Shown: positions 1 through 64,000 of the stretch, piece by piece
Layout of the letters: each line of letters begins with the position of its first letter
Numbering within the stretch: the first letter of the stretch is position 1
Source: Ornithinimicrobium tianjinense
Lineage (GTDB): Bacteria; Actinomycetota; Actinomycetes; Actinomycetales; Dermatophilaceae
Direction of reading: 5' to 3'
Assembly: GCF_014636495.1 (NCBI RefSeq)
Contig: NZ_BMEM01000002.1
Span: forward strand, 186,001-250,000
Length of the DNA: 64,000 bases
Notes under the pieces: model-generated
Seen by the model: only the letters and a program-made list of their open reading frames with translations
Told to the model about the DNA's origin: nothing
Databases searched by the model: none
Translations under genes and position numbers: made by a program

Positions 1-288
1 ACCGGCATCGCGCGGCTGCGCGCGAAGATCCAGTACCACCCCGTCGTGTTCGAGCTCGTGCCCGACAGCTTCACCCTCGGCCAGCTGCAGTCGACCGTCG
101 AGACGGTGGCCGGGCAGACCGTCCACAAGCAGAACTTCCGCCGACTCGTCACGGCGCAGGACCTCGTGGAGCCCACCGGCGCGACCGAGACCGCCACCGG
201 GGGCCGCCCGGCCCGGCTCTACCGCTTCCGGCGCGCCGTGCTGGAGGAGCGACTGGCGAGCGGCACCAAGCTGCCGCGCCCCCGCTGA
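1..288 (+). CDS. nrtR: NrtR-type NAD-metabolism regulator, C-terminal part (5' end outside window)
   Basis: The reading frame is open from base 1 and ends at a TGA at 286-288, so about 95 C-terminal residues are visible. They resemble the winged-helix half of NrtR proteins: an FTLGQLQ helix, the QNFRR segment, VEPTG, and the closing RPARLYRF motif. NrtR is a Nudix-derived regulator that senses ADP-ribose-type NAD metabolites and controls NAD biosynthesis genes. The Nudix-like half would lie upstream and cannot be seen. It sits directly before nadABC, with two similar inverted repeats in between, which supports local control. The family call rests on recognised motifs and context. Confidence 0.8.
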   Translation, partial: TGIARLRAKIQYHPVVFELVPDSFTLGQLQSTVETVAGQTVHKQNFRRLVTAQDLVEPTGATETATGGRPARLYRFRRAVLEERLASGTKLPRPR

Positions 289-297
289 CCAGCCGCT

Positions 298-325
298 TTG
301 TCGATGCTCATGCTGAGCATATACA
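298..325 (+). promoter_or_regulatory. Probable sigma70-type promoter of nadABC
   Basis: TTGTCG (298-303) and TATACA (320-325) are separated by 16 bp and lie about 57 nt upstream of the nadA start. This is the only AT-rich hexamer pair in the gap. The first inverted repeat (304-320) fills the spacer between the two hexamers, so a protein bound there would block RNA polymerase. Confidence 0.6.
304..320. promoter_or_regulatory. Inverted repeat 1, probable NrtR operator
   Basis: ATGCTCA-TGC-TGAGCAT is a perfect 7-bp inverted repeat with a 3-nt centre. It lies between the -35 and -10 hexamers of the nadA promoter. Its position and its partner copy at 342-358 fit an operator for the adjacent NrtR protein. 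The assignment is inferred, not shown. Confidence 0.6.
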
Positions 326-341
326 CTCGCGTCGCCTAGTA

Positions 342-358
342 ATGCTCAAACGAAGCAT
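342..358. promoter_or_regulatory. Inverted repeat 2, second probable NrtR operator
   Basis: ATGCTCA-AAC-GAAGCAT is a less perfect copy of the repeat at 304-320. The outer ATGCT/AGCAT arms are kept. Its centre is 38 bp from the first, and it lies downstream of the inferred transcription start, as expected for a second repressor site. Confidence 0.5.
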
Positions 359-381
359 AGGTGCGCGACGGAGGTCCGACG

Positions 382-1398
382 ATGCCCCTTACCACGATCC
401 CTGCCCCAGTGTCCCCGACGACGGGCAGCACCGCCGCACAACGCACGGCCCATCTCTACGACCGGGTGCGCCACGTCGTCCCGGAGGTCGAGTGGCCCTT
501 CTTCGCCGAGGACATCGAGGCGATCCTGCGGCTGAAGGCCGAGCGCAACGCCGTCGTCCTGGCGCACAACTACCAGACGCCCGAGATCTTCCACTGCGTC
601 TCCGACATCGTCGGTGACTCCCTGGCCCTGGCCCGGGAGGCGCAGGACGTGGAGGCCGACGTCATCGTGCTGGCCGGGGTCCACTTCATGGCGGAGACCG
701 CCAAGCTGCTCAACCCCGAGCGCACGGTGCTCATCCCGGACCTGCGGGCCGGCTGCTCGCTGGCCGAGTCGATCACCGCGGCCGACGTCCGCGAGCTGCG
801 CCGCCAGCACCCGGGCGTCCCGGTCGTGACCTATGTCAACACCTCGGCGGAGGTCAAGGCCGAGAGCGACGTCTGCTGCACCTCAGGCAACGCGCTGCGC
901 GTCGTGGAGTCCCTCGGGACGGACCGCGTCATCATGATCCCGGACGAGTACCTCGCCCAGAACATCGCGCGCCAGACCTCCGTGGACGTGATCACCTGGC
1001 CCGGCCACTGCGAGGTCCACGAGCGCTTCGGCGCCGACGACATCCGTCACCTGCGGGCGACACACCCGGACGCGGTCGTGCTGGCGCACCCCGAATGCCC
1101 CCCGGACGTCGTGGCGGAGGCCGACCTGGCCGGGTCCACCGCCCAGATGCTCGACTTCGTCGTGACCCGCCGCCCCCGCCAGGTGGCCCTCGTCACGGAA
1201 TGCTCGATGAGCGACAACATCGCGGCCGAGCACCCCGAGGTCGAGTTCGTGCGGCCCTGCAACCTCTGCCCGCACATGAAGCGCAACTCCCTGGCCACGA
1301 TCCGCCGCAGCCTGGAGACGATGACCAACGAGGTCACCATCGACCCGGCGGTGGCCGTCCGTGCGCGGGCGGCGGTGGAGAGGATGCTCGCGGTATGA
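382..1398 (+). CDS. nadA: Quinolinate synthase NadA
   Basis: This 338-residue protein condenses iminoaspartate with dihydroxyacetone phosphate to give quinolinate, using a [4Fe-4S] cluster. Visible motifs are [52 protein letters not shown] and [13 protein letters not shown]. Cys125 and the CNLC cysteines near 293/296 are likely among the cluster ligands. I chose ATG at 382 because GGAGG lies at 369-373. A GTG at 361 is in frame but overlaps the region of operator 2. It is the first gene of nadA-nadB-nadC, and its stop overlaps the nadB start in an ATGA junction. Confidence 0.95.
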
Positions 1399-2987
1399 CG
1401 CGCGCGCTCGTCGTGGGCGGTGGCCTGGCGGGCCTGGTGACGGCGCTGCGCCTGGCCCCCCGACCCACCACCGTGATCTCGGCCGGGCCGCTCGGCGACG
1501 GCACGTCCACGGGGTGGGCGCAGGGCGGCATCGCCGCGGCGCTGGGCAGCGACGACTCGGCGGCACTGCACGCCGCGGACACGCTCGCAGCCGGTGCTGG
1601 TCTCTGCGACCCTGCGGTCGTCGAGCGAGTCACCGGGGCGGCCCCCGAGGCGGTCCGGTTCCTGGAGCGCCTCGGCGCCCGCTTCGACCGTGCGTCCGAC
1701 TCCACGCTGCGGCTCGGCCTGGAGGCCGCGCACCGCCGGCACCGGATCGTGCACGCCGGCGGTGACGGGACGGGCGCGGAGATCCTCGCGGCGGTCGTGG
1801 CAGCCGTGCTCGCGGAGCCGGCGATCACGGTGCTCGAGGGCGCGCGCGCCCGCCGGGTCCTCGTCGAGGACGGCAGGGTGGTCGGGCTCCTCACCGAGCA
1901 CCACGGAAAGCTGCTCAGCCTGCCCGCGGACGCGGTGGTGCTCGCGACCGGTGGCGTCGGCGGCCTGTGGGCTCACACGACCAACCCGCGCGGGTCGCGG
2001 GGCCAGGGCCTCGCGCTGGCCGCCAGGGCGGGCGCGGTCCTGCGCGACCTGGAGATGGTGCAGTTCCACCCCACCGCGCTCGACGTGGGTCTCGACCCGA
2101 TGCCGCTGGTCAGCGAGGCGGTGCGTGGCGCGGGGGCACTCCTCGTGGACGCCGCCGGCCGGCCCTTCACCGACCCGCTGGCCCCCCGCGACGTGGTGTC
2201 CCGCGCCGTGTGGGCGCACCTGTCCACCGGCGCCCAGCCCTACCTCGACGCCCGTTCCGCGATCGGCCGGAGCTTCGCCGCCCGCTTCCCCACCGTCGCA
2301 CGTGCCTGCCGGGCTGCGGCGATCGACCCGGCACACGACCTCGTCCCGGTGCGGCCCGCGGTCCACTACCACTGCGGCGGCATCGCGGTGGACGGCCGCG
2401 GCCGCAGCACCGTTCCCGGCCTGTGGGCCGTCGGCGAGGTGGCGAGCACCGGCCTTCACGGTGCCAACCGGCTGGCCAGCAACTCTCTGCTCGAGGCCGT
2501 GGTGTGCGCCGGCTGGGCCGCGGAGGACATCCTCGGCACCGCGACCGAGGCCCCGAGCCTCTCGCCCGCGGCCAGGCCCGCCACGGCTCCCACGAGCGAC
2601 CTGCCTGCCCTGGGGCGCGTCCGCTCCCTCCTCGACCGGGCGGCCGGCGTCCTCAGGGACGGCGACACCCTGGCCGCGGCCGAGAGCGTGCTGGCCCCCG
2701 CGGTCGAGGCCGACCCCGAGCTGGTCGACGACGCCACCCTCGTCGCCTTCCTGGTGCTGCACGCGTGCCGGGCGCGCGAGGAGAGCCGCGGTGCGCACAC
2801 GCGGACGGACGCCCCGGTGGCAGTCCACGTTCCCAGCTCCGGCCACGTTCGCAGCTCCGGCCCGGGTCCAGCGCGTGCCTCGAGCCACCAGAGCGCACCC
2901 GAGGCGGTGCACACCGAGCTGACGCTCGCCGACGCGCTGACCTCACCCCCCGTCCCTGACCTCGTCCTCACGGGAGCCGCCCGATGA
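1395..2987 (+). CDS. nadB: L-aspartate oxidase NadB
   Basis: This 530-residue FAD enzyme oxidises L-aspartate to iminoaspartate for NadA. The dinucleotide-binding GGGLAGL motif is near residues 8-14. Other family motifs are the [13 protein letters not shown] segment, [16 protein letters not shown] and [26 protein letters not shown]. It starts within the nadA stop (ATGA) and ends overlapping nadC. Near the C-terminus the usual SRGxHxR element is followed by a low-complexity stretch containing an 18-bp in-frame tandem duplication (2825-2860) giving [12 protein letters not shown], which is atypical for the family. Confidence 0.94.
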
Positions 2988-3850
2988 ACGACCCGCTGTC
3001 CCCTCTCACCCGCCTGGTCACCGAGCCCCTGGTGCGCTCTGCGCTGCTGGAGGACCTGGGACTGGCCGGTGACCTCACCTCCGAGTCCGTGGTGCCGCAC
3101 GACACGCACCACACCTTCGAGATCGTCGCGCGCGAGAGCGGGACGCTCGCCGGCCTCGACCTCGCGGCCCTGGCCTTCGAGCTCGTCGGCCCGAGGGCGA
3201 CGTTCACGGCATACCTCGGGGACGGGGACCGCCTGCGCGCCGGGGACGCGGTCGCCCGCGTGAGCGGGCCGGCCCGGTCGTTGCTCGCCGCCGAACGGGT
3301 GGCACTGAACTTCCTGGGTCACCTGTGCGGGGTGGCGACCGCGACCGCCACGCTCGTCGACGCCGTCGCGCACACCAGGACACGGGTGTGCTGCACCCGG
3401 AAGACGACCCCCGGCCTGCGCGCGGTGGAGAAGCACGCGGTGCGGGCCGGTGGCGGGGTCAACCACCGGTTCGGCCTCGACGACGCCGTCCTGGTCAAGG
3501 ACAACCACCTCGCCGTGGCCGGGTCGGTCACCGAGGCGGTCCGCCGGGTGCGGGCACGGGTGGGCCACCTCGTCGCGATCGAGGTGGAGGTCGACAGCCT
3601 CGAGCAGCTCGACGAGCTGCTGCGCGACCCCGTGCACGCCGTGCTGCTGGACAACATGTCGCCGCAGACGACGGCCGAGGCGGTGCGGATGGTCGGCGGG
3701 AGGATGGTGACCGAGGCGTCCGGGCGGATCACCGCCGAGACGGCGCCCGCTCTCGCGGAGGCCGGCGTCGACCTCGTCTCCGCGGGCTGGATCACGCACA
3801 GCGCGCCCGTGCTGGACCTGGGGCTGGACGCGACGTCGACGTCCGGCTGA
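2984..3850 (+). CDS. nadC: Nicotinate-nucleotide pyrophosphorylase (carboxylating) NadC
   Basis: This 288-residue quinolinate phosphoribosyltransferase converts quinolinate and PRPP to nicotinate mononucleotide. Motifs include RKTTPGLRAVEKHAVRAGGG, the VLVKDNHL loop, IEVEVDSLEQ and the DNMSP barrel strand. Its ATG overlaps the nadB stop (ATGA), so translation is probably coupled. It closes the de novo NAD operon. A strong hairpin follows 13 bp after the stop. Confidence 0.96.
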   Translation: MNDPLSPLTRLVTEPLVRSALLEDLGLAGDLTSESVVPHDTHHTFEIVARESGTLAGLDLAALAFELVGPRATFTAYLGDGDRLRAGDAVARVSGPARSLLAAERVALNFLGHLCGVATATATLVDAVAHTRTRVCCTRKTTPGLRAVEKHAVRAGGGVNHRFGLDDAVLVKDNHLAVAGSVTEAVRRVRARVGHLVAIEVEVDSLEQLDELLRDPVHAVLLDNMSPQTTAEAVRMVGGRMVTEASGRITAETAPALAEAGVDLVSAGWITHSAPVLDLGLDATSTSG

Positions 3851-3863
3851 CCTCGGACATGCG

Positions 3864-3901
3864 GGAGGGCCCGCCACCGCGGCTGCGGTGGCGGGCCCTC
3901 C
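3864..3901. terminator. Bidirectional terminator between nadC and tsf
   Basis: Perfect 17-bp arms (3864-3880 and 3885-3901) enclose a 4-nt loop, GGCT. It lies between the convergent nadC and tsf genes and can serve both strands. There is no long T tract, which is common for actinobacterial hairpin terminators. Confidence 0.8.
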
Positions 3902-3927
3902 GACGTGGTGCCGTCAGGCGACGTCGG

Positions 3928-4755
3928 TCAGACGCCGACCTTGAAGCGGGCGAAGCCGATGACCTCGGCGCCGGCCTCCTTGGCGACCTGGCCGACCGTC
4001 TTCTTGGCGTCCTTGGCGAACGCCTGGTCGAGCAGGACGTTCTCCTTGAAGAAGCCGTTGACGCGACCCTCGACGATCTTGGGCAGAGCCTGCTCGGGCT
4101 TGCCCTCCTCGCGGGCGGTGTCCTCGGCGATCCGGCGCTCGTTGGCGACAGTCTCGGCGTCGATCTCCTCACGGGTCAGCACGGACGGCGAGAACGCCGC
4201 GATGTGCATCGCGATGTCACGGGCGACCTGCTCGTCGCCACCGGTGGTCGCCACGAGGACACCGATCTGTGCGGGAAGGTCGGGGTTGGTCTTGTGCAGG
4301 TAGCTCACGACCTTCTCACCGGTGACGCGCGCCACCCGGCGGACCTCGATCTTCTCGCCGATGCCGGCGTTGGCCTCGTCCAGGACCTCCTTGACGGACT
4401 TGCCGTCAAGCTCGGAGGCCAGCAGGGACTCCGCGTCGGTCGCCTCGACGGCCACGGCCTGGGCCAGGACCTTGTCGGCCAGCTCGCCGAACTTCGGGTT
4501 CTTCGCCACGAAGTCCGTCTCGCAGTTGACCTCGACCAGGGTGCCGACGCCGTTCTCGACGTGGGCGCGGACCAGGCCGTTGGAGGCCGAGCGACCCTCG
4601 CGCTTGGTCACGCCCTTGAGGCCCTTGACCCGCAGGATCTCGGTGGCCTTGGTGCGGTCGCCCTCGGCCTCGTCGAGAGCCTTCTTGACGTCCATCATCC
4701 CGGCGCCGGTCGCCTCGCGCAGGGCCTTGATGTCAGCGGCGGTGTAGTTCGCCAT
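3928..4755 (-). CDS. tsf: Translation elongation factor Ts
   Basis: This 275-residue guanine-nucleotide exchange factor recycles EF-Tu. The N-terminal MANYTAADIKALREATGAGM domain and the CETDFVAKN motif are diagnostic. The start is ATG at 4755, preceded by AAGGAGCG. It follows rpsB with a 51-bp gap, the conserved rpsB-tsf order. The gap carries two copies of CTTTTCCGCA on the minus strand. Confidence 0.97.
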   Translation of the reverse strand: MANYTAADIKALREATGAGMMDVKKALDEAEGDRTKATEILRVKGLKGVTKREGRSASNGLVRAHVENGVGTLVEVNCETDFVAKNPKFGELADKVLAQAVAVEATDAESLLASELDGKSVKEVLDEANAGIGEKIEVRRVARVTGEKVVSYLHKTNPDLPAQIGVLVATTGGDEQVARDIAMHIAAFSPSVLTREEIDAETVANERRIAEDTAREEGKPEQALPKIVEGRVNGFFKENVLLDQAFAKDAKKTVGQVAKEAGAEVIGFARFKVGV

Positions 4756-4806
4756 GGGTGCTGTCTCGCTCCTTAGTTGCGGAAAAGCAGTGCGGAAAAG
4801 CGGTGG

Positions 4807-5685
4807 TCAGGACTCGGTGGTCTCGGCAGCGGGCGCCTCGGCCGCAGCCTCGGCAGCCGCCTCGGCCGCGGGGGCCGCCTCGGTCTCGGCCGCGGGGGCC
4901 GCCGCCTGCTCGGCGTCCGCGCCGGCGAGCAGCTCGCGCTCCCACTCGGCCATCGGCTCGCTCTCGGCACCCGTGGACGCGCCGGCGCCACCGCCGGAGC
5001 GCGACATGAGACCGTCGGCGACGGCGTCGGCCACGACGCGGGTCAGCAGGGTGACCGAGCGGATGGCGTCGTCGTTACCGGGGATCTTGTAGTCGACCTC
5101 GTCGGGGTCGCAGTTGGTGTCCAGGATCGCGATGACCGGCAGGCCCAGCTTGCGGGCCTCGGTGACGGCGAGGTGCTCCTTCTTGGTGTCGACGACCCAG
5201 ATGGCCGAGGGCACCTTCTGCATGTCGCGGATACCGCCGAGCGCCTTGCTCAGCTTCTCGTACTCACGACGCATCATGAGGAGCTCCTTCTTCGTGTGAC
5301 CGCTGCCGGCCACGTCGTCGAAGTCGATCTCCTCGAGCTCCTTCATGCGCGCGAGGCGCTTGGAGACGGTGGTGAAGTTGGTGAGCATGCCGCCCAGCCA
5401 GCGGTGGTTCACGTACGGCATACCGACGCGGGTCGCCTGCTCGGCGATCGACTCCTGCGCCTGCTTCTTGGTGCCGACGAAGAGGATGCTGCCGCCGTGG
5501 GCGACGGTCTGCTTGACGAAGTCGTAGGCCTCGTTGAGGTAGGTCAGCGACTGCTGCAGGTCGATGATGTAGATGCCGTTGCGCTCGGTCATGATGAAGC
5601 GCTTCATCTTGGGGTTCCAGCGACGGGTCTGGTGCCCGAAGTGGACGCCGCTCTCGAGGAGCTGGCGCATGGTGACGACGGCCAT
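4807..5685 (-). CDS. rpsB: 30S ribosomal protein S2
   Basis: This 292-residue ribosomal protein begins [19 protein letters not shown] and has the usual S2 motifs: [29 protein letters not shown] and [11 protein letters not shown]. The start is ATG at 5685, preceded by AAAAGGAG. The last 40 or so residues form an Ala/Glu-rich acidic tail, longer than the bacterial average but usual in high-G+C actinobacteria. It is followed by tsf on the same strand. Confidence 0.97.
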
Positions 5686-5908
5686 GCCGAGGTCTCCTTT
5701 TCCGTTGTAGGTGCAGTTGAGTCCTGGCCAGGGGACTCCTCCCACCCGCCGCCGGCTGGCGTCGGGACCGCGGGAGGGGCCGTCGGCGGCTGCCGACCGT
5801 GCCCGGGCGCGAATTCGTGCGGCATGGGGACACACCGCACGTGCCTCTATCCTACCCGTTCCCGGACGTGCTCCCGAACGCGCGCGAGGGCCGGGATAGC
5901 GTGGCGCC
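5686..5908. promoter_or_regulatory. Divergent rpsB / aminotransferase promoter region
   Basis: This 223-bp non-coding gap holds the rpsB leader on the minus strand. TAGGAT (5854-5849, minus) is a possible rpsB -10, giving a leader of about 160 nt that could carry regulation by S2. On the plus strand, TAGCGT (5897-5902) lies exactly 6 nt before the aminotransferase ATG, which suggests a leaderless mRNA. I see no other genes here. Confidence 0.5.
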
Positions 5909-7072
5909 ATGACGGCCCGGCTGAACGCGCGACTCGCCCCCTTCGGCACCACGGTCTTCGCCGAGATGACCCAGCGAGCCCTGCAGTTCGACGCGGTCAA
6001 CCTCGGACAAGGCTTCCCGGACACCGACGGCCCCGCCGAGATGGTCGAGGCCGCGGCCCGTGGCCTGCGCGACGGCCTCAACCAGTACGCCCCCGCCCGG
6101 GGCCTTCCGGTGCTGCGCGAGGCGGTGGCCGCCCACCAAGAGCGCTTCTACGGTCTGTCCGTCGACCCGCAGAGCGAGGTCCTCGTCACGGTCGGGGCGA
6201 CCGAGGCCATCGCCGCCTCCCTCCTGGCGCTGGTCGAGCCGGGCGACGAGGTGCTCATGGTCGAGCCCTACTACGACTCGTATGCCGCGTGCGTCGCCAT
6301 GGCCGGTGGTGTCCGCCGCACGGTGCCGCTCTCCTTCCCCGAGCTGTCGCTCGACGTGGAGGCTCTGCGCGCGTCCGTGACCGATCGCACCAGGGTGATC
6401 CTGATCAACTCGCCGCACAACCCGACCGGCAAGGTCTTCGACCGCGCCGAGCTCGAGGCCGTGGCCCGCGTGGCCCTCGAGCACGACCTCGTCGTGATCT
6501 CCGACGAGGTCTACGAGCACCTGGTCTTCGACGGCCTGGCGCACGTGCCGATGGCCAGCCTGCCCGGGATGGCCGACCGCACGCTGACGATCTCCTCGGT
6601 CGGGAAGAGCTTCAGCCTGACCGGCTGGAAGACCGGGTGGGTGACCGGGCCGGCAGAGCTCGTCAGCGCCGTGGCTGCGGCCAAGCAGTTCCTCACCTTC
6701 GTCGGCGTGACCCACGTCCAGCCGGCCGTCGCGCTGGGTCTCGGGCTGCCCGACGACTACTTCACCGGCTTCGCCCGCTCCCTGCAGGACCGGCGTGACC
6801 TGCTGGTCGAGGCGCTGGGCGACGTGGGCGTGCCCGTCAGCCCGTGCCAGGGCACCTACTTCGTGATCGCCGACTTCGCCGGCCACGGGGTGACGGACGC
6901 GGTGGACTTCTGCCGCCGGTTGCCCGAGGAGGTCGGTGTGGTGGGCGTGCCCGTGTCGGCGTTCTGCGACGACCGGGCACCGGTGGCCTCCCTGGTGCGG
7001 TTCGCCTTCTGCAAGCGCGAGGACGTTCTCCGCGAGGCGGCGCGTCGGCTCCGCGCGCTGGGGGCCCGGTGA
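5909..7072 (+). CDS. dapC: PLP-dependent aminotransferase, DapC-like
   Basis: This 387-residue fold-type I aminotransferase has [54 protein letters not shown] and [16 protein letters not shown]. Lys233 in SVGKSF should bind PLP. From memory the sequence closely resembles mycobacterial DapC, N-succinyldiaminopimelate aminotransferase of lysine/peptidoglycan synthesis. Kynurenine- or methionine-type aminotransferases of the same subfamily cannot be excluded. There is no clear ribosome site, and TAGCGT 6 nt before ATG suggests leaderless expression. Confidence 0.8.
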
Positions 7073-7084
7073 CACCCTGCGGGT

Positions 7085-8038
7085 ATGTCGCCCGCTGAGC
7101 AGTCCCCTCCGGCACGGCGCGAGCAGCCGCCTGGTTGGTCCGAGGAGCTGCTGCCCGGCTTCGAGCAGCACCTCCTGGTCGAGAAGGGACGCTCGCCCCA
7201 CACGGTCCGCGCCTACCTCGGTGACCTCCGCTCGTTGCAGAGCTACCTCGCCGAGTCGGGTGTGCACACCATCGACGAGGTTCGGCTGGCGGACCTGCGC
7301 GGCTGGCTCGGGAGCCAGGGGCAGGCCGGCGCCTCCCGCTCGACGGTGTCCCGACGTGCGGCCGCCGCCAAGACCTTTTTCCGGTGGGCGCGCCGGCAGG
7401 GTCATCTGTCGGTGGACCCCGCGCTGCGGCTCGTGGCCCCAGGCAGGGACGCGCACCTCCCGGGCGTGCTGCGCCAGTCCCAGGCCAGCCAGCTCATGGG
7501 CCTCGCGGCCGTGGCAGCCGACGACGAGGACCCTGTCCGGGTCCGCGACCGCGCGATGGTGGAGCTGCTCTACGCGTCCGGCATGCGGGTGGGTGAGCTG
7601 ACGGGCCTGGACGTCGACGACGTGGACCTCGCCCAGGGCACCGCCAGGGTGCTCGGCAAGGGCGACAAGGAACGCATCGTCCCCTTCGGAGCCCCCGCCG
7701 CGGGGGCGCTGCGGCAGTGGCTGGACACCGCCCGACCGACGCTGGTCACCGCCACGTCGGGGCCCGCGCTGTTCCTGGGCCGACGGGGACGGCGGGTCGA
7801 CCAGCGCCAGGTGCGCTCGGCGCTGCAGGACCTGCTGGCCCACCTTCCGGACACGCCGCCCATGGGCCCGCACGGGCTGCGTCACTCCGCGGCCACCCAC
7901 CTGCTGGAGGGAGGCGCCGACCTCCGCACCGTCCAGGAGGTGCTGGGTCACGCGAGCCTGGCCACGACCCAGATCTACACGCACGTGTCGGTCGAGCGGC
8001 TGCGCACTGCGTACCAGCAGGCCCATCCCCGGGCCTGA
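7085..8038 (+). CDS. xerC: Tyrosine recombinase XerC
   Basis: This 317-residue site-specific recombinase resolves chromosome dimers at dif together with XerD and FtsK. The N-terminal SAM-like domain (about 20-115) includes [14 protein letters not shown]. The catalytic domain has the Arg of [11 protein letters not shown], the Lys of [22 protein letters not shown], the [14 protein letters not shown] box and the nucleophile Tyr of QIYTH. Its place next to dprA/comM and rpsB matches actinobacterial xerC, not a phage integrase. It starts 12 bp after the aminotransferase stop. Confidence 0.88.
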
Positions 8039-8108
8039 GCCCAGGTGTGAGCCGCAGGGCATGGAGGAACTGGACCCGTGGCGGGCGCTGGCGCGGCGGG
8101 TCGTGCGC

Positions 8109-8756
8109 CTACCCGTCCTCGACCGGCAGCAGGCTGAGCTCGAGGTCCTGCAGCAGCGGCGTGGGGTCGACATAGGTGTCGCCGCGTCGGGCCCCGAGGT
8201 GCAGGCAGGCGTGCGGCGGGCAGTGTCCCCGCGCCCCCGGCCCGAGCAGGCCCAGCCGCTGACCGCGCGCCACCCGGGTCCCGCGCCCGACCCTGTCCTC
8301 CACCGGCTGGTAGGTGGACCGCAGACCGCTGGCGTGGCTCACCGACACGATCCCGACACCGGCGATCTCACCGCTGAAGGACACGACTCCCGCGTCGACC
8401 GCCAGCACCGGCTCGCCCTCGACGCCACGCAGGTCGATACCGCGGTGACCTGCGAGCCAGCGCTGGGCGGGAGGGTCGTACGCGTTGACGACCTCGGGCC
8501 GCCCGACCAGCGGCCACCCCCAGGCCGCCGTGGAACGACTGTCGGTCTCCTGCAGGCTGCGCAGCCCGAGGGCTGCGGCCAGCGCCCCCGCCGTGGTGCC
8601 GGCCTCCGGGCGACGGGTGTCAGCCTCCGCGCCTGAGGCGCCAGCCCCTTCGCCCCGGCTCTCCGTCACCGCTGGGACACCGGCGGCGAGCGGCGCCGGC
8701 GCCGCCAGAGCAAGGGTGAGGGCGGCGATGGCGACGCTGTGCCGCCGGAGACTCAT
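8109..8756 (-). CDS. Secreted M23 (LytM-like) peptidase-family protein
   Basis: A 215-residue protein with a signal peptide (MSLRRHSVAIAALTLALA, cleaved near residue 25), a variable linker, and an M23 domain from about residue 75. The first metal motif is present (GHRGIDL). The second is PHACLHLG, where the usual HxH reads CxH, so activity may be altered. I recall the same CLH form in actinobacterial homologues at this locus. It probably acts on peptidoglycan outside the membrane. Its ATG overlaps the dprA stop (ATGA), so it ends the yraN-comM-dprA operon. Confidence 0.8.
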   Translation of the reverse strand: MSLRRHSVAIAALTLALAAPAPLAAGVPAVTESRGEGAGASGAEADTRRPEAGTTAGALAAALGLRSLQETDSRSTAAWGWPLVGRPEVVNAYDPPAQRWLAGHRGIDLRGVEGEPVLAVDAGVVSFSGEIAGVGIVSVSHASGLRSTYQPVEDRVGRGTRVARGQRLGLLGPGARGHCPPHACLHLGARRGDTYVDPTPLLQDLELSLLPVEDG

Positions 8757-9886
8757 CCCGACCGCCGCTTCCAGCCGTCGAGGAGCTGCTCGGCCAGGCC
8801 GCGCTCCTCGAGCTCCGAGAGCGCCACGAGCACCTCACCGAGGCCCAGACCGGACCGGACCATGACCTCGTCGACACTGACCGACCGACGAGGCCGCAGC
8901 CACTGCCAGACGCGACGGGTCTCGGGGTCGAGGTCGTCCTGCGGCACCCTGCCCCCGCGCTTGACCGGGGCCAGGTCCTCCCCCATCCGTCCCACCAGCT
9001 CGATCACCTCGTCGGCGTCCGTGACGAGCACTGCTCCCGCCCGGATCTCCTGGTGGCAGCCGGCGGACAGGGCCGACCCGACGGGGCCAGGGACCGCCAT
9101 GACGTGCCGGTCCAGCTCCCGGGCGTGCGCCACGGTGTTGCGCGCACCCGAACGCAGTCCGCACTCGACGACCAGCGTGCCCACCGACAGCGCGGCGATG
9201 ATGCGGTTGCGCGACAGGAAGCGCATGCGGGCGGGTGCCCCACCCGGCGGGGTCTCGCTCACCAGCGCACCGTGCTGGCCGACCCGTGCGATGAGCTCGG
9301 CGTTCGACCGGGGATAGGCGACGTCGACGCCGCCGGCCAGGACGGCGACGGTCCGGCCCTCGTCGGCCGCGAGCGCGGCGCGGTGGGCCGCGGCGTCGAT
9401 GCCGTAGGCGGCGCCGGACACGATCGTCCGGCCCCGCTCGGCCAGATCGAAGCAGATGCGCGCCGCCGCCTCGTCACCGTAGCTGGAGCTGGCCCTGGAG
9501 CCGACGACCCCGACCGCCCCGTCAGCCGCCTCGTCGAGCCGCAACGGGCCCCGGACCCAGAGCGCCCACGGGACGGCCGTCAGGTCGTCCAGGCCGGCCG
9601 GCCACTCCGCGTCGCCGGGCACGAGGACCCTGACGCCCAGCGCCCTCGTGACCTGCTCCTCGTCCACGCCCAGGCTCCGTCCCAGACGGCTGAGCAGCCG
9701 GGTCAGGGGTACGCCGTCGGGGGTCCTGCCGTCGCGGACCGCGTAGCCGACCAGGTCCAGCACGCCGTGCTCGGCGACGAGCTCCTGGACCGTCTCGTCG
9801 TACGGCTCGGCGATCCGGGAGAGCAGGGTCCGGGCGCCACGCTCCGAGCGCCAGGGCTCCCGGGCGGGTGTCATGGGCGCGCTCAT
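8753..9886 (-). CDS. dprA: DNA-processing protein DprA/Smf
   Basis: A 377-residue protein that loads RecA on incoming single-stranded DNA in transformable bacteria. The Rossmann-type core includes GSRASSSYGDEAAARI, SGAAYGIDAAAHRAAL, VAVLAGGVDVAYPRSN and RFLSRNRIIAALS. A small winged-helix (DML1-like) domain follows at about 310-375. The ATG at 9886 overlaps the comM stop (ATGA). Upstream in-frame codons belong to comM in another frame. It is widespread in actinobacteria without proven competence. Confidence 0.93.
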   Translation of the reverse strand: MSAPMTPAREPWRSERGARTLLSRIAEPYDETVQELVAEHGVLDLVGYAVRDGRTPDGVPLTRLLSRLGRSLGVDEEQVTRALGVRVLVPGDAEWPAGLDDLTAVPWALWVRGPLRLDEAADGAVGVVGSRASSSYGDEAAARICFDLAERGRTIVSGAAYGIDAAAHRAALAADEGRTVAVLAGGVDVAYPRSNAELIARVGQHGALVSETPPGGAPARMRFLSRNRIIAALSVGTLVVECGLRSGARNTVAHARELDRHVMAVPGPVGSALSAGCHQEIRAGAVLVTDADEVIELVGRMGEDLAPVKRGGRVPQDDLDPETRRVWQWLRPRRSVSVDEVMVRSGLGLGEVLVALSELEERGLAEQLLDGWKRRSG

Positions 9887-11409
9887 GCAGCCTTCACCCC
9901 GTGCACCTCGCGCAGGCTGAGGGCCTGGTGGACCTCCTGGGAGCGGGGCCGAGCCTCCCCGGCCAGGTCCGCGAGCGTCCACGCGGTCCGCAGCGTGCGG
10001 TCCAGCCCGCGCAGGGTGAGCTCACCGGTGTCCAGCCTGCGGTCGAGAGGTCGCCGGTCCTCGGCACGCAGCTGCCAGGGGCCGCTGCGCAGCACCGATC
10101 CCGGCACCTCCGAGTTGAGCCTCCACCGGGACCCGGCCCATCGTCGCCGCTGCCTCTCACGAGCCTCACGCACCCGGGCCGCGACGTCGGCGCTCGACTC
10201 CCCCGGGCCGAGCGAGAGGTCGGCACGCGAGACGCGGCTGACACCGATCTTGAGGTCGATCCTGTCGAGCAACGGGCCGGAGAGACGGCTGAAGTAGCCG
10301 GCTCTCCGGGCCGGCGCGCACGTGCACGCCCCGGCTCCGCCGCACGGGCATGGGTTCGCCGCGAGCACGAGCTGGAAGCGGGCGGGCATCCGGACGTGGC
10401 GGTCCGCCCGCGCGACCACCACCTCCCCGGACTCCAGGGGCTGCCGGAGCCCGTCGAGCACGTCCCTGCGGAACTCTGGTGCCTCGTCCATGAACAGGAC
10501 CCCGCGGTGGGCACGCGACACCGCGCCAGGCCGCACGGCGCCGGAGCCCCCACCGACCACGGCAGCCATGGAGGCGCTGTGGTGCGGAGCGACGAACGGC
10601 GCCCGGTCGACCAGCGCGTCGCTGCGCGGGAGGGCCCCGAGCACCGAGTGGATCGCCGTGACCGCGAGCGCGTCCGTCGGGTCGAGGTCGGGGAGCAGCC
10701 CGGGCAGGCGCTCGGCGAGCATCGTCTTGCCCGCTCCCGGAGGACCCACGAGCAGGACGTTGTGCCCACCCGCGGCCGCCACCTCCAGCGCCCACCTGGC
10801 CTGTGCCTGTCCGACCACGTCGCGCAGGTCCTTGGCCTGGTCGGGTTCGTGCGGTGGCGCCCCGGGCAGCGGCAACGGATGGGTCAGGCCCGCGGAGCGG
10901 GCCCGGTAGTGGTCCACGACGTCGCGCAGCGAGCGGACCGGGTGCACGGTGACGCCCTCGACCAGCGCGGCCTCGCGGGCGTTCGCCGCGCAGACCACGA
11001 CCTCGTGGATCCCGGCGGCGGCTGCGGCGGCGACCATCGGCAGGACCCCGGCCACCGGCCGCACCGTGCCGTCCAGGCCGACCTCCCCGAGATGCGCCAC
11101 ACCCGCGACCAGACCTGCCTCCACGTGCTGCTCCGCTGCGAGCAGCGCGGTCGCGATGGCCAGGTCGAGGCCGCCACCGGACTTGGGCAGGCTCGCCGGC
11201 GAGAGGTTGATCGTCCAGCGCTGGGCCGGGAGCGAGAGCTTGAGGTTGGTGATGGCCGGGCGGACGCGGTCCGGCGCCTGACGCACGGCCGTGTCGGCCA
11301 TGCCGCTCATCACGAAGGTCGGCAGCCCGTCCGAGCCGTGCGCCTCGACGGTGACGACGTGACCCTCGACACCGGCGAGCGTGAGGCCACGGGTGCGGCC
11401 GAACCCCAT
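9883..11409 (-). CDS. comM: YifB/ComM-family Mg-chelatase-like AAA+ ATPase
   Basis: A 508-residue AAA+ protein. It has an N-terminal Lon-protease-like fold without protease function (VSPASLPK-like NLSPASLPKSGGGLDLAIA), the Walker A GPPGAGKTMLAERL, Walker B-region FMDEAPEFRRDVLDGLRQPLE, and a C-terminal Mg-chelatase subdomain. ComM promotes branch migration during natural transformation in some bacteria. The start is ATG at 11409, because it overlaps the yraN stop by one base (TGATG) and the protein begins MGFGRTRGLTLAG. Confidence 0.93.
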   Translation of the reverse strand: MGFGRTRGLTLAGVEGHVVTVEAHGSDGLPTFVMSGMADTAVRQAPDRVRPAITNLKLSLPAQRWTINLSPASLPKSGGGLDLAIATALLAAEQHVEAGLVAGVAHLGEVGLDGTVRPVAGVLPMVAAAAAAGIHEVVVCAANAREAALVEGVTVHPVRSLRDVVDHYRARSAGLTHPLPLPGAPPHEPDQAKDLRDVVGQAQARWALEVAAAGGHNVLLVGPPGAGKTMLAERLPGLLPDLDPTDALAVTAIHSVLGALPRSDALVDRAPFVAPHHSASMAAVVGGGSGAVRPGAVSRAHRGVLFMDEAPEFRRDVLDGLRQPLESGEVVVARADRHVRMPARFQLVLAANPCPCGGAGACTCAPARRAGYFSRLSGPLLDRIDLKIGVSRVSRADLSLGPGESSADVAARVREARERQRRRWAGSRWRLNSEVPGSVLRSGPWQLRAEDRRPLDRRLDTGELTLRGLDRTLRTAWTLADLAGEARPRSQEVHQALSLREVHGVKAA

Positions 11410-11774
11410 CAGGCCACCGCCCTCAGGTGGTGGAGCGCGGGCGGGTCCCCCGCCGTGAGCAGCACCCCGATCACGTCGATCCGGAAGCGGTCCGGTCTGC
11501 GGTCGTGCTCGCGCAGCCACGCCCAGGCCAGCCGCCTCAGGCGCCGGGCCTTCTCGTGACCCACGGCCTCGACCGGCAGCCCGCACCGTGTGGAGCGGCG
11601 CGTCTTGACCTCGCAGAAGACCAGCTCCCCGTCGTCGGACAGGGCGACGACGTCCAGCTCCCCCTCCTTGCACCGCCAGTTGCGGTCCAGCACCTGCCAC
11701 CCGAGCGCCTCAAGGTGCTCGCAGGCCAGGTCCTCCCCGTGGTCGCCGACACCGCGCGCCTCGCGCCACGGCAT
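11409..11774 (-). CDS. yraN: YraN-family (UPF0102) endonuclease-fold protein
   Basis: About 121 residues with the nuclease-like signature GEDLACEHL, NWRCKEGELDVVA, and FCEVKTRRS, matching the E-x-K core of Holliday-resolvase-like folds. Its role is unknown, and it is often next to comM/dprA or rnhB. I prefer ATG at 11774 because GGAGGGG lies 6 nt upstream; starts at 11789 or 11795 are in frame and possible. It is the first gene of a yraN-comM-dprA-M23 operon with overlapping junctions. The 146 bp before it (11775-11920) hold no gene I can support. Confidence 0.85.
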   Translation of the reverse strand: MPWREARGVGDHGEDLACEHLEALGWQVLDRNWRCKEGELDVVALSDDGELVFCEVKTRRSTRCGLPVEAVGHEKARRLRRLAWAWLREHDRRPDRFRIDVIGVLLTAGDPPALHHLRAVA

Positions 11775-11920
11775 ACCCGTCCCCTCCATCGCCACTCCCG
11801 CCCTCGTCCGACCGCGCCAGCCGCGGCCTGACCCCCAGCCAAGACCGGGGGCGGCACGAGCTCAAGGCCCCGGCACGCACCTGTGGACGAGCGCGCCGGC
11901 GCCCAGGGGGATGTGGACGG

Positions 11921-12244
11921 TCAGCGACCGAACTGCGGGCCCTTGGGGATCTCCAGCTCGCTCTTGGCCAGCTCCTCGACGTTGACGTCCTTGAAGGTGA
12001 TGACGCGGGCCTTCTTGACGAACCGCGCCGGCCGGTAGACGTCCCAGACCCACGCGTCCGTCATCGTCACCTCGAACCAGGTCTCCCCGCCCCCGGTCCG
12101 CACCTGCACGTCCACCTCGTTGGCCAGGTAGAAGCGGCGCTCGGTCTCCACGACGTGGGAGAACAGGCCGACGACGTCGCGGTACTCGCGGTAGAGCGCG
12201 AGCTCCATGTCGGTCTCGTAGCGCTCCAGGTCCTCGGCGCTCAC
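11921..12244 (-). CDS. DUF2469 conserved actinobacterial protein
   Basis: A 107-residue protein with MSAEDLERYETDMELALYREYRDVVGLF and WVWDVYRPARFVK, the pattern of DUF2469. The family is almost confined to actinobacteria, always near rnhB and lepB, and has no known function. It starts with GTG at 12244, whose bases overlap the rnhB stop (GTGA), so it is translated with rnhB. It is soluble and acidic, with no export signal. Confidence 0.9.
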   Translation of the reverse strand: MSAEDLERYETDMELALYREYRDVVGLFSHVVETERRFYLANEVDVQVRTGGGETWFEVTMTDAWVWDVYRPARFVKKARVITFKDVNVEELAKSELEIPKGPQFGR

Positions 12245-12948
12245 AGGGTGCCTCCTTCGGTGACGTTGCCGGTGATCCGCCAGCTGCGGCGGTGGTGCTC
12301 GCTGGGCCCCAGCTCCCGCAGCGCGTCCAGGTGCTCCGGCGCGGCGTAGCCCTTGTTCTGCTCCCAACGGTATGCCGCGTGGCCCGGGGCGAGCTCGACC
12401 ATGAGGGCGTCGCGGCGCACCTTGGCCAGGACCGACGCGGCCGCCACCGAGGAGCAGCGCAGGTCAGCCTTGATCATCGTGCGCACGGGCGGCGGCTCCG
12501 GGCTGCCGTCGGCCAGCCCCAGCAGGCCCACCCGCGCGGGATCGGTGAGCCAGTCGTGGTTGCCGTCGAGGAGCACCAGGTCGGGACGGAGGGCGAGCTG
12601 CGCCAGGGCGCGCTCGCCGGCGAGGCGCAGCGCCGCCATGATGCCGATCTCGTCGATCTCGGCGGGGCTCGCGTGCCCGACGCCATGGCCCAGGCACCAC
12701 CGCTCGATCCGCGGCACCAGCCGCTCGCGGGCGGCGGGCGCGAGGAGCTTGGAGTCGCGCACCCCCGCGGGGGCGCTGCGGCACGACTCGTCGATCGCGA
12801 CGACCCCGACGGTGACCGGGCCGGCGAGCGCGCCACGACCCACCTCGTCCATGCCGACGAGCACGGCATACCCGTCCCGCTGCAGCGTCCGCTCGACCCG
12901 CAGGCTCGGCCTGCGCGTCGCGGGGCGCCGGGTGGCGGTGGCGGTCAC
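12241..12948 (-). CDS. rnhB: Ribonuclease HII
   Basis: A 235-residue endonuclease that removes ribonucleotides and RNA primers from DNA. The metal-binding DEVGRG motif (GMDEVGRGALAGPV), the KLLAP segment and DGNHDW support the call, and KADLRCSSVAAASVLAKVRRD is also present. I chose GTG at 12948 because it overlaps the lepB stop (GTGA). A longer version would run into lepB. The order lepB-rnhB-DUF2469 is typical. Confidence 0.95.
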   Translation of the reverse strand: MTATATRRPATRRPSLRVERTLQRDGYAVLVGMDEVGRGALAGPVTVGVVAIDESCRSAPAGVRDSKLLAPAARERLVPRIERWCLGHGVGHASPAEIDEIGIMAALRLAGERALAQLALRPDLVLLDGNHDWLTDPARVGLLGLADGSPEPPPVRTMIKADLRCSSVAAASVLAKVRRDALMVELAPGHAAYRWEQNKGYAAPEHLDALRELGPSEHHRRSWRITGNVTEGGTL

Positions 12949-13700
12949 GGCTCGGGCACCGCCTCGAAGGTGCTCGGGCGGCTGAACCACGTCGCGTGGT
13001 CCAGCGGGAACAGCAGCACGAAGGCCTGGCCGACGACGTGGTCGCGCGGGACCGCACCGGTCGCCCCGGTGCCGTCGTCGTGGGCGCGGGAGTCGCGGGA
13101 GTTGGACCGGTGGTCGCCCATCACCCAGATGCTGTCCTCGGGGACCGTGACGTCGAAGTCCACGGTGCTGGGCACGTCGCCCGGGTAGAGGTAGTCCTCC
13201 TCGAGAGGCTGGCCGTTGACGCTCAGCCGCCCCTGGTCGTCGCAGCAGACCACGTGGTCGCCCCCCACGCCGATGACCCGCTTGATCAGGTGGTTGCCCT
13301 CGGAGACCGGCGCGACGCCCACGAACTGCAGGCCCTTCATCACCACGTCCATCACCGGCCCGCGGTCGACGGGCACCATGTGCGGGAGCCAGTCGCCGGG
13401 GTCCTCGAACACCACGATGTCGCCCCGCTCGACCTCCATCGCCCCCGCCTGGATCTTGCTGACCATGACCCGGTCGCCGTAGACCAGCGTGTCCTCCATG
13501 CTCCCCGAGGGGATCCAGAAGGCCTGCGCCAGGAAGGTCTTGATGACGAAGGAGATGACGAGGGCGGTCGCCGCGATGCCGAGCACCTCCCTCACGGCGT
13601 GCCAGAAGCCCCCCTGGTGCCGCTCCTCACGCTCGGGACGGGTCGGCGGCGCCTGGTCGTACTCCTCGCCGGGGACCTGGTCCCTGCTGGCCTCGCTCAC
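12945..13700 (-). CDS. lepB: Signal peptidase I
   Basis: A 251-residue membrane protease that cleaves signal peptides outside the membrane. A cytoplasmic Arg/Glu-rich N-terminus precedes one membrane segment (IAATALVISFVIKTFLAQAF), then the catalytic Ser in IPSGSMEDTL and the Lys in NHLIKRVIGVGGD. The terminal VMGDHRSNSRDSRAHD box is conserved. It starts with GTG at 13700. It is followed by rnhB with a GTGA overlap. Confidence 0.95.
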   Translation of the reverse strand: MSEASRDQVPGEEYDQAPPTRPEREERHQGGFWHAVREVLGIAATALVISFVIKTFLAQAFWIPSGSMEDTLVYGDRVMVSKIQAGAMEVERGDIVVFEDPGDWLPHMVPVDRGPVMDVVMKGLQFVGVAPVSEGNHLIKRVIGVGGDHVVCCDDQGRLSVNGQPLEEDYLYPGDVPSTVDFDVTVPEDSIWVMGDHRSNSRDSRAHDDGTGATGAVPRDHVVGQAFVLLFPLDHATWFSRPSTFEAVPEP

Positions 13701-13792
13701 GCTCGTGTGCCGTCCTCGTCCTCTGGCTCGGGCCCCCGTGGACGTCGGCCCCGGGTGGCGTTGACTGACCCTACCCCGCGGGCTGGGACAGA

Positions 13793-13835
13793 CAGCGATC
13801 CCCCGCCCGGACGGGGTCCTGACGGGGGATCGCTG
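13793..13835. terminator. Hairpin terminator after rplS
   Basis: CAGCGATCCCCC (13793-13804) pairs perfectly with 13824-13835 around a 19-nt loop. It lies 15 bp downstream of the rplS stop on the minus strand and before lepB, so it probably ends rplS transcription. Confidence 0.7.
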
Positions 13836-13849
13836 CAGGTGCTGGTCGC

Positions 13850-14233
13850 TCAGGCCTGCTCGGTCTGCGCGGCGGCCTTGGCCGGCACCGCGTCGCGACG
13901 CTCGCGGATCTTGGCGGCCTTGCCGCGCAGGTCGCGCAGGTAGTAGAGCTTGGCGCGACGCACGTCACCGCGGGTGACGACCTCGAGCTTCTCCACGTTC
14001 GGGGAGTGCACCGGGAAGGTGCGCTCCACGCCGACGCCGAAGGAGACCTTGCGGACCGTGTAGGTCTCGCCCAGGCCACCACCGTGACGGCGGATGACGA
14101 CGCCCTTGAAGACCTGGACACGGGAGCGGTTGCCCTCGATGACCTTGACGTGGACGTTGACGGTGTCGCCGGCGCGGAAGTCCGGGATGTCGCTGCGCAG
14201 GCTGGCAGCGTCGAGCTCGTCGAGCTTGTGCAT
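13850..14233 (-). CDS. rplS: 50S ribosomal protein L19
   Basis: A 127-residue ribosomal protein at the 30S-50S interface. Its motifs are [63 protein letters not shown] and [17 protein letters not shown]. The start is ATG at 14233 with AGGAG 7 nt upstream. It stands alone here, with serB inserted on the other strand between it and trmD. Confidence 0.97.
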
Positions 14234-14279
14234 GTCTGTTCTCCTGCCGTCGATGCCACAGGTCACCCACGACGCTTGG

Positions 14280-14295
14280 GTGCCCTTCGGGGCAC
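14280..14295. promoter_or_regulatory. Tetraloop hairpin in the rplS leader
   Basis: GTGCCC-TTCG-GGGCAC forms a 6-bp stem around a 4-nt loop (CGAA when read in the rplS mRNA). It lies 47 nt before the rplS start. It may be part of an autoregulatory leader, or a short terminator-like structure. The function is inferred only from position. Confidence 0.4.
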
Positions 14296-14448
14296 TGCCT
14301 TGTCGGTATGTCGTCGCTCGGCCCCGCGCCGCTCGCGCAGCTCCCCCTGTGGCAGGGGCGCGAGGTGGGTGACGCGTGACCGGGACGCGACGCACAATTC
14401 TGCCAGACACGATCGGGGGTGGCCAAACGCGCCGGTAGGCTCGCCGGC

Positions 14449-15327
14449 GTGCACGTGCTGAACCTGCTCGCCCCGCCCGGCAGAGCCGACCTGACCGAGG
14501 CCGCCCTGCGCGACCTGCCGTCCCACTGGGCGGCGGGTCCACCACGGTGGCTGGCCGCCGGGGTGGCCGTCGAGGCTGACGTGGCCCGCGTCCCCGACGA
14601 CCTGTGGCAGGAGTGGGAGCGGTGGCAGGAGCGCGGGTTCGACCTGGTCGTCCAGCCCGCAGCCGGCCGGCGCAAGCGGGTCCTGCTGGCCGACATGGAC
14701 TCCACGATGATCCAGCAGGAGTGCATCGACGAGCTGGCCGCGCACGCCGGGGTCGGCGAGCACGTCGCCGGGATCACCGCCCGAGCCATGAACGGCGAGC
14801 TCGACTTCGCCGAGGCGCTGCACGCGCGGGTGCGCCTGCTCGCCGGCCTGCCCGCGTCCACGGTGGACACCGTCCTGGCCGAGCGCATCACGCTCACCCC
14901 CGGGGGCCCGGAGCTCGTCGCCACCATGCGCGCCCACGGCGCGTATGCCGCGCTCGTCTCCGGCGGCTTCACCCACTTCACGTCGGCGGTCGCGGCCCGC
15001 CTCGGCTTCGACGAGCACCGCGCCAACACGCTGGCGGTCGACGGGGACCGGCTCACGGGAGAGGTCGTCGAGCCCGTCGTGGGGCGGGAGGCCAAGGTGG
15101 CCGCGCTGCAGGAGATCACCGCCAGGCTGGGGCTGACGCCGCAGGACGCGATCGCGGTGGGCGACGGTGCCAACGACCTGGACATGCTGCACCTCGCCGG
15201 CACCGGCGTCGCCCTGCACGCCAAGCCGGCGGTCGCGGCGCAGTGCGACGCACGGGTCAACCACGGCGACCTCACCGCACTGCTCTACCTGCAGGGGTAT
15301 GCCGCGCACGAGCACGTGCGCCCGTGA
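14449..15327 (+). CDS. serB: Phosphoserine phosphatase SerB
   Basis: A 292-residue HAD-family enzyme of the last step of serine synthesis. A short N-terminal regulatory-like segment precedes the HAD core: [16 protein letters not shown] (nucleophile Asp), VSGGFTHFT (motif II), and [20 protein letters not shown] (motif IV), plus the [14 protein letters not shown] tail. I chose GTG at 14449, because TAGGCT (14436-14441) lies 7 nt upstream as in other leaderless starts here. An in-frame GTG at 14419 has no signal. Confidence 0.92.
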
Positions 15328-15340
15328 CCCATGCCGTAGC

Positions 15341-16102
15341 TCAGGCGCGGGGCGCGTCCCAGCCGGTCGCGTCGTCCGCACCGCGTCGCTGCTGCGCCTC
15401 GTAGGCCTCCAGCAGGTCGGGTCGGCGGCGGGCGGTGCGCTCGAGCCGTTGCTGGTCCCGCCACTCCGCGATCGCGCCGTGGTGCCCGGACAGCAGCACC
15501 GGCGGCACCTCGTGGTCGCGCCACACCGGCGGCTTGGTGTAGACGGGGTACTCCAGCAGCCCCCCGGTGTGCGACTCCTCCACCAGGGACGCTGCGTTGC
15601 CGATGACCCCCGGCACCAGGCGCGCGATGGCCTCGGTCATGGCGAGCACCGCGACCTCTCCCCCGTTGAGCACGTAGTCGCCCAGGCTCAGCACGGACAG
15701 CGGGTAGCGGGCGGAGAACTCTTCGTAGACACGCTCGTCGATGCCCTCGTACCGACCGCAGAGGAAGACCAACCAGTCGTCCTCGGTGGCGAGGCGGTAG
15801 GCGACCTCCTGGGTGAAGCGGTCGCCGCCCGGGCCCGGCACCACCAGGTGCGGCGTCCGCCCGGGCAAGGCACGGCATACCTCGTCCAGCGCCTCCCCCC
15901 ACGGCTCGGGGCGCATGACCATCCCCGCGCCCCCGCCGTAGGGCGTGTCGTCGACCGTCCGGTGCCGGTCGTGCGTCCAGTCGCGCAGGTCGTGGACGTG
16001 GACCTCCAGGAGGCCGTCGCGCTGAGCCTTGCCGATGAGCGAGAGCTCCAGCGGGGCCAGGTAGTCGGGGAAGATCGTGACGACGTCGACCCGCAGCGTC
16101 AC
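15341..16102 (-). CDS. trmD: tRNA (guanine-N1)-methyltransferase TrmD
   Basis: A 253-residue SPOUT-class enzyme that methylates G37 of tRNAs to prevent frameshifting. Motifs include [41 protein letters not shown] and [14 protein letters not shown], which forms the knotted SAM site. It begins 3 bp after the rimM stop in the rpsP-khpA-rimM-trmD operon. Confidence 0.96.
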
Positions 16103-16105
16103 GGT

Positions 16106-16621
16106 CTACTCCTCCCCCAGCTCGAGCAGGCCGGCGGGCGGGTCGACGACCACGCGGCGCGCGTCCTCGTCGATGTCGGGGACGAGCTCCTCGACGAAGG
16201 GGATCAGCACCTCGCCGCGCTCGGTGCGCACCTCGAGGAGGTCCTGCACCGGGCGCACGTGCAGCGCGGAGACGGTGCCCACCGGGCTCCCGTCGGGCAG
16301 GACGACCTCGAAGCCGACCAGGTCCTCCTCGCGCCAGCCCTCGTCCTCGTCGCCCTGCCCGTCCTCGTCGACGAGCAGCCGGGTCCCGCGGAGGGCCTCG
16401 GCCGCGTCCCGGTCCGTGTGCCCCTCGAACCCGAGCAGGTAGATGCCCTGGTGGACGCGCACCGAGCGCAGCCGCAGGGGGCCACGCTCGGCGGGGTCGG
16501 TGGCAAAGCTCTCGCCGACCACGAAGCGACCCTCAGGGTCGTCGGTGTGGACCTGGACGGTCACCTCGCCGCGCAGGCCATGGGGCTTGCCGATGCGGGC
16601 GGCCACGAATCCATCGGTCAT
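16106..16621 (-). CDS. rimM: Ribosome maturation factor RimM
   Basis: A 171-residue protein that binds S19 during 30S assembly. The N-terminal RimM beta-barrel has ARIGKPHGLRGEVTV, and the C-terminal PRC-barrel has EEDLVGFEVV, GTVSAL and VEELVPDID. ATG at 16621 is supported by GGAGG 7 nt upstream. The acidic loop QGDEDEGWREED joins the domains. It lies between khpA and trmD in the standard order. Confidence 0.95.
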   Translation of the reverse strand: MTDGFVAARIGKPHGLRGEVTVQVHTDDPEGRFVVGESFATDPAERGPLRLRSVRVHQGIYLLGFEGHTDRDAAEALRGTRLLVDEDGQGDEDEGWREEDLVGFEVVLPDGSPVGTVSALHVRPVQDLLEVRTERGEVLIPFVEELVPDIDEDARRVVVDPPAGLLELGEE

Positions 16622-16658
16622 CTCGTCCTCCACGTCTGTCGGGGGCAGGTATGACGAC

Positions 16659-16690
16659 GGCCCGCCCGGTGCAGGTGCGCCGGGCGGGCC
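16659..16690. terminator. Intercistronic hairpin between khpA and rimM
   Basis: GGCCCGCCCGG (16659-16669) pairs with CCGGGCGGGCC (16680-16690) around a 10-nt loop. It sits in the 85-bp gap downstream of khpA and upstream of rimM. It could be a partial terminator or an mRNA-processing/stability element that lowers rimM-trmD relative to rpsP. Confidence 0.6.
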
Positions 16691-16706
16691 AGGGTCGAGC
16701 GGGTGC

Positions 16707-16949
16707 TCAGCGGAGCCGGTCGGTGTCGACGATGTCGACACGGACCCTGCCGTTGCCGGCGAGGGCGCCGACCACGGTGCGCAGGGCGCTGGCGGTGCGA
16801 CCGCGACGGCCGATCACGCGACCGAGGTCGTCCGGGTGGACCCGGACCTCGAGCACGTCGCCGTGACGGGCGCCCTTGGTGCGGACCACGACGTCACCGT
16901 CGTGGTCGACGATGCCCTTGACCAGGTGCTCCAGGGCTTCCTCGAGCAC
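16707..16949 (-). CDS. khpA: KH-domain RNA-binding protein KhpA
   Basis: An 80-residue single KH-domain protein. The GxxG loop is in LGRVIGRRGRTASALRTVV. Family members bind RNA, and in several Gram-positives pair with KhpB to affect cell elongation and division. It ends VDIVDTDRLR, as in the actinobacterial form. It starts 2 bp after the rpsP stop. Confidence 0.93.
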   Translation of the reverse strand: MLEEALEHLVKGIVDHDGDVVVRTKGARHGDVLEVRVHPDDLGRVIGRRGRTASALRTVVGALAGNGRVRVDIVDTDRLR

Positions 16950-16951
16950 GC

Positions 16952-17482
16952 TCAGGCCTCGTTGTCGGCCGGGGTCTGGGTGCCCTCGGCAGCCTCGGTG
17001 TCGGTCGCGGCCTCGCCGGTGCCCTCCGCAGCCGTGGAGCCCTCGGTGTCGGCGGCCGGGGCGGTCTCCTCGGCGGCGGGCGCGGCGGCCTTCTTGGTGG
17101 ACTTGCGCTTGACGTCGGGGGCGGCGCCGCCGTCCTCCTTGTCGGCAGCGGCGAGCGCGGCCTCGTAGAGCGCCTTCTTGTCCGGCTTGCTCTCCTTGAC
17201 CTTCAGGGTGCCCTCGGCGCCCGGCTCACCCTTGAACTTCTGCCAGTCACCGGTGATCTTCAACAGCGCGGCGACCTGCTCGGTCGGCTGCGCGCCGACG
17301 CCGAGCCAGTACTGCGCACGCTCGGAGTCGATGTCGATGAGCGAGGGCTCCTTGGTGGGGTGGTACTTGCCGATCTCCTCGATCGCCCGGCCGTCGCGCT
17401 TGGAGCGCGAGTCCATGACGACGACGCGGTAGAACGGTGCACGGATCTTGCCCATGCGCTTCAGGCGAATCTTGACAGCCAC
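16952..17482 (-). CDS. rpsP: 30S ribosomal protein S16 with long C-terminal tail
   Basis: The first 85 or so residues are standard S16: [39 protein letters not shown] and [13 protein letters not shown]. The protein is 176 residues, about twice the common bacterial length, because of a Lys- then Ala/Glu-rich low-complexity tail, a feature of actinobacteria. It starts with GTG at 17482, with AGGAG about 10 nt upstream. It is the first gene of rpsP-khpA-rimM-trmD. Confidence 0.96.
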
Positions 17483-17606
17483 GAGTGCGGTGTCTCCTGT
17501 TCTGGATTGAGGGGCACGGCGAGACCGCGGCGAGTCGCTGCGGGGAGTCGTGGCCCGGTGTGTAGGCGTCCGGTCCAGCCGAGGGGCCGGACGGGTACAG
17601 CGGTCC

Positions 17607-17635
17607 ATTGTGCCAGATCCGCTGCGCGTGCCCAA
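17607..17635 (-). promoter_or_regulatory. Probable rpsP operon promoter
   Basis: Read on the minus strand, TTGGGC (17635-17630) and CACAAT (17612-17607) are 17 bp apart. The start site would be about 120 nt before rpsP. The leader can form a stem from GTCCGG and CCGGAC (17569-17593). Confidence 0.45.
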
Positions 17636-17659
17636 CACGAACGGACCTGGCTCGACGCC

Positions 17660-19165
17660 TCACCCCGGGGCGCCGGTCGGCGCGTGCTCGGCGACGAAGC
17701 GCAGCACCTCGGTCTCGTCGACCCCGGGGAAGACGCCCGGAGGCATGACGGCCAGCAGGTGGGAGTGAGCCCGGGCGCTGGGCCACACCTTGCCCTGCCA
17801 CCGCCGGGACAGCTCGGGCGGCGGCTGGGTGCAGCAGCGCGGGTCGGGGCAGCGCGACACCCGTCGCTCGGTCGTGTCCCGCCCCCGCATCCACCGGACC
17901 TGGTCGAAGGGCACGCCGAGGCTCACCGAGAAGCGACCCGCGGGCGTCTGCTCGGCCACGGCGGTGCACCAGAAGGTGCCCCGGCCGGTGTCGGTGTACT
18001 GGTGGTAGACCTCGCCCTGCGGGCGGTCGAAGACCACGCGGGCGGTCCAGGCCCGGCAGACCCGGGCGCCCTCGATGGCGCCGGTCGCATCCATCGGGAA
18101 GCGCACGCCGTCGTTCTCGTAGGCCTTGTAGATGACGCCGTCGGAGCTGATGCGCATGAAGTGGACGGGCAGCTGCAGGTGCCGGGTCGCCAGGTTGCAG
18201 AACCGGTGGGCCGCCGTCTCGTAGGACACGGCGTAGGCGTCGCGCAGGTCCTCCAGCGCGATGTCGCGCGCCGCCTTGGCCCGCTCGAGGAAGGGCACGG
18301 CGCTGGACTCCGGGATCAGCACGGCCGCGGCGAAGTAGTTGATCTCCACCCTCTGGGCGAGGAACTCGGCGTAGTCGCGCGGCGCCTCGTGCTCCAGGAC
18401 CGCGTGCCCGAGCGCCTGCAGCGCGGTCGCCCGCAGGTCGTGCCCCCCGCGGGTGGGGACGTAGATGCGACGGTGCTCCAGGTCGGTCACGGTCCGGGTC
18501 GAGGCGGGCAGGTCGGTGACCGGCTCGATCTCGAAGCCGGCGTGCCGGGCGATCCGGTTGACCGCCTCGCGGGTGACGGGGCCGTGGCTGTGGTCCACGA
18601 CCCGCACCAGGTCGGCGGCCAGCGCCTCGATCTGCGGGAAGTAGTTGTCGGCCTCGCGCATCCTCCGGCGCAGTTCCGCATTGGCAAGCCGGGCGTACTC
18701 CGGCGTCGCCGCCCGCTGCTGCTGCAGCCCGGCGACGGTCTCGTAGAGGCCGACGAGGGCCTCGAGGGCGTCGTCGGGCAGGCCGGGGCCGACCCGCACT
18801 GAAGGTATGCCGAGCCCGTCGAAGCCGGGCGAGCGCTGGGCCCGCTCCCACTTCACCTCCAGCGCGCTGCGACGGGTCGGCGCACCTCCGGACAGCAGGC
18901 CCGACACCTCTACGCCGAGCGCGCGCGCGAGATCCGTCAGCGTGGTGACCCGCGGCTCGCGCCGGCCGTTCTCGATGAGGGAGAGCGCGGAGGCGGAGAG
19001 CCCGACCCGCTCCCCCAGCTCCGCGAGCGTCAGCCCAGCGGAGCGACGGTGGTGACGCACCCTGCGCCCGAGGGCCACCGCGTCCGTCGTCGACGCAGCC
19101 TCTTCAGCCCCCTCGAGACGCTCGGAGGGGGCGAAGGGCAGGACCCGTCCCTGGGCAGTCGTCAT
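17660..19165 (-). CDS. ramB: RamB/ScfR-like acetate-metabolism regulator
   Basis: A 501-residue transcription factor. It has an N-terminal Cro/CI-type helix-turn-helix ([29 protein letters not shown] is the start of it, near residues 35-85), a middle IrrE-like domain with a degenerate metalloprotease motif (LGHAVLEHE), and a C-terminal DUF2083 domain ([24 protein letters not shown]). This layout matches RamB of corynebacteria and mycobacteria, which controls aceA/aceB and acetate use. It is divergent from aceA here. ATG at 19165 is 6 nt after TATCGT, so it is probably leaderless. Confidence 0.88.
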
Positions 19166-19171
19166 GACTGC

Positions 19172-19177
19172 ACGATA
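19172..19177 (-). promoter_or_regulatory. -10 element of the leaderless ramB promoter
   Basis: TATCGT on the minus strand is followed by exactly 6 nt (GCAGTC) and then the ramB ATG. The AAGAAC inverted repeat starts 5 bp upstream of it, which suggests autoregulation. Confidence 0.55.
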
Positions 19178-19181
19178 GCGA

Positions 19182-19197
19182 AAGAACTCCGGTTCTT
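19182..19197. promoter_or_regulatory. Inverted repeat, candidate RamB operator
   Basis: AAGAAC-TCCG-GTTCTT is a perfect 6-bp inverted repeat in the ramB-aceA gap. On the plus strand it overlaps TTGACA (19196-19201), a possible aceA -35. On the minus strand it covers the ramB spacer. Both positions suit a shared operator. Assignment to RamB is inference. Confidence 0.5.
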
Positions 19198-19238
19198 GAC
19201 ACCAGGAAACGGTAGTCCGGGGTGTTCTCCCCCGGCAG

Positions 19239-19252
19239 GCTTGTCAACAAGC
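19239..19252. promoter_or_regulatory. Second inverted repeat upstream of aceA
   Basis: GCTTGT-CA-ACAAGC is a perfect 14-bp near-palindrome, 94 bp before the aceA start and downstream of the putative -35. It may bind a second regulator of the glyoxylate shunt. I cannot name the protein. Confidence 0.4.
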
Positions 19253-19290
19253 AGCCGCACACCACCCGCCGCTCCACCCGGGGCGAGGGC

Positions 19291-19335
19291 AACGACATAC
19301 CGAAGAACGACACACCGTCAAACGACATACCGAAA
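19291..19335 (+). repeat. Three 15-bp direct repeats in the aceA leader
   Basis: Units start at 19291, 19306 and 19321 with exact 15-bp spacing and consensus AACGACATACCGAAR. The middle unit is more divergent (CACACCGTCA). The last unit runs into AAAGGGG, the aceA ribosome-binding site, 10 bp before ATG. They could be protein-binding iterons or an RNA-level control element. Confidence 0.75.
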
Positions 19336-19345
19336 GGGGTCGACG

Positions 19346-20662
19346 ATGACCACCACCGAGCACGAGCAGACCACCACCCAGCCGCTGACCCCGGCCGAGC
19401 TCGCCGTCGAGCTCGAGCGCGAGTGGGCCGAGAACCCCCGTTGGGCGGGGGTGGAGCGCCGCTACTCGGCCGAGGACGTCATCAAGCTGCGCGGCTCCGT
19501 GGTCGAGGAGCACACGCTGGCCCGCCGCGGCGCCGAGCGCCTGTGGGAGGCCATCCAGACCAAGCCGTTCACCCGCGCGCTCGGCGCCCTGACCGGCAAC
19601 CAGGCCGTGCAGATGGTCAAGGGTGGCCTTGAGTCCATCTACCTCTCGGGCTGGCAGGTCGCCGCCGACGCCAACCTGGCCGGCGAGACCTACCCCGACC
19701 AGAGCCTGTACCCCGCCAACTCGGTCCCGGCCGTCGTCCGCCGGATCAACAACGCTCTCAAGCGCGCCGACCAGATCGCCTGGATGAACGGCGAGACGGA
19801 CACCGACTACTTCGTGCCGATCGTCGCCGACGCCGAGGCCGGCTTCGGTGGCCCGCTCAACGTCTTCGAGCTGATGAAGTCGATGATCGCGGCCGGTGCG
19901 GCCGGCGTGCACTGGGAGGACCAGTTGGCCTCCGAGAAGAAGTGCGGCCACCTGGGCGGCAAGGTCCTCGTCCCGACCTCCCAGCACGTGCGCACCCTCA
20001 ACTCGGCCCGCCTCGCCTCCGACGTCCTCGGCGTCCCGAGCCTGGTCATCGCCCGCACCGACGCCCTGGCGGCCGACCTGCTGACCAGCGACGTCGACGA
20101 GATCGACCAGCCGTTCACCACCGGCGAGCGCACCTCCGAGGGCTTCTTCCGCGTCCGCAACGGCATCGAGCCGGTGCTGGCCCGGGCCAAGGCCTACGCG
20201 CCCTACGCCGACCTCATCTGGGTCGAGACCGGCACCCCCGACCTGGGCCTGGCCCGGGAGTTCGCGCAGGAGCTGCACAAGGACTTCCCCGAGCAGAAGC
20301 TGGCCTACAACTGCAGCCCGTCCTTCAACTGGAAGGCGGCCCTGTCCGACCAGGAGATCGCCGAGTTCCAGGACAAGCTGGGCGAGCTCGGTTACGCCTT
20401 CCAGTTCATCACCCTGGCCGGCTTCCACGCGCTCAACCACTCGATGTTCCAGCTCGCGCACGGGTACGCCCGCGACGGCATGACGTCCTACGTCCAGCTC
20501 CAGGAGGCCGAGTTCGCGGCCGCCGAGCAGGGCTACACGGCGGTCCGTCACCAGGCCGAGGTGGGGACCGGGTACTTTGACGCTGTGAGCACCGCGGTCA
20601 ACCCGGACTCCTCGACCACGGCGCTCACCGGCTCCACGGAGTCGGAGCAGTTCCACCACTGA
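19346..20662 (+). CDS. aceA: Isocitrate lyase
   Basis: A 438-residue glyoxylate-shunt enzyme that splits isocitrate to succinate and glyoxylate. The catalytic KKCGH motif is in [14 protein letters not shown]. Other motifs are [47 protein letters not shown] and [15 protein letters not shown] chose ATG at 19346 because AAAGGGG lies 7 nt upstream; an in-frame extension to 19049 would run through the leader and ramB. Codon use is the strict C/G-ending type of highly expressed genes. Confidence 0.97.
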
Positions 20663-20674
20663 TCCTCGAGGACC

Positions 20675-20708
20675 ACGGTGCCGGGCTCTCGAGGGAGCCC
20701 GGCACCGT
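20675..20708. terminator. Terminator between aceA and aceB
   Basis: A 14-bp perfect stem (20675-20688 with 20695-20708) has a 6-nt loop and lies 12 bp after the aceA stop. It should reduce read-through into aceB, so the two enzymes may be made in different amounts. Confidence 0.8.
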
Positions 20709-20744
20709 TCCTGTTCCTGCTCACCGCTGCTGAGGAAGGCCATC

Positions 20745-22331
20745 ATGGAGAGCTACCTGAGCCACCTGCTCGACTCCGAGCAGCTCGTCGCCCTGGAGAC
20801 GGTCGAGCGCGCGACCCGGGAGGAGCGGCACGCCCTGCTGGCCGCGCGGAAGGAGCTGGCGCGCGCCGTGCACGACGGGGCGGAGCTGGCCCAGCTCGAG
20901 GAGACGCGGGAGATCCGCGAGGACGCCTCCTGGCGCGTGGCCCCGCCGCCGGCCGACCTGACCTACCGGCTCGTCGAGCTGGCGACACCCGCCACCGCCG
21001 AGGCGGCCACCGGCGCGCTCGCCTCCGGCGCCGACGTGTGGGTGGCCGACCTGGAGGACATGCTCGTCCCCACGCACCGACGGCTCGAGGCCGCGCAGCG
21101 GGTCATCGCCGAGGTGGCCACGACCCGGACCGGGGACGCGCGGCCCCAGGTGCCCACGCTCATGGTCCGCCCCCGGGGGCTGCACCTCGACGAGGCGCAC
21201 GCGCAGGTCGACGGCGAGGTGCTGAGCGCCGCCGTCGCCGACGTGGTGCCCTTCCTGGCGCTGTCGGCCCGGACGCTCCTGGCCAACGGCACCGGCCCCT
21301 ACCTCTACCTGCCCAAGCTCGAGACGTGGCAGGAGGCGCGGTGGTGGGACGCGATGATCACCCGCGCCGAGGAGGCCCTGGGCCTCCCCTCGGGCTGCAC
21401 CCGGGTGAGCGTGCTCGTCGAGACGGTCCAGGCCGCCTACCAGCTCGAGGAGATCCTCTACGCCCTGCGCGAGCGGGTCACCGGTCTCGCGGCCGGACGC
21501 TGGGACTACGTCTTCTCCTACCTGCGCCTCTACGGGCACCGCCCGGACCACGCCCTGCCCGACCGGGACGCCTTCACGATGAACACGCGCTTCCTGCGCA
21601 CGTACACCGACGTCATCGTCCGCACCTGCCACCGGCGCGGCGTGCAGGCGGTCGGCGGCCCCGTCACCCTCGCCCCCACCGGTCCGTTCGACGAGTCGGT
21701 CGCGATGACCCATGCCCGGATCCACCGCGACAAGGCGCGCGAGGCCAAGCAGGGCTTCGACGGAGCCTGGGCGGTGCACCCCGGCATGGTGCCCGTCGTG
21801 CGCGAGCCGTTCGAGGACCGCGACGAGGCCGTCGGCACCGGCGCCCAGGAGCGGCTCAGCGGAGGACAGGAGGTCACGGTCACCGTCGATCCCTCCGCAC
21901 TGCGCGACGTGAGCGCGCTGCCGGGCAGCGCCACGCTGACCGGTATGCGGACGGCGCTGCGGTCCTCCCTCGCGTACCTGACGGGGTGGCTGGCGGGCGA
22001 GGGGACCCTGGTGCACCATGGGCACATCGAGGACTTCGGCACCGTCGAGCTGGCGCGCATGCAGCTGTGGCAGTGGATGGCTCACGGGCAGCGCTTCGCC
22101 GAGGGCCCGACGATGTCGCCGCTGCTGCTCGAGCGCGTGCTCGAGGACGAGGTCAACCTCCTCCGACGGCGCGGTGCCCGCGAGGACCTGCTGGGTCGCG
22201 CAGTCGCCCTGCTGCGGGAGTCCGTGCTCGCGGAGGAGCCTCCGGCCTTCCTCGCCGTGAAGGCCTACGAGCTGCTCATGCAGCTCGGCGAGCCCGCGCA
22301 GGACGGCGGGGACGAGAGCGACGCCGCGTAG
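20745..22331 (+). CDS. aceB: Malate synthase A
   Basis: A 528-residue enzyme condensing glyoxylate and acetyl-CoA to malate. Family motifs are DLEDMLVPTHRR, MVRPRGLHLDE, LYLPKLETWQEARWW, GRWDYVFSYLRLYGHRPDH, the TMNTRFLRTYTD segment and AMTHARIHRDKAREA. GAGGAAGG precedes ATG at 20745. It follows aceA with a terminator in between. Six 22-bp repeats begin 2 bp after its stop. Confidence 0.93.
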   Translation: MESYLSHLLDSEQLVALETVERATREERHALLAARKELARAVHDGAELAQLEETREIREDASWRVAPPPADLTYRLVELATPATAEAATGALASGADVWVADLEDMLVPTHRRLEAAQRVIAEVATTRTGDARPQVPTLMVRPRGLHLDEAHAQVDGEVLSAAVADVVPFLALSARTLLANGTGPYLYLPKLETWQEARWWDAMITRAEEALGLPSGCTRVSVLVETVQAAYQLEEILYALRERVTGLAAGRWDYVFSYLRLYGHRPDHALPDRDAFTMNTRFLRTYTDVIVRTCHRRGVQAVGGPVTLAPTGPFDESVAMTHARIHRDKAREAKQGFDGAWAVHPGMVPVVREPFEDRDEAVGTGAQERLSGGQEVTVTVDPSALRDVSALPGSATLTGMRTALRSSLAYLTGWLAGEGTLVHHGHIEDFGTVELARMQLWQWMAHGQRFAEGPTMSPLLLERVLEDEVNLLRRRGAREDLLGRAVALLRESVLAEEPPAFLAVKAYELLMQLGEPAQDGGDESDAA

Positions 22332-22332
22332 C

Positions 22333-22459
22333 CGCCTGTCCGGTCCGGCACGTGCGCCTGTCCGGTCCGGCACGACCGCCTGTCCGGTCCGGCACGTGCG
22401 CCTGTCCGGTTTGGCACGTCCGCCTGTCCGGTTTGGCACGACCGCCTGTCCGGTCAGCC
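22333..22459. repeat. 22-bp tandem repeat array after aceB
   Basis: Unit starts are 22333, 22355, 22377, 22399, 22421 and 22443, exactly 22 bp apart. The sixth copy is truncated. The core is CGCCTGTCCGGTYYGGCACG with a 2-base variable end (TG, AC, TG, TC, AC). Units 4-5 carry TTT where 1-3 carry TCC. The array fills the gap between convergent aceB and the amidohydrolase, and the last copy contains the amidohydrolase stop codon. Confidence 0.95.
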
Positions 22460-23557
22460 TTGGGCGCCCGACCGCTCGTGGGCGTGGCCGCGCAGGATGA
22501 CGCGGTAGGGATCGGCCATCGTGCGCACGTCCTCCCGCGGGTCGTCACGGTAGACGACGATGTCGGCGGACTCGCCCTCGGCGATCCCCGGCCGACCGAG
22601 CCAGTCGCGCGCCGACCAGGTGGCGGCACCGATCGCCTCGACGTTCGACATACCGGTCCTGGTCAGAGCCTCGACCTCACGCGCGACGAGGCCGTGCGGG
22701 AGCTGGCCGCCGGCGTCTGTGCCGACGTAGACCGGCACCCCGGCCTCGTGCGCCTTGGCGACGGTCTCGTAGCGGCGCTCGTAGAGGTCCATCATGTGGT
22801 CGGCGTAGGTCGGGAACTTGCCCCGGCCCGCCTCGGCGAACATCGGGAAGTTGTCGATGTTGACCAGCGTCGGCACGATCGCGATCTGCTGCCGCGCGAA
22901 GGTGTCGATCGTGTCGTCGGTGAGCCCGGTGGCGTGCTCGATGCAGTCGGTGCCGGCGGCGGCGAAGTCGACGAGCGACTGCTCGCCGAAGCAGTGCGCC
23001 GTCACCCGCGCGCCCTCCTCGTGCGCGGCGGCGATCGCGTCGGTGAGGATGTCGACCGGCCAGCAGATCCCCAGATCCCCGCTCTCCCGCTCGATCCAGT
23101 CGCCGACGAGCTTGACCCAGCCGTCGCCGTTGCGCGCCTCCTGCCGGACGTACTCCACCAGGTCCTCCGGCTCGATCTCCCAGGCGAAGTTGCGCAGGTA
23201 GCGCTTCGTCCGAGCGATGTGGCGACCCGCGCGGATCAGGCGGGGCAGGTCCTCGCGCTCCTGGACCCAGCGGGTGTCGGCGGGGCTGCCGGCGTCGCGC
23301 AGCAGCAGCGCGCCGGCGTCGCGGTCGGCGAGCGCGTGCTGCTCGGCGCGCTCGTCGTCGACCGCACCGTGCGCCTCGAGGCCCACGTGGCAGTGGGCGT
23401 CGACGAGGCCGGGGACGGCATACCCGTCGATCGTCTCGACCTCGCCGGAGACCGGCGGAGTCAGGCTCACGACGCCGTCCAGCACCCAGATCTCCTCGAG
23501 CACCTCCTCCGGGCCGACCAGGACCTTGCCTCGCACATGCAGCGCCGGTGCGCTCAT
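22454..23557 (-). CDS. Metal-dependent amidohydrolase
   Basis: A 367-residue TIM-barrel hydrolase of the imidazolonepropionase/prolidase-like branch. Metal ligands visible are DAHCHVG, a Lys in GWVKLVGDW (possibly carbamylated), TAHCFG, IEHATG and GTDAGG. The N- and C-terminal strands form the composite beta domain (YAVPGLVDAH; GESADIVVYRDDP). The substrate cannot be named. GGAGG lies 5 nt before ATG at 23557. Its stop codon lies inside the 22-bp repeat array. Confidence 0.85.
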   Translation of the reverse strand: MSAPALHVRGKVLVGPEEVLEEIWVLDGVVSLTPPVSGEVETIDGYAVPGLVDAHCHVGLEAHGAVDDERAEQHALADRDAGALLLRDAGSPADTRWVQEREDLPRLIRAGRHIARTKRYLRNFAWEIEPEDLVEYVRQEARNGDGWVKLVGDWIERESGDLGICWPVDILTDAIAAAHEEGARVTAHCFGEQSLVDFAAAGTDCIEHATGLTDDTIDTFARQQIAIVPTLVNIDNFPMFAEAGRGKFPTYADHMMDLYERRYETVAKAHEAGVPVYVGTDAGGQLPHGLVAREVEALTRTGMSNVEAIGAATWSARDWLGRPGIAEGESADIVVYRDDPREDVRTMADPYRVILRGHAHERSGAQG

Positions 23558-23585
23558 CTCGCCTCCTTGCGGGTTTGACGTCAGG

Positions 23586-24200
23586 TCAGGCTAGCGGGGG
23601 CAGCACCCCGGCGGCGCGGGCAGGCTCGGCGTAGGCCCTGGCCAGCGTCGCCACCGTCTCGTGCGCGTTGAGGCCGCTGGGGTTGGGGACCACCCACAGC
23701 CGCGCTCCCTCGAAGGGCTCGGGCTGCTCCCCCACCGAGGCATGCCGCACACCGAAGGCGCTCCGGTATGCCGTGACGCCCGCCACCGCGACCACTCGCG
23801 GCCGCACGCGGCGGACCGTGGCGCGCAACCGCTCGCCGCCCTGGCGCAGCTCGGCCGCCGACAGCTCGTCGGCCCGGGCCGTCGCGCGCCGGACGAGGTT
23901 GGTGATCCCGATCCCGCGCGAACGCAGATGCTGCCGGTCCTCCATGGTCATGCCTGCGGCCGGGTCGACCCCACGCTCGAGGATGCCCGCCTCGAGCAGC
24001 GCCGGGTAGAAACGGTTGGCGGGGTGGGCGAAGTGGGTCTGGGTCGCCGCGGTCCACAGCCCGGGGTTGATGCCGACGAACAGGAGCAGGACCGGAACCG
24101 CGCCCGCACCCTCGAGGGGCAGGAGGTCGGGGACCTCCGCGTCGCGGAAGGACTCCAGCTCGACCCTGGTGAAGCCGCGCGAGCGCGCCGGGGTGCTCAC
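23586..24200 (-). CDS. mug: Mismatch-specific uracil/thymine-DNA glycosylase (MUG family)
   Basis: A 204-residue base-excision repair enzyme that removes U or T from mismatches with G. Motif 1 is VGINPGLWTAAT followed by FAHPANRFYPAL, and motif 2 is VVPNPSGLNAH, both typical of the MUG/TDG family. It starts with GTG at 24200, overlapping the M4 protease stop (GTGA), so it appears translationally coupled to that gene. Confidence 0.9.
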   Translation of the reverse strand: MSTPARSRGFTRVELESFRDAEVPDLLPLEGAGAVPVLLLFVGINPGLWTAATQTHFAHPANRFYPALLEAGILERGVDPAAGMTMEDRQHLRSRGIGITNLVRRATARADELSAAELRQGGERLRATVRRVRPRVVAVAGVTAYRSAFGVRHASVGEQPEPFEGARLWVVPNPSGLNAHETVATLARAYAEPARAAGVLPPLA

Positions 24201-25372
24201 GCGGCCCGAACCTCCAGCCCGACACCCTCCCAGGCCGACCGCAGCGCCACCTCCACCTCCGACCCGGCACCGTGCCGGACCACGGCCGTCTCGACCGTCG
24301 CGGCCGCGAACCCGGCGAAGTCCACGTCGCGCGGGAGGAGCCCGCGCGTCGTGAGGGTGTCGAACCACACCTGCCCGGCCCGCTCCCACACCTGACCACC
24401 CAGTGCGGTGGCGAAGAGGTGGAACGCCTTGTTGGGGATGCCGGAGTTGATGTGCACCCCGCCGTTGTCGTTGTCGGCGTCGTGCGGCAGGACGACGTAG
24501 TCGCGCAGGTGCGCGGGCTGGGGGTCCTTGCCCAGGACCGGGTCGTCGTAGGCCGTGCCTGGAGCAGCCATGGACCGCAGCGCCACGCCCTGGACGCGGT
24601 CGGTGAAGACGTCTGCACCGATGAGCCAGTCGGCCTCGTCGACGGTCTCCCCGCGCACCCGTTGGCGCACCATGGCGCCCCACACGTCCGAGACCGACTC
24701 GTTGAGGGCGCCGGACTGCCCGACGTAGGTCAGTCCGGCGGTGTACTGGGTCAGCCCGTGCGCGAGCTCGTGGGCGACGACGTCGACGCTGCGGGTGAAG
24801 CCGGCGAAGTAGACCCCGTCACCGTCACCGAAGACCATCTGTCGACCGTCCCAGAAGGCGTTGTCGTAGTCCCGGGCGTAGTGGACCGTGGCGACCAGAG
24901 GCAGGCCCCGCGCGTCGAGAGAGTCCCTCCCGAACGCCTCCGCGAGCAGGCGCCACGTGGCCCCCAGCCCGTCATAGGCCTCGTCGACGGACCGGTCCCC
25001 TGAGGGGTCCGTGCCCTCCCCGCGCACGAGCACGCCCGGCAGGCTGGTCCCGTGCTGCGCGTCGTGGACCGCGCGCCGTGGTGCGGCGTCGGGCTCGACC
25101 CGGGGCTCCTCCCCGGGCGTCCCGGGCGCCTCGGGCTCCAGGCGCCGCTGCATCGGCCAGGCGATGATCCCCGGGCCGTCGGGCTGGCCGTGCGGCCGCT
25201 CGCCGGGCGGCCGGCCCTGCGGCCAGCGGGTGGCGGTGAGCTCGCGTCGGTGGCGGACGTCGCTGCTGTCGCGCAACGTGAACTCCACTGCCGCGGCGAC
25301 GTCAGGGTCTGCCTGCGCGAGGCGGCGCAGCACGTAGGGCGGGACGATCGAGCACCGGGCGAGCGACGACAT
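24197..25372 (-). CDS. M4-family metalloprotease, protealysin-like
   Basis: A 391-residue protease. The N-terminus IVPPYVLRRLA matches the short protealysin-type propeptide, not the long secreted thermolysin propeptide, and no signal peptide is visible. The catalytic domain has VVAHELAHGLTQYTAGL (HExxH), the third zinc ligand in GALNESVSDVWG, and the NDNGGVHINSGIPNKAF substrate/active-site region. Protealysin genes often travel with a small inhibitor gene (emfourin); none is seen here. ATG at 25372 lies within GGGGTATGTCG. Confidence 0.88.
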   Translation of the reverse strand: MSSLARCSIVPPYVLRRLAQADPDVAAAVEFTLRDSSDVRHRRELTATRWPQGRPPGERPHGQPDGPGIIAWPMQRRLEPEAPGTPGEEPRVEPDAAPRRAVHDAQHGTSLPGVLVRGEGTDPSGDRSVDEAYDGLGATWRLLAEAFGRDSLDARGLPLVATVHYARDYDNAFWDGRQMVFGDGDGVYFAGFTRSVDVVAHELAHGLTQYTAGLTYVGQSGALNESVSDVWGAMVRQRVRGETVDEADWLIGADVFTDRVQGVALRSMAAPGTAYDDPVLGKDPQPAHLRDYVVLPHDADNDNGGVHINSGIPNKAFHLFATALGGQVWERAGQVWFDTLTTRGLLPRDVDFAGFAAATVETAVVRHGAGSEVEVALRSAWEGVGLEVRAA

Positions 25373-25421
25373 ACCCCGCACTCTGGCACGGGGCACCGAC
25401 AACGCCCGGCCGCCTGAGCGC

Positions 25422-26453
25422 TCAGCCCTCGGCGAGCAGCTCCCGGACCCGCGGGACGACCTGCGTGCCGTACAGCTCGATCGAGCGCATGAGCTGGCTG
25501 TGCGGCATGGGGCCGTTGGCGTACTTGAGGTCGAAGCGGTCGAGCTTGAGCGCCCGCACCGTCGCCGCGATCTTCTGGGCGACGGTCTCCGGGGAGCCGA
25601 CGTAGAGCGAGCCGTGGGTGATCTCGGAGTGGTAGTCCTCCAGCCGCACCGGTCCCCACCCGCGCTCGGCGCCGATCCGGTCGCGGTTGGCCTTGAAGTG
25701 CGGGAAGAGCTGCTCACGCGCGAGCTCGTCGGTCTCGGCGACGTGGCCGGGCGAGTGCACAGCGACCGGCAGCTGGGGCGCGCCCGCCTCCTCCAGCACG
25801 CGGCGGTAGAGGTCGGCGAAGGGCACGAAGCGCTGGGCGGGCCCGCCGATGATGGCGAGCATGAGCGGGATCCGGTATGACGCTGCCCGCACCACGCTCT
25901 GCGGCGAGCCACCGACCGCGATCCACGCGGTCAGCCGACCCGACTCCGTCTTGGGCCACACCTCCTGCTCGACCAGCGGGGGCCGGGTCGTGCCCTCCCA
26001 GGACACCGGGCCCTCGTCGAGCAGCGCGCTGAACAGGTCGAGCTTCTCGCTGAAGAGCGTGTCGTAGTCGCGCAGGTCGAAGCCGAACAGCGGGAAGGAC
26101 TCCGTGAACGAGCCGCGCCCCAGGACCACCTCGGCGCGCCCGCCGGAGAGCGCGTCGATGGTCGAGAACCGCTCGAAGACGCGGATCGGGTCGTCGCTGC
26201 TCAGCACCGTGACGGCCGTGCCGAGCTGGATGCGCTCGGTGCGCGTGGCCAGCCCCGCGAGGACGACGTCCGGCGCGCTGACCGCGAAGTCCGGCCGGTG
26301 GTGCTCACCGACGCCGATGAAGTCGACGCCCACCTGGTCGGCGAGGACGCCCTGGTCCACGAGGTTGCGGATGACCTGGGCACCGGTCTCCGGCGTCCCG
26401 TCGTCCTTCAGCGTCATGTCGCCGAAGGTGTCCAGACCCAGCTGCACGCTCAC
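25422..26453 (-). CDS. Luciferase-like (LLM class) flavin-dependent oxidoreductase
   Basis: A 343-residue TIM-barrel protein of the bacterial luciferase superfamily, with VGVDFIGVGEHHRPDFAVS, RIQLGTAVTVLSSDDPIRV, GGRAEVVLGRGSF and IAVGGSPQSVVRAA. It most resembles the Atu2307/SP_0267-like subgroup with FMN or F420 as cofactor; the substrate is unknown. It starts with GTG at 26453 after GGGAG. A GTTGAC inverted repeat lies 26 bp upstream. Confidence 0.85.
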   Translation of the reverse strand: MSVQLGLDTFGDMTLKDDGTPETGAQVIRNLVDQGVLADQVGVDFIGVGEHHRPDFAVSAPDVVLAGLATRTERIQLGTAVTVLSSDDPIRVFERFSTIDALSGGRAEVVLGRGSFTESFPLFGFDLRDYDTLFSEKLDLFSALLDEGPVSWEGTTRPPLVEQEVWPKTESGRLTAWIAVGGSPQSVVRAASYRIPLMLAIIGGPAQRFVPFADLYRRVLEEAGAPQLPVAVHSPGHVAETDELAREQLFPHFKANRDRIGAERGWGPVRLEDYHSEITHGSLYVGSPETVAQKIAATVRALKLDRFDLKYANGPMPHSQLMRSIELYGTQVVPRVRELLAEG

Positions 26454-26478
26454 GTCATACTCCCTGTCGATCGGTTTC

Positions 26479-26492
26479 GTTGACGGGTCAAC
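26479..26492. promoter_or_regulatory. Inverted repeat upstream of the LLM oxidoreductase
   Basis: GTTGAC-GG-GTCAAC is a perfect 6-bp inverted repeat 26-39 bp before the start codon, where a repressor would overlap the promoter. No regulator gene is adjacent. Confidence 0.4.
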
Positions 26493-26515
26493 AACCTTGG
26501 GGTATGCCGTGTTCC

Positions 26516-26534
26516 CTCCCCGTGCGCGGGGGAG
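26516..26534. terminator. Hairpin after ffh
   Basis: CTCCCC (26516-26521) pairs with GGGGAG (26529-26534), 18 bp downstream of the ffh stop on the minus strand. The stem is short but G+C-only and is the only terminator candidate in the gap. Confidence 0.45.
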
Positions 26535-26552
26535 TCACCGCCGAGGAACCGG

Positions 26553-28193
26553 CTACTTCTTGCCGGGGTCGAGGAACTTCTCGAACCCGGCGGGCAGCTT
26601 CAGCCCGGACAGGTCCGCCCCGGCGCCGGCCTGGTCGGCACCGAACGCGCTGCCGGCGCCTGCGCCGAAGGCGTTCTCGATCGAGGCCTCGCGGGCCGCC
26701 TGCTGCTTCTGGGCGGCCTCCCGCTCCTGCTGGGCGCGCCTGGCCGGGTTGCCCGACTTCCCCTTCTTCTTCGGAGCCGCCTTGCCGCGCTTGCCGCCGC
26801 CGGGCCCACCGAGGCCGGGCATGCCCGGCATACCGGGGATGCCGCCGCCCTTCTTGAGCTGGCGCATCATCTTCTGCGCCTCGCCGAAGCGCTCGATGAG
26901 CTGGTTGACCTCGGAGACCTGCACGCCGGAGCCCCGCGCGATGCGGGCGCGGCGCGAGCCGTTGATCTGCTTGGGGTGGTGCCGCTCGAAAGGCGTCATG
27001 GAGCGGACCATCGCCTCGACCCGGTCGAACTCCCGCTCGTCAAGGGCGTCGAGCTGGGCGCGCATGCCCTGCATGCCGGGCATCATGCCGAGCATCTGCT
27101 TGAGCGAGCCCATCCGCTTGATCGCGGCCATCTGGTCGAGGAAGTCCTCGAAGGTGAAGTCCTCGTCCGCCAGGAACTTGCGGGTCATCTCCCGCGCCTG
27201 CGCCGCGTCGAAGGCCTTCTCGGCCTGCTCGATCAGGGTGAGGACGTCACCCATGTCCAGGATGCGGGAGGCCATCCGGTCGGGGTGGAAGAGCTCGATG
27301 TCCTTGACGCCCTCGCCGGTCGAGGCGTAGAGGATCGGCTGGCCGGTCACGGTCGCGACCGACAGCGCGGCACCACCGCGGGCGTCACCGTCGAGCTTGG
27401 TCAGGACCGAGCCGGTGATCCCGACCCCGTCGCTGAACGCCTTGGCGGTCTCGACCGCGGCCTGGCCGATCATCGCGTCGATGACGAACAGGACCTCGTC
27501 CGCGTCGGTCTCGATCCGGATGTCGCTGGCCTGGCGCATGAGGTCGACGTCGACGGCGAGACGACCGGCGGTGTCGATGATGACGACGTCGTGGCCCTTG
27601 CGGCGGGCCTCCTCGACGCCGTCGACGGCCACGTCCACCGGGTCGCCGAACGAGCGCGTGCCCTCGCCCGACTCCAGCGCGGCGTCGTGGCCGAAGACGT
27701 TGCCCCGCTCGGGCGCGAAGACGCTGACGCCGGCCCGCTCGCCGACGACCTCGAGCTGGGTGACGGCGTTGGGGCGCTGCAGGTCGGCCGCGACGAGCAG
27801 GGGGGTGTGGCCCTGCCCCTTGAGCAGGTGGGCCAGCTTGCCCGCGAACGTGGTCTTGCCCGACCCCTGCAGACCCGCCAGCATGATGACGGTCGGGGGG
27901 TTCTTGGCGAGGTTCAGCCGCCGCGTCTGGCCGCCCAGGATGGCGACGAGCTCCTCGTTGACGATCTTGACGATCTGCTGCGCCGGGTTCAGGGCCTGGT
28001 GCACCTCGGCGCCGAGCCCCCGCTCGCGGACGCGGCCGGTGAACTCCTTGACGACCGGCAGCGCGACGTCGGCGTCGAGGAGCGCGAGCCGGATGTCGCG
28101 GATCGTCGCGTTGAGGTCGGACTCGGTGACGGTGCCCTTGCGCTTGAGGTTGCGGAAGGTGAGCGTCAGGCGGTCGGAGAGGGAGTTGAACAC
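26553..28193 (-). CDS. ffh: Signal recognition particle protein Ffh
   Basis: A 546-residue SRP54 GTPase that binds signal peptides and 4.5S RNA for co-translational targeting. The N domain is followed by the G domain with GLQGSGKTTFAGKLA, DLQRPNAV, DTAGRLAVD and TKLDGDARGG. A Met-rich M domain follows (KQMLGMMPGMQGM; HPKQINGSRRARIARGSG). The C-terminus is a Gly/Pro/Lys-rich tail. GTG at 28193 gives MFNSLSDRL; it lies 6 nt after TATCCT, so it is probably leaderless and shares a tiny divergent promoter with the next gene. Confidence 0.96.
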   Translation of the reverse strand: MFNSLSDRLTLTFRNLKRKGTVTESDLNATIRDIRLALLDADVALPVVKEFTGRVRERGLGAEVHQALNPAQQIVKIVNEELVAILGGQTRRLNLAKNPPTVIMLAGLQGSGKTTFAGKLAHLLKGQGHTPLLVAADLQRPNAVTQLEVVGERAGVSVFAPERGNVFGHDAALESGEGTRSFGDPVDVAVDGVEEARRKGHDVVIIDTAGRLAVDVDLMRQASDIRIETDADEVLFVIDAMIGQAAVETAKAFSDGVGITGSVLTKLDGDARGGAALSVATVTGQPILYASTGEGVKDIELFHPDRMASRILDMGDVLTLIEQAEKAFDAAQAREMTRKFLADEDFTFEDFLDQMAAIKRMGSLKQMLGMMPGMQGMRAQLDALDEREFDRVEAMVRSMTPFERHHPKQINGSRRARIARGSGVQVSEVNQLIERFGEAQKMMRQLKKGGGIPGMPGMPGLGGPGGGKRGKAAPKKKGKSGNPARRAQQEREAAQKQQAAREASIENAFGAGAGSAFGADQAGAGADLSGLKLPAGFEKFLDPGKK

Positions 28194-28199
28194 CCGGTA

Positions 28200-28209
28200 A
28201 GGATACGTT
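28200..28209. promoter_or_regulatory. Overlapping divergent -10 elements for ffh and the MpaB-family gene
   Basis: On the minus strand TATCCT (28205-28200) is 6 nt from the ffh GTG. On the plus strand TACGTT (28204-28209) is 6 nt from the GTG at 28216. The two hexamers share bases 28204-28205, and only 22 bp separate the two start codons. Each -35 region would lie inside the other gene. Confidence 0.6.
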
Positions 28210-28215
28210 GGACGC

Positions 28216-29115
28216 GTGCGGTCCCCCATCTCCGTCGCCAGGCGCGGCCTGGCCGAGTCCCTGCGCAGGAGGGTCGCCGGCCCGGACGCCGAGCGACGCG
28301 CCCACGCGATCTGGCTGGCTCCCGGCGAGCGCCGGTTCGCCCCCGACGACCCCATCTGCCGCGTCCAGGGCCATGCCGGGATGTATGCCGGCGGCATCCG
28401 GGCGCTGCTGCTCCAGTCGCTGCACCCGCTGGCGATGGCGGGGGTCGGCGAGCACTCGGGCTACCGCGACGACCCATGGGGGCGTCTGCAGCGCACGAGC
28501 GAGTTCCTCGCGATGACCACCTTCGGTCCGTCGGAGTCGGCGGAGCGGATCCTGGACAAGATCAACCGGATCCACGAGACCGTCTCAGGGTCGGACCGGC
28601 AGGGGCGTCCCTACTCCGCCACCGACCCGCACCTGCTGCGCTGGGTGCACGTGGCCGAGATCGACAGCTTCCTCGTCGCCCACCAGCGCTACTCCCGCAC
28701 GCCCCTCACCGCGGCCGAGGCCGACCGCTACGTCGACCAGGCGGCGTATGTCGCGACCCGCCTCGGGATCGCCGACCCCCCGCGCACCGTGCAGGCGCTC
28801 CAGGAGTCGCTCGCGGCATACCGTCCCGAGCTGGAGACGACGCCGGGCGCCCTCGACGTGGTCCGCTTCCTGCTGCACGACCCGCCGCTGCCCGCTGCGG
28901 CTCGGCCCGGTTTCTGGATGCTCGCGGCCGGGGCTGTCGAGCTGCTGCCGGAGTATGCGCGCGAGATGCTCGGTCTGCGCTATCCGACACCGTTGCTGCG
29001 CGGCGTGGCCGCCCCGCTGGGCCGCATCGGCACGGCCGCCGTGGCCTGGGCTCTCGACGACCCCGACGAGCCGCGCAACCGCCCCGGCAGCTCCGCCGTC
29101 CGAGCAGAGGCCTGA
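28216..29115 (+). CDS. Oxygenase MpaB family protein (DUF2236)
   Basis: A 299-residue protein with the DUF2236 pattern: GHAGMYAGGIRALLLQSLHPLAMAG is the start of the conserved region, followed by GRLQRTSEFLAMTTFG, DPHLLRWVHVAEIDSFL and YVDQAAYV. The family includes fungal MpaB, a membrane-linked oxygenase; bacterial members are mostly uncharacterised and may bind heme. It starts with GTG at 28216, probably leaderless. A 59-bp palindrome begins 6 bp after its stop. Confidence 0.85.
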   Translation: MRSPISVARRGLAESLRRRVAGPDAERRAHAIWLAPGERRFAPDDPICRVQGHAGMYAGGIRALLLQSLHPLAMAGVGEHSGYRDDPWGRLQRTSEFLAMTTFGPSESAERILDKINRIHETVSGSDRQGRPYSATDPHLLRWVHVAEIDSFLVAHQRYSRTPLTAAEADRYVDQAAYVATRLGIADPPRTVQALQESLAAYRPELETTPGALDVVRFLLHDPPLPAAARPGFWMLAAGAVELLPEYAREMLGLRYPTPLLRGVAAPLGRIGTAAVAWALDDPDEPRNRPGSSAVRAEA

Positions 29116-29120
29116 CGCAG

Positions 29121-29179
29121 GACAGGAAAATGCACCTGATGCGCCGTCGTCGACGGTGTCTCAGGTGCATTTTCCTGTC
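29121..29179. repeat. 59-bp palindrome between the MpaB-family gene and ftsY
   Basis: Arms 29121-29139 and 29161-29179 are perfect 19-bp inverted repeats containing GGAAAATGCACC, much richer in A+T than the surroundings. The 21-nt loop contains its own hairpin, CCGTCG-T-CGACGG (29144-29156). It may be the terminator of the upstream gene or a small mobile palindromic unit. Confidence 0.85.
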
Positions 29180-29250
29180 TTCGGGAAGCGGGGTACCGGC
29201 TTCCGCGCCGCCCTCCGGTCCTCGCTCCGCTGCGGGTCCTCGCGCGGCTG

Positions 29251-29421
29251 TCAGCCGACGAACACTCCTGTCGGCTTCCGCGGCCCCCTGCGGGCCTCGC
29301 TCGTCCCTCGCTCGTGTCCTCGGCGACCGGTCAGCCGACGAACACTCCTGTCGGCTTCCGCGGCCCCCTGCGGGCCTCGCTCGTCCCTCGCTCGTGTCCT
29401 CGGCGACCGGTCAGCCGACGA
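29251..29421. repeat. 80-bp tandem repeat at the 3' end of ftsY
   Basis: TCAGCCGACG recurs at 29251, 29331 and 29411. The two full 80-bp copies (29251-29330 and 29331-29410) appear identical, and the third partial copy is the ftsY stop and last codons. A degenerate copy is visible at about 29192-29250. Each unit holds GGCCC-CCTGC-GGGCC and GCCGAC...GTCGGC inverted repeats. No protein-coding role is likely. Confidence 0.9.
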
Positions 29422-30610
29422 TCGCGCTGACGAACGCCTCCGGGTCGAAGGGCGCCAGGTCGTCCGGGCCCTCGCCAAGGCCGATGAGCTTGACCGGGAC
29501 ACCGAGCTTGCGCTGGACGTTGACGACGATGCCGCCCTTGGCCGTGCCGTCCATCTTGGTCAGCACGATGCCGGTGATGTCGACCTCCTTGGCGAACTCC
29601 TCGGCCTGACGCATGCCGTTCTGACCAGTGGTGGCGTCGAGCACCAGCAGGACCTCGCCCACGGGCGCCTGCTTCTCGACGACCCGCTTGATCTTGCCGA
29701 GCTCGTCCATGAGCCCCCGCTTGGTGTGCAGCCGGCCCGCCGTGTCGATGAGCACGACGTCGGCCTCCATCTCCACACCGGCCTTGACCGCCTCGAAGGC
29801 CACCGAGGCAGGGTCGGCACCCTCCTGGTGCGAGCGGACGGTCGGCACCCCCACCCGTTCCCCCCACGTCGTGAGCTGGTCCGCGGCTGCGGCGCGGAAG
29901 GTGTCCGCCGCCCCGAAGATGACGTCCTTGTCCTCGGCCACGAGCACCCGCCCGAGCTTGCCGACGGTGGTCGTCTTGCCCGTGCCGTTGACACCGACCA
30001 CGAGGATGACCGCGGGGTGCCCGTCCTCGCGGCTCGCGGCGATCCGGCGGTCCATCGACGGGTCGACGAGCCGCAGCAGGTCCTCGTGCAGCCACTGCCG
30101 GACCTGGGCCGGGTCGGTGGTGCCGTCGACCCGCACCTGGGTCCGCAGCGAGTCGACGAGCTCCTGGGTGGCCTCGACGCCGAGGTCGGAGGCGAGCAGG
30201 GTGTCCTCGACCGCTTCCCAGTCCTCGTCGCTCAGGCCCCCGCGGGAGAGCAGCGCCAGCAGGGCGTTGCCGATCGCGGAGTTGGAGCGCGCCAGGCGGG
30301 CGCGCAGCCGCTGCAGCCGCCCCCGGGCCGACTCGGGGCGCTCCAGCCCCGGCGCCACGGGCGCCTCGGGCTCCTCGACGAGGACTCCGCCGCCGCGGTT
30401 GGGGACCTCGGTCCCCGCGTCCGCAGCGCGGTCGCGGTCGTCGACCAGGACGTCGCCCTCGCGCCTGCCGGTGCGCGGCAGCGTCGGCGACGCCCCTCGA
30501 CCACCGCGTCCGCGCACCAGCGCCACCAGCACGCCTAGCGCGCCGACGACCACGACGGTGACGAGGGTCAGGATCTCCCAGAGCTCATTGATCGGTCCCA
30601 CGGGCGCCAT
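29411..30610 (-). CDS. ftsY: Signal recognition particle receptor FtsY
   Basis: A 399-residue SRP-receptor GTPase. The N-terminus MAPVGPINELWEILTL plus VVVVGALGVLVAL is a membrane anchor. A charged linker follows, then the N domain and G domain: VVGVNGTGKTTTVGKL, ADTFRAAAADQL, DTAGRLHTKRGLM and TKMDGTAKGG. It ends SAIVG. I chose ATG at 30610, since an upstream GTG at 30655 lies inside the terminator hairpin of the neighbour. The termination codon forms the first bases of the 80-bp repeat. Confidence 0.95.
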   Translation of the reverse strand: MAPVGPINELWEILTLVTVVVVGALGVLVALVRGRGGRGASPTLPRTGRREGDVLVDDRDRAADAGTEVPNRGGGVLVEEPEAPVAPGLERPESARGRLQRLRARLARSNSAIGNALLALLSRGGLSDEDWEAVEDTLLASDLGVEATQELVDSLRTQVRVDGTTDPAQVRQWLHEDLLRLVDPSMDRRIAASREDGHPAVILVVGVNGTGKTTTVGKLGRVLVAEDKDVIFGAADTFRAAAADQLTTWGERVGVPTVRSHQEGADPASVAFEAVKAGVEMEADVVLIDTAGRLHTKRGLMDELGKIKRVVEKQAPVGEVLLVLDATTGQNGMRQAEEFAKEVDITGIVLTKMDGTAKGGIVVNVQRKLGVPVKLIGLGEGPDDLAPFDPEAFVSAIVG

Positions 30611-30641
30611 CCTCGCAGACGCCCCTGACACTTCCCCAACG

Positions 30642-30675
30642 TCGGAGCCGGGCACCTCGCGGCGCCCGGCTCCGA
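30642..30675. terminator. Terminator after the small membrane protein gene
   Basis: A 12-bp perfect stem (30642-30653 with 30664-30675) has a 10-nt loop. It lies between the gene at 30731-31018 and ftsY, both on the minus strand, and insulates ftsY. Confidence 0.75.
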
Positions 30676-30717
30676 TCGTTCAGGGATCCGGTCGTTCAGG
30701 GATCCGGTCGTTCAGGT
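30676..30717. repeat. 16-bp direct repeats next to a terminator
   Basis: TCGTTCAGGGATCCGG occurs at 30676 and 30692, with a third partial copy at 30708 (TCGTTCAGGT). The block directly abuts the terminator stem at 30675 and the coding end of the next gene. Confidence 0.8.
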
Positions 30718-30730
30718 ATGTCGTCCGCGC

Positions 30731-31018
30731 TCAGCTCGCGCGGCGCACCTCGGACGGCTCGTCCTCGGCGGGCTCGGTCGGCTCGGCATAGACCTTGTCC
30801 CGGACCACCCGCCGGGTCTTCTCGGCTGCCGTCCCCACGAGCTCCCCGCTGCGGGCGCGGACCTTCTCGGTCGTGCGCCGCGCCCCGGCGATGAGCTCCT
30901 CCCCCTCCGGGGTCCAGAACTCGCCTCGCCCCTCGCGACGCGCCTCGAGCATGACGTAACCGACGACACCGGAGCCGATGGCGACGCAGAACAGCATGGA
31001 CAGCACGAGAGCGAGCAT
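30731..31018 (-). CDS. Small single-pass membrane protein, unknown function
   Basis: A 95-residue protein beginning MLALVLSMLFCVAIGSGVVG, an N-terminal membrane segment, followed by a basic/acidic cytoplasmic part (RARSGELVGTAAEKTRR). I do not recognise a family. ATG at 31018 is chosen because it opens directly on the hydrophobic segment. A GTG at 31063 would add a Cys/His-containing leader with no support. It lies between ftsY and a PPOX-family gene. Confidence 0.65.
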   Translation of the reverse strand: MLALVLSMLFCVAIGSGVVGYVMLEARREGRGEFWTPEGEELIAGARRTTEKVRARSGELVGTAAEKTRRVVRDKVYAEPTEPAEDEPSEVRRAS

Positions 31019-31147
31019 GTGACCAGTGTGACAACGACAGTGGCCCCTGACCAACCCGAACACCCCGCGTGTCCCTGATCCGACGGGCCCGACCGGTCCG
31101 CCATGCAGCGACGGAGCGTGAAGGACGTGAGACGCCTCACACCCGGG

Positions 31148-31804
31148 TCAGGAGCCTCCGGCGGCCGCCCCGCGCGCCACCCGCTCCCGCACCGACGCGG
31201 GCACCGGCTCCCCCTGGCAGCGCTCGTCCGCGACCGGCTCGTCGGCGACGACCCGCAGCGGCACCACGCCCGTCCAGGCCGTCGTCCCGGGCGGAGCGGC
31301 GCCAGGTCCACCGGTGCGGACCTTGACCAGCCACTCGCCGTCGGTGATCGCCATCGCCATCACCTGCGTGGCCGCCAGCTCCTTGTCGGTCATGGGCACG
31401 ACCTCCTCGCCCCGACCGGGCAGGACGGCGTCGGACACCCGTTCCAGCGCACGCCGCCGCTCGTCGGGGTCGACGATCGGCTCGAGCGTGCCGTAGACGA
31501 CCGCGGAGCGGTAGTTGGCCGAGGAGTCGAAGGTGTTGTGGGCGACGACCACGCCGTCCAGGTGGACGACGCTGACCGCCGCGGGCGCCCCGGCTGCGAC
31601 GTGCCGCAGCGCGCCCGCGCCCGTGGACCCGTGCAGGAGGATCCGGTCGCCGTCGCGCACCGCGAGCATCGGCACCACCCACGGCGCCCCGTCGACGACG
31701 GTCGAGAGGGTCGCGACCAGCGTGGCGTCGAGGACGGCGTCGAGATCGGCGCGCTCGGTGCGCGACCTCTCGGGCAGGCGGCGGATGCGTCGGGGTGCGG
31801 TCAC
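31148..31804 (-). CDS. Pyridoxamine 5'-phosphate oxidase-family flavin-binding protein
   Basis: A 218-residue split-barrel protein. The segment ATLSTVVDGAPWVVPM, then LLHGSTGAGALRHVAAG, then VVVAHNTFDSSANYRSAVVYG matches the Pyridox_ox_2 family that binds FMN (some relatives bind F420 or heme). The substrate is unknown. It starts with GTG at 31804, 6 nt after TAGGAT, so it is probably leaderless. It stands alone, next to a gene coupled to smc. Confidence 0.8.
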   Translation of the reverse strand: MTAPRRIRRLPERSRTERADLDAVLDATLVATLSTVVDGAPWVVPMLAVRDGDRILLHGSTGAGALRHVAAGAPAAVSVVHLDGVVVAHNTFDSSANYRSAVVYGTLEPIVDPDERRRALERVSDAVLPGRGEEVVPMTDKELAATQVMAMAITDGEWLVKVRTGGPGAAPPGTTAWTGVVPLRVVADEPVADERCQGEPVPASVRERVARGAAAGGS

Positions 31805-31810
31805 CCGCCG

Positions 31811-31816
31811 ATCCTA
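31811..31816 (-). promoter_or_regulatory. -10 element of the leaderless PPOX-family gene
   Basis: TAGGAT on the minus strand, then CGGCGG, then the GTG start at 31804. The spacing is the same 6 nt seen at other leaderless starts in this window. Confidence 0.5.
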
Positions 31817-32320
31817 CGGAGCCAGGTCCCGCAGGATGCGGACGAGCGTCTGCCGGGTCGACCCCACGAGCGCCGGGTCGGCCCTGCCCTCGCGCAGCGC
31901 CAGCGCCTCCCTCGCGGCCCCGGCCGCCTCCTCCGGCCGCCCCTCGTCGAAGAGCGCCTTGGCCCGGTGCTGCAGCACGAAGGCCCGCATGGCCTGGTCC
32001 TCACCGAACGCCGCCTCCGCGCGGTCGAGGAGGGCGTGCGCCGCGGCATACTCCTCCCGCCAGTGGTGCACGTGGGCGAGGCGGACCGCCGCGGCTCCCC
32101 AGCCGGGTGTGCCCTCCTCCCGGGAGGCGAGGACCCGCTCCCCCACCTCCAGCGCCCGGTCGAGCTCCCCGAGCATCCGCCAGAACGACACCGCGTCCGG
32201 CGCGTCGGGCGTCTCCTCCAGCCACTCCCGCGTGTCCTCGGTGGACAGCAGCTCCTCGCGCAGCGTCTCGTCGTCGATGACGTAGGCGGGGTAGGCACCT
32301 CCGCCGAAGACCTGGATCAC
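31814..32320 (-). CDS. Small TPR-like protein coupled to smc
   Basis: A 168-residue, mainly helical acidic protein beginning MIQVFGGGAYPAYVIDDETL. The Ala-rich helix pairs RALEVGERVLASREE, HVHHWREEYAAAHALLDRAE and RAKALFDEGRPEEAAGAARE look like tetratricopeptide repeats. I cannot assign a function. It begins with GTG at 32320 inside the smc stop (GTGA), so it is made from the smc mRNA. It could be a cofactor or just a passenger. Confidence 0.75.
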   Translation of the reverse strand: MIQVFGGGAYPAYVIDDETLREELLSTEDTREWLEETPDAPDAVSFWRMLGELDRALEVGERVLASREEGTPGWGAAAVRLAHVHHWREEYAAAHALLDRAEAAFGEDQAMRAFVLQHRAKALFDEGRPEEAAGAAREALALREGRADPALVGSTRQTLVRILRDLAP

Positions 32321-35300
32321 GCCGACTCCTCCGCCAGGGCCGCGGGCGCGACGTCCTTGACCCGCTGGCTGACGACCGTCGTCACGCCGTCGCCGCGCAT
32401 CGAGACGCCGTAGAGCGCGTCGGCGATCTCCATCGTGCGCTTCTGGTGGGTGATGACGATGAGCTGGCTGCTGTCGCGCAGCTCCTCGAAGAGCGTGATC
32501 AGCCGGCCCAGGTTGGTGTCGTCCAGGGCCGCCTCCACCTCGTCCATGATGTAGAACGGGCTCGGCCGCGCCTTGAAGATCGCCACCAGCAGCGCCACGG
32601 CGGTCAGGGACCGCTCGCCGCCGGACAGCAGCGACAGCCGCTTGATCTTCTTGCCCGGCGGGCGGGCCTCGACCTCGATGCCGGTGGTGAGCATGTTGTC
32701 GGGGTCGGTGAGCGTGATCCGCCCCTCGCCGCCGGGGAAGAGCCGCGAGAAGACCCTCTCGAACTGGGCCGCCGTGTCGTGGAACGCCTCGGTGAAGACC
32801 CGCTCGACCCGCTCGTCGACCTCCTTGACGATCTGCAGCAGGTCGGCCCGGGAGCGGCGCAGGTCCTCGACCTGCTCGACGAGGAAGGTGTGCCGTTCCT
32901 CCAGCGCCGCGAACTCCTCCAGCGCCAGCGGGTTGACGCGGCCGAGCTGGGCGAGCCGTCGTTCGGCCGCGCGCAGGCGCTTCTCCTGCGCCTCGCGGAC
33001 GAACGGCGCCGGCTCGGGGAAGTCGTCGGCCTCGGGGTCCTCGTCGGGCCCGGGCACGTGCGGGACCGGCAGGTGGGGGCCGTACTCCTCGACAAGGGTC
33101 TCGGGGTCCACCCCCAGCTCCTCGACGGCACGCGTCTGCAGGGCCTCGATGCGCAGCCGCTGCTCCGCGCGCGCGATCTCGTCGGCGTGCACCGAGTCGG
33201 TCACCTCGCGCAGCTCCGCGGCCACGGCCTGGGCCCGCGCGCGCGCCTCGGCGAGCGCCCGGTCCACCTCGGCCTGCTGCTCGCGGGCCGTCTCCCGCGC
33301 GGCCGCCGCGGTCGCGAGGAGCCGCTCGACGTGGTCCAGCAGGTATGCCGCGCCCGTCGCCACCGCGTCCGCCGTGCGACGCTCCTCCGCCCGCCGCGCG
33401 CGCCGGGCCGCGGCGCGCTGCCGCGCGGCCAGCTCGTTGCGGGCCGCGGCCTCCAGACCCTCGGCGCGGCCGGCGAGCGCCTTCGCGCGCTCCTCCTGGG
33501 TGCGCAGGGACAGGCGTGCCTCGGTCTCGGCGCTGCGGGCCCGGGCGGCGGCCTCGGCCAGCCGCTCGCGCTCGGCGGTGTCGGGTTCCTCTGTCTGGCC
33601 GGGCTCCTCCTCGGCGGCGGCGAGCCGCTGCTCGAGGTCGGCGAGCTCGGTCCGGGTGGCCGCCAGCCCCTGCTCGGCGGTGGTGATGGCCGCGGCGGTG
33701 CGTTCGTGCTCCGCGCGCGCACCCCGCATGGTCTGGCCGAGCTGGGCGAGCTGCTCCGCGACGGCCGTCATCCGCGCGTCGTTGTCGTGCAGGGCGTCGA
33801 GGGCGGTGTCCGCGGCCAGCTCCGCCTCGGCGAGCTCGGTGCGGGCCGTGCCGAGCTCGAAGGTGAGCCGCTCTGCCCGGGCAGTAGCGGCGGCGACGCC
33901 CTGGACGGCCTCGTCGTGGGCGGACTGCAGCTCGATCAGGCTGGGCGCGGCGCTCGAGCCACCCCGGACCCACCCGGGGCCGAAGACGTCACCCTGACCC
34001 GTCACGACGGTCAGGCCGGGCACCTCGCCGACCAGGCGGACGGCGTCGTCCTCGTCCTCCACCAGTGCGACGCGCTCGAGCAGGGCGAGGACCGCGCGGC
34101 CCACGGCCTCGTCGGGCGAGCTCACGACGTCCGACGCCCAGACGGCATACCCCGGCAGGGCGGGCCACCCGGCCCGGTCCACGTCGACCGCGGAGCCGGG
34201 GACCAGCAGCCCGGCGCGACCCTGGTCGTGCTCGCGCAGCCACCCCAGGGCGGCGCGGGCCGGGTCGAGACCGTCGACGACGAGGGCCTCCCCCGCCCAG
34301 CCGAGAGCGGCGGCGACGGCTCCCTCGCGACCGGGCTCGACGCGCAGGAGGCTGCCCAGCGCGGCGTGCACGCCCTCGACCCCGCCGGAGCCGCCGTCAG
34401 CGGCCGCCAGGAGGGCGCTCGCGCCGTCGGTGCGGCGCAGGCTCAGCGACAGCGCCTCGACCCGCGCCTGCAGGGCGGACTGCTCGGCCTGCGCAGAGCG
34501 CAGCTCCTGCATGATCCGCACCACCGCGTCCTCGGCGGCGGCGCGACGCTCCTCCGCGGCCTCGTGCTCCTGGTCCAGGTCCTCCTCGCCCTCCTCGACG
34601 TCCAGGACGGTGGACTCCAGCGCAGCGAACTCCTGCTCGGCGGCCGCGGCCCGGTCGAGCACCGCCTGGGCGGCCGCGGTGAGCCGGGCGATCTCGCCCT
34701 CCCCCGCCTCGACCCGCGAGCGGCGGGCTGCGACCTGCCCGGCCAGCCTGGCCAGGCCCTCGCGCCGGTCCGCGGCGGCGCGGGCCAGCCGCTGCAGCCG
34801 GGCCTGCTCCTCCGCGTGAGCGGCCTCGGCCGCCCCGCGCTCCTTCTCGGCCTCACCCAGGCGGCGGGCCAGGTCGGCGACGGTGGCCAGCAGCGCGGTC
34901 TCCTCGGCGCGCACCTGCTCGGCCTGGGCGCGGAGCTGCTCGGGGTCCCGGCCACCCTGGCCGCCGCGTCCGTGCTCCTCGCGGAGCAGCTCCTCCTCCT
35001 CGGCGCCGAGCAGCCGGACCCGCTCCCGCGCCAGGTCGCGGAGCGCGCGGAACCGCTCGACCAGGGAGGACAGGGCGTACCACCGGTCCTGCACCTCGGT
35101 CAGCGCCGGCGCGGCTGCCGCGCGCTCGCGCTCCAGGCTGGTCACCGACTCCTCCGCGCTCGCCAGCGCCGCCTGGGCGGCCTCCCGCCGACGCACCAGC
35201 GCCCGCTCGTCGGCCAGCTCCTGCTCCAGGGCACTCGTCAGCTGGACGAGGTCGTCGGCCAGGAGCCGCAGCCGGGCGTCGCGCACGTCGGCCTGGATGG

Positions 35301-35949
35301 TCGCGGCGCGACGCGCGGTCTCCGCCTGGCGGCCGAGGGGCCCCAGCTGCCGACGGATCTCGGCCGTGAGGTCGGTGAGCCGGGTGAGGTTGCCCTCCAT
35401 CGACTCCAGCTTGCGCAGCGCCCGCTCCTTGCGCTTGCGGTGCTTGAGGACCCCGGCCGCCTCCTCGATGAACCCGCGCCGCTCCTCCGGGGTCGCCCGC
35501 AGCACGGCGTCCAGCTGGCCCTGGCCGACGATGACATGCATCTCGCGGCCGATGCCGCTGTCGGACAGCAGCTCCTGCACGTCGAGCAGCCGGCAGGAGG
35601 TGCCGTTGATGGCGTACTCGGACCCGCCCGTGCGGAACATCGTGCGGGTGATCGTCACCTCGCTGTAGTCGATCGGCAGGGCGCCGTCGCTGTTGTCGAT
35701 GGTCATCGACACCTCGGCGCGACCCAGCGGCGGCCGGCCTGTGGTGCCGGCGAAGATGACGTCCTCCATCTTGCCGCCGCGCAGGCTCTTGGCGCCCTGC
35801 TCCCCCATCACCCACGCGAGCGCGTCGACGACGTTGGACTTGCCCGACCCGTTAGGGCCCACGATGCAGGTGATGCCCGGCTCCAGGCGCATGCTCGTCG
35901 CGGAGGCGAACGACTTGAACCCCTTGAGGGTCAGGCTCTTGACGTACAC
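32317..35949 (-). CDS. smc: Chromosome segregation protein SMC
   Basis: A 1210-residue condensin ATPase. The N-terminal head has MYVKSLTLKGFKSFAS and Walker A GPNGSGKSN. Coiled coils run from about 165 to 490 and 670 to 1010, rich in Ala/Glu/Arg. The hinge lies at about 505-665 (VEGVHAALGSLLRVE; GWVRGGSS). The C-terminal head has the LSGGERSLTAVALL signature and MDEVEAALDDTN Walker B. The start is GTG at 35949. With ScpA/ScpB (not in the window) it compacts the chromosome. Confidence 0.97.
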   Translation of the reverse strand: MYVKSLTLKGFKSFASATSMRLEPGITCIVGPNGSGKSNVVDALAWVMGEQGAKSLRGGKMEDVIFAGTTGRPPLGRAEVSMTIDNSDGALPIDYSEVTITRTMFRTGGSEYAINGTSCRLLDVQELLSDSGIGREMHVIVGQGQLDAVLRATPEERRGFIEEAAGVLKHRKRKERALRKLESMEGNLTRLTDLTAEIRRQLGPLGRQAETARRAATIQADVRDARLRLLADDLVQLTSALEQELADERALVRRREAAQAALASAEESVTSLERERAAAAPALTEVQDRWYALSSLVERFRALRDLARERVRLLGAEEEELLREEHGRGGQGGRDPEQLRAQAEQVRAEETALLATVADLARRLGEAEKERGAAEAAHAEEQARLQRLARAAADRREGLARLAGQVAARRSRVEAGEGEIARLTAAAQAVLDRAAAAEQEFAALESTVLDVEEGEEDLDQEHEAAEERRAAAEDAVVRIMQELRSAQAEQSALQARVEALSLSLRRTDGASALLAAADGGSGGVEGVHAALGSLLRVEPGREGAVAAALGWAGEALVVDGLDPARAALGWLREHDQGRAGLLVPGSAVDVDRAGWPALPGYAVWASDVVSSPDEAVGRAVLALLERVALVEDEDDAVRLVGEVPGLTVVTGQGDVFGPGWVRGGSSAAPSLIELQSAHDEAVQGVAAATARAERLTFELGTARTELAEAELAADTALDALHDNDARMTAVAEQLAQLGQTMRGARAEHERTAAAITTAEQGLAATRTELADLEQRLAAAEEEPGQTEEPDTAERERLAEAAARARSAETEARLSLRTQEERAKALAGRAEGLEAAARNELAARQRAAARRARRAEERRTADAVATGAAYLLDHVERLLATAAAARETAREQQAEVDRALAEARARAQAVAAELREVTDSVHADEIARAEQRLRIEALQTRAVEELGVDPETLVEEYGPHLPVPHVPGPDEDPEADDFPEPAPFVREAQEKRLRAAERRLAQLGRVNPLALEEFAALEERHTFLVEQVEDLRRSRADLLQIVKEVDERVERVFTEAFHDTAAQFERVFSRLFPGGEGRITLTDPDNMLTTGIEVEARPPGKKIKRLSLLSGGERSLTAVALLVAIFKARPSPFYIMDEVEAALDDTNLGRLITLFEELRDSSQLIVITHQKRTMEIADALYGVSMRGDGVTTVVSQRVKDVAPAALAEESA

Positions 35950-36024
35950 GCGGGCGGGCTTCTCACGGTCGGCGGGTCATGGTTGCCGCCACGATACCCG
36001 CGCGTGCGGCCGGATCCCGGCAGG

Positions 36025-36306
36025 TCAACGCTCCAGGAAGCCGTCGAGCCCCTCGCGGGGCGCGTGGTGCTGGACGACGACCGAGTCCACCCGACCGGGT
36101 CTGCTCCGGGTCGACGGGTCCTCGCGCAGCAGGTCGACGAGGGCCTGCACCGCCTCCGGCGACCCCTGGGCGAGCACCTCCACCCGTCCGTCCGCCATGT
36201 TGCGGGCGTGCCCGACCAGCCCCAGCTCCAGGGCCCGCGCCCTCGTCCACCAGCGAAAGCCCACGCCCTGGACCCGGCCGCGGACGAAGACGAGCGCACG
36301 TGTCAT
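36025..36306 (-). CDS. acyP: Acylphosphatase
   Basis: A 93-residue enzyme that hydrolyses acyl phosphates. The phosphate-binding loop GRVQGVGFRWW gives the catalytic Arg, and HARNMADGRVEV gives the catalytic Asn. Full length for the family. ATG at 36306 lies 7 nt after TAGTCT on the minus strand, a probable leaderless promoter divergent from the next gene. It is commonly found next to smc in actinobacteria. Confidence 0.93.
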   Translation of the reverse strand: MTRALVFVRGRVQGVGFRWWTRARALELGLVGHARNMADGRVEVLAQGSPEAVQALVDLLREDPSTRSRPGRVDSVVVQHHAPREGLDGFLER

Positions 36307-36313
36307 ACCCCGC

Positions 36314-36340
36314 AGACTAGGACGCCCTCGGCACTACGGT
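36314..36340. promoter_or_regulatory. Divergent leaderless promoters for acyP and the Gfo/Idh/MocA gene
   Basis: On the minus strand TAGTCT (36319-36314) is 7 nt before the acyP ATG. On the plus strand TACGGT (36335-36340) is 6 nt before the ATG at 36347. Only 40 bp separate the two start codons. Confidence 0.5.
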
Positions 36341-36346
36341 GGAGCC

Positions 36347-37378
36347 ATGGACGCACACGGTGCAGGCACGGCATACCCTCCCCTCGACGACCGCCCGGTG
36401 CGGTGGGGGCTGCTCGGGGCGGGGAGCATCGCCCCCGCCTTCGCCGACGCTGTCCGCCGCAGCGCGGGCGGGCAGCTGGTCGCGGTCGCCTCGCGGGAGC
36501 CGGGCCGGGCCCGCGCGCTTGCCGACGCGCACGGAGGAGCGCGGGTCTACGGCAGCTACCACGATCTCTACGTCGACCGCGACGTCGACGCCATCTACAT
36601 CTCCACCACCCACCCCTTCCACACCGAGCAGGCCCTGGCGGCCGTGGCTGCGGGGAAGCACGTGATGGTCGAGAAGCCCCTGGCGCTCACCGTCGCCGAC
36701 ACGGAGTCGGTGTTCGAGGCGGCCCGCGAGCGGCGGGTGCTGGCCATGGAGGCCATGTGGACGCGCTGCCTCCCCGTCGTCCGCGAGATCGTGGACCGGG
36801 TCCGCCGCGGCGAGGTCGGCCAGGTCCGCTCGTTCGCCGCCGCCTTCACCGTCCCCTTCCGGTATGACGAGTCGCACCGGCTCTTCGACCTCGCCAACGG
36901 TGGCGGCGCGCTGCTGGACCTGGGCGTCTACCCCGTCACCCTGGCCCACCTGCTCGCGGGCCACCCCACCGACCTGCAGGTCCTCGGCTCTACCTGCCCG
37001 ACCGGTGCCGACGACCTGGTGGCGCTGCAGTGGATGACCCAGGACGGCGCGGTGGTCCAGGTGCTGTGCGACTCGCGCAGCCACGGCGGGTCGCGCACGG
37101 TGATCCGCGGCACCGAGGGGTGGATCGAGGTGCACGGGCCGGTCAACGACCCGGAGTCCTTCACGATCCACCGAGGTCACAGCAGCGAGTGGGTGGAGGC
37201 GCCGCGCGAGCACTTCCTGCACGAGGTCGAGGAGTTCCACCGCTGCCTGCGGCTCGGCCTGCTCGAGTCCCCGGTCGTCCCGCACGCGGACACGGTCGCG
37301 ATCATGACCATCATGGAGAGCGCCCGGCGCGAGCTCGGCGTCATCTACCCGCAGGAGGAGGCGCCGCTGCACACCTGA
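36347..37378 (+). CDS. Gfo/Idh/MocA-family NAD(P)-dependent oxidoreductase
   Basis: A 343-residue dehydrogenase. The Rossmann fold starts at WGLLGAGSIAPAFADAV, followed by the strand VAVASREPGRARALA, HDLYVDRDVDAIYISTTHPFH begins the next conserved part, and EKPLALTV is the family signature. The C-terminal domain contains FDLANGGGALLDLGVYP. It probably acts on a sugar or polyol (trans-dihydrodiol dehydrogenase-like), but the substrate is not evident. It is probably leaderless. Confidence 0.85.
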   Translation: MDAHGAGTAYPPLDDRPVRWGLLGAGSIAPAFADAVRRSAGGQLVAVASREPGRARALADAHGGARVYGSYHDLYVDRDVDAIYISTTHPFHTEQALAAVAAGKHVMVEKPLALTVADTESVFEAARERRVLAMEAMWTRCLPVVREIVDRVRRGEVGQVRSFAAAFTVPFRYDESHRLFDLANGGGALLDLGVYPVTLAHLLAGHPTDLQVLGSTCPTGADDLVALQWMTQDGAVVQVLCDSRSHGGSRTVIRGTEGWIEVHGPVNDPESFTIHRGHSSEWVEAPREHFLHEVEEFHRCLRLGLLESPVVPHADTVAIMTIMESARRELGVIYPQEEAPLHT

Positions 37379-37400
37379 GCGGCGCACGCGGCCTCGCCAG

Positions 37401-38279
37401 CTACCAGCGCGGCCGGGTCTGGCAGCGCGGGCAGAAGTGGCTGGAGCGGTTCATGAACTGCTCGCGCACGATGGGCGTCCCGCACCGCGGGCACGGCCGC
37501 CCGGTCTGGCCGTAGGCCGACAGCGACCGGTCGAAGTAGCCGCTCGCGCCGTTGACGTTGACGTAGAGCGCGTCGAAGCTCGTGCCGCCCTGCCCCAGCG
37601 CCTCGGTCATCACCGCGGTGGCGTGGTCGAGCACGCGGCCGATCGTGGGCTTCGTCAGCGCCGTCGCCGCGCGCCGGCCGTGCACCCCCGCTCTCCACAG
37701 CGCCTCGTCGGCGTAGATGTTGCCCACGCCGCTGACGACCGACTGGTCCAGGAGCACCCGCTTGATCTCGCTGCTCCTGGCCTTGATGCGCCGCACCGTG
37801 GCCGCCCGGTCGAAGGCCGGCTCGAGGGGGTCGGGCGCGATGTGCCGGACCGGCTCGGGTATGCCGTGCGGGTGCCCCTCGACGGGGTCGTGCAGCGTGG
37901 TCAGCGCCAGGCCGCCGAAGGTGCGCTGGTCGACGAAACGCAGCTGGGGCCCGTCGTCGGAGAAGTCGATCGTCGCGTGCAGGTGCTTCTCGCGGGGCGC
38001 GTCGGCCGGCTCGACGAGCATCTGCCCGGACATGCCCAGGTGGACCACGAGGGCCTGCGGGTCGTCGTGGGGAGGGGCGAGGACGAGCCAGAGGTACTTG
38101 CCCCGGCGGTCCGCGGTGACGATGCGCGAGCCGACCAGACGGTCGGCGAGGTCCTGGGGTCCGGCCGCGTGGCGGCGGGCGACGCGCGCCCCGGTCAGGA
38201 CGGCGCGCTCGACGGTGCGGCCGACGACGTGGTCGGCCAGGCCCCGACGGACGACCTCGACCTCGGGCAGCTCGGGCAC
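37401..38279 (-). CDS. mutM: Formamidopyrimidine-DNA glycosylase
   Basis: A 292-residue bifunctional glycosylase/AP lyase removing 8-oxoguanine. Pro2 and Glu3 ([10 protein letters not shown]) are the catalytic N-terminus, with a conserved Lys in [25 protein letters not shown] marks the helix-two-turns-helix, and [24 protein letters not shown] is summarised by CPRC...CPRC zinc-finger cysteines. It follows rnc by 4 bp in the rpmF-rnc-mutM operon. Confidence 0.96.
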
Positions 38280-38283
38280 CTGG

Positions 38284-38988
38284 TCAGGACCCCACGGTCT
38301 GCCCGGTGAGCGCCCTCCAGGCGTCCTCGGCGGCGCGCTGTTCGGCCCCCTTCTTGGACCGGCCGTAGCCGGTGCCGCGGACCTCGCCCGCGATCACGGC
38401 CTGCGCCGTGAACTTCTTGTCGTGGTCCGGCCCCTCGGACTCCACGCGGTACTCCGGCACGCCCAGCTCGTCCGCCGCCGCGACCTCCTGGAGGCTGGTC
38501 TTCCAGTCCAGGGCGGCCCCGAGTGCGGCGCTGCGCTTGAGCAGCGGGTCGATCAGGTGGTGGATCAGCGCCTCGGACGCAGGGCTGCCCACGGAGAGGT
38601 AGACGCACCCGATGACCGCCTCGGTCGTGTCGGCCAGGATGGAGGACTTGTCCCGGCCGCCGGTCGTCTCCTCACCCTTGCCGAGCAGCACGAAGTCGCC
38701 CAGGCCGATGCCGCGGGCGACCTCCGCGAGCGCGCGGGAGTTGACCACCGCCGCACGCAGCTTGGCCAGCCGCCCCTCGGGCAGGTCCGGGTGGGTGCGG
38801 TAGAGCGTGTCCGTCACGACCACGCCCAGGACCGAGTCCCCGAGGAACTCCAGCCGCTCGTTGTGCGGCACGCCGTCGTTCTCGTAGGAGTACGACCGGT
38901 GGGTGAGGGCACGCAGAAGCAGCGCCTCGTCGCACCGGCCCCCGACGATCCCCTCGAGGATGTCGTTGAGCTCGGCGACGGGGCGCAT
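38284..38988 (-). CDS. rnc: Ribonuclease III
   Basis: A 234-residue double-strand RNA endonuclease. The catalytic signature [16 protein letters not shown] and the metal ligand in [12 protein letters not shown] are present. The dsRNA-binding domain spans about 155-230 ([31 protein letters not shown]). I chose ATG at 38988, 17 nt after the rpmF stop. It processes rRNA and other transcripts. Confidence 0.95.
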
Positions 38989-39005
38989 GCTGGTCTGCGG
39001 GACGC

Positions 39006-39200
39006 TCAGTCCTGGTGCTCGGTGCGCTCGGCGGCCACGTAGTGGCGACCGGCGTAGGTGCCGCAGGAGGTGCAGGCCTGGTGCGGCGTGCGCACGGAGC
39101 CGCACTGCGGGCAGGTCGACAGCGCGATGGGCGCAGCCTTCCAGTTGGCCCGGCGGCTGCGGGTGTTGGAGCGCGACATCTTCCGCTTGGGGACGGCCAC
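39006..39200 (-). CDS. rpmF: 50S ribosomal protein L32
   Basis: A 64-residue protein: [20 protein letters not shown], then two CxxC pairs (CPQC and CTSC) forming a zinc ribbon. It starts 1 bp after the YceD/DUF177 stop, as usual, and leads into rnc. The zinc-binding form suggests that a zinc-free paralogue may exist elsewhere. Confidence 0.96.
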
Positions 39201-39201
39201 G

Positions 39202-39795
39202 TCAGTTCCTCTTCTTCTCGTCGTCGTCGGCCTGCGCGGCCAGGTTGGCCAGCGCCGACCACCGGGGGTCGATCACGTCGTGGTGGTGGTCCGGGTCGTC
39301 CGCCAGGCGTGCCCCGCACTCGGAGCACAGTCCTGGACAGTCGTCCTGGCACACCGGCTGGAAGGGCAGCGCGGTCACCACGGCGTCCCGGACGACCTCT
39401 TCGAGGTCCATCAGGTCGCCGTCGAGCTCGTACTGCTCGTCCTCGGCCTCGTCCGCAGGACCCTTCGCAGGGCCCCTGCCCTCACCCTTGCGGGCTGCGG
39501 GATAGGCGAACAGCTCCTGGAACGGGGCCTCGAGGCCCACCTCGAGGTCGTCCAGGCACCGCACGCACACCCCGCGCGCCGTGGCCGTGGCCGTCCCCGT
39601 CGCGAGGACGCCCTCGACCACCGACTCGAGCCGCAGGTCGATGTCGACCTGAGCACCGGCCGGGATGCTGATGACGTCGGTCCCGATGAGCTCGGGCGTC
39701 GTCAGCGTCCAGGACAGCTCCTTCATGGTGCCCGGCCGGCGGACCAGCTCCCGGGTGTCGACCACCCAGGTGCGCGCCGTCTCGTGCGCAGCCAT
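39202..39795 (-). CDS. yceD: YceD/DUF177 protein
   Basis: A 197-residue protein upstream of rpmF. Motifs are VVDTRELVRRPG, VCVRCLDDLE and the C-terminal CPGLCSECG-ADDPDHH-DPRWSAL block, which carries four conserved cysteines that may bind metal. DUF177 proteins are linked to 23S rRNA or ribosome assembly. ATG at 39795 was chosen since upstream codons enter a poorly conserved region. Confidence 0.88.
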   Translation of the reverse strand: MAAHETARTWVVDTRELVRRPGTMKELSWTLTTPELIGTDVISIPAGAQVDIDLRLESVVEGVLATGTATATARGVCVRCLDDLEVGLEAPFQELFAYPAARKGEGRGPAKGPADEAEDEQYELDGDLMDLEEVVRDAVVTALPFQPVCQDDCPGLCSECGARLADDPDHHHDVIDPRWSALANLAAQADDDEKKRN

Positions 39796-39903
39796 GTATC
39801 GCGTCCTCGTGCTTGTGCGTCGTGCGTGGGAACGGTCCACGTCCGCTGCGGGCGCAGGTGGACAGGACCGACGCACCAGACTAGCCGAGCGGGGGCCTCC
39901 GAC

Positions 39904-40395
39904 TCAAACCAGCGAGCGCAGCGCGGCGAGCACCCCGTCCGGCACCAGACCGGTCACGTCACCGCCGTAGCGGTGCACCTCCTTGACCAGCGAGCTCGAG
40001 ACGTGCTCGAGCGCGGGGTCACCGGGCAGGAACATGGTCTCGATGCCGGTGAGGTGACGGTTCATCAACGCCATCGGCAGCTCGTAGGCGAAGTCCGTGC
40101 CACCCCGCAACCCCTTGACGATCGCGCCGGCACCGACGTCGCGGCAGACGTCGACGAGCAGCCGGCCCGCGAAGGCCTCCGCGCGCACCCGCTCACGCAC
40201 GTCGGCGGGCAGCGCCTCGGCGATGAGCTCGAGGCGCTGCTCCACCGGGAACGTGCCGCGCTTGGCGGGGTTGTGGAGCACGGCGACCACGACCTCGTCG
40301 AAGAGCGCCGCGGCGCGCACGATCACGTCGACGTGGCCGTTGGTCACCGGGTCGAAGGAGCCGGGGCACACGCAGCGGCGGACGGGCGTCGTCAT
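39904..40395 (-). CDS. coaD: Phosphopantetheine adenylyltransferase
   Basis: A 163-residue nucleotidyltransferase of coenzyme A synthesis. GSFDPVTNGHVDVI is the (H/T)xGH-type active site, VKGLRGGTDFAYELPMALMN is the substrate loop region, and VSSSLVKEV replaces the common ISSSxxR. Full length. ATG at 40395 lies in GGTATGACG, 8 nt after TAGGCT. The gap to the YceD start is 108 bp and carries no gene. Confidence 0.95.
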   Translation of the reverse strand: MTTPVRRCVCPGSFDPVTNGHVDVIVRAAALFDEVVVAVLHNPAKRGTFPVEQRLELIAEALPADVRERVRAEAFAGRLLVDVCRDVGAGAIVKGLRGGTDFAYELPMALMNRHLTGIETMFLPGDPALEHVSSSLVKEVHRYGGDVTGLVPDGVLAALRSLV

Positions 40396-40434
40396 ACCGC
40401 GGGAGCCTACTGGGCCCGCCCGTCCGCGCCCCTG

Positions 40435-40986
40435 CTACTCGCCCTCGGCCGGCAGGAGACCCTCGTCGTGCGCCTTCTTCACCAGCGCCCGGACGTTGTC
40501 GACCGAGCCGGCTCCGGCGTCGAGGTGCTTGCTGCGGGCGGCGACGAAGGCCTCACCGAGCGTGGCACGCTCCGCCTCGGACACCTCCTCGCGCGCCGGG
40601 TTGAGGATCGTCAGCTCTTCCTCGGTGATGTGGTGCTGCAGCACCTCGTTCATCTTCTCGACCGCGTCGTCGAACTTCTGGGTGTCGGTGCCCTTGCACT
40701 CCAGCAGGGCGAGCAGCGCCTCGTTGATCTGCGCGTGCTCCTCCTCCCCGTGGTGCACCTCCTCCGCGTCCACGTCGTCCGTCTTCTTCTCCAGCCGCGG
40801 GTAGACCTCGGTCTCCTCGGCCTCGCCGTGCGCCACGAGCACGTCCGCGAACGCGGCGCGCGCAGCCTCCCGGTCGGCGGTGGCGTCGCGCATCTCGCGC
40901 ATGAGGGTCTCGAAAAGGCGGTGGTCGTCGAGGATCAGGTCCACGACGTCACCGGACACAGGACGAGGGATGGGGTATGCCGTCAT
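40435..40986 (-). CDS. Hemerythrin HHE domain protein
   Basis: A 183-residue four-helix protein. Likely di-iron ligands are the His of DDHRLFETLM, HGEAEETEVYPRLE, HHGEEEHAQINE and HHITEEELTILNPA. Roles of the family include oxygen, NO or iron handling; the exact one is unknown. Its ATG overlaps the rsmD stop (ATGA), so it is coupled to an rRNA methyltransferase, an odd pairing. Confidence 0.88.
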   Translation of the reverse strand: MTAYPIPRPVSGDVVDLILDDHRLFETLMREMRDATADREAARAAFADVLVAHGEAEETEVYPRLEKKTDDVDAEEVHHGEEEHAQINEALLALLECKGTDTQKFDDAVEKMNEVLQHHITEEELTILNPAREEVSEAERATLGEAFVAARSKHLDAGAGSVDNVRALVKKAHDEGLLPAEGE

Positions 40987-41618
40987 GCCAGGGATCGTGG
41001 CACGCGCTCGTCGTCCTCGCTCGTCGGTCCGCCCCGGACCGGCTCGGCGAGGTGCAGCGCGGTCTCGCCGTAGGTCCGGGTGTCGAGGTGGACCAGGCCG
41101 GTCGGCCAGGCCGGCCGCGGCGACCGGGCGCTGCGCTCGACCACGACGAGAGCGTCCTCGGCGAGCCAGCCGCCCGAGACCAGCAGCCCCAGCACGTCGG
41201 CGAGATCGTGCTCGTCGAGCGGGTAGGGCGGGTCGAGGAGGACCAGGTCGAAGCCGTCCCCGGGACGATCGGGCCCCTCACCCTCGGGCCGGGCGACGAG
41301 GACGCGCTCCACGGCCCCGGTCCGCACCTGCACGAGGTCGGCCAGGCCCAGGTCGCGGGCGTTGCGCTCCACCAGGGCCGCCGTCGCCCGGTGCCGCTCC
41401 ACGGCGGTGAGGTGCGCGGCGCCCCGGGACAGCGCCTCGAGACCGAGGGCGCCGGAACCGGCATACAGGTCGAGCACGCGCACCCCGTCCAGGTCCATCA
41501 GGGCCTCGACCCGGGAGAACAGCGCCTCACGCACGCGGTCGGTGGTCGGGCGGGTCGCGCTGCCGCGGGGCGCGGCGATCGTGCGGCCGCCCGCGCGGCC
41601 CGCGATGATGCGTGTCAC
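40983..41618 (-). CDS. rsmD: 16S rRNA (guanine966-N2)-methyltransferase RsmD
   Basis: A 211-residue SAM-dependent methyltransferase. It begins MTRIIAGRAGGR, has the TRPTTDRVREALFS region, motif I VLDLYAGSGALGLEALSRGA and catalytic LLDPPYPL. GTG at 41618 is chosen as it fits the family N-terminus and lies 4 bp after the recG stop. It is normally found between recG and coaD. Confidence 0.95.
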   Translation of the reverse strand: MTRIIAGRAGGRTIAAPRGSATRPTTDRVREALFSRVEALMDLDGVRVLDLYAGSGALGLEALSRGAAHLTAVERHRATAALVERNARDLGLADLVQVRTGAVERVLVARPEGEGPDRPGDGFDLVLLDPPYPLDEHDLADVLGLLVSGGWLAEDALVVVERSARSPRPAWPTGLVHLDTRTYGETALHLAEPVRGGPTSEDDERVPRSLA

Positions 41619-41622
41619 GGGC

Positions 41623-43854
41623 TCACCCCCGCTCCAGGAAGGCGGCGCGCTCGGCGTCCAGGCGGTCGAGCTCGCGACGCAGGGCCGGGTGCCCGGCGAG
41701 GTCGGGGTCGCCCTCGACCGTGGCCCAGGCGGCCTCGTGCGCGGCGACGATCAGCTCCTCGTCGCGGGCCAGCCGGAGGAACTTCAGGCCGCTGCGCCCG
41801 CCGCTCTGGCTGGCGCCGAGGACGTCTCCCTCGCGACGCGTCTCCAGGTCGAGGCGGGCCAGCTCGAAGCCGTCGCCGGTCGAGGCGACCTGCTGCAGCC
41901 GCTCGACGGCTCCTGGGTCGCCCTCGGCGCCCTGGGTCATGAGCAGGCACAGCCCGGGCCGACCGCCCCGTCCGACCCGGCCGCGGAGCTGGTGCAGCTG
42001 GGAGATCCCGAAGCGGTCCGCGTCCATGACCACCATCGTGGTCGCGTCCGGCACGTCCACGCCGACCTCGATCACCGTCGTCGAGACCAGCACGTCGAGC
42101 TGGCCGGAGGAGAAGGCCCGCATGGTCGCGTCCTTGTCCTCGGCCGGCATCCGTCCGTGGAGCGTGGCGACCTGGAGGTCGCGGGTGGCGGGGAGCGAGC
42201 GCAGTGCGCGGGTGACCTGGTGGACACCGTGCAGGCCAGGCACCTCCGAGCTCTCCTCCTCGCCCACCAAGCCCTCCCCCGGGCCGTCCGCGCCGAGCGG
42301 CAGCCCGGGGCCGACGGTGTCGCCGCCCGGCAGGTCCGGGTCGTCCTCGGCCCCGATCCGGGGGCAGACGACGTAGACCTGGCCCCCGCCACGGACCTCC
42401 TCGGCGACGCGCTGCCACGTGCGCTGCACCCAGGAGTCCTTCTCGCCGGTGACGACGTGGGTGGTGATCGGCTGGCGCCCGCGGGGCAGCTCGCGCAGGG
42501 TCGAGGTGGTCATGTCGCCGTAGACGGTCATCGCGACCGTGCGCGGGATCGGCGTCGCCGTCATCACGAGCACGTGCGGGGCGAGCGCAGCCTTGGCGCG
42601 AAGGGCGTCGCGCTGCTCCACGCCGAAGCGGTGCTGCTCGTCGACGACGACCAGCCCGAGCTCGGCGAACTGCACGGTGTCCTGGATGAGGGCGTGGGTG
42701 CCGACGACGATCCCGGCCTGCCCCGAGGCGGCCGCGAGGAGGTTGGCGCGGCGCTGGGCCGCCGACTGGCTGCCGGTGAGGAGCGCGACCCGGGTGCCGT
42801 TGTCCAGGCCGCCGAGCATCCCGCCCTCCGCGATCGGGCCGAGCATCGCGGTGATGGCACGGTAGTGCTGGGCCGCCAGCACCTCCGTGGGCGCGAGCAG
42901 GGCCGCCTGGCCCCCGCCGTCCACCACCGCGAGCATCGCCAGGAGCGCGAGCACGGTCTTGCCCGAGCCGACCTCGCCCTGCAGGAGCCGGTGCATGGGC
43001 ACCTCCCGGGCCAGGTCCGCGGTGATCTCGCCGAGCACCTCCTCCTGGCCCTGCGTGAGTCGGAACGGCAGCCGGGAGCGCAGCTCGTCGACGAGTCCGC
43101 CCGGCACGGCCCTGCGCGGGGCGGCCGGCGTGGCGTCGCTCGCCAGCCGGGCGCGCGCCAACGCCGCCTGGATGACGAACGCCTCCTGGAACTTCAGCCG
43201 CCAGCGGCCCCGGCGGTGCTCGGCGTCCTCCTGGGGCCGGTGCACGAGCCGGTAGGCCTCGAGCAGCTCGGGCAGCCGGTGCTCGGCCCTCACCTCGGCG
43301 GGCAGCGGGTCGTCGAGGCCGGTGACCGCGTGCAGCACGAGGTCGAGCAGGTCGCCGTGGACGATGGGGCTGAGCTTGGCCGTCGCGGGGTAGACCGGCA
43401 CCAGGCCGCCCAGCAGCCACCCGCCCGAGCTCTTGCCCGTCGGGTCGTTGAGCACGGCGTAGTCGGGATGGGTGAGCTGCACCGTCCGGCCGTAGCGCCC
43501 GACCTGCCCCGAGCACACCACCTGCGCCCCGGGCACCAGGCGGTCCTGGTGACCGAAGGGCTTGAAGAAGGTCAGCTGGAGCTGGCCGCCCACCTCGTCG
43601 CTCACGGTGACGACGAGCATCCGGCCCCGCCGGGCCCGCATCTGGCGGGTCGTCGCGGCCGTCACCGTGCCGACGACCACGACGTCCTCGCCCTCGGGCA
43701 GCTCGTGGAAGGCGGTCGACCGGTCAGGGTCGAGGTAGGTCCGCGGCAGGAAGTCGAGCAGGTCGCCGACGGTCCGGAACCCTCGCGCCTCCTCCAGCCT
43801 CTTGGCGCCGGCGCCCACGACGGTCCGCAGGCGGGTGTCGAGGTCCACGCTCAT
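41623..43854 (-). CDS. recG: ATP-dependent DNA helicase RecG
   Basis: A 743-residue fork-remodelling helicase. The wedge OB domain occupies about 50-160 and the helicase domains 260-690: GEVGSGKTVLALL (Walker A), VVDEQHRFGVEQR (DEQH), TATPIPRTVAMT, then VATLHGRMPAEDKD, ADRFGISQLHQLRGRVGRGG and TGDGFELARLDLETRREGD. ATG at 43854 follows GGAGGGC. It overlaps nothing, and lies 13 bp after the FakA-like gene. Confidence 0.96.
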   Translation of the reverse strand: MSVDLDTRLRTVVGAGAKRLEEARGFRTVGDLLDFLPRTYLDPDRSTAFHELPEGEDVVVVGTVTAATTRQMRARRGRMLVVTVSDEVGGQLQLTFFKPFGHQDRLVPGAQVVCSGQVGRYGRTVQLTHPDYAVLNDPTGKSSGGWLLGGLVPVYPATAKLSPIVHGDLLDLVLHAVTGLDDPLPAEVRAEHRLPELLEAYRLVHRPQEDAEHRRGRWRLKFQEAFVIQAALARARLASDATPAAPRRAVPGGLVDELRSRLPFRLTQGQEEVLGEITADLAREVPMHRLLQGEVGSGKTVLALLAMLAVVDGGGQAALLAPTEVLAAQHYRAITAMLGPIAEGGMLGGLDNGTRVALLTGSQSAAQRRANLLAAASGQAGIVVGTHALIQDTVQFAELGLVVVDEQHRFGVEQRDALRAKAALAPHVLVMTATPIPRTVAMTVYGDMTTSTLRELPRGRQPITTHVVTGEKDSWVQRTWQRVAEEVRGGGQVYVVCPRIGAEDDPDLPGGDTVGPGLPLGADGPGEGLVGEEESSEVPGLHGVHQVTRALRSLPATRDLQVATLHGRMPAEDKDATMRAFSSGQLDVLVSTTVIEVGVDVPDATTMVVMDADRFGISQLHQLRGRVGRGGRPGLCLLMTQGAEGDPGAVERLQQVASTGDGFELARLDLETRREGDVLGASQSGGRSGLKFLRLARDEELIVAAHEAAWATVEGDPDLAGHPALRRELDRLDAERAAFLERG

Positions 43855-43867
43855 CCCCGGGCCCTCC

Positions 43868-45613
43868 TCACTCGACGCCGAGGAGGTAGGGGTAGGTCGG
43901 CTGACCGCCGTCGATGACGACGATCTCGGCACCGGTATGCCGCGTCTCCACCTCGGCGAGCAGCGTCGCCAGGCCGCCGGGCTCGGCGCGCGCGCCCGTG
44001 AGCACGGTGAGGACCTCGGCGGCCTCGTGCCACAGACCGTCCAGCACGACGGCCGCGACCGGCTCGAGGTCGTCCCCGACCGCGACGATGTCGCCGTCGA
44101 CGATGCCCAGCCACTGCCCCGTCCGGCAGTGGCCGACCGGTGTCTCGGCGTCCCGCTCCGCCCGGGTCAGGGCCCCAGGACGACAGGCTCTCGCGGCGTC
44201 AGCCATCGCTGCGAGCACCTGCGCGGGCCGGCCCGAGGGGTCCAGCACCGCCAGGGCGGCCAGGCCCTGGACCAGCGTGCCCGTCGGGACGACGTGCGCC
44301 GCGATCCCCTCCCGGGTCGCCTCCTCCGCGGCCGCCTGGGCCACCAGGACCGTGTCCCTGTCGTTGGGCAGCACCACGACGTCGCGGGCCCCGCTGGCCC
44401 GCATCGCCGCGAGCAGCTGCCCGGCCGAGGCGCGGTGCCGCGGACCGGAGGGGACCACCTGCGCGCCGGCACGCACGAGGAGGTCGTGCACACCCTCGCC
44501 CAGGCCGCAGGCCACGACGGCGATGGGTGGAGGCTCGACCGGCGGGGCGTCGGACCGTCCCTGCGACGCCGCACCGTGCGACAGCCGCGCGGCGGGCAGG
44601 GCCGTCCCGTCGGCGAGCGAGGTGAGCCGCACGTCGACGACCACGCCGGCGAGGCTGCCCGCCTCGACCGCCAGGCGTGGGTCGTCCAGGTGCACATGGA
44701 CCTGGTAGTCCTGCGGGCCCCCACCCACCACGACCGAGCTGCCGATGCGGCTCAGGTGGGCACGGAGCCGGTCGGCGCGCTCCGCGTCAGACTCCGTCAG
44801 CAGGAACATCACCTCGACCTCTCCGTCCAGCTCGCCAGCGGCTCCCGGGGCGCCAGGTCCTGAGGCGCAGCTCGCGGACCCCGGCAGGTCAGGGGTCGCC
44901 GTCGGCTGCTGCCACCAGGTGGGCAGGTCGTCCACCGCCAGGTGGGGCCGGTCCTCCAGGACAGCCTGCAGGGCCTCGATCACCAGGACCAGGCCCGCCC
45001 CGCCCGCGTCGACGACGCCGGCGACGGCGAGCGCGGGAAGCAGCCGGGGCGTGTCGGCCAGCGCCTGCTGCGCCTCGGAGAGCGCCTCGCTGACGACGTG
45101 CCCGACCAGGAGCTGGTCATCAGGCTCGCCGTAGAGCGGTCGACCGCGGTCCACCGCGGCCCTGGCCCCTTCCGCGGCCGCGCGGGCCACGGTGAGGATC
45201 GTGCCCTCCACGGGCGCGGCCAGGGCGTCCCAGGCGGTGCGGGCGGCGGTCTCGAAGGCCAGGGCGATCTCCTCCGGCCCGGCCGCCTCGACGTCAGGCC
45301 CGACCGCCTCGGACAGCCCGCGTGTCAGCTGCGAGAGGATCACCCCGGAGTTGCCCCGGGCCCCGAGCAGCATGCCGCGTGCGATCAGCCGCAGCCCCTC
45401 GTCCAGCCGGTCCGTGCCGGCGCCGAGCTGGAACTGCCCCCGGACGAAGTCGAGGGCGGCGTCGAAGGTGAGGTACATGTTGGTGCCCGTGTCCCCGTCG
45501 GCGACCGGAAAGACGTTGAGCGCGTCGATCCGGTCCCGGGCGCCCGCGAGCATCACCCGCGCGGTGACCGCCCAGCGCCGGGCGGTGCGCAGGTCGAGGA
45601 CAGGGCTGGGCAC
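43868..45613 (-). CDS. DAK2-domain protein, fatty acid kinase FakA-like
   Basis: A 581-residue protein. The N-terminal DhaL/DAK2 ATP-binding domain has NVFPVADGDTGTNMYLTFD, LLGARGNSGVILSQLTRG and VDAGGAGLVLVIEAL. The central and C-terminal parts match FakA/YloV (VACGLGEGVHDLLVRAGA; VVLPNDRDTVLVAQAAA). FakA phosphorylates FakB-bound fatty acids for lipid synthesis; no FakB is in the window. It starts with GTG at 45613, 6 nt after TAGGTT, and precedes recG as in many Gram-positives. Confidence 0.87.
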   Translation of the reverse strand: MPSPVLDLRTARRWAVTARVMLAGARDRIDALNVFPVADGDTGTNMYLTFDAALDFVRGQFQLGAGTDRLDEGLRLIARGMLLGARGNSGVILSQLTRGLSEAVGPDVEAAGPEEIALAFETAARTAWDALAAPVEGTILTVARAAAEGARAAVDRGRPLYGEPDDQLLVGHVVSEALSEAQQALADTPRLLPALAVAGVVDAGGAGLVLVIEALQAVLEDRPHLAVDDLPTWWQQPTATPDLPGSASCASGPGAPGAAGELDGEVEVMFLLTESDAERADRLRAHLSRIGSSVVVGGGPQDYQVHVHLDDPRLAVEAGSLAGVVVDVRLTSLADGTALPAARLSHGAASQGRSDAPPVEPPPIAVVACGLGEGVHDLLVRAGAQVVPSGPRHRASAGQLLAAMRASGARDVVVLPNDRDTVLVAQAAAEEATREGIAAHVVPTGTLVQGLAALAVLDPSGRPAQVLAAMADAARACRPGALTRAERDAETPVGHCRTGQWLGIVDGDIVAVGDDLEPVAAVVLDGLWHEAAEVLTVLTGARAEPGGLATLLAEVETRHTGAEIVVIDGGQPTYPYLLGVE

Positions 45614-45619
45614 GCACCT

Positions 45620-45625
45620 AACCTA
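45620..45625 (-). promoter_or_regulatory. -10 element of the leaderless FakA-recG promoter
   Basis: TAGGTT on the minus strand is followed by AGGTGC (6 nt) and the GTG start at 45613. Confidence 0.5.
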
Positions 45626-45665
45626 GCCCGTAGCAGCGACGACCCGAGGCCACCGTCGGGCAGAT

Positions 45666-45695
45666 TTGGGCGGCGGACGGGGCGTCCGGTACGCT
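45666..45695 (+). promoter_or_regulatory. Probable rpmB promoter
   Basis: TTGGGC (45666-45671) and TACGCT (45690-45695) are 18 bp apart. They lie about 80 nt before the rpmB start, giving a normal leader with a ribosome site. Confidence 0.45.
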
Positions 45696-45774
45696 AGTCC
45701 GGTTGCCTGGCGGCCCCCGAGGACGCCGGCCCACACACTTCCGACCGACCACCGATACAGACCAGGAGAACACC

Positions 45775-45960
45775 GTGGCTGCCACTTGCGACGTCTGCGG
45801 CAAGGGACCGAGCTTCGGTCACAGCATCTCGCACTCCCACCGCCGCACCAAGCGCCGCTGGAACCCGAACATCCAGCGCGTGCGTGCGATGGTCGGCGCG
45901 ACCCCGAAGCGTCTCAACGTCTGCACCTCCTGCCTGAAGGCCGGCAAGGTCACCCGCTGA
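45775..45960 (+). CDS. rpmB: 50S ribosomal protein L28
   Basis: A 61-residue ribosomal protein: [31 protein letters not shown] and [13 protein letters not shown]. The two CxxC pairs indicate the zinc-binding form. It starts with GTG at 45775, with AGGAG 8 nt upstream. It is transcribed alone, with a terminator immediately after. Confidence 0.96.
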
Positions 45961-45982
45961 CCTCCTGCCCCCCGGCGTGCGA

Positions 45983-46014
45983 GCCGGCGACACCTCACGG
46001 TGCCGCCGGCTTTT
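45983..46014 (+). terminator. Rho-independent terminator of rpmB
   Basis: GCCGGCGACACC (45983-45994) pairs with GGTGCCGCCGGC (45999-46010), one mismatch, 4-nt loop, followed by TTTT. It is one of the few hairpins in the window with a T run. The thiL gene ends just beyond on the other strand. Confidence 0.8.
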
Positions 46015-46020
46015 CGCATC

Positions 46021-47031
46021 TCACCCGCCGAAGTGGTCCCACCCGCCCACGGACGGGTCGAGCCGACGCCCGCCCAGCCGGACCCCCGGCGCGTCCGTCC
46101 CCACGGCATACCCGAGGAGGACCCAACCGTCCGGCACGGCGGCCGGGTCCGCGAAGGTGGCGAGCAGCTCGTGCTCCTCTCCCCCGCTGAGCACCTGGCG
46201 GATTGCCTCGTCCTGACCGAGCACAGGCACCAGCGCGTCGGCGATGCTGTGCACCGACCCTTCGTCGAGCTCGAGCACGACCCCGCTGGCGCGCGCGACC
46301 CGGTCCGCGTCCCTGACCAGACCGTCCGAGACGTCGATCATCGAGGTGGCCCCGGCACGGGCTGCGACCGGGCCCTGGGTCAGGTCGGTCAGGGGTCGCC
46401 GGTGGTGGTCGAGGAGGGCCTGGAGCGGGCCCTGCCGTCCCTGACCCGACGCTTCGGCACCGGCCCGCAGCAGCTGCCAGCCCGCCCCGGAGCGCCCGAG
46501 CGGACCGGACACCGCCAGCACTTCGCCGGGGCGCGCACCCGAGCGCAGCACCGGCCGCGCCACGCCCTCGCCCAGCTCGCCGAGCGCGGCGACGGTGACG
46601 GTCACCGTGCCCGCCGGGGCCGAGGACAGGTCTCCCCCGACCACCGGCACCCCCGCGCGGGCCGCGGCCCAGGCGATGCCCTCGGTCAGCCCGCGCGCCC
46701 AGGCCAGCGGCAGGTCGGGCGGGGCGACCAGCGTCACCAGCAGTCCCGTCCCCACCCCGCCCATCGCGGCGAGGTCGGCGAGGTTCTGGGTGACGACCTT
46801 GACCCCGACGTCCTCGGCACAGCTCCACTCGTCCAGCCAGTCGCGTCCTCGCACCATCGTGTCGGTGGTGGCGAGCACCGACCCGCGGGGCGCCCGCACG
46901 AGCGCGGTGTCGTCCCCGGGGCCGACCAGGACGCCTGCCGTGGGCTGGTCGGCGAGCGCCGCGAACACCTCGGCCAGCACCCCGGCCTCACCTGCGTCGC
47001 CAAGAGTGTCGCCACGAGTCACGTCAGTCAC
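46021..47031 (-). CDS. thiL: Thiamine-monophosphate kinase
   Basis: A 336-residue enzyme that phosphorylates thiamine phosphate to the active cofactor. Motifs are VGPGDDTALVRAP, TTDTMVRGRDWL, VTQNLADLAAMG, MIDVSDGLVRDADR and LSGGEEHELLATF, all of the AIR-synthase-like fold. I chose GTG at 47031, since TACCGT lies 7 nt upstream in the leaderless arrangement; a GTG at 47040 is an alternative. Confidence 0.94.
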   Translation of the reverse strand: MTDVTRGDTLGDAGEAGVLAEVFAALADQPTAGVLVGPGDDTALVRAPRGSVLATTDTMVRGRDWLDEWSCAEDVGVKVVTQNLADLAAMGGVGTGLLVTLVAPPDLPLAWARGLTEGIAWAAARAGVPVVGGDLSSAPAGTVTVTVAALGELGEGVARPVLRSGARPGEVLAVSGPLGRSGAGWQLLRAGAEASGQGRQGPLQALLDHHRRPLTDLTQGPVAARAGATSMIDVSDGLVRDADRVARASGVVLELDEGSVHSIADALVPVLGQDEAIRQVLSGGEEHELLATFADPAAVPDGWVLLGYAVGTDAPGVRLGGRRLDPSVGGWDHFGG

Positions 47032-47038
47032 GGAGAGC

Positions 47039-47044
47039 ACGGTA
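47039..47044 (-). promoter_or_regulatory. -10 element of a possible leaderless thiL promoter
   Basis: TACCGT on the minus strand is 7 nt from the GTG at 47031. The divergent Lrp-like gene starts 45 bp away with a proper ribosome site, so the two genes share a very short control region. Confidence 0.4.
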
Positions 47045-47075
47045 ACCTCCGGAGGACAGCCACCAGGAGGCAACA

Positions 47076-47309
47076 GTGATCAGGGCCTACATCCTCATCC
47101 AGACCGAGGTCGGCGCCAGCGCCTCGGTGACCACCGCGGTGCGTGAGCTTCCCGGCGTCGAGTCGGCGGACGACGTGGCCGGCCCCTACGACGTGATCGC
47201 CGTCGTCACCGCGCACACCGTGCAGGAGCTGGGGCGAGAGGTCATCGCCAAGGTCCAGGCCGTCCCGAGGATCACCCGCACCACCACATGCACCGTCGTC
47301 GAGTTCTGA
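47076..47309 (+). CDS. Stand-alone Lrp/AsnC ligand-binding (RAM) domain protein
   Basis: A 77-residue protein: MIRAYILIQTEVGASASVTTAV is the start of the alpha-beta RAM fold, with LPGVESADDVAGPYDVIAVV and TTTCTVVEF. There is no helix-turn-helix, so it cannot bind DNA alone. Such one-domain members may sense amino acids and modulate full-length Lrp proteins. It starts with GTG at 47076 after AGGAGG. It overlaps the next gene by 22 bp. Confidence 0.88.
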   Translation: MIRAYILIQTEVGASASVTTAVRELPGVESADDVAGPYDVIAVVTAHTVQELGREVIAKVQAVPRITRTTTCTVVEF

Positions 47310-47755
47310 CGGCGACGGCGATCCTCCTGCTCACTGCTCTGGGCGGCTGCGCGGACGACGCCGTCAAGGCCGTGCCGTTCGGGGAGTCGGACTCCGTGGC
47401 CTGCCGGGCGGTCGCCGACCACTGGCCCGCGCGCGTCGGCGACCTCGAGCCTCGCGTCACCGCGGTGCAGTCACGCGGCGTCGCCGCCTGGGGCGACCCG
47501 CCTGTCGTCGCCCGCTGCGGCAAGCAGCCGCTGGGCCCGACCGAGGACCCCTGCATCGACATCAACGGCATCGACTGGGTGGCCACCACCCTCGACGACG
47601 GGGGCACGATGTTCACGACCTACGGCCGGACCCCGGCGATCGAGGTGCTCGTGCCGGCAGCCTACGACAGCGCCCCCCTGCGCCTGCCCGCCTTCACCGA
47701 GGCCGCCTCGCAGATCGAGCAGACGCTGGGCCGCTGCACCGCGGCCACCGGCTGA
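47288..47755 (+). CDS. DUF3515 lipoprotein
   Basis: A 155-residue probable lipoprotein: MHRRRVLTATAILLLTALGGC has n- and h-regions with an LGGC-type lipobox, Cys21 the lipid site. DUF3515 patterns include CRAVADHWPARV, VAAWGDPPVVARCG and CIDINGIDWVAT. It is conserved near thiL and ddl in actinobacteria and has unknown function. It overlaps the RAM-domain gene by 22 bp, indicating translational coupling. Confidence 0.88.
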   Translation: MHRRRVLTATAILLLTALGGCADDAVKAVPFGESDSVACRAVADHWPARVGDLEPRVTAVQSRGVAAWGDPPVVARCGKQPLGPTEDPCIDINGIDWVATTLDDGGTMFTTYGRTPAIEVLVPAAYDSAPLRLPAFTEAASQIEQTLGRCTAATG

Positions 47756-47791
47756 GGGCCTGCCCCGGGGGGAGGGCGTCGGCCGAGCGCG

Positions 47792-48922
47792 TCAGCGCAG
47801 CCCGAGCGGCCGCTCCAGCGCCAGCGCGATGAGCTCGTCGACGAGCTCGGCATACGTCATCCCGGACGCCGCCCAGGCCTGGGGGTACATCGAGAAGGGC
47901 GTGAAGCCGGGCATGGTGTTGATCTCGTTGATGATGACCTCACCGCCCGCGGTCACGAAGCAGTCGACGCGCGCGAGCCCCTCACAGCCGGCGGCCTCGA
48001 ACGCGGTCTGCGCGATCCGCCGCATCTCCTCGCGCACCTCGGGAGCGACGTCGGCCGGGACCTTGATCCGGACGCTGTCCTCGTCGAGGTACTTGGCCTC
48101 GAAGTCGTAGAACTCGTGCCCCCCGCCCACGACGGTGATCTCGCCGCACTCGCTGACCCGCGGCAGCTCGGCACCCCGCCCCTGGAGCACGCCGCACTCG
48201 ATCTCGCGACCGACGATCCCCTGCTCCACGAGCACCTTGGGGTCGTGGACGCGCGCCTTCTCGACGGCCGCCTCGAGCTCGTCGGGGTGGTCGACCTTGT
48301 AGACCCCCACCGAGGACCCGGCGCGCGCCGGCTTGACGAAGACCGGGAAGTGCAGCGACGAGGCGGCGTCCAGCGCGGCCGCGCGGTCCCGGCGCCAGTC
48401 GAGGTCGCTGATGACCGCGTAGGGGCCCACCGCCAGGCCGGCCGCCGCGAAGATCAGCTTCATCACGTGCTTGTCCATCATGGCCGCCGAGGCCAGGACC
48501 CCGCACCCGACGTAGCGGATGTCGGCCAGCTCGAGCAGCCCCTGGATCGTGCCGTCCTCACCGAACGGCCCGTGGAGGAGCGGGAAGACGACGTGCACCT
48601 CACCCAGGTCGGTCGTGGTGCCGTCCTCGGCCACCACCCGCAGGTCGCGGTCCCGACCGCCCATCGGCACGACGACCTGGCGTCCCGTGTCGGGCACCCG
48701 CGGCAGCCGACCGTCACGGATCTCCAGCGCGCCGGGCTCGTCGTCGACGAGCACCCACCGGCCCTCGCCGGTGATCCCGATCGGCACGACGTCGTAGCGC
48801 TCGCGGTCCAGCGTGCGCAGCACGCTCGCGGCGGTGGCGCACGAGATCGCGTGCTCCTCGGAGCGGCCGCCGAAGACGACGGCCACGCGGATGCGGTCGG
48901 GGCTGGCTGGGTCGGTGCTCAT
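47792..48922 (-). CDS. ddl: D-alanine--D-alanine ligase
   Basis: A 376-residue ATP-grasp enzyme that makes the D-Ala-D-Ala end of peptidoglycan. Motifs are VVFGGRSEEHAISC, HGPFGEDGTIQGLLE, VGCGVLASAAMMDKH, FVKPARAGSSVGV and NEINTMPGFTPFSMYP. The family's Ser-Tyr pair that favours D-Ala (not D-lactate) is not resolved by eye. ATG at 48922 lies 8 nt after TAGCAT. It ends near DUF3515 on the other strand. Confidence 0.95.
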   Translation of the reverse strand: MSTDPASPDRIRVAVVFGGRSEEHAISCATAASVLRTLDRERYDVVPIGITGEGRWVLVDDEPGALEIRDGRLPRVPDTGRQVVVPMGGRDRDLRVVAEDGTTTDLGEVHVVFPLLHGPFGEDGTIQGLLELADIRYVGCGVLASAAMMDKHVMKLIFAAAGLAVGPYAVISDLDWRRDRAAALDAASSLHFPVFVKPARAGSSVGVYKVDHPDELEAAVEKARVHDPKVLVEQGIVGREIECGVLQGRGAELPRVSECGEITVVGGGHEFYDFEAKYLDEDSVRIKVPADVAPEVREEMRRIAQTAFEAAGCEGLARVDCFVTAGGEVIINEINTMPGFTPFSMYPQAWAASGMTYAELVDELIALALERPLGLR

Positions 48923-48982
48923 CGCGCCCGATGCTAGTCGGCCCCCGGCCCTGCTCCGGTATGGCGCGCCCCGCCGCCCGGG

Positions 48983-49987
48983 TCAGGCGCGCTCGTGCTT
49001 GAGCGCACGGGTCATCAGGGCGGTGGTGAGCTGCTCGGGGGTCGCCTGACCCGCCACCACCGCCGTGACGCCCTCGCAGATCGGCATGCTCACGCCGTTG
49101 CGCCCGGCCAGGGCCACGACGGCTCCGCACGACTTCACGCCCTCGGCGGTCTCGTGCGGCACCGCGAGGACCTCCTCGACGGGGACGCCGCGCCCCAGGG
49201 CCACGCCGACCCGGTGGTTGCGCGACAGGGGCGACATGCAGGTCGCGATGAGGTCGCCCACGCCGGCGAGGCCCATGAGCGTCGCCGGCTCACCCCCCAG
49301 CGCCTGCCCGAGCCGGGTGATCTCCGCCAGACCGCGTGTGATCAGCGAGGACTTGGTGTTGTCGCCGTAGCCCAGGCCCTCGGCCATGCCCACCGCGAGC
49401 GCGATGACGTTCTTGACGGCCCCACCGATCTCGGCGCCCACCACGTCGGTCTGGGTGTAGGGGCGGAAGTAGGGCTGCACCACCAGCTCGGCGACGCGCT
49501 CGGCCGCCGCGTGGTCGGTGCCCGCGACCACGCTGGCGGCCGGCTGCCGCTGGGCGATCTCCCGGCTGAGGTTGGGTCCGGTGACGACCACGATGCGGTC
49601 GCGCTCGATGCCGGAGGCCTCGATCACCTCGCTCATCCGCAGCCCGGTGCCGAGCTCGATGCCCTTCATGAGCGAGACGACGATCGCCTCGCGCGGGATG
49701 GTCGAGCCCCACGCCTCCAGGTTGGCGCGCAGGCTCTGCGACGGCACGGCCAGCACGACGAGCTCGGCGCCCTCCACCGCCGCTGCGGGGTCGGTGGTCG
49801 CCGTGACCTTCGCGGGCAGCACCGTCTCGGTGAGGTAGTCCGGGTTGCGGTGCTCCTCGGCGATGCCGCGGGCCACCTCCTCGCGGCGTGCCCAGAGCGT
49901 CACCTTCTCGGTCGCCTCGCCGTCCGCCAGCACCTGCGCGAAGGCCGTCCCCCAGCTGCCGGCCCCCAGCACCGCCGACCTGCTCAC
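48983..49987 (-). CDS. gpsA: Glycerol-3-phosphate dehydrogenase [NAD(P)+]
   Basis: A 334-residue enzyme producing sn-glycerol 3-phosphate for phospholipids. The nucleotide site is VLGAGSWGTAFAQVL. Other motifs are LAVPSQSLRANL, TGPNLSREIAQ, GAVKNVIALAVGMAEG and MGLAGVGDLIATC. GTG at 49987 overlaps the plsC stop (GTGA) and has GGAAGGAG upstream. It supplies substrate for the acyltransferase encoded just before it. Confidence 0.95.
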   Translation of the reverse strand: MSRSAVLGAGSWGTAFAQVLADGEATEKVTLWARREEVARGIAEEHRNPDYLTETVLPAKVTATTDPAAAVEGAELVVLAVPSQSLRANLEAWGSTIPREAIVVSLMKGIELGTGLRMSEVIEASGIERDRIVVVTGPNLSREIAQRQPAASVVAGTDHAAAERVAELVVQPYFRPYTQTDVVGAEIGGAVKNVIALAVGMAEGLGYGDNTKSSLITRGLAEITRLGQALGGEPATLMGLAGVGDLIATCMSPLSRNHRVGVALGRGVPVEEVLAVPHETAEGVKSCGAVVALAGRNGVSMPICEGVTAVVAGQATPEQLTTALMTRALKHERA

Positions 49988-50736
49988 GAACGCTCCTTCC
50001 GGTCCTGCTCGCCAGGCTTCATGACGTACGGGCGGTCCGGGGGCGTCTCGCCCCGCAGCTCGGCCACCAGCGCGGTGATCGCCTTCATCACGCGCGCCGT
50101 CGCCTCGATCTGCGCGCGCGGGTCGTCGGCGCGGTCCAGGAGGTCGGAGAGGTCGACCGGCGGACCGGCCTTGACCTTCTGCACCGGGCGCTTCAGGAGG
50201 TTGCCGGGCCGCCGGGCGTAGCGCGCCAGCACCTCCTGCGCGCCCCACTGGCCCACGGGGATCACCGGAGCACCGCTCGCGAGCGCCAGCCGGCCGACGC
50301 CGGGTCGGGCCCTCATCGGCCACAGGTCGGGGTCGCGGGTCAGCGTGCCCTCGGGCATGATCGCGACGCACTTGCCCTCGCGCAGCGCCTTCTCCGCCTC
50401 GACGAGGGCGTCCCCGGCCCGCGACGTGGCGCGGTAGACCGGCACCTGCTGCAGGTGCCGCAGCGCGGCCCCCACGACGGGGACCTCGAAGAGCGCCGAC
50501 TTGGCCAGGAAGAACGGCGCCCGCCCGTGGTCGACGAGGTAGTGGCCCAGCATGAAGGGGTCCACCTCGGAGTAGTGGTTGCTCGCGACGATGAACCCGC
50601 CCTCCGGGGGCAGGTGCTCCCCGCCCGTCCACTCGCGCCGGGTGATCGCGAGCAGCACGGGTCGCACGACCCCGATCACGAGGTCGTAGGACCACGGCAG
50701 CTTCTGGGTGATGGGGCGGCGCTTCACGGGCCTCAT
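49984..50736 (-). CDS. plsC: 1-acyl-sn-glycerol-3-phosphate acyltransferase
   Basis: A 250-residue membrane-associated acyltransferase. The HX4D motif is in SNHYSEVDPFMLGH, the EGT motif in MPEGTLTRD, and APVIPVGQWG matches block IV. It uses acyl-CoA or acyl-ACP to form phosphatidate. The start is taken as ATG at 50736. It is the first gene of plsC-gpsA and is divergent from cofC, with a 37-bp gap. Confidence 0.9.
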   Translation of the reverse strand: MRPVKRRPITQKLPWSYDLVIGVVRPVLLAITRREWTGGEHLPPEGGFIVASNHYSEVDPFMLGHYLVDHGRAPFFLAKSALFEVPVVGAALRHLQQVPVYRATSRAGDALVEAEKALREGKCVAIMPEGTLTRDPDLWPMRARPGVGRLALASGAPVIPVGQWGAQEVLARYARRPGNLLKRPVQKVKAGPPVDLSDLLDRADDPRAQIEATARVMKAITALVAELRGETPPDRPYVMKPGEQDRKERS

Positions 50737-50773
50737 CTTTGCATCGCACCGCCCCGCTCGCGAGGATGCGTGC

Positions 50774-51394
50774 GTGAGGATCGAGCCGGAGCCGACGCCG
50801 TGGCACGTCGTGATCCCCGTCAAGCACGCGCACCTGGCCAAGAGCCGGCTCGCCCCGCCCCCGCCGCTCTCCCGGCCCGAGCTCGCCCGCGCCGTGGCCC
50901 GGGACACCCTGGAGGCGGTATGCCGTGCCGTTCCCCCCGACCAGGTCACCGTCGTCACCTCCGACCTGGACGCAGCCGGGGCGGCCGCCGGGCTGGGTGC
51001 CGCGGTGGTGCCGGATCCCGACGAAGGGCTCGACGCGGCGGTGCGCGCCGGTCTCGCGGCGTCCGCCGGGCCCTGGTTCGCCGTCCTGCTCGGTGACCTG
51101 CCCACCCTGACCCCCGCCGAGCTGAACGCCGCGCTCGACGCGTGCGCGGCATACCCCTCCGCAGTGGTCCCCGACGCCCAGGGCAGCGGCACGGTGCTGC
51201 TCACCTCGACCCAGGGACACCCCGAACCACGGTTCGGGGCCGGGTCCGCGGCGCGGCACGCGTCGACCGCCACGCTCCTGCCGCTGGACCTGCCCCGGCT
51301 GCGCAGGGACGTGGACACCTGGGCCGACCTGGGCGAGGCGCTGGCCCTGGGCCTGGGTCCGGCCACGCGCGCCGCCCTGGCGCACCTAGAGTGA
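50774..51394 (+). CDS. cofC: 2-phospho-L-lactate/phosphoenolpyruvate guanylyltransferase (CofC/FbiD)
   Basis: A 206-residue nucleotidyltransferase of coenzyme F420 synthesis. The segment WHVVIPVKHAHLAKSRL, ARDTLEAVCRAV, GDLPTLTPAELN and RFGAGSAARHAS match the family. This implies F420 is made; other F420 genes are outside. GTG at 50774 was chosen from alignment memory (short N-terminus before HVVIPVK); an in-frame start at 50708 would overlap plsC. Confidence 0.88.
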   Translation: MRIEPEPTPWHVVIPVKHAHLAKSRLAPPPPLSRPELARAVARDTLEAVCRAVPPDQVTVVTSDLDAAGAAAGLGAAVVPDPDEGLDAAVRAGLAASAGPWFAVLLGDLPTLTPAELNAALDACAAYPSAVVPDAQGSGTVLLTSTQGHPEPRFGAGSAARHASTATLLPLDLPRLRRDVDTWADLGEALALGLGPATRAALAHLE

Positions 51395-51400
51395 GGTGCC

Positions 51401-51634
51401 ATGCAGGCGAGCGTGCACTCCTTCGACCTCGAGACCCGGACGGGCAGCGTGCTGCTCGACACCGGCCGGCTGCTGCCCTTCGACGCGGCCGTCTTCGACG
51501 CCAGCTCGCTGCGGCACCTGCGGACCGGCCAGCGGGTCTCCGTCGAGGTCGAGCCCGAGGACCCCGAGACCCCTGGTGCGCACCTCACCCGGCTGTGGAT
51601 CGTCGGGATCGGCGAGGGCGAGACGATCCGCTGA
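51401..51634 (+). CDS. Small cold-shock/OB-like protein following cofC
   Basis: A 77-residue all-beta protein: MQASVHSFDLETRTGSVLLD, LPFDAAVFDA and LRTGQRVSVEVE. The pattern SVxxFDxxTxxGSVxxD...G is like a cold-shock domain, but the aromatic RNA-binding motifs of CspA are missing. It is regularly found after cofC in actinobacteria. It begins 6 bp after the cofC stop. Function unknown. Confidence 0.75.
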   Translation: MQASVHSFDLETRTGSVLLDTGRLLPFDAAVFDASSLRHLRTGQRVSVEVEPEDPETPGAHLTRLWIVGIGEGETIR

Positions 51635-51635
51635 C

Positions 51636-52766
51636 TCAGGGACGGCCGAGGTGGTCGGGCAGCCGCACCTCCAGACCCAGCCAGGTGGCGAGGTCCTCGA
51701 TCTCGGCGACCACGCGCTCCCGCCGGGCGGCGCTCCAGGCGCCGTCCTCGTGCAGGGCGTCGACCCGCAGCACACCGGCCTTGCGGTCGGCGGTGGCGTC
51801 GAGCTTGCCGACGAGCGTGTCACCGTCCAGCACCGGCAGCGCGTAGTAGCCCCACCGCCGCCGGGCCCTGGGCTTGTACATCTCCAGCACGTAGTCGAAC
51901 GCGAACAGCTCGCCCATCCGGGTGCGGTCGAAGACGAGGCGGTCGATCGGGCAGAGCAGCGCCGCGCGGCCGCGCCACGACGCCCCGTCCAGGTAGTCCG
52001 GATGGACGCGCCAGGTCCCCCGGACCCCCTCGACGACGGCCTCCTCCCCCGCGGTGCCCCCGTCGACGGACTCCGTGGGGCACTGCGGGCCGCGCGGGCG
52101 CAGCAGCCCCAGGGCGGCCAGCCGACGCCGGTCCTGCTCCTCGCGCGCCTCGGACAGAGGCACGGTGGGCCCGTCGGGGTAGACCCGTCCCGCCAGGTCC
52201 CAGACGCGCTGACCGCGCTCGCGGCCAGAGACCGCCACCTCGCCCCGCGCCGTCATGAAGTCGAGGAGCCGCTGGACGTTCTTGGCATCGGTCCAGCCGC
52301 TCGAGCGCCACGGCACCTCCACCGAGTCAGGCAGCGCCCCGGTCACGGACGGTCCTTCCGACTCCAGGGCCGCGAGGATGTCCCGCCGGGCGCGGTCGTT
52401 GGCGGCCACCCAGTCGGCGTTGGCCCGCTGGTAGGGACGCAGCTCGTCGCTGCCGGGGTGGGACGTCGGCCAGGCCGCCATCTCGGCCCGGTAGAGCGCG
52501 AGGTCCTCGGCCGGCCGGACGTGCCCCAGCAGCTCGACCAGCACCCGCTCGGCCAGGAGCCGGTCGAGCTCGCCCGGGTCGTAGGCCGACCCCAGCCGCG
52601 TCCACAGCACGAGGTGCTGGGCGGGCGCAACAGCCGTGACGGGGTCGATCTGCAGGTGCGTGAGCTCGCGCACCGTCTCGACGACGTCGCCGGGGCGCTC
52701 GCGGGTGAGCAGCTGGGCCCGGACGGCGACCCTGCGGGCGTCACGTCGGCTGAGCTCGTGGACCAT
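51636..52766 (-). CDS. YcaQ/AlkX-like winged-helix DNA glycosylase family protein
   Basis: A 376-residue protein of the HTH_42 (YcaQ) family. The proposed catalytic QxD motif is visible as HLQIDPV (Gln39, Asp41), followed by APAQHLVLWTRLG. The C-terminal part RRWGYYALPVLDGDTLVGKLD is also typical. Characterised relatives unhook DNA crosslinks or remove alkylated bases. ATG at 52766 lies 6 nt after TAGATT, a leaderless arrangement. Confidence 0.82.
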   Translation of the reverse strand: MVHELSRRDARRVAVRAQLLTRERPGDVVETVRELTHLQIDPVTAVAPAQHLVLWTRLGSAYDPGELDRLLAERVLVELLGHVRPAEDLALYRAEMAAWPTSHPGSDELRPYQRANADWVAANDRARRDILAALESEGPSVTGALPDSVEVPWRSSGWTDAKNVQRLLDFMTARGEVAVSGRERGQRVWDLAGRVYPDGPTVPLSEAREEQDRRRLAALGLLRPRGPQCPTESVDGGTAGEEAVVEGVRGTWRVHPDYLDGASWRGRAALLCPIDRLVFDRTRMGELFAFDYVLEMYKPRARRRWGYYALPVLDGDTLVGKLDATADRKAGVLRVDALHEDGAWSAARRERVVAEIEDLATWLGLEVRLPDHLGRP

Positions 52767-52772
52767 CCAGCC

Positions 52773-52778
52773 AATCTA
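52773..52778 (-). promoter_or_regulatory. -10 element of the leaderless YcaQ-like gene
   Basis: TAGATT on the minus strand, then GGCTGG, then ATG at 52766. The divergent M50 gene starts 37 bp away and has GATAGT 6 nt before its GTG, a weaker version of the same arrangement. Confidence 0.5.
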
Positions 52779-52803
52779 GGGGCAGGTCTGCGATAGTGCC
52801 CCG

Positions 52804-53505
52804 GTGCTGAGCGAGATCTGGGACCGGGCCACCTCCGTCCAGCCACCGCTGTCCTGGCCGGCCGCCCTCGTGCTCGGTGTGCTCGCGCTGCTCGTCACCT
52901 GGAGCCCGCTGGGCTACCGCCTCGCCCGTCACCTGGTGACCCTCGTCCACGAGCTGGGCCACGCGCTGGTGGCCCGTCTGGCGGGGCGCTCGGTGCGCGG
53001 CATCCGTCTGCACGCTGACACGTCCGGCCTGACGGTCTCGCGCGGGAGCGCGCGGGGACCGGGGCTCTTGCTCACCCTCCTGGCCGGCTATCCGGCGCCC
53101 GCCGTGGTCGGGGCCCTGGGCGCGCTCCTGCTCGGTCGGGGGTATGCCGCGGGCCTGCTCTGGGCGCTGGTGCTGGCCTGCGCGGCGGTGCTGCTGATGG
53201 TCCGCAATGTCTACGGCCTGCTCGTCGTGCTGGCCGTCGGGGCCGGGGTCGCCGCGCTGTCGTGGGCGGCGCCCGCGCCCCTGGTCACGGGCACGGCATA
53301 CCTGCTGGTGTGGCTCCTGCTGCTCGGCGCCCCACGCTCCGTCACCGAGCTGCAGCGGCAGCGTCGACGCCGGCGCGACCGCAGCAGCGACGCCGACCAG
53401 CTGGCCGCCCTGACCGGCGCACCGGCGGTGGTGTGGGTGGGGCTCTTCTGGCTGGTCTGCGTGGGCGGCCTGGTCGTGGGCGCCGCGTCGCTGCTGCCGG
53501 TGTAG
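52804..53505 (+). CDS. M50-family membrane metalloprotease
   Basis: A 233-residue membrane protein with about five hydrophobic segments. HELGHALVARLAGRSV in the second segment is the HExxH zinc site of M50-like intramembrane proteases, and GIRLHADTSGLTVSRG follows as in the M50B-like group. A cytoplasmic basic segment (RQRRRRRDRSSD) precedes the last helix. The substrate is unknown. It starts with GTG at 52804. Confidence 0.82.
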   Translation: MLSEIWDRATSVQPPLSWPAALVLGVLALLVTWSPLGYRLARHLVTLVHELGHALVARLAGRSVRGIRLHADTSGLTVSRGSARGPGLLLTLLAGYPAPAVVGALGALLLGRGYAAGLLWALVLACAAVLLMVRNVYGLLVVLAVGAGVAALSWAAPAPLVTGTAYLLVWLLLLGAPRSVTELQRQRRRRRDRSSDADQLAALTGAPAVVWVGLFWLVCVGGLVVGAASLLPV

Positions 53506-53508
53506 GGC

Positions 53509-54303
53509 TCAGCCCTTCTTGCCCTTGCCGCCCTTCTTGCCCTTCTTGGCGTCCTTCTTGGCGTCCTTCTTGCCGGACTTCTTCTCGTCCTTGGTGCCGG
53601 CCTTCCTGGTGTCCTTCGTGCCGGCCTTGGAGCGGTCCTTCTTCGTCGACGCCTCGTCCTTGGCCCGGGCAAGCTGTGCCTTCTTGGCGTTGATCATCGT
53701 GCGGGTGATCTCCTCACCACCGGTGACGAGGCCACGCGACGGGGCGACGGTCGGAGCCTCCTCGACGGGCGCCTCCGCGACCCGGGTGGCACGCACCGTG
53801 CTGGGCGTGCCGGTGGACGCGGTCCTGCGCGTGCGGGTCGGCGTGCTGGTCGTCGTGGCCGGCACGGGGGCTGGGGCCCCGCCGGTGGCAGCCCGCGCTG
53901 TGGAGCCCTGCCTGGTGGAGCTTCCTCCGGGCGCGCCCCGTCGCACGCTCGCCGGCACCCCCTCACGCTGGGGAGCGCTGCCGTCGCTGGCCACGCGCAC
54001 TCCCGCCAGGCCCTCCGTGGGCAGCCTGTCGGGGTCGTTGACCACGTCCTTGAAGTAGGCGGCCGGCCGGAACCGCGGAGAGCTGGTCGCGTCGATCGGC
54101 ACGGCCTGGCCGGTGCGGGGGTTGCGGCCGGTGCGCGCCGCCCGGTCGACACGCTCGAACGTCCCGAATCCGGTGACGACCACGCTGCCGCCCGCCGCCA
54201 CCTCGCGCAGGACCAGGTCGACCAGGCCCTCGACGGCCAGGGTCGCGGCCGCGCGGCCCCCGACCCGGGGTGCCAGCGCCTCGATCAGGTCAGCCTTGTT
54301 CAT
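53509..54303 (-). CDS. hup: HU-family DNA-binding protein with histone-like tail
   Basis: A 264-residue nucleoid protein. Residues 1-90 are HU: MNKADLIEALAPRVGG, VTGFGTFERVDRAARTGRNPRTG, and FRPAAYFKDVV. A Pro/Ala/Thr-rich linker follows and the C-terminus is a long Lys/Ala/Gly tail (KKDAKKDAKKGKKGGKGKKG). This two-part layout is the actinobacterial HupB type. GGGAGC precedes ATG at 54303. Confidence 0.93.
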   Translation of the reverse strand: MNKADLIEALAPRVGGRAAATLAVEGLVDLVLREVAAGGSVVVTGFGTFERVDRAARTGRNPRTGQAVPIDATSSPRFRPAAYFKDVVNDPDRLPTEGLAGVRVASDGSAPQREGVPASVRRGAPGGSSTRQGSTARAATGGAPAPVPATTTSTPTRTRRTASTGTPSTVRATRVAEAPVEEAPTVAPSRGLVTGGEEITRTMINAKKAQLARAKDEASTKKDRSKAGTKDTRKAGTKDEKKSGKKDAKKDAKKGKKGGKGKKG

Positions 54304-54353
54304 CGGTGCTCCCGTCCGTCAGCGTGCGGGTGGTCCCGCCGTTCGATGCCGCC

Positions 54354-54383
54354 AACCTAGCCGCGAGAACCGTTGGCGGGCAA
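54354..54383 (-). promoter_or_regulatory. Probable hup promoter
   Basis: On the minus strand TTGCCC (54383-54378) and TAGGTT (54359-54354) are 18 bp apart. The start site would be about 45 nt before hup. CCGTTG-GCGGG-CAACGG (54370-54386) overlaps the -35. Confidence 0.45.
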
Positions 54384-54410
54384 CGGCAGAGGCGCTTGCC
54401 AGGCAAGGAG

Positions 54411-54444
54411 AAAGGCCCCCACCGCCGGGGCGATGGGGGCCTTT
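54411..54444. terminator. Terminator after tRNA-Glu
   Basis: AAAGGCCCCCA (54411-54421) pairs perfectly with TGGGGGCCTTT (54434-54444). It lies 9 bp beyond the 3' end of tRNA-Glu on the minus strand, between it and hup. Confidence 0.8.
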
Positions 54445-54453
54445 CGCACGGTG

Positions 54454-54526
54454 TAGCCCCGACGGGATTCGAACCCGCGCTACCGCCTTGAGAGGGCGGC
54501 GTGCTAGGCCACTACACAACGGGGCC
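54454..54526 (-). tRNA. tRNA-Glu (CTC)
   Basis: A 73-nt cloverleaf on the minus strand. The acceptor is GGCCCCG with CGGGGCT (first pair G-U), the anticodon stem CCGCC/GGCGG encloses CTCTCAA with anticodon CTC, and the T arm is GCGGG-TTCGAAT-CCCGT. CCA is not encoded. It lies close to gltX, which charges it. Confidence 0.95.
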
Positions 54527-54611
54527 GTGCGCTTTGGCGCGTTTTGCGCCGAGGAGAGACTCTACCTCATCGGCATTCTCTCCGCGAAATCGGCTGGCGC
54601 CGATCGTCGCG

Positions 54612-54683
54612 CTGGGGTACCAGGACTCGAACCTAGACTAACTGAACCAGAATCAGTCGTGCTGCCAATTACACCATACCCCA
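54612..54683 (-). tRNA. tRNA-Gln (CTG)
   Basis: A 72-nt cloverleaf on the minus strand. The acceptor is TGGGGTA with TACCCCA, the anticodon stem ACTGA/TCAGT encloses TTCTGGT with anticodon CTG, and the T loop TTCGAGT is present. CCA is not encoded. The 85-bp spacer to tRNA-Glu contains a GGCGC-GTTTT-GCGCC hairpin. gltX may mischarge this tRNA for the GatCAB route. Confidence 0.95.
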
Positions 54684-54799
54684 AGGGGTATCCCCGGACG
54701 GTTTCCCGACCGGCGAACCGAGGAGAAACCTTACCGTGCCGCGGCGCCGGACCCAAATCCGGGTCCGGTCCGCAGCGGGGCGACCCGGCGCCCTGGCCC

Positions 54800-56359
54800 T
54801 CAGAGCTCCGAGCGGAGCCGGCGCAGCCGCGCCATGGTCTCGTGCTTGCCCAGGATGGCCATGGACTCGAACAGCGGCGGGCTGATCCGCTGGCCGGAGA
54901 CGGCCGTGCGCAGTGGTCCGAAGGCGAACCGCGGCTTGAGGCCGAGGCCCTCGATTAACGCCACCCGCAGCGCCTCCTCGATCCGCTCCGGCGTCCACTC
55001 CACGCCGCCGCCGAGGGGCTGGGGGAAAGCCCCGGAGATCGGCTCGAGCGCGTCGATGGCGGCGTCCAGGACCGCCGGGCTGTCGTCCTTGAGCTGGGCC
55101 CGGGCGTCGTCGGCGATCTCCAGCTCCTCGCCGCGGACATAGAACGGGCGGACGAGCGGCACCGCCTCCGACAGCACCTGGACGCGGGTCTGGATAAGGT
55201 CGGCCACGTCCTTGAGGCGGGCCAGCTCGCCCATCCCTGACTGCGGGCCGAGCACCCCCGCCTCGCGCAGCACCGGAAGAAGACGGGAGGTGAACTCCTC
55301 CAGCGGGAGCCGGCGCAGGTGGTCGGCGTTGATGGACTCGGCCTTCTTCTGGTCCCAGCGCGCCGGGTTGGGGTTGACCTCGCGGACGTCGAAGGCCCTG
55401 ACCAGCTCCTCGGGGCTGAACAGGTCCCGGTCCGGCCCGATGGCCCAGCCGAGCAGCGCCAGGTAGTTGACCATCCCCTCGCGGACGAACCCGCGCTCCC
55501 GGTGCAGGAAGAGGTTGGACTGCGGGTCGCGCTTGGACAGCTTCTTGCTGCCCTCCCCCAGCACGAGCGGCAGGTGGGCGAAGGTGGGGACCCGCTCCGC
55601 CACGCCGATCTGGATCAGCGCGCGGTAGAGCGCGATCTGGCGGGGGGTCGAGGACAGCAGGTCCTCGCCCCGGATGACGTGGGTGATGCGCATCATCGCG
55701 TCGTCGACCGGGTTGACGAGGGTGTAGAGCGGCTGGCCGTTGCCACGGACGATGACGTAGTCGGGCACGGACCCGGCAGGGAAGGTCACCTCGCCGCGGA
55801 CCAGGTCGTGGAAGGTGATGTCCTCGTCCGGCATCCGCAGCCGCAGCACCGGCTCACGGCCCTCTGCCCGGAACGCCGCCACCTGCTCCTCGGTGAGGTC
55901 GCGGTCGGCGTTGTCGTAGCCCAGCTTGGGATCGCGCCCGGCGGCCCGGTGGCGGGCCTCGACCTCCTCGGGCGTGGAGAAGGACTCGTAGGCGAACCCG
56001 GCCTCGAGCAGCCGGCGGGCGACGTCGACGTGCAGGTCCCGACGCTCGCTCTGGCGGTAGGGGCCGTGGTCGCCGCCCACCCCGGGACCCTCGTCGTAGT
56101 CGATGCCGAGCCAGTCGAGGGCCTCCACGATCTGGTCCATCGACTCCTGGCTGTCCCGTGCCGCGTCGGTGTCCTCGATGCGGAACACCAGCGTGCCGCC
56201 GTGGTGCCGCGCGAAGGCCCAGTTGAAGAGCGCCGTGCGCGCCAGACCGACGTGCGGGGTGCCGGTGGGGCTGGGGCAGAAGCGGGCGCGGACGTCGGCG
56301 CCAGTCACCTCGGTGTCCTCGGTCGGTGACTTCGCGGCAGGGGCAGGATGAGTCGTCAT
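54800..56359 (-). CDS. gltX: Glutamyl-tRNA synthetase
   Basis: A 519-residue class I synthetase. The HIGH-like motif is in [15 protein letters not shown] and the KMSKR-like motif in [23 protein letters not shown] and [19 protein letters not shown] are also diagnostic. In organisms lacking glutaminyl-tRNA synthetase it also charges tRNA-Gln. ATG at 56359 was chosen; TAGGCT lies 10 nt before it. It is followed by the tRNA-Gln and tRNA-Glu genes. Confidence 0.96.
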
Positions 56360-56389
56360 GATGCGGGCCAGCCTACTGGCCCGGCGATC

Positions 56390-56977
56390 TCACCTGCCCT
56401 GCAGCAGCGCCCCCGTGACCGACTCCTGCAGCCAGGACAGGAAGTCGTAGTAGGCCATCTTCTGCGCGGTGGCGTCGTCCAGCTCCACCTCGCCCGCCAG
56501 GGCGGCGTCGAGCAGCTCGTGCAGGCGCTCGGAGTCCTCGTCCGTGCGCAGCCCGAGCCGCTCCCCCAGGATGAGCCGGGCGTCGGTGAGCGCGACCGCC
56601 AGCGCCCTGGCCTGGTCGAGGTCGATCTCCAGCGTGGGCGGGGTGGCGCCGTCCAGCGCCGCGATCGCGGTCGCGATGGTGGCCGCCTTGCGCTGACGGA
56701 GGCCGTGCTCGGTCAGGCGGCGGAACTCCGCCGCCTGCTCGGCGTCCTCGCGGGAGGCCGGCGGCAGGAGTCGCGCGAGGGCCGGGTCGGCCGGCTCCTG
56801 AGGATCGACCTCGTCACCGAGCCCCGCGACGAGGTCGAGGAAGGGGTCGCCGGTCTCGGGTCGCTCGGGCGCGACGAACGCGCGCGTCAGCTCCAGGACG
56901 TGACGGACGACCGCGACCTCCTCGGCGTCGAAGTCGGCCACCAGCCGTCCACCGCGGTGCCGGAACGGGCTCGCCAT
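56390..56977 (-). CDS. DUF2017 protein downstream of clpS
   Basis: A 195-residue soluble protein beginning MASPFRHRGGRLVADFDAEE, with DARLILGERLGLRTDEDSE and YYDFLSWLQESV. It belongs to DUF2017, found almost only in actinobacteria next to clpS. A role in ClpS-dependent proteolysis is guessed from position. It starts 2 bp after the clpS stop. Confidence 0.87.
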   Translation of the reverse strand: MASPFRHRGGRLVADFDAEEVAVVRHVLELTRAFVAPERPETGDPFLDLVAGLGDEVDPQEPADPALARLLPPASREDAEQAAEFRRLTEHGLRQRKAATIATAIAALDGATPPTLEIDLDQARALAVALTDARLILGERLGLRTDEDSERLHELLDAALAGEVELDDATAQKMAYYDFLSWLQESVTGALLQGR

Positions 56978-56979
56978 AC

Positions 56980-57312
56980 CTAGTCGTCCTTCTGGAAGGT
57001 GGCCCACAGGCCGTAGCCGTGCATGGCCTCGGTGTCGGCCTCGCACTTCTCGCGCGAGCCGGTGGACACGACCGCGCGCCCCTTGGTGTGCACGTCCATC
57101 ATCAGGGCCTCGGCCCGGGCCAGCGGGTAGCCGAAGTGGGTCTGGAAGACCCAGGTGACGTAGGACATGAGGTTGACCGGGTCGTTCCACACCAGGGTGA
57201 CCCAGGGCGTGTCCGCCTCCGGCCGCTCGAGCACCGCGACCCCGCCCTGCTGCTGCGGGGTGGTCTGCGGGCCCGTGGGCGGCGCGGGTGGCTGGGGGGT
57301 GTCGATCGGCAC
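56980..57312 (-). CDS. clpS: ATP-dependent Clp protease adapter ClpS
   Basis: A 110-residue N-end-rule adaptor. After a Pro/Gln-rich arm comes the ClpS fold: [39 protein letters not shown] and [19 protein letters not shown]. The WNDxVN motif binds the N-degron. It starts with GTG at 57312, 6 nt after TAGAGT, as a leaderless mRNA. It is divergent from pncB, 38 bp away. Confidence 0.93.
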
Positions 57313-57344
57313 GTGTCCACTCTAGACACGCCCCGTCCTAGGCT
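57312..57344. promoter_or_regulatory. Divergent leaderless promoters for clpS and pncB with inverted repeat
   Basis: Minus strand: TAGAGT (57324-57319) is 6 nt before the clpS GTG. Plus strand: TAGGCT (57339-57344) is 6 nt before the pncB GTG. CGTGTC (57312-57317) and GACACG (57325-57330) form a 6-bp inverted repeat around the clpS -10, a possible operator. Confidence 0.55.
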
Positions 57345-57350
57345 GGTCCG

Positions 57351-58652
57351 GTGAACGCGAGCACCGCCCTCCTCACGGACCACTACGAGCTGACGATGAT
57401 CCAGGCCGCCCTCGAGAGCGGGCACGCGGACCGGCCGTGCGTCTTCGAGACCTTCGCCCGGCGCCTCCCGGACGGGCGGCGCTACGGCGTCGTGGCGGGC
57501 ACGGGGCGGTTCCTGGAGATGCTGCGGGACTTCAGGTTCGGCGAGGAGGAGATCGGCTTCCTGCGCGACCGCGGGATCGTCGACGGGCGCACCCTCGACT
57601 GGCTCGCCGACTACCGCTTCTCCGGCGACATCTGGGGGTATGCCGAGGGCGAGGTCTACTTCCCCGGCTCGCCGCTGCTCGTGGTCGAGTCGACCTTCGC
57701 CGAGGGCGTGGTGCTGGAGACGCTGGTGCTGTCCACCCTCAACCACGACTCGGCGGTGGCGTCGGCCGCCTCGAGGATGACGGCCGCGGCGGGTGAGCGT
57801 CCGTGCATCGAGATGGGCTCGCGCCGCACCCACGAGGGGTCGGCGGTCGCGGCGGCGCGCGCCGCCTACATCGCCGGCTTCGGGTCGACCTCCAACCTCG
57901 AGGCGGGGCGCCGGCACGGCATACCCACGGCCGGGACGGCCGCGCACTCCTACACCCTGCTCCACGACGACGAGCGCGACGCCTTCGCCAACCAGCTCGC
58001 GAGCCTGGGGCTGAGCACGACGCTGCTCGTCGACACCTACGACGTCCGCGCGGCGGTCGAGCTGGCGGTGGAGCTCGCCGGGCCGGCTCTGGGCGGGGTG
58101 CGGCTGGACTCCGGCGACCTCGTGGGTCAGGCGCAGCAGGTGCGGGCCCAGCTGGACGCGCTCGGCGCTCACGGCACCAAGATCGTGGTGACCTCCGACC
58201 TCGACGAGCACGCGATCGCCGCCCTGGCTGCTTCGCCGGTCGACCGCTACGGCGTCGGCACCAACGTGGTGACCGGCTCCGGGCACCCGGCCGCCGGGCT
58301 GGTCTACAAGCTCGTGAGCCGCGAGAGCGACGCCGGGGTGATGGAGGGGGTGGCCAAGGCGAGCAAGGACAAGGCCTCGGTGGGCGGGCGCAAGTTCGCG
58401 CTCCGGCGCCGCTCCGCCGACGGCGTCGCCCAGGCGGAGATCATCGGCATCGACGAGCGTCCCCAGGACGACGGCGACGACCGCGAGCTGCTGGTGCGCC
58501 TGGTCGAGCGTGGCGAGGTGGTCGCCCCGACCGACGCCGGGACCGCCCGCGCGCACCACGCGATGGCCCGCGCGGAGCTGCCCCGGGAGGCGCTGCGCCT
58601 GTCCCACGGCGAGGCCGCGATCCCCACCACCTATCTCGACGACTGGAGCTGA
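57351..58652 (+). CDS. pncB: Nicotinate phosphoribosyltransferase
   Basis: A 433-residue NAD-salvage enzyme converting nicotinate, PRPP and ATP to nicotinate mononucleotide. Motifs are LLTDHYELTMIQAA, GSRRTHEGSAVAAARAAY, GTAAHSYTLLHDDE, DTYDVRAAVE and VRLDSGDLVGQAQQVR. GTG at 57351 is 6 nt after TAGGCT. It is followed by pncA 12 bp later, so one operon turns nicotinamide into NaMN. Confidence 0.94.
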   Translation: MNASTALLTDHYELTMIQAALESGHADRPCVFETFARRLPDGRRYGVVAGTGRFLEMLRDFRFGEEEIGFLRDRGIVDGRTLDWLADYRFSGDIWGYAEGEVYFPGSPLLVVESTFAEGVVLETLVLSTLNHDSAVASAASRMTAAAGERPCIEMGSRRTHEGSAVAAARAAYIAGFGSTSNLEAGRRHGIPTAGTAAHSYTLLHDDERDAFANQLASLGLSTTLLVDTYDVRAAVELAVELAGPALGGVRLDSGDLVGQAQQVRAQLDALGAHGTKIVVTSDLDEHAIAALAASPVDRYGVGTNVVTGSGHPAAGLVYKLVSRESDAGVMEGVAKASKDKASVGGRKFALRRRSADGVAQAEIIGIDERPQDDGDDRELLVRLVERGEVVAPTDAGTARAHHAMARAELPREALRLSHGEAAIPTTYLDDWS

Positions 58653-58664
58653 AGGAGCGGACCC

Positions 58665-59237
58665 ATGAGCAGAGCGCTGATCATCGTCGACGTCCAGAAC
58701 GACTTCTGCGAGGGCGGGTCGCTGGCGGTGGAGGGCGGCACGGCGGTCGCCGTGGCGATCGGGGAGCACCTCCGCGACCACGGGCAGGACTACTCCGCCG
58801 TCGCTGCCACCGCGGACTGGCACGTCGATCCTGGCGAGCACTGGTCGACGGAGCCGGACTACCGCACCACCTGGCCGGTGCACTGCGCCGCCGGCACCGA
58901 GGGCGCGCAGTTCCGCGCCGAGCTGGCTCCGGCCCTGGAGCACGTCCACGCCGTCTTCCGCAAGGGCGAGCACGCCGCGGCATACAGCGGCTTCGAGGGG
59001 TTCACCGAGGCGCACGGACGCCGCACCGGCCTGGCCGAGTGGCTCCGCGAGCGCGAGGTGCGCGAGGTCGACGTCGTCGGCATCGCGACCGACCACTGCG
59101 TCCGGGCGACGGCGCTGGACGCCGTGCGAGAGGGCTTCGAGGCCACGGTGCTGCTGGACCTCGTCGCCGGGGTGTCGCCGGACACCACGCAGGCGGCGCT
59201 GGTCGAGCTGCGCGAGGCCGGGGTCAGGCTGACCTGA
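58665..59237 (+). CDS. pncA: Nicotinamidase PncA
   Basis: A 190-residue isochorismatase-fold amidase converting nicotinamide to nicotinate. The catalytic Asp is in IIVDVQNDFCEGGSL, the metal site in TADWHVDPGEHW, a Lys in AVFRKGEH, and the nucleophilic Cys in GIATDHCVRATALDA. An AAGGAG site precedes ATG at 58665. The product feeds PncB. Confidence 0.94.
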   Translation: MSRALIIVDVQNDFCEGGSLAVEGGTAVAVAIGEHLRDHGQDYSAVAATADWHVDPGEHWSTEPDYRTTWPVHCAAGTEGAQFRAELAPALEHVHAVFRKGEHAAAYSGFEGFTEAHGRRTGLAEWLREREVREVDVVGIATDHCVRATALDAVREGFEATVLLDLVAGVSPDTTQAALVELREAGVRLT

Positions 59238-59259
59238 CCCCGGCCCCGCGGCAGCGGCG

Positions 59260-60555
59260 TCAGCTCGTGCTGAACACCTCGTCCTGCCCGGGCGACCCGG
59301 CGTCAGGACGGCCGCTGCCGGCCCCCAGGCTCCGGCTCCAGCTCTGCGAGTAGACACCGTCGTCGACGGCCCGCGCGGCCTCGCCGAGCTCCAGCGGGCG
59401 GAAGGTGTCGACCATCACCGCCGTCTCGTCGAAGTAGTCGACGCCGATCGACTTCTCCATGGCCCCGGGCTGGGGCCCGTGGGCGTGCCCGCCCGGGTGG
59501 ACCGAGATCGAGCCCTTGCCGATCCCCGACCCCTTGCGCGCCTCGTAGTCGCCGTCGACGTAGAACATGATCTCGTCGGAGTCGACGTTGGAGTGGTAGT
59601 AGGGCACCGGGATCGACAGCGGGTGGTAGTCCACCTTGCGCGGCACGAAGTTGCAGACGACGAAGTTCCACCCCTCGAAGACCTGGTGGACGGGCGGCGG
59701 CTGGTGGACCCGGCCCGTGATGGGCTCGTAGTCGCGGATGTTGAAGGCGTAGGGGTAGAGGCAGCCGTCCCAGCCGACGACGTCGAAGGGGTGGTACGGG
59801 TAGGTGTAGATGGTGCCGACCAGGCCGCCGCTGCTGTGCTCACCGCCGCCGCGGTGCTTGATGTAGACCTCGGTGTGCTCCTGCGGGTCCAGGCCGAGGT
59901 CCGCTGCCAGCAGGGGGCCCTCGGGGGCGCGCAGGTCGCGCTCGCAGTAGGGGGCGTGCTCGAGCAGCTGGCCGAACCTGGACAGGTAGCGCTTGGGCGG
60001 GCCGATATGGGAGTTGCCCTCGATGACGTAGGCGCGCAGCGGCTCGGTGAAGCCCTCGTCCCCCTCCACCCGTGGGATCCACCGGTGCGTCGTGGCGCGC
60101 GGGATGATCAGGTAGTCGCCCTGCCCGACCTCGAAGGCTCCGAACACGGTCTCCACGCGGGCGCCCCCGCGCTCGACGTAGACGCACTCGTCGCCGATCC
60201 CGTTGCGGTAGTAGGGACTCGGCGCGTCCGCCACGACGTAGAGCAGCCGCACGTCGCCGTTGCCCAGCACCAGCCGGCGCCCTGTCACCACGTCCGTCCC
60301 CGACGAGAACTCCAGGTCGTGCAGCTTGAGGTGGCGCGGCAGCAGCGGGTGGTTGGGCACGGTCGACATGTCACCGAGGTCCCAGACCCGGGCGCCGGCG
60401 ATGGCCGAGGGGATGTTGCGGTGGTAGAGGAGGCTCGAGTCGCTGGAGAAGCCTTCCTCACCCATGAGCTCCTCGTAGTAGAGGTTGCCCTGGTCGTCCC
60501 GGTGCTGCGTGTGCCGTTTGGGTGGGACGGCGCCGGCGGTGCGGTAGTAGGCCAT
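59260..60555 (-). CDS. hmgA: Homogentisate 1,2-dioxygenase
   Basis: A 431-residue iron dioxygenase opening the ring of homogentisate to maleylacetoacetate. The cupin has GDYLIIPRATTHRW, YPYHPFDVVGWDGCLYPYAF begins the conserved centre, and FYVDGDYEARKG, SVHPGGHAHGPQPGAME carry the metal ligands. ATG at 60555 begins MAYYRTAG. An upstream extension to 60720 would cross the divergent promoter. It is divergent from a gene pair with fahA. Confidence 0.95.
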   Translation of the reverse strand: MAYYRTAGAVPPKRHTQHRDDQGNLYYEELMGEEGFSSDSSLLYHRNIPSAIAGARVWDLGDMSTVPNHPLLPRHLKLHDLEFSSGTDVVTGRRLVLGNGDVRLLYVVADAPSPYYRNGIGDECVYVERGGARVETVFGAFEVGQGDYLIIPRATTHRWIPRVEGDEGFTEPLRAYVIEGNSHIGPPKRYLSRFGQLLEHAPYCERDLRAPEGPLLAADLGLDPQEHTEVYIKHRGGGEHSSGGLVGTIYTYPYHPFDVVGWDGCLYPYAFNIRDYEPITGRVHQPPPVHQVFEGWNFVVCNFVPRKVDYHPLSIPVPYYHSNVDSDEIMFYVDGDYEARKGSGIGKGSISVHPGGHAHGPQPGAMEKSIGVDYFDETAVMVDTFRPLELGEAARAVDDGVYSQSWSRSLGAGSGRPDAGSPGQDEVFSTS

Positions 60556-60582
60556 GTCGGCTCCGATCGTCGTGGAGGCAGG

Positions 60583-60601
60583 CCGTCCGATATCCGGACG
60601 G
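60583..60601. promoter_or_regulatory. Inverted repeat, candidate operator for tyrosine catabolism
   Basis: CCGTCCG-ATATC-CGGACGG has perfect 7-bp arms in the 86-bp gap between divergent hmgA and the unknown gene. The centre is the only AT-rich stretch there. No regulator gene is visible nearby. Confidence 0.5.
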
Positions 60602-60615
60602 AGAGAGTGCTCTCT
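60602..60615. promoter_or_regulatory. Second inverted repeat in the hmgA control region
   Basis: AGAGAG-TG-CTCTCT abuts the first repeat and lies 13 bp before TAGCGT (60629-60634), the -10 of the plus-strand operon, so it covers the -35 region. Confidence 0.45.
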
Positions 60616-60641
60616 GGCCACCATGCAGTAGCGTGCCGGGC

Positions 60642-61496
60642 ATGTCAACGATGGCCGTGTCCCGCGCGCTCCTCCTCGACCTGGTCGACGACGCGGCCGT
60701 CTTCCCGCCGGGCAACGCACCTGTCGAGCGGGCCTGGTCCGAGCACCTGGCGCTCCGCGCCGGCCGGTATGGCGACCTGCTCGGCCCCCTCCTCATCGGC
60801 ATCTCCGGTGCAGCCTCCCTCGTCGACGTGGCCGCCGCCAGCCCAGGGGGACCGGTAGGGGTGGCCGTCATCGCCCGCGCCGGCACCGCCGTGACGGACC
60901 TGCTCTCGGCGGTGGAGACCCTCGCCGCCAGTCCCTGGCTCACCGTCGTCGCCGTCGAGGTCGCCCACGACGCGGACGGTGACTGGCGCCGGGCGCTCTC
61001 GCTCGGTGTCCCCGTGGCCGTGGAGGTGCCCCGCGACCCCGAGGCCCAGCGCGTGGCTCTCGACGAGATCGCCGCCGCGGTGGAGGAGGCGTCGCATCCG
61101 GTCCTGGCCAAGCTGCGCACCCAGGCCACCGCGCAGGCTCCCGCGCCGTCCCCGGACGAGCTGGCCGCCTTCCTGGTCGGCACCCGCGAGCGCGGGCTCA
61201 CCTTCAAGCTGACCGGCGGCCTGCACCACGCGGTCGCGGGCGAGGACGAGCACGGCTTCCACCACGGCGTGCTCAACGTGCTGCTCGCCACCCACGACCT
61301 CTCTGGCGGGGCATCCGCCGGGGCCGTCGCCGAGCGTCTCGACGTCCGGGACGGGCGTGCGCTCGCCGAGATCGTCCGCATGCTGGACGCCGCTGACGTC
61401 GCCGCCGTCCGTTCGCGTCTCGCCTCGTTCGGTTGCTGCGGCGTGACCGACCCCCTCGACGAGCTGCACGAGCTCGGCATACCCGAAGGAGCCTGA
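60642..61496 (+). CDS. Unrecognised protein coupled to fahA
   Basis: A 284-residue soluble protein. Visible features are LLDLVDDAAVFPPGNAPVE near the N-terminus, repeated VAV/VEV beta strands separated by Ala-rich helices, FKLTGGLHHAVAGEDEHGFH, and RLASFGCCGVTDP near the end. The alternation suggests a TIM-barrel-like fold. I do not recognise a named family. It starts at ATG 60642, 7 nt after TAGCGT, and its stop overlaps the fahA start (TGATG), so it very likely serves tyrosine/homogentisate breakdown. No glutathione-type maleylacetoacetate isomerase is in the window, and this gene occupies that place. Confidence 0.8.
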   Translation: MSTMAVSRALLLDLVDDAAVFPPGNAPVERAWSEHLALRAGRYGDLLGPLLIGISGAASLVDVAAASPGGPVGVAVIARAGTAVTDLLSAVETLAASPWLTVVAVEVAHDADGDWRRALSLGVPVAVEVPRDPEAQRVALDEIAAAVEEASHPVLAKLRTQATAQAPAPSPDELAAFLVGTRERGLTFKLTGGLHHAVAGEDEHGFHHGVLNVLLATHDLSGGASAGAVAERLDVRDGRALAEIVRMLDAADVAAVRSRLASFGCCGVTDPLDELHELGIPEGA

Positions 61497-62656
61497 TGAC
61501 CCCGCTCGACCTCCACCACCTGCCCTACGGCGCGATCGGCGTCGACGAGAGCGTGCACCTCGCCGTCCGGGTCGGCGACCACGCCCTGGACCTGGCCGCG
61601 GCGGGTGCCGGGACGCCGTGGGCCGACGCCCTGGCGATGCCCACCCTCAACGCGCTGCTGGACCTCGGGCCCCAGGCCTGGGCCGAGCTGCGGAGCTGGC
61701 TCCAGGAGACCCTCCCGACCGGCGCCCTGGACCAGCACCTCGTGCCGCTGGCGGACGTCGCGCTGCACCTTCCCCTGGAGGTCCGCGACTACGTCGACTT
61801 CTACGCCAGCGAGCACCACGCCTCCAACGTCGGCGCGATCTTCCGCCCCGACGGCGCGGCCCTGACCCCCAACTGGAAGCACCTGCCGATCGGCTACCAC
61901 GGGCGCTCGTCCACGGTCGTCGTCAGCGGCACCGACGTGGTGCGTCCCTGCGGGCAGCGGAAGGGACCCCAGGACCCCGCGCCGGTCTTCGGCCCCAGCG
62001 TCAAGCTCGACATCGAGGCCGAGGTGGGCTTCGTCGTGGGCGGCTCGACCCCGGTCGGCAGCCGTGTGACCGTCGACGAGGCCGGCGACCACATCTTCGG
62101 TGTCGCACTGTTCAACGACTGGTCGGCGCGGGACATCCAGGCCTGGGAGTACGTCCCGCTCGGCCCCTTCCTCGGCAAGTCGTTCGCGTCCACGCTCGCC
62201 GGGTGGATCACCCCGATGGCGGCCCTGGAGGCGGCGAAGATCCCGCTGCCGCAGCAGGACCCCACCCCGCTCCCCTACCTGCTGGGCAAGGACCTCTACG
62301 GCCTGGACCTGCGGCTGGAGGTCCTTCTCAACGGCGAGGTCGTCTCGCGACCGCCCTACCGGACGATGTACTGGTCCCCCACCCAGATGCTCGCCCACCT
62401 GACGGTCAACGGGGCGAGCCTGTCCAGCGGCGACCTCTTCGCGTCCGGCACGACCTCCGGCGTGGCGGTGGACGAGCGCGGCAGCCTGCTCGAGCTCACC
62501 TGGAACGGCACCGAGCCGCTCACCCTCGCGGACGGGTCCAGCAGGACCTTCCTCGAGGACGGCGACTCGGTGACCATCCGGGCGACCGCGCCGGGGCCGG
62601 ACGGCAGCGTCCTGACCCTCGGCGAGGTCAGCGGGACGATCCGCCCCGCGGTGTGA
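61496..62656 (+). CDS. fahA: Fumarylacetoacetase
   Basis: A 386-residue hydrolase, last step of tyrosine catabolism, giving fumarate and acetoacetate. The N-terminal SH3-like part is followed by YVDFYASEHHASNVG, HLPIGYHGRSST, IEAEVGFVVG, FNDWSARDIQAWEYVPLGPF (start of the metal/catalytic region) and SPTQMLAHLT. GAAGGAG precedes ATG at 61496. One-base overlap with the upstream gene. Confidence 0.95.
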   Translation: MTPLDLHHLPYGAIGVDESVHLAVRVGDHALDLAAAGAGTPWADALAMPTLNALLDLGPQAWAELRSWLQETLPTGALDQHLVPLADVALHLPLEVRDYVDFYASEHHASNVGAIFRPDGAALTPNWKHLPIGYHGRSSTVVVSGTDVVRPCGQRKGPQDPAPVFGPSVKLDIEAEVGFVVGGSTPVGSRVTVDEAGDHIFGVALFNDWSARDIQAWEYVPLGPFLGKSFASTLAGWITPMAALEAAKIPLPQQDPTPLPYLLGKDLYGLDLRLEVLLNGEVVSRPPYRTMYWSPTQMLAHLTVNGASLSSGDLFASGTTSGVAVDERGSLLELTWNGTEPLTLADGSSRTFLEDGDSVTIRATAPGPDGSVLTLGEVSGTIRPAV

Positions 62657-62665
62657 CCCGGCTCC

Positions 62666-63460
62666 TCAGCGCTTCTTGACCACGTTGGTCTTCGCGGCCT
62701 TGTCGTGGAGAGCCTGGCGCTTGCCGTCCCACAGCGGCCACAGCACGTTGAGCAGGTAGACCGGGGCGAAGACGCCGCTGAGCTGGTAGACGAGGGAGCG
62801 GATGAGCGCCGCGCCCCAGCCCGGCAGCCCCGGCTGGTCGCGCAGGCGCACCCGCAGCCCGGTCATCAGCTTGCCGAGCGTGCCGCCGACGAGGGCCACC
62901 ATGACCACCTCGTAGACGAAGCCGACCACGGCGAGCACCAACGACCACTGGGCCACCCGTCCCATCAGCTCCGCCGGGGGCTGGGCTGCGGGGTCGGTGG
63001 CGCTGAGCGCCCAGTCCGTGTAGTCGGCCCACACGCCGGGAACCAGGGTGTTGGCGACCAGCCCCCCGACGATCGCGATGACGATGCTGTCGAGCAGTCG
63101 CGCCCCGACCCGGTGCCACCAGCCGGCCAGCGGCTGACCGTCCGGCGTGCGGGTGCGCTCGTCGGTCTGGGTGGCAAAGCCCCCCGGCATGGCCTGGTAG
63201 GGCTGCTGACCCGTCTGGCCGGCATAGGGGTTGTTCTGTCCGTACTGCCCGTACTGCTGCTGCCCGTAGGGCTGGCCCTGCTGCTGCTGGCCGGCGAACG
63301 GTCCCCCGGGCTGACCGTAGGCCTCCTGGGCCGGCGCCCCGGCGCGGTCGAGGTCGGGCTTCTGCTTGGGGCTGGTGTGGTTCGTCCACTGGACCCCGTC
63401 CCAGTAGCGAAGGTTCTCGGCGTTCTGCGGGTCGTCGTACCACCCTGCTTGCTGACTCAT
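62666..63460 (-). CDS. RDD-family membrane protein with N-terminal DUF2510 motif
   Basis: A 264-residue protein. The N-terminus AGWYDDPQNAENLRYWDGVQW is a DUF2510 element, followed by a Gln/Gly/Tyr-rich low-complexity linker (about 50-95). An RDD domain then has three or four membrane segments (WWHRVGARLLDSIVIAIVGG; GGTLGKLMTGLRV). RDD proteins may be ion transporters; the role here is unknown. ATG at 63460 fits the WYDDP spacing. It interrupts the tyrosine genes. Confidence 0.85.
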   Translation of the reverse strand: MSQQAGWYDDPQNAENLRYWDGVQWTNHTSPKQKPDLDRAGAPAQEAYGQPGGPFAGQQQQGQPYGQQQYGQYGQNNPYAGQTGQQPYQAMPGGFATQTDERTRTPDGQPLAGWWHRVGARLLDSIVIAIVGGLVANTLVPGVWADYTDWALSATDPAAQPPAELMGRVAQWSLVLAVVGFVYEVVMVALVGGTLGKLMTGLRVRLRDQPGLPGWGAALIRSLVYQLSGVFAPVYLLNVLWPLWDGKRQALHDKAAKTNVVKKR

Positions 63461-63558
63461 GTGGCCCACTCTCCCACGTCACGAGCGTCCGTCCGACCAG
63501 GACACCGTGGGCTGTGGACAGAGCACGCGAGGCGGCCCGCCGCCCCGCAGAGAAGAGC

Positions 63559-63596
63559 GCGGACGGCATACCTCCCCATTGAGGTATGCCGTCCGC
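63559..63596. terminator. Terminator of hpd, built from two inverted GGCATACC copies
   Basis: Perfect 16-bp arms (63559-63574 and 63581-63596) with a 6-nt loop CCCATT. Each arm contains GGCATACC or its complement. It lies 30 bp after the hpd stop on the minus strand. Confidence 0.8.
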
Positions 63597-63626
63597 CGTC
63601 ACGGGACGCTGTGCACCGGCGCGGGC

Positions 63627-64000
<374 letters not shown>

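Follow-up and report, generated by a model that had tools for sequence, protein, structure and literature searches.

A nine-base word enriched throughout an actinobacterial genome and its relatives: a candidate self-recognition word of natural transformation

The nine-base word CGGCATACC was found at 1,258 copies in the whole genome of Ornithinimicrobium tianjinense (633 plus, 625 minus; reversed-spelling control 5, 1 + 4) and at hundreds to two thousand copies per carrier genome in this organism and many relatives. It is probably the word by which a natural transformation system recognises DNA of its own kind. Strong genome-wide excess on both strands is among the properties by which the uptake words DUS and USS are recognised, and others were likewise found here: genic copies in every frame with a higher density in intergenic DNA, scarcity in recently acquired DNA (one prophage and its viral relatives), dialects in related taxa and uptake machinery in the host (comEA, comEC and a Flp/Tad cluster).

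The word and its excess

The window, the whole stretch of 64,000 nucleotides that was analysed, had been given a preliminary description from its letters, in which the octamer GGCATACC was reported as over-represented at about 29 copies between 3208 and 63590. Exact matching gave 29 (16 plus, 13 minus, the same split as in the count by eye), against 0.75 expected (mean of 100 dinucleotide shuffles, maximum 4), and the copy coordinates were right to within 3 bases. The copies are real; the span covers just the share that falls in the window, the octamer being spread genome-wide (647 + 636; reversed word 8 + 9). The observation as a whole was confirmed, with a larger extent than first reported. 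C precedes all 29 copies, so the unit was taken to be the 9-mer CGGCATACC (0.40 expected in the window, order 2 model). The base before it is A or G in 25 of 29 copies and the second base upstream is C in 23 of 29; nothing common was found in the flanks beyond about 2 bases upstream. The word is not its own reverse complement.

The excess survived the codon-preserving model set beforehand as its possible refutation: 151 coding copies were counted in 450 called genes versus 10.3 after synonymous shuffling (sd 3.0, maximum 18, 60 shuffles). Markov models of orders 5-7 predicted 131-188 copies in 484 kb (191 observed) because they were trained on the copies themselves; with copies masked in training, orders 1-7 predicted 1.9-24, and enrichment over the masked order-3 model was about 70-fold. 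Codon use and composition were ruled out as the cause by the shuffles and masked models. One-mismatch near-copies were not in excess at positions 1, 4, 6 or 8, and other letters are tolerated at positions 2, 3 and 9.

Placement and orientation

Window copies are listed in Table 1. The gene names nadC, ffh, mutM and aceA (isocitrate lyase), assigned by eye, held against NCBIfam, while the protein named ramB had no NCBIfam match at E 1e-20. As had been said of aceA, it holds no copy of the word and one GGGTACGCC.

Table 1. Copies of the word in the window (positions count from its first letter)
Feature	Position	Strand	Location
CGGCATACC	3207..3215	+	in nadC
CGGCATACC	5416..5424	+	in rpsB
CGGCATACC	11769..11777	+	coding (own gene caller)
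CGGCATACC	12369..12377	-	in ribonuclease HII gene
CGGCATACC	12864..12872	+	in ribonuclease HII gene
CGGCATACC	15296..15304	-	coding (own gene caller)
CGGCATACC	15873..15881	+	in trmD
CGGCATACC	18804..18812	-	in gene named ramB in the preliminary description
CGGCATACC	23416..23424	+	coding (own gene caller)
CGGCATACC	23765..23773	-	coding (own gene caller)
CGGCATACC	26501..26509	-	intergenic
CGGCATACC	26826..26834	+	in ffh reading frame, beyond end of ffh profile match
CGGCATACC	28814..28822	+	coding (own gene caller)
CGGCATACC	33342..33350	-	in smc
CGGCATACC	34143..34151	+	in smc
CGGCATACC	36369..36377	+	start of coding sequence (own gene caller)
CGGCATACC	37858..37866	-	in mutM
CGGCATACC	40974..40982	-	intergenic
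CGGCATACC	43934..43942	-	coding (own gene caller)
CGGCATACC	46104..46112	+	coding (own gene caller)
CGGCATACC	50917..50925	-	coding (own gene caller)
CGGCATACC	51147..51155	+	coding (own gene caller)
CGGCATACC	53141..53149	-	coding (own gene caller)
CGGCATACC	53294..53302	+	coding (own gene caller)
CGGCATACC	57637..57645	-	coding (own gene caller)
CGGCATACC	57917..57925	+	coding (own gene caller)
CGGCATACC	61475..61483	+	coding (own gene caller)
Inverted CGGCATACC pair	63564..63591 (63564-63572 +, 63583-63591 -)		hairpin arms

Across the 484 kb examined, 151 copies were coding, 33 intergenic and 7 at boundaries, a density of 0.97/kb between genes versus 0.34/kb within them (2.8 times higher; own gene caller). 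The proposal that the constraint bears on the DNA rather than the protein is supported: copies stand on both strands and in all phases, exceed synonymous shuffles and are denser in intergenic DNA. Gaps between copies were exponential (CV 1.03). Over 400 kb of one contig, spacing was even and strands were balanced (77 plus, 79 minus), and the cumulative strand trend had a range no larger than in permutations.

Neighbours in the same orientation within about 1 kb were avoided in the window's genome and in same-dialect relatives; the word may therefore act with polarity. In seven genomes of other dialects, 71 of 189 neighbours were in the same orientation, and the avoidance left no trace in three of the seven (G053, G054, G078).

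Close pairs (<=60 bp) numbered 5 in 484 kb versus 4.5 expected. All five were inverted; an excess of such pairs, typical of DUS and USS and not defining for them, was not found in the 484 kb, and terminator hairpins were accordingly rejected as the driver of the word. The inverted pair of Table 1 makes up the arms of a strong predicted hairpin (z -8.1, fold -36.6 kcal/mol); it sits between two genes of the minus strand, 35 bases beyond the point where the reading frame at 63627 ends.

Range, spelling and phage DNA

Among the genomes sampled, high counts of CGGCATACC occurred in one actinobacterial family only (f1). The maximum outside it was 49 within the order (38 genomes, 19 other families) and 182 in 7.5 Mb (control 42) in a class-wide draw of 241 genomes. 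Named carriers include Serinicoccus, Knoellia, Pedococcus, Intrasporangium, Flexivirga, Metallococcus, Lapillicoccus and Tetrasphaera MAGs. Six sister genera prefer related words instead (CGGCATCC, CGGCGTAC, CCGCATACC, AGCGGCATACG). Whole-genome counts were 3,816 in G046 (control 392) and 3,949 in G056 (control 289) for CGGCATCC, and 1,630 in G053 (control 91) and 1,053 in G054 (control 105) for CGGCGTACS; the word of G054 was weak by synonymous shuffling (CGTACGCC, 53 vs 18). Samples of 100 kb gave AGCGGCATAC in G045 and CCGCATACC in G050. Positions G3, C4, T6 and C8 form an invariant core across the f1 dialects. A genome of another family, G078, carries its own word, GAGGCATCC (1,452 copies, control 5). 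On a ComEC tree, carriers of the main word are found across the family, and both changes of spelling and losses fall inside it.

Conservation of sites in relatives, put forward earlier as a further check, was partial. Four word-bearing genomes of the same genus kept 8 of 24 alignable window sites (any aligned 9-mer, 17-22%), and the word-less same-genus genome G022 kept none of three. Of five same-genus genomes compared, four retain the mutM copy and G022 lacks it; in G056, of the CGGCATCC dialect, CGGCATCCC stands in its place.

Phage DNA was poor in the word. The one prophage examined, in G002, held a single copy in 40.1 kb versus 9.4 expected (P 0.0008), and 2 copies were counted in the 1,118 kb of 80 viral loci whose portal gene is related.

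Uptake genes

The window's genome encodes comEA, whose match stays below the NCBIfam cut-off; comEC, which passes the cut-off of PF03772 and narrowly misses that of TIGR00361; and a Flp/Tad pilus cluster. In f1, word-less genomes included, ComEC was matched in 57 of 59 genomes and ComEA in 58 of 59; TadA was matched in all 62 genomes searched, again with word-less ones among them (weakly in G036). Tad and ComEA, present with and without the word, were rejected as markers of its carriers. In G002 and G017 comEC lies in two pieces 40 kb apart, and 981 and 1,127 word copies are retained. Loss of comEC was rejected as an explanation for word-less G022, in which the short ComEC match merely reflects a contig end. 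A T4aP machine was also rejected, its retraction ATPase PilT being over cut-off in 10 of 78 genomes and, within f1, in G055 alone (1 of 59); in G035 a split PilT match was seen below cut-off.

Small Tad pilins showed no pattern with the word in nine genomes (seven loci plus G000 and G046), in a scan that missed some, e.g. in G038. No sequence-specific receptor could be singled out among ComEC, ComEA and TadA, compared with and without the word, or among the small Tad pilins of those nine genomes. Among the open-licence papers listed, and as far as titles and abstract openings show, none reports natural transformation in f1 or deals with an actinobacterial uptake word; the listed papers in which the word itself occurs probably have it in primers, to judge by their titles.

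Interpretation

Under the reading that we consider probable, DNA carrying CGGCATACC would be preferentially bound or imported, by way of the Flp/Tad pilus, ComEA and ComEC, and then recombined into the chromosome. Such a bias would build the word up genome-wide, as with DUS in Neisseriaceae and USS in Pasteurellaceae; a receptor preference that changed in some genera and was lost in others would yield the dialects and the word-less genomes. Of the three roles offered in the preliminary description, an uptake or recognition word fits best because of the related words in sister genera, the phage scarcity, the lack of a strand trend and the com/tad genes. A modification site fits less, since modification does not predict over-representation, and so does a partition or nucleoid site, which does not predict even spread, changing spelling or loss in sister genera; the earlier interpretation as a whole is thus partly supported.

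DUS as described by Frye et al. (2013, PMC3630211) is similar in being a non-palindromic word of about 10 bp in very many copies, both genic and intergenic, with related spellings in sister genera around a core of a few invariant bases (in DUS, CTG plus another A), and in that five family members were found there without any word. Unlike DUS, the present word belongs to an actinobacterial host with Tad/Flp genes, in a family in which PilT rarely passes the cut-off; no ComP-like receptor was found in the f1 material examined, hairpin-forming close pairs are no commoner than expected, and in the main dialect copies of one orientation avoid each other over a range of about 1 kb. For USS of Pasteurellaceae (PMC7811141 and PMC1939737), uptake in H. 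influenzae was not significantly affected by the orientation of the word or its position within a fragment, and 109 pairs are no more than 14 bp apart. The word differs from this H. influenzae pattern in both the ordinary number of close pairs and the avoidance of same-orientation neighbours. Micrococcus luteus, likewise actinobacterial, also has comEA, comEC and tad genes, and it cannot be transformed without comEC and the tad genes (PMC4322843); a point of difference is that the term 'uptake sequence' is missing from the text of that paper.

Several findings speak against the uptake reading: com/tad genes do not predict where the word is present, no receptor was identified among the proteins compared, G002 and G017 keep the word although their comEC is split, inverted pairs at distances up to 60 bp are no more numerous than expected (unlike in Neisseria and Haemophilus), and the orientation effect is unlike published uptake words and is missing in three of seven other-dialect genomes. 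The lack of near-copies at positions 1, 4, 6 and 8 also counts against it, as decaying uptake words are expected to leave them (H. influenzae). What defines DUS and USS is a gain in DNA binding, uptake or transformation brought about by the word, and CGGCATACC stands as a candidate for that class.

The main rival, which we hold to be unlikely, is a Chi-like polar word at which a helicase-nuclease of RecBCD or AdnAB type stops degrading and starts recombination. Both orientations would be needed, since breaks are approached from either side, and a same-orientation neighbour would be redundant; the avoidance seen at distances up to about 1 kb, both in the window's genome and in loci of its dialect, and the scarcity in phage DNA agree with this. 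Chi too is a word with polarity that serves recombination and is enriched in the DNA of its host. Chi, however, is shorter, favours the leading strand and keeps its form over wider groups, whereas CGGCATACC shows no strand trend over 400 kb of one contig, is denser outside genes, and varies in spelling among genera of one family and is missing in others. Lower still in probability stands a recognition site for modification or defence (a methyltransferase, a type III-like system needing two inverted sites, or a BREX-like one) that marks self. The non-palindromic word, its inverted neighbours and its rarity in phage DNA would suit such a site, and dialects could track enzyme specificity; yet restriction selects against sites, an enrichment of about 70-fold would be out of the ordinary for a modification site, and three positions accept other letters. 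The nearest case of an enriched modification site is HIP1 of cyanobacteria, also a short word hugely over-represented, which unlike CGGCATACC is palindromic and linked to methyltransferases.

A chromosome-organising site, bound by a nucleoid-associated, partition or segregation protein, is very improbable. The genome-wide occurrence in host DNA and the intergenic preference would be in keeping with it, but parS, KOPS and matS sit in clusters close to ori or ter or show strand polarity, whereas CGGCATACC is even over the 400 kb of one contig examined, with equal strands and exponential gaps, and shifts in spelling or is absent within one family. Disfavoured, with hardly any probability left to it, is a word of no function, produced by mutational or gene-conversion bias or left by a spread repeat. 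No direct point was found in its favour; the flanks, unshared beyond about 2 upstream bases, argue against a mobile element, and mutational bias should also have raised the neighbours at positions 1, 4, 6 and 8.

For the uptake reading, a bolder form can be entertained, tentatively and at less than even chances, in which an uptake-word system with polar reading would have arisen independently in actinobacteria. Its reader (the Tad pilus, ComEA, ComEC or another partner) would recognise the word on one strand or side, so that each strand would require its own copy every 1-2 kb or so and a second same-orientation copy would add nothing. Spelling shifts from genus to genus would act as barriers to genetic exchange, and within the order a sister family would use a word of its own.

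Uptake words with dialects have so far been documented mainly in two unrelated Gram-negative families. If the uptake reading is true, high-G+C Gram-positives would add a third case, independent of the other two, and self-recognition in transformation would evolve repeatedly; many f1 actinobacteria would transform naturally, and often. A search for another word receptor would be opened, and genetic engineers would gain a tag to render f1 organisms transformable. The same-orientation spacing would offer a handle on DNA entry into a cell that lacks an outer membrane.

Candidate words in further genomes

No outstanding word was seen in 40-60 kb of G022, G031, G032, G038, G039, G040, G043, G044, G049 or G058, or in 27.5 kb of G036. 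Among genomes of other families, CGGCGTCC of G059 was rejected as a word at only about 2-fold over synonymous shuffling (149 vs 78), as was a candidate from a 20-kb sample of G062, which was not among the leading words in 100 kb. In G067, CGCATCGGC was found 46 times versus 10 and is a possible candidate word.

Copy number, codon use and mismatch tolerance

The octamer GGCATACC, reported as over-represented in the preliminary description, occurred 29 times in the window (16 on the plus strand, 13 on the minus) against 0.75 expected, and the excess was confirmed. All 29 copies were copies of the 9-mer CGGCATACC (main word). The base just before the 9-mer was A in 18 and G in 7, together 25 of 29; C stood two bases before it in 23 of 29. 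The 3.31-Mb genome, of which the window is contig 2, 186001-250000, carried 633+625 copies of CGGCATACC and 1+4 of its backwards spelling (control). The 12-mer ACCGGACAGGCG or its complement was also present 6 times in the window (0.05 expected).

The codon-use analysis covered 484 kb, made up of contig 1 1-400000, the window and the comEC region, with genes taken from our own simple caller. Copies of CGGCATACC numbered 191: 151 within genes, 33 intergenic and 7 at boundaries. Shuffling of synonymous codons per gene (450 genes) left a mean of 10.3 copies (sd 3.0, maximum 18 in 60 shuffles), so codon use is not the cause of the 151. Coding copies lay in every phase, 75 on the gene's strand and 76 opposite; strands were balanced (77 vs 79 in 400 kb), gaps were exponential (mean 2.5 kb, CV 1.03) and density was 2.8x higher outside genes than inside. 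Frame and strand are thus immaterial, as had been proposed, and the shuffles, phases, strands and intergenic density bear out a constraint on DNA, not protein. The excess is real and strong, acts on DNA and has dialects (related words dominant in sister genera).

One-mismatch neighbors of CGGCATACC were in clear excess at position 3 (107 seen, ~10 expected), position 9 (62, ~6) and position 2 with C or T (21, ~3). C at position 7 gave 19 vs 7 and C at position 5 gave 17 vs 10.5, with no excess at positions 1, 4, 6 and 8 in the 484-kb set. In one compared genome, G015, CGGCATAC was followed by TG in 4 of 11 copies (three loci, two short), a position-9 variant that is perhaps a sub-dialect.

Distribution of the word and its dialects

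The main word was counted in 97 genomes related to that of the window. They comprise 31 from its own genus, 28 of other genera of the family (one each) and 38 from 19 other families of the order. We take the family to be the broad Dermatophilaceae/Intrasporangiaceae of GTDB. Copies numbered 193-1,323 in 30 of 31 same-genus genomes, the exception being G022 (20 copies). Counts in the 28 other genera were 305-1,267 in 12, 52-112 in 4 and 2-33 in 12; no genome of the 38 from other families exceeded 49. A draw of 246 genomes across the class included five family members, 3 of which had 466-1,258 copies; the maximum among the 241 others was 182 (7.5 Mb, control 42). Among the genomes sampled, the main word is confined to one family.

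Carriers were named from a scan for close inverted pairs (at least 80 loci), with whole-genome counts for 27 of these loci and the window's genome; the counts cover 26 genomes, the Ornithinimicrobium cerasi locus being left out. Seventeen were rich in CGGCATACC, five of them MAGs (one a Tetrasphaera, another a Lapillicoccus), and the other nine, of other groups, had at most 83 copies. We infer that the window's genus includes Serinicoccus chungangensis, whose numbers are those of compared genome G028.

Words, carriers, loci and neighbor orientation (G numbers are compared genomes)
Feature	Genome or location	Observation	Basis
Dialect CGGCATCC	G046, G056	dominant	40- to 100-kb samples
Dialect CGGCGTAC	G053, G054	dominant; weaker in G054	40- to 100-kb samples
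Dialect CCGCATACC (as CCACCGCATACC)	G050	dominant	40- to 100-kb samples
Dialect AGCGGCATACG	G045	dominant	40- to 100-kb samples
CGGCATACC	Serinicoccus chungangensis	1,103 copies	whole-genome count
CGGCATACC	Knoellia koreensis	2,085 copies	whole-genome count
CGGCATACC	Knoellia subterranea	943 copies	whole-genome count
CGGCATACC	Knoellia locipacati	835 copies	whole-genome count
CGGCATACC	Knoellia sinensis	788 copies	whole-genome count
CGGCATACC	Knoellia aerolata	561 copies	whole-genome count
CGGCATACC	Pedococcus bigeumensis	1,431 copies	whole-genome count
CGGCATACC	'Janibacter sp. HTCC2649'	1,090 copies	whole-genome count
CGGCATACC	Intrasporangium chromatireducens	588 copies	whole-genome count
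CGGCATACC	Metallococcus carri	1,267 copies	whole-genome count
CGGCATACC	Flexivirga meconopsidis	603 copies, control 96	whole-genome count
Orientation effect clear	G045, G050, G056	1/9, 6/24, 18/57 same	neighbors <1 kb
Orientation effect not clear-cut	G046	11/26 same	neighbors <1 kb
Tad/Flp cluster	window's genome, contig 1, 133860-138048	TadA, further tad-like genes, Flp prepilin, TadE-like, TadF-like	small genes named from motif and order
Split comEC	G002, contig 1:1161102-1202035	two pieces, 40.1 kb between
Split comEC	G017 (like G002, of the window's genus), contig 46:68443-109701	matches in two pieces ~40 kb apart

Several low-count genera had a different dominant word, one or few letters from CGGCATACC (Table). 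Whole-genome counts bore out two dialects: CGGCATCC (3,816 copies in G046, 3,949 in G056, 260-1,336 in the other 37 of 39 genomes) and CGGCGTACS (1,630 in G053, 1,053 in G054, 18-547 in the other 37 of 39, with G049 at 547). A further related word, GAGGCATCC(G), had 1,452 copies in G078, from another family of the order (control 5), 194 in G094 of that same family and at most 59 in the other 42 of 44 genomes. Aligned by eye, all six words share G3, C4, T6 and C8 of CGGCATACC. G031 had the most CGGCATCC among genomes without that word (1,336, control 310) and no dominant word within 60 kb. In 100 kb of G067 (family f10), CGCATCGGC occurred 46 times against 10.2 after synonymous shuffling (4.5-fold) and may be another word.

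Mapped on a ComEC tree (55 proteins), the main word was scattered family-wide (38 rows, 9 label changes, 7 forced by well-supported branches), both CGGCATCC genomes were sisters (93/93) and word-less genera were interspersed (10 rows, 8 label changes); the pattern suggests that the word is old and that shifts and losses came later. In this tree, several word-less genera (G038, G039, G044, G032) and word-bearing G041 had long branches.

Of 24 window sites that could be aligned to four word-bearing genomes of the genus (78-81% nucleotide identity), 8 were kept exactly; in the reverse direction it was 8 of 15; 17-22% of any aligned 9-mer was kept, the numbers being small, from one region, with controls unmatched for codon rarity. 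None of 3 sites was kept in word-less G022 and none of 7 in G056, G053 and G045. The preliminary description had named absence of conservation in close relatives as grounds for rejection: sites were partly conserved in word-bearing relatives and not in G022. The mutM site was kept in all four word-bearing genomes and reads CGGCATCCC, containing the local word, in G056; it is one example of a site translated between dialects.

Orientation of neighboring copies

In the window's genome, adjacent copies had the same orientation in 65 of 188 cases (exact, P 3e-5) and, once position-3 and position-9 variants were included, in 109 of 357 (P 1e-13); below 1 kb the fractions were 14/64 and 41/179. Pairs within 600 bp were 8 same and 38 opposite (exact, 22.6 each expected) and 22 and 96 (with variants, 79 each expected). 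The effect with variants faded by 1.5-2 kb; exact neighbors >4 kb apart were still 11/33 same. Six other frequent words in the window's genome leaned the opposite way (6/6 above one half same, three at P <0.05). At 27 loci of other main-word carriers, leaving out the inverted pair that selected each, neighbors <1 kb were 15/71 same with variants (P 1e-6) and 6/20 exact (P 0.12); four same-genus regions gave 2/8 and 1/1. Seven other-word genomes gave 71/189 (<1 kb, P 8e-4; Table), the effect being absent at this distance in G053 (11/25), G054 (9/16) and G078 (15/32). Short words with high background dilute it, but in these three it may be truly missing.

Candidate function and uptake machinery

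The closest known kind of word is the uptake sequence, and of the roles proposed earlier an uptake or recognition word is the best fit: CGGCATACC probably works like a DUS (the DNA uptake sequence of Neisseriaceae), and we call it a putative uptake word without classing it as a DUS. In the main dialect, recognition of the word would be limited to a single strand or a single side; a further same-orientation copy within a typical fragment would be redundant. For H. influenzae, the word's orientation within a fragment is reported to be without influence (PMC1939737), whereas same-orientation neighbors are avoided here in the main dialect. The main rival is a word like Chi, the polar recombination word, because it would give a similar orientation pattern.

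An uptake reading is compatible with the gene content. The window's genome has comEA (TIGR01259, E 2e-24, under the curated cut-off) adjoining comEC (TIGR00361, E 4e-55, just under cut-off; PF03772 above cut-off), and a Tad/Flp cluster (Table). It resembles Micrococcus luteus, for which a report describes comEA as present and tad genes and comEC as required for transformation (PMC4322843). These genes occur in word-less genomes too, and therefore permit, but do not prove, uptake. Word-less members are likewise described among Neisseriaceae, five of which lack DUS (PMC3630211).

Among 25 TadA loci taken from carriers of the word (100 kb; orthologous, hence not independent), 1 copy was found against ~18 expected at the coding density of each genome, compared with 16 vs 22 at ComEC loci and 17 vs 16 in recG regions. 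A true scarcity at the Tad/Flp locus would mean uptake genes without the uptake word.

Phage DNA

The insert splitting comEC in G002 (Table) carried, as read by eye, genes resembling those of phages and, at one end, a gene resembling a serine recombinase; it looks like a siphophage prophage and recalls the Listeria comK prophage. It held 1 copy of CGGCATACC against 9.4 expected at genome density (P 0.0008). A related portal gene marked 136 viral stretches, the best 80 of which held 2 copies in 1,118 kb. The two closest of these (21.5 kb each) held 0, with 5.1 and 6.9 expected at G002 and G017 densities; one matches the query exactly, so is not independent, and the host of the second is a guess. 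Most of the rest of the 80 presumably have other hosts. When viral contigs were searched for closely spaced inverted pairs, 15 turned up; the stretches counted carried 2-3 copies apiece.
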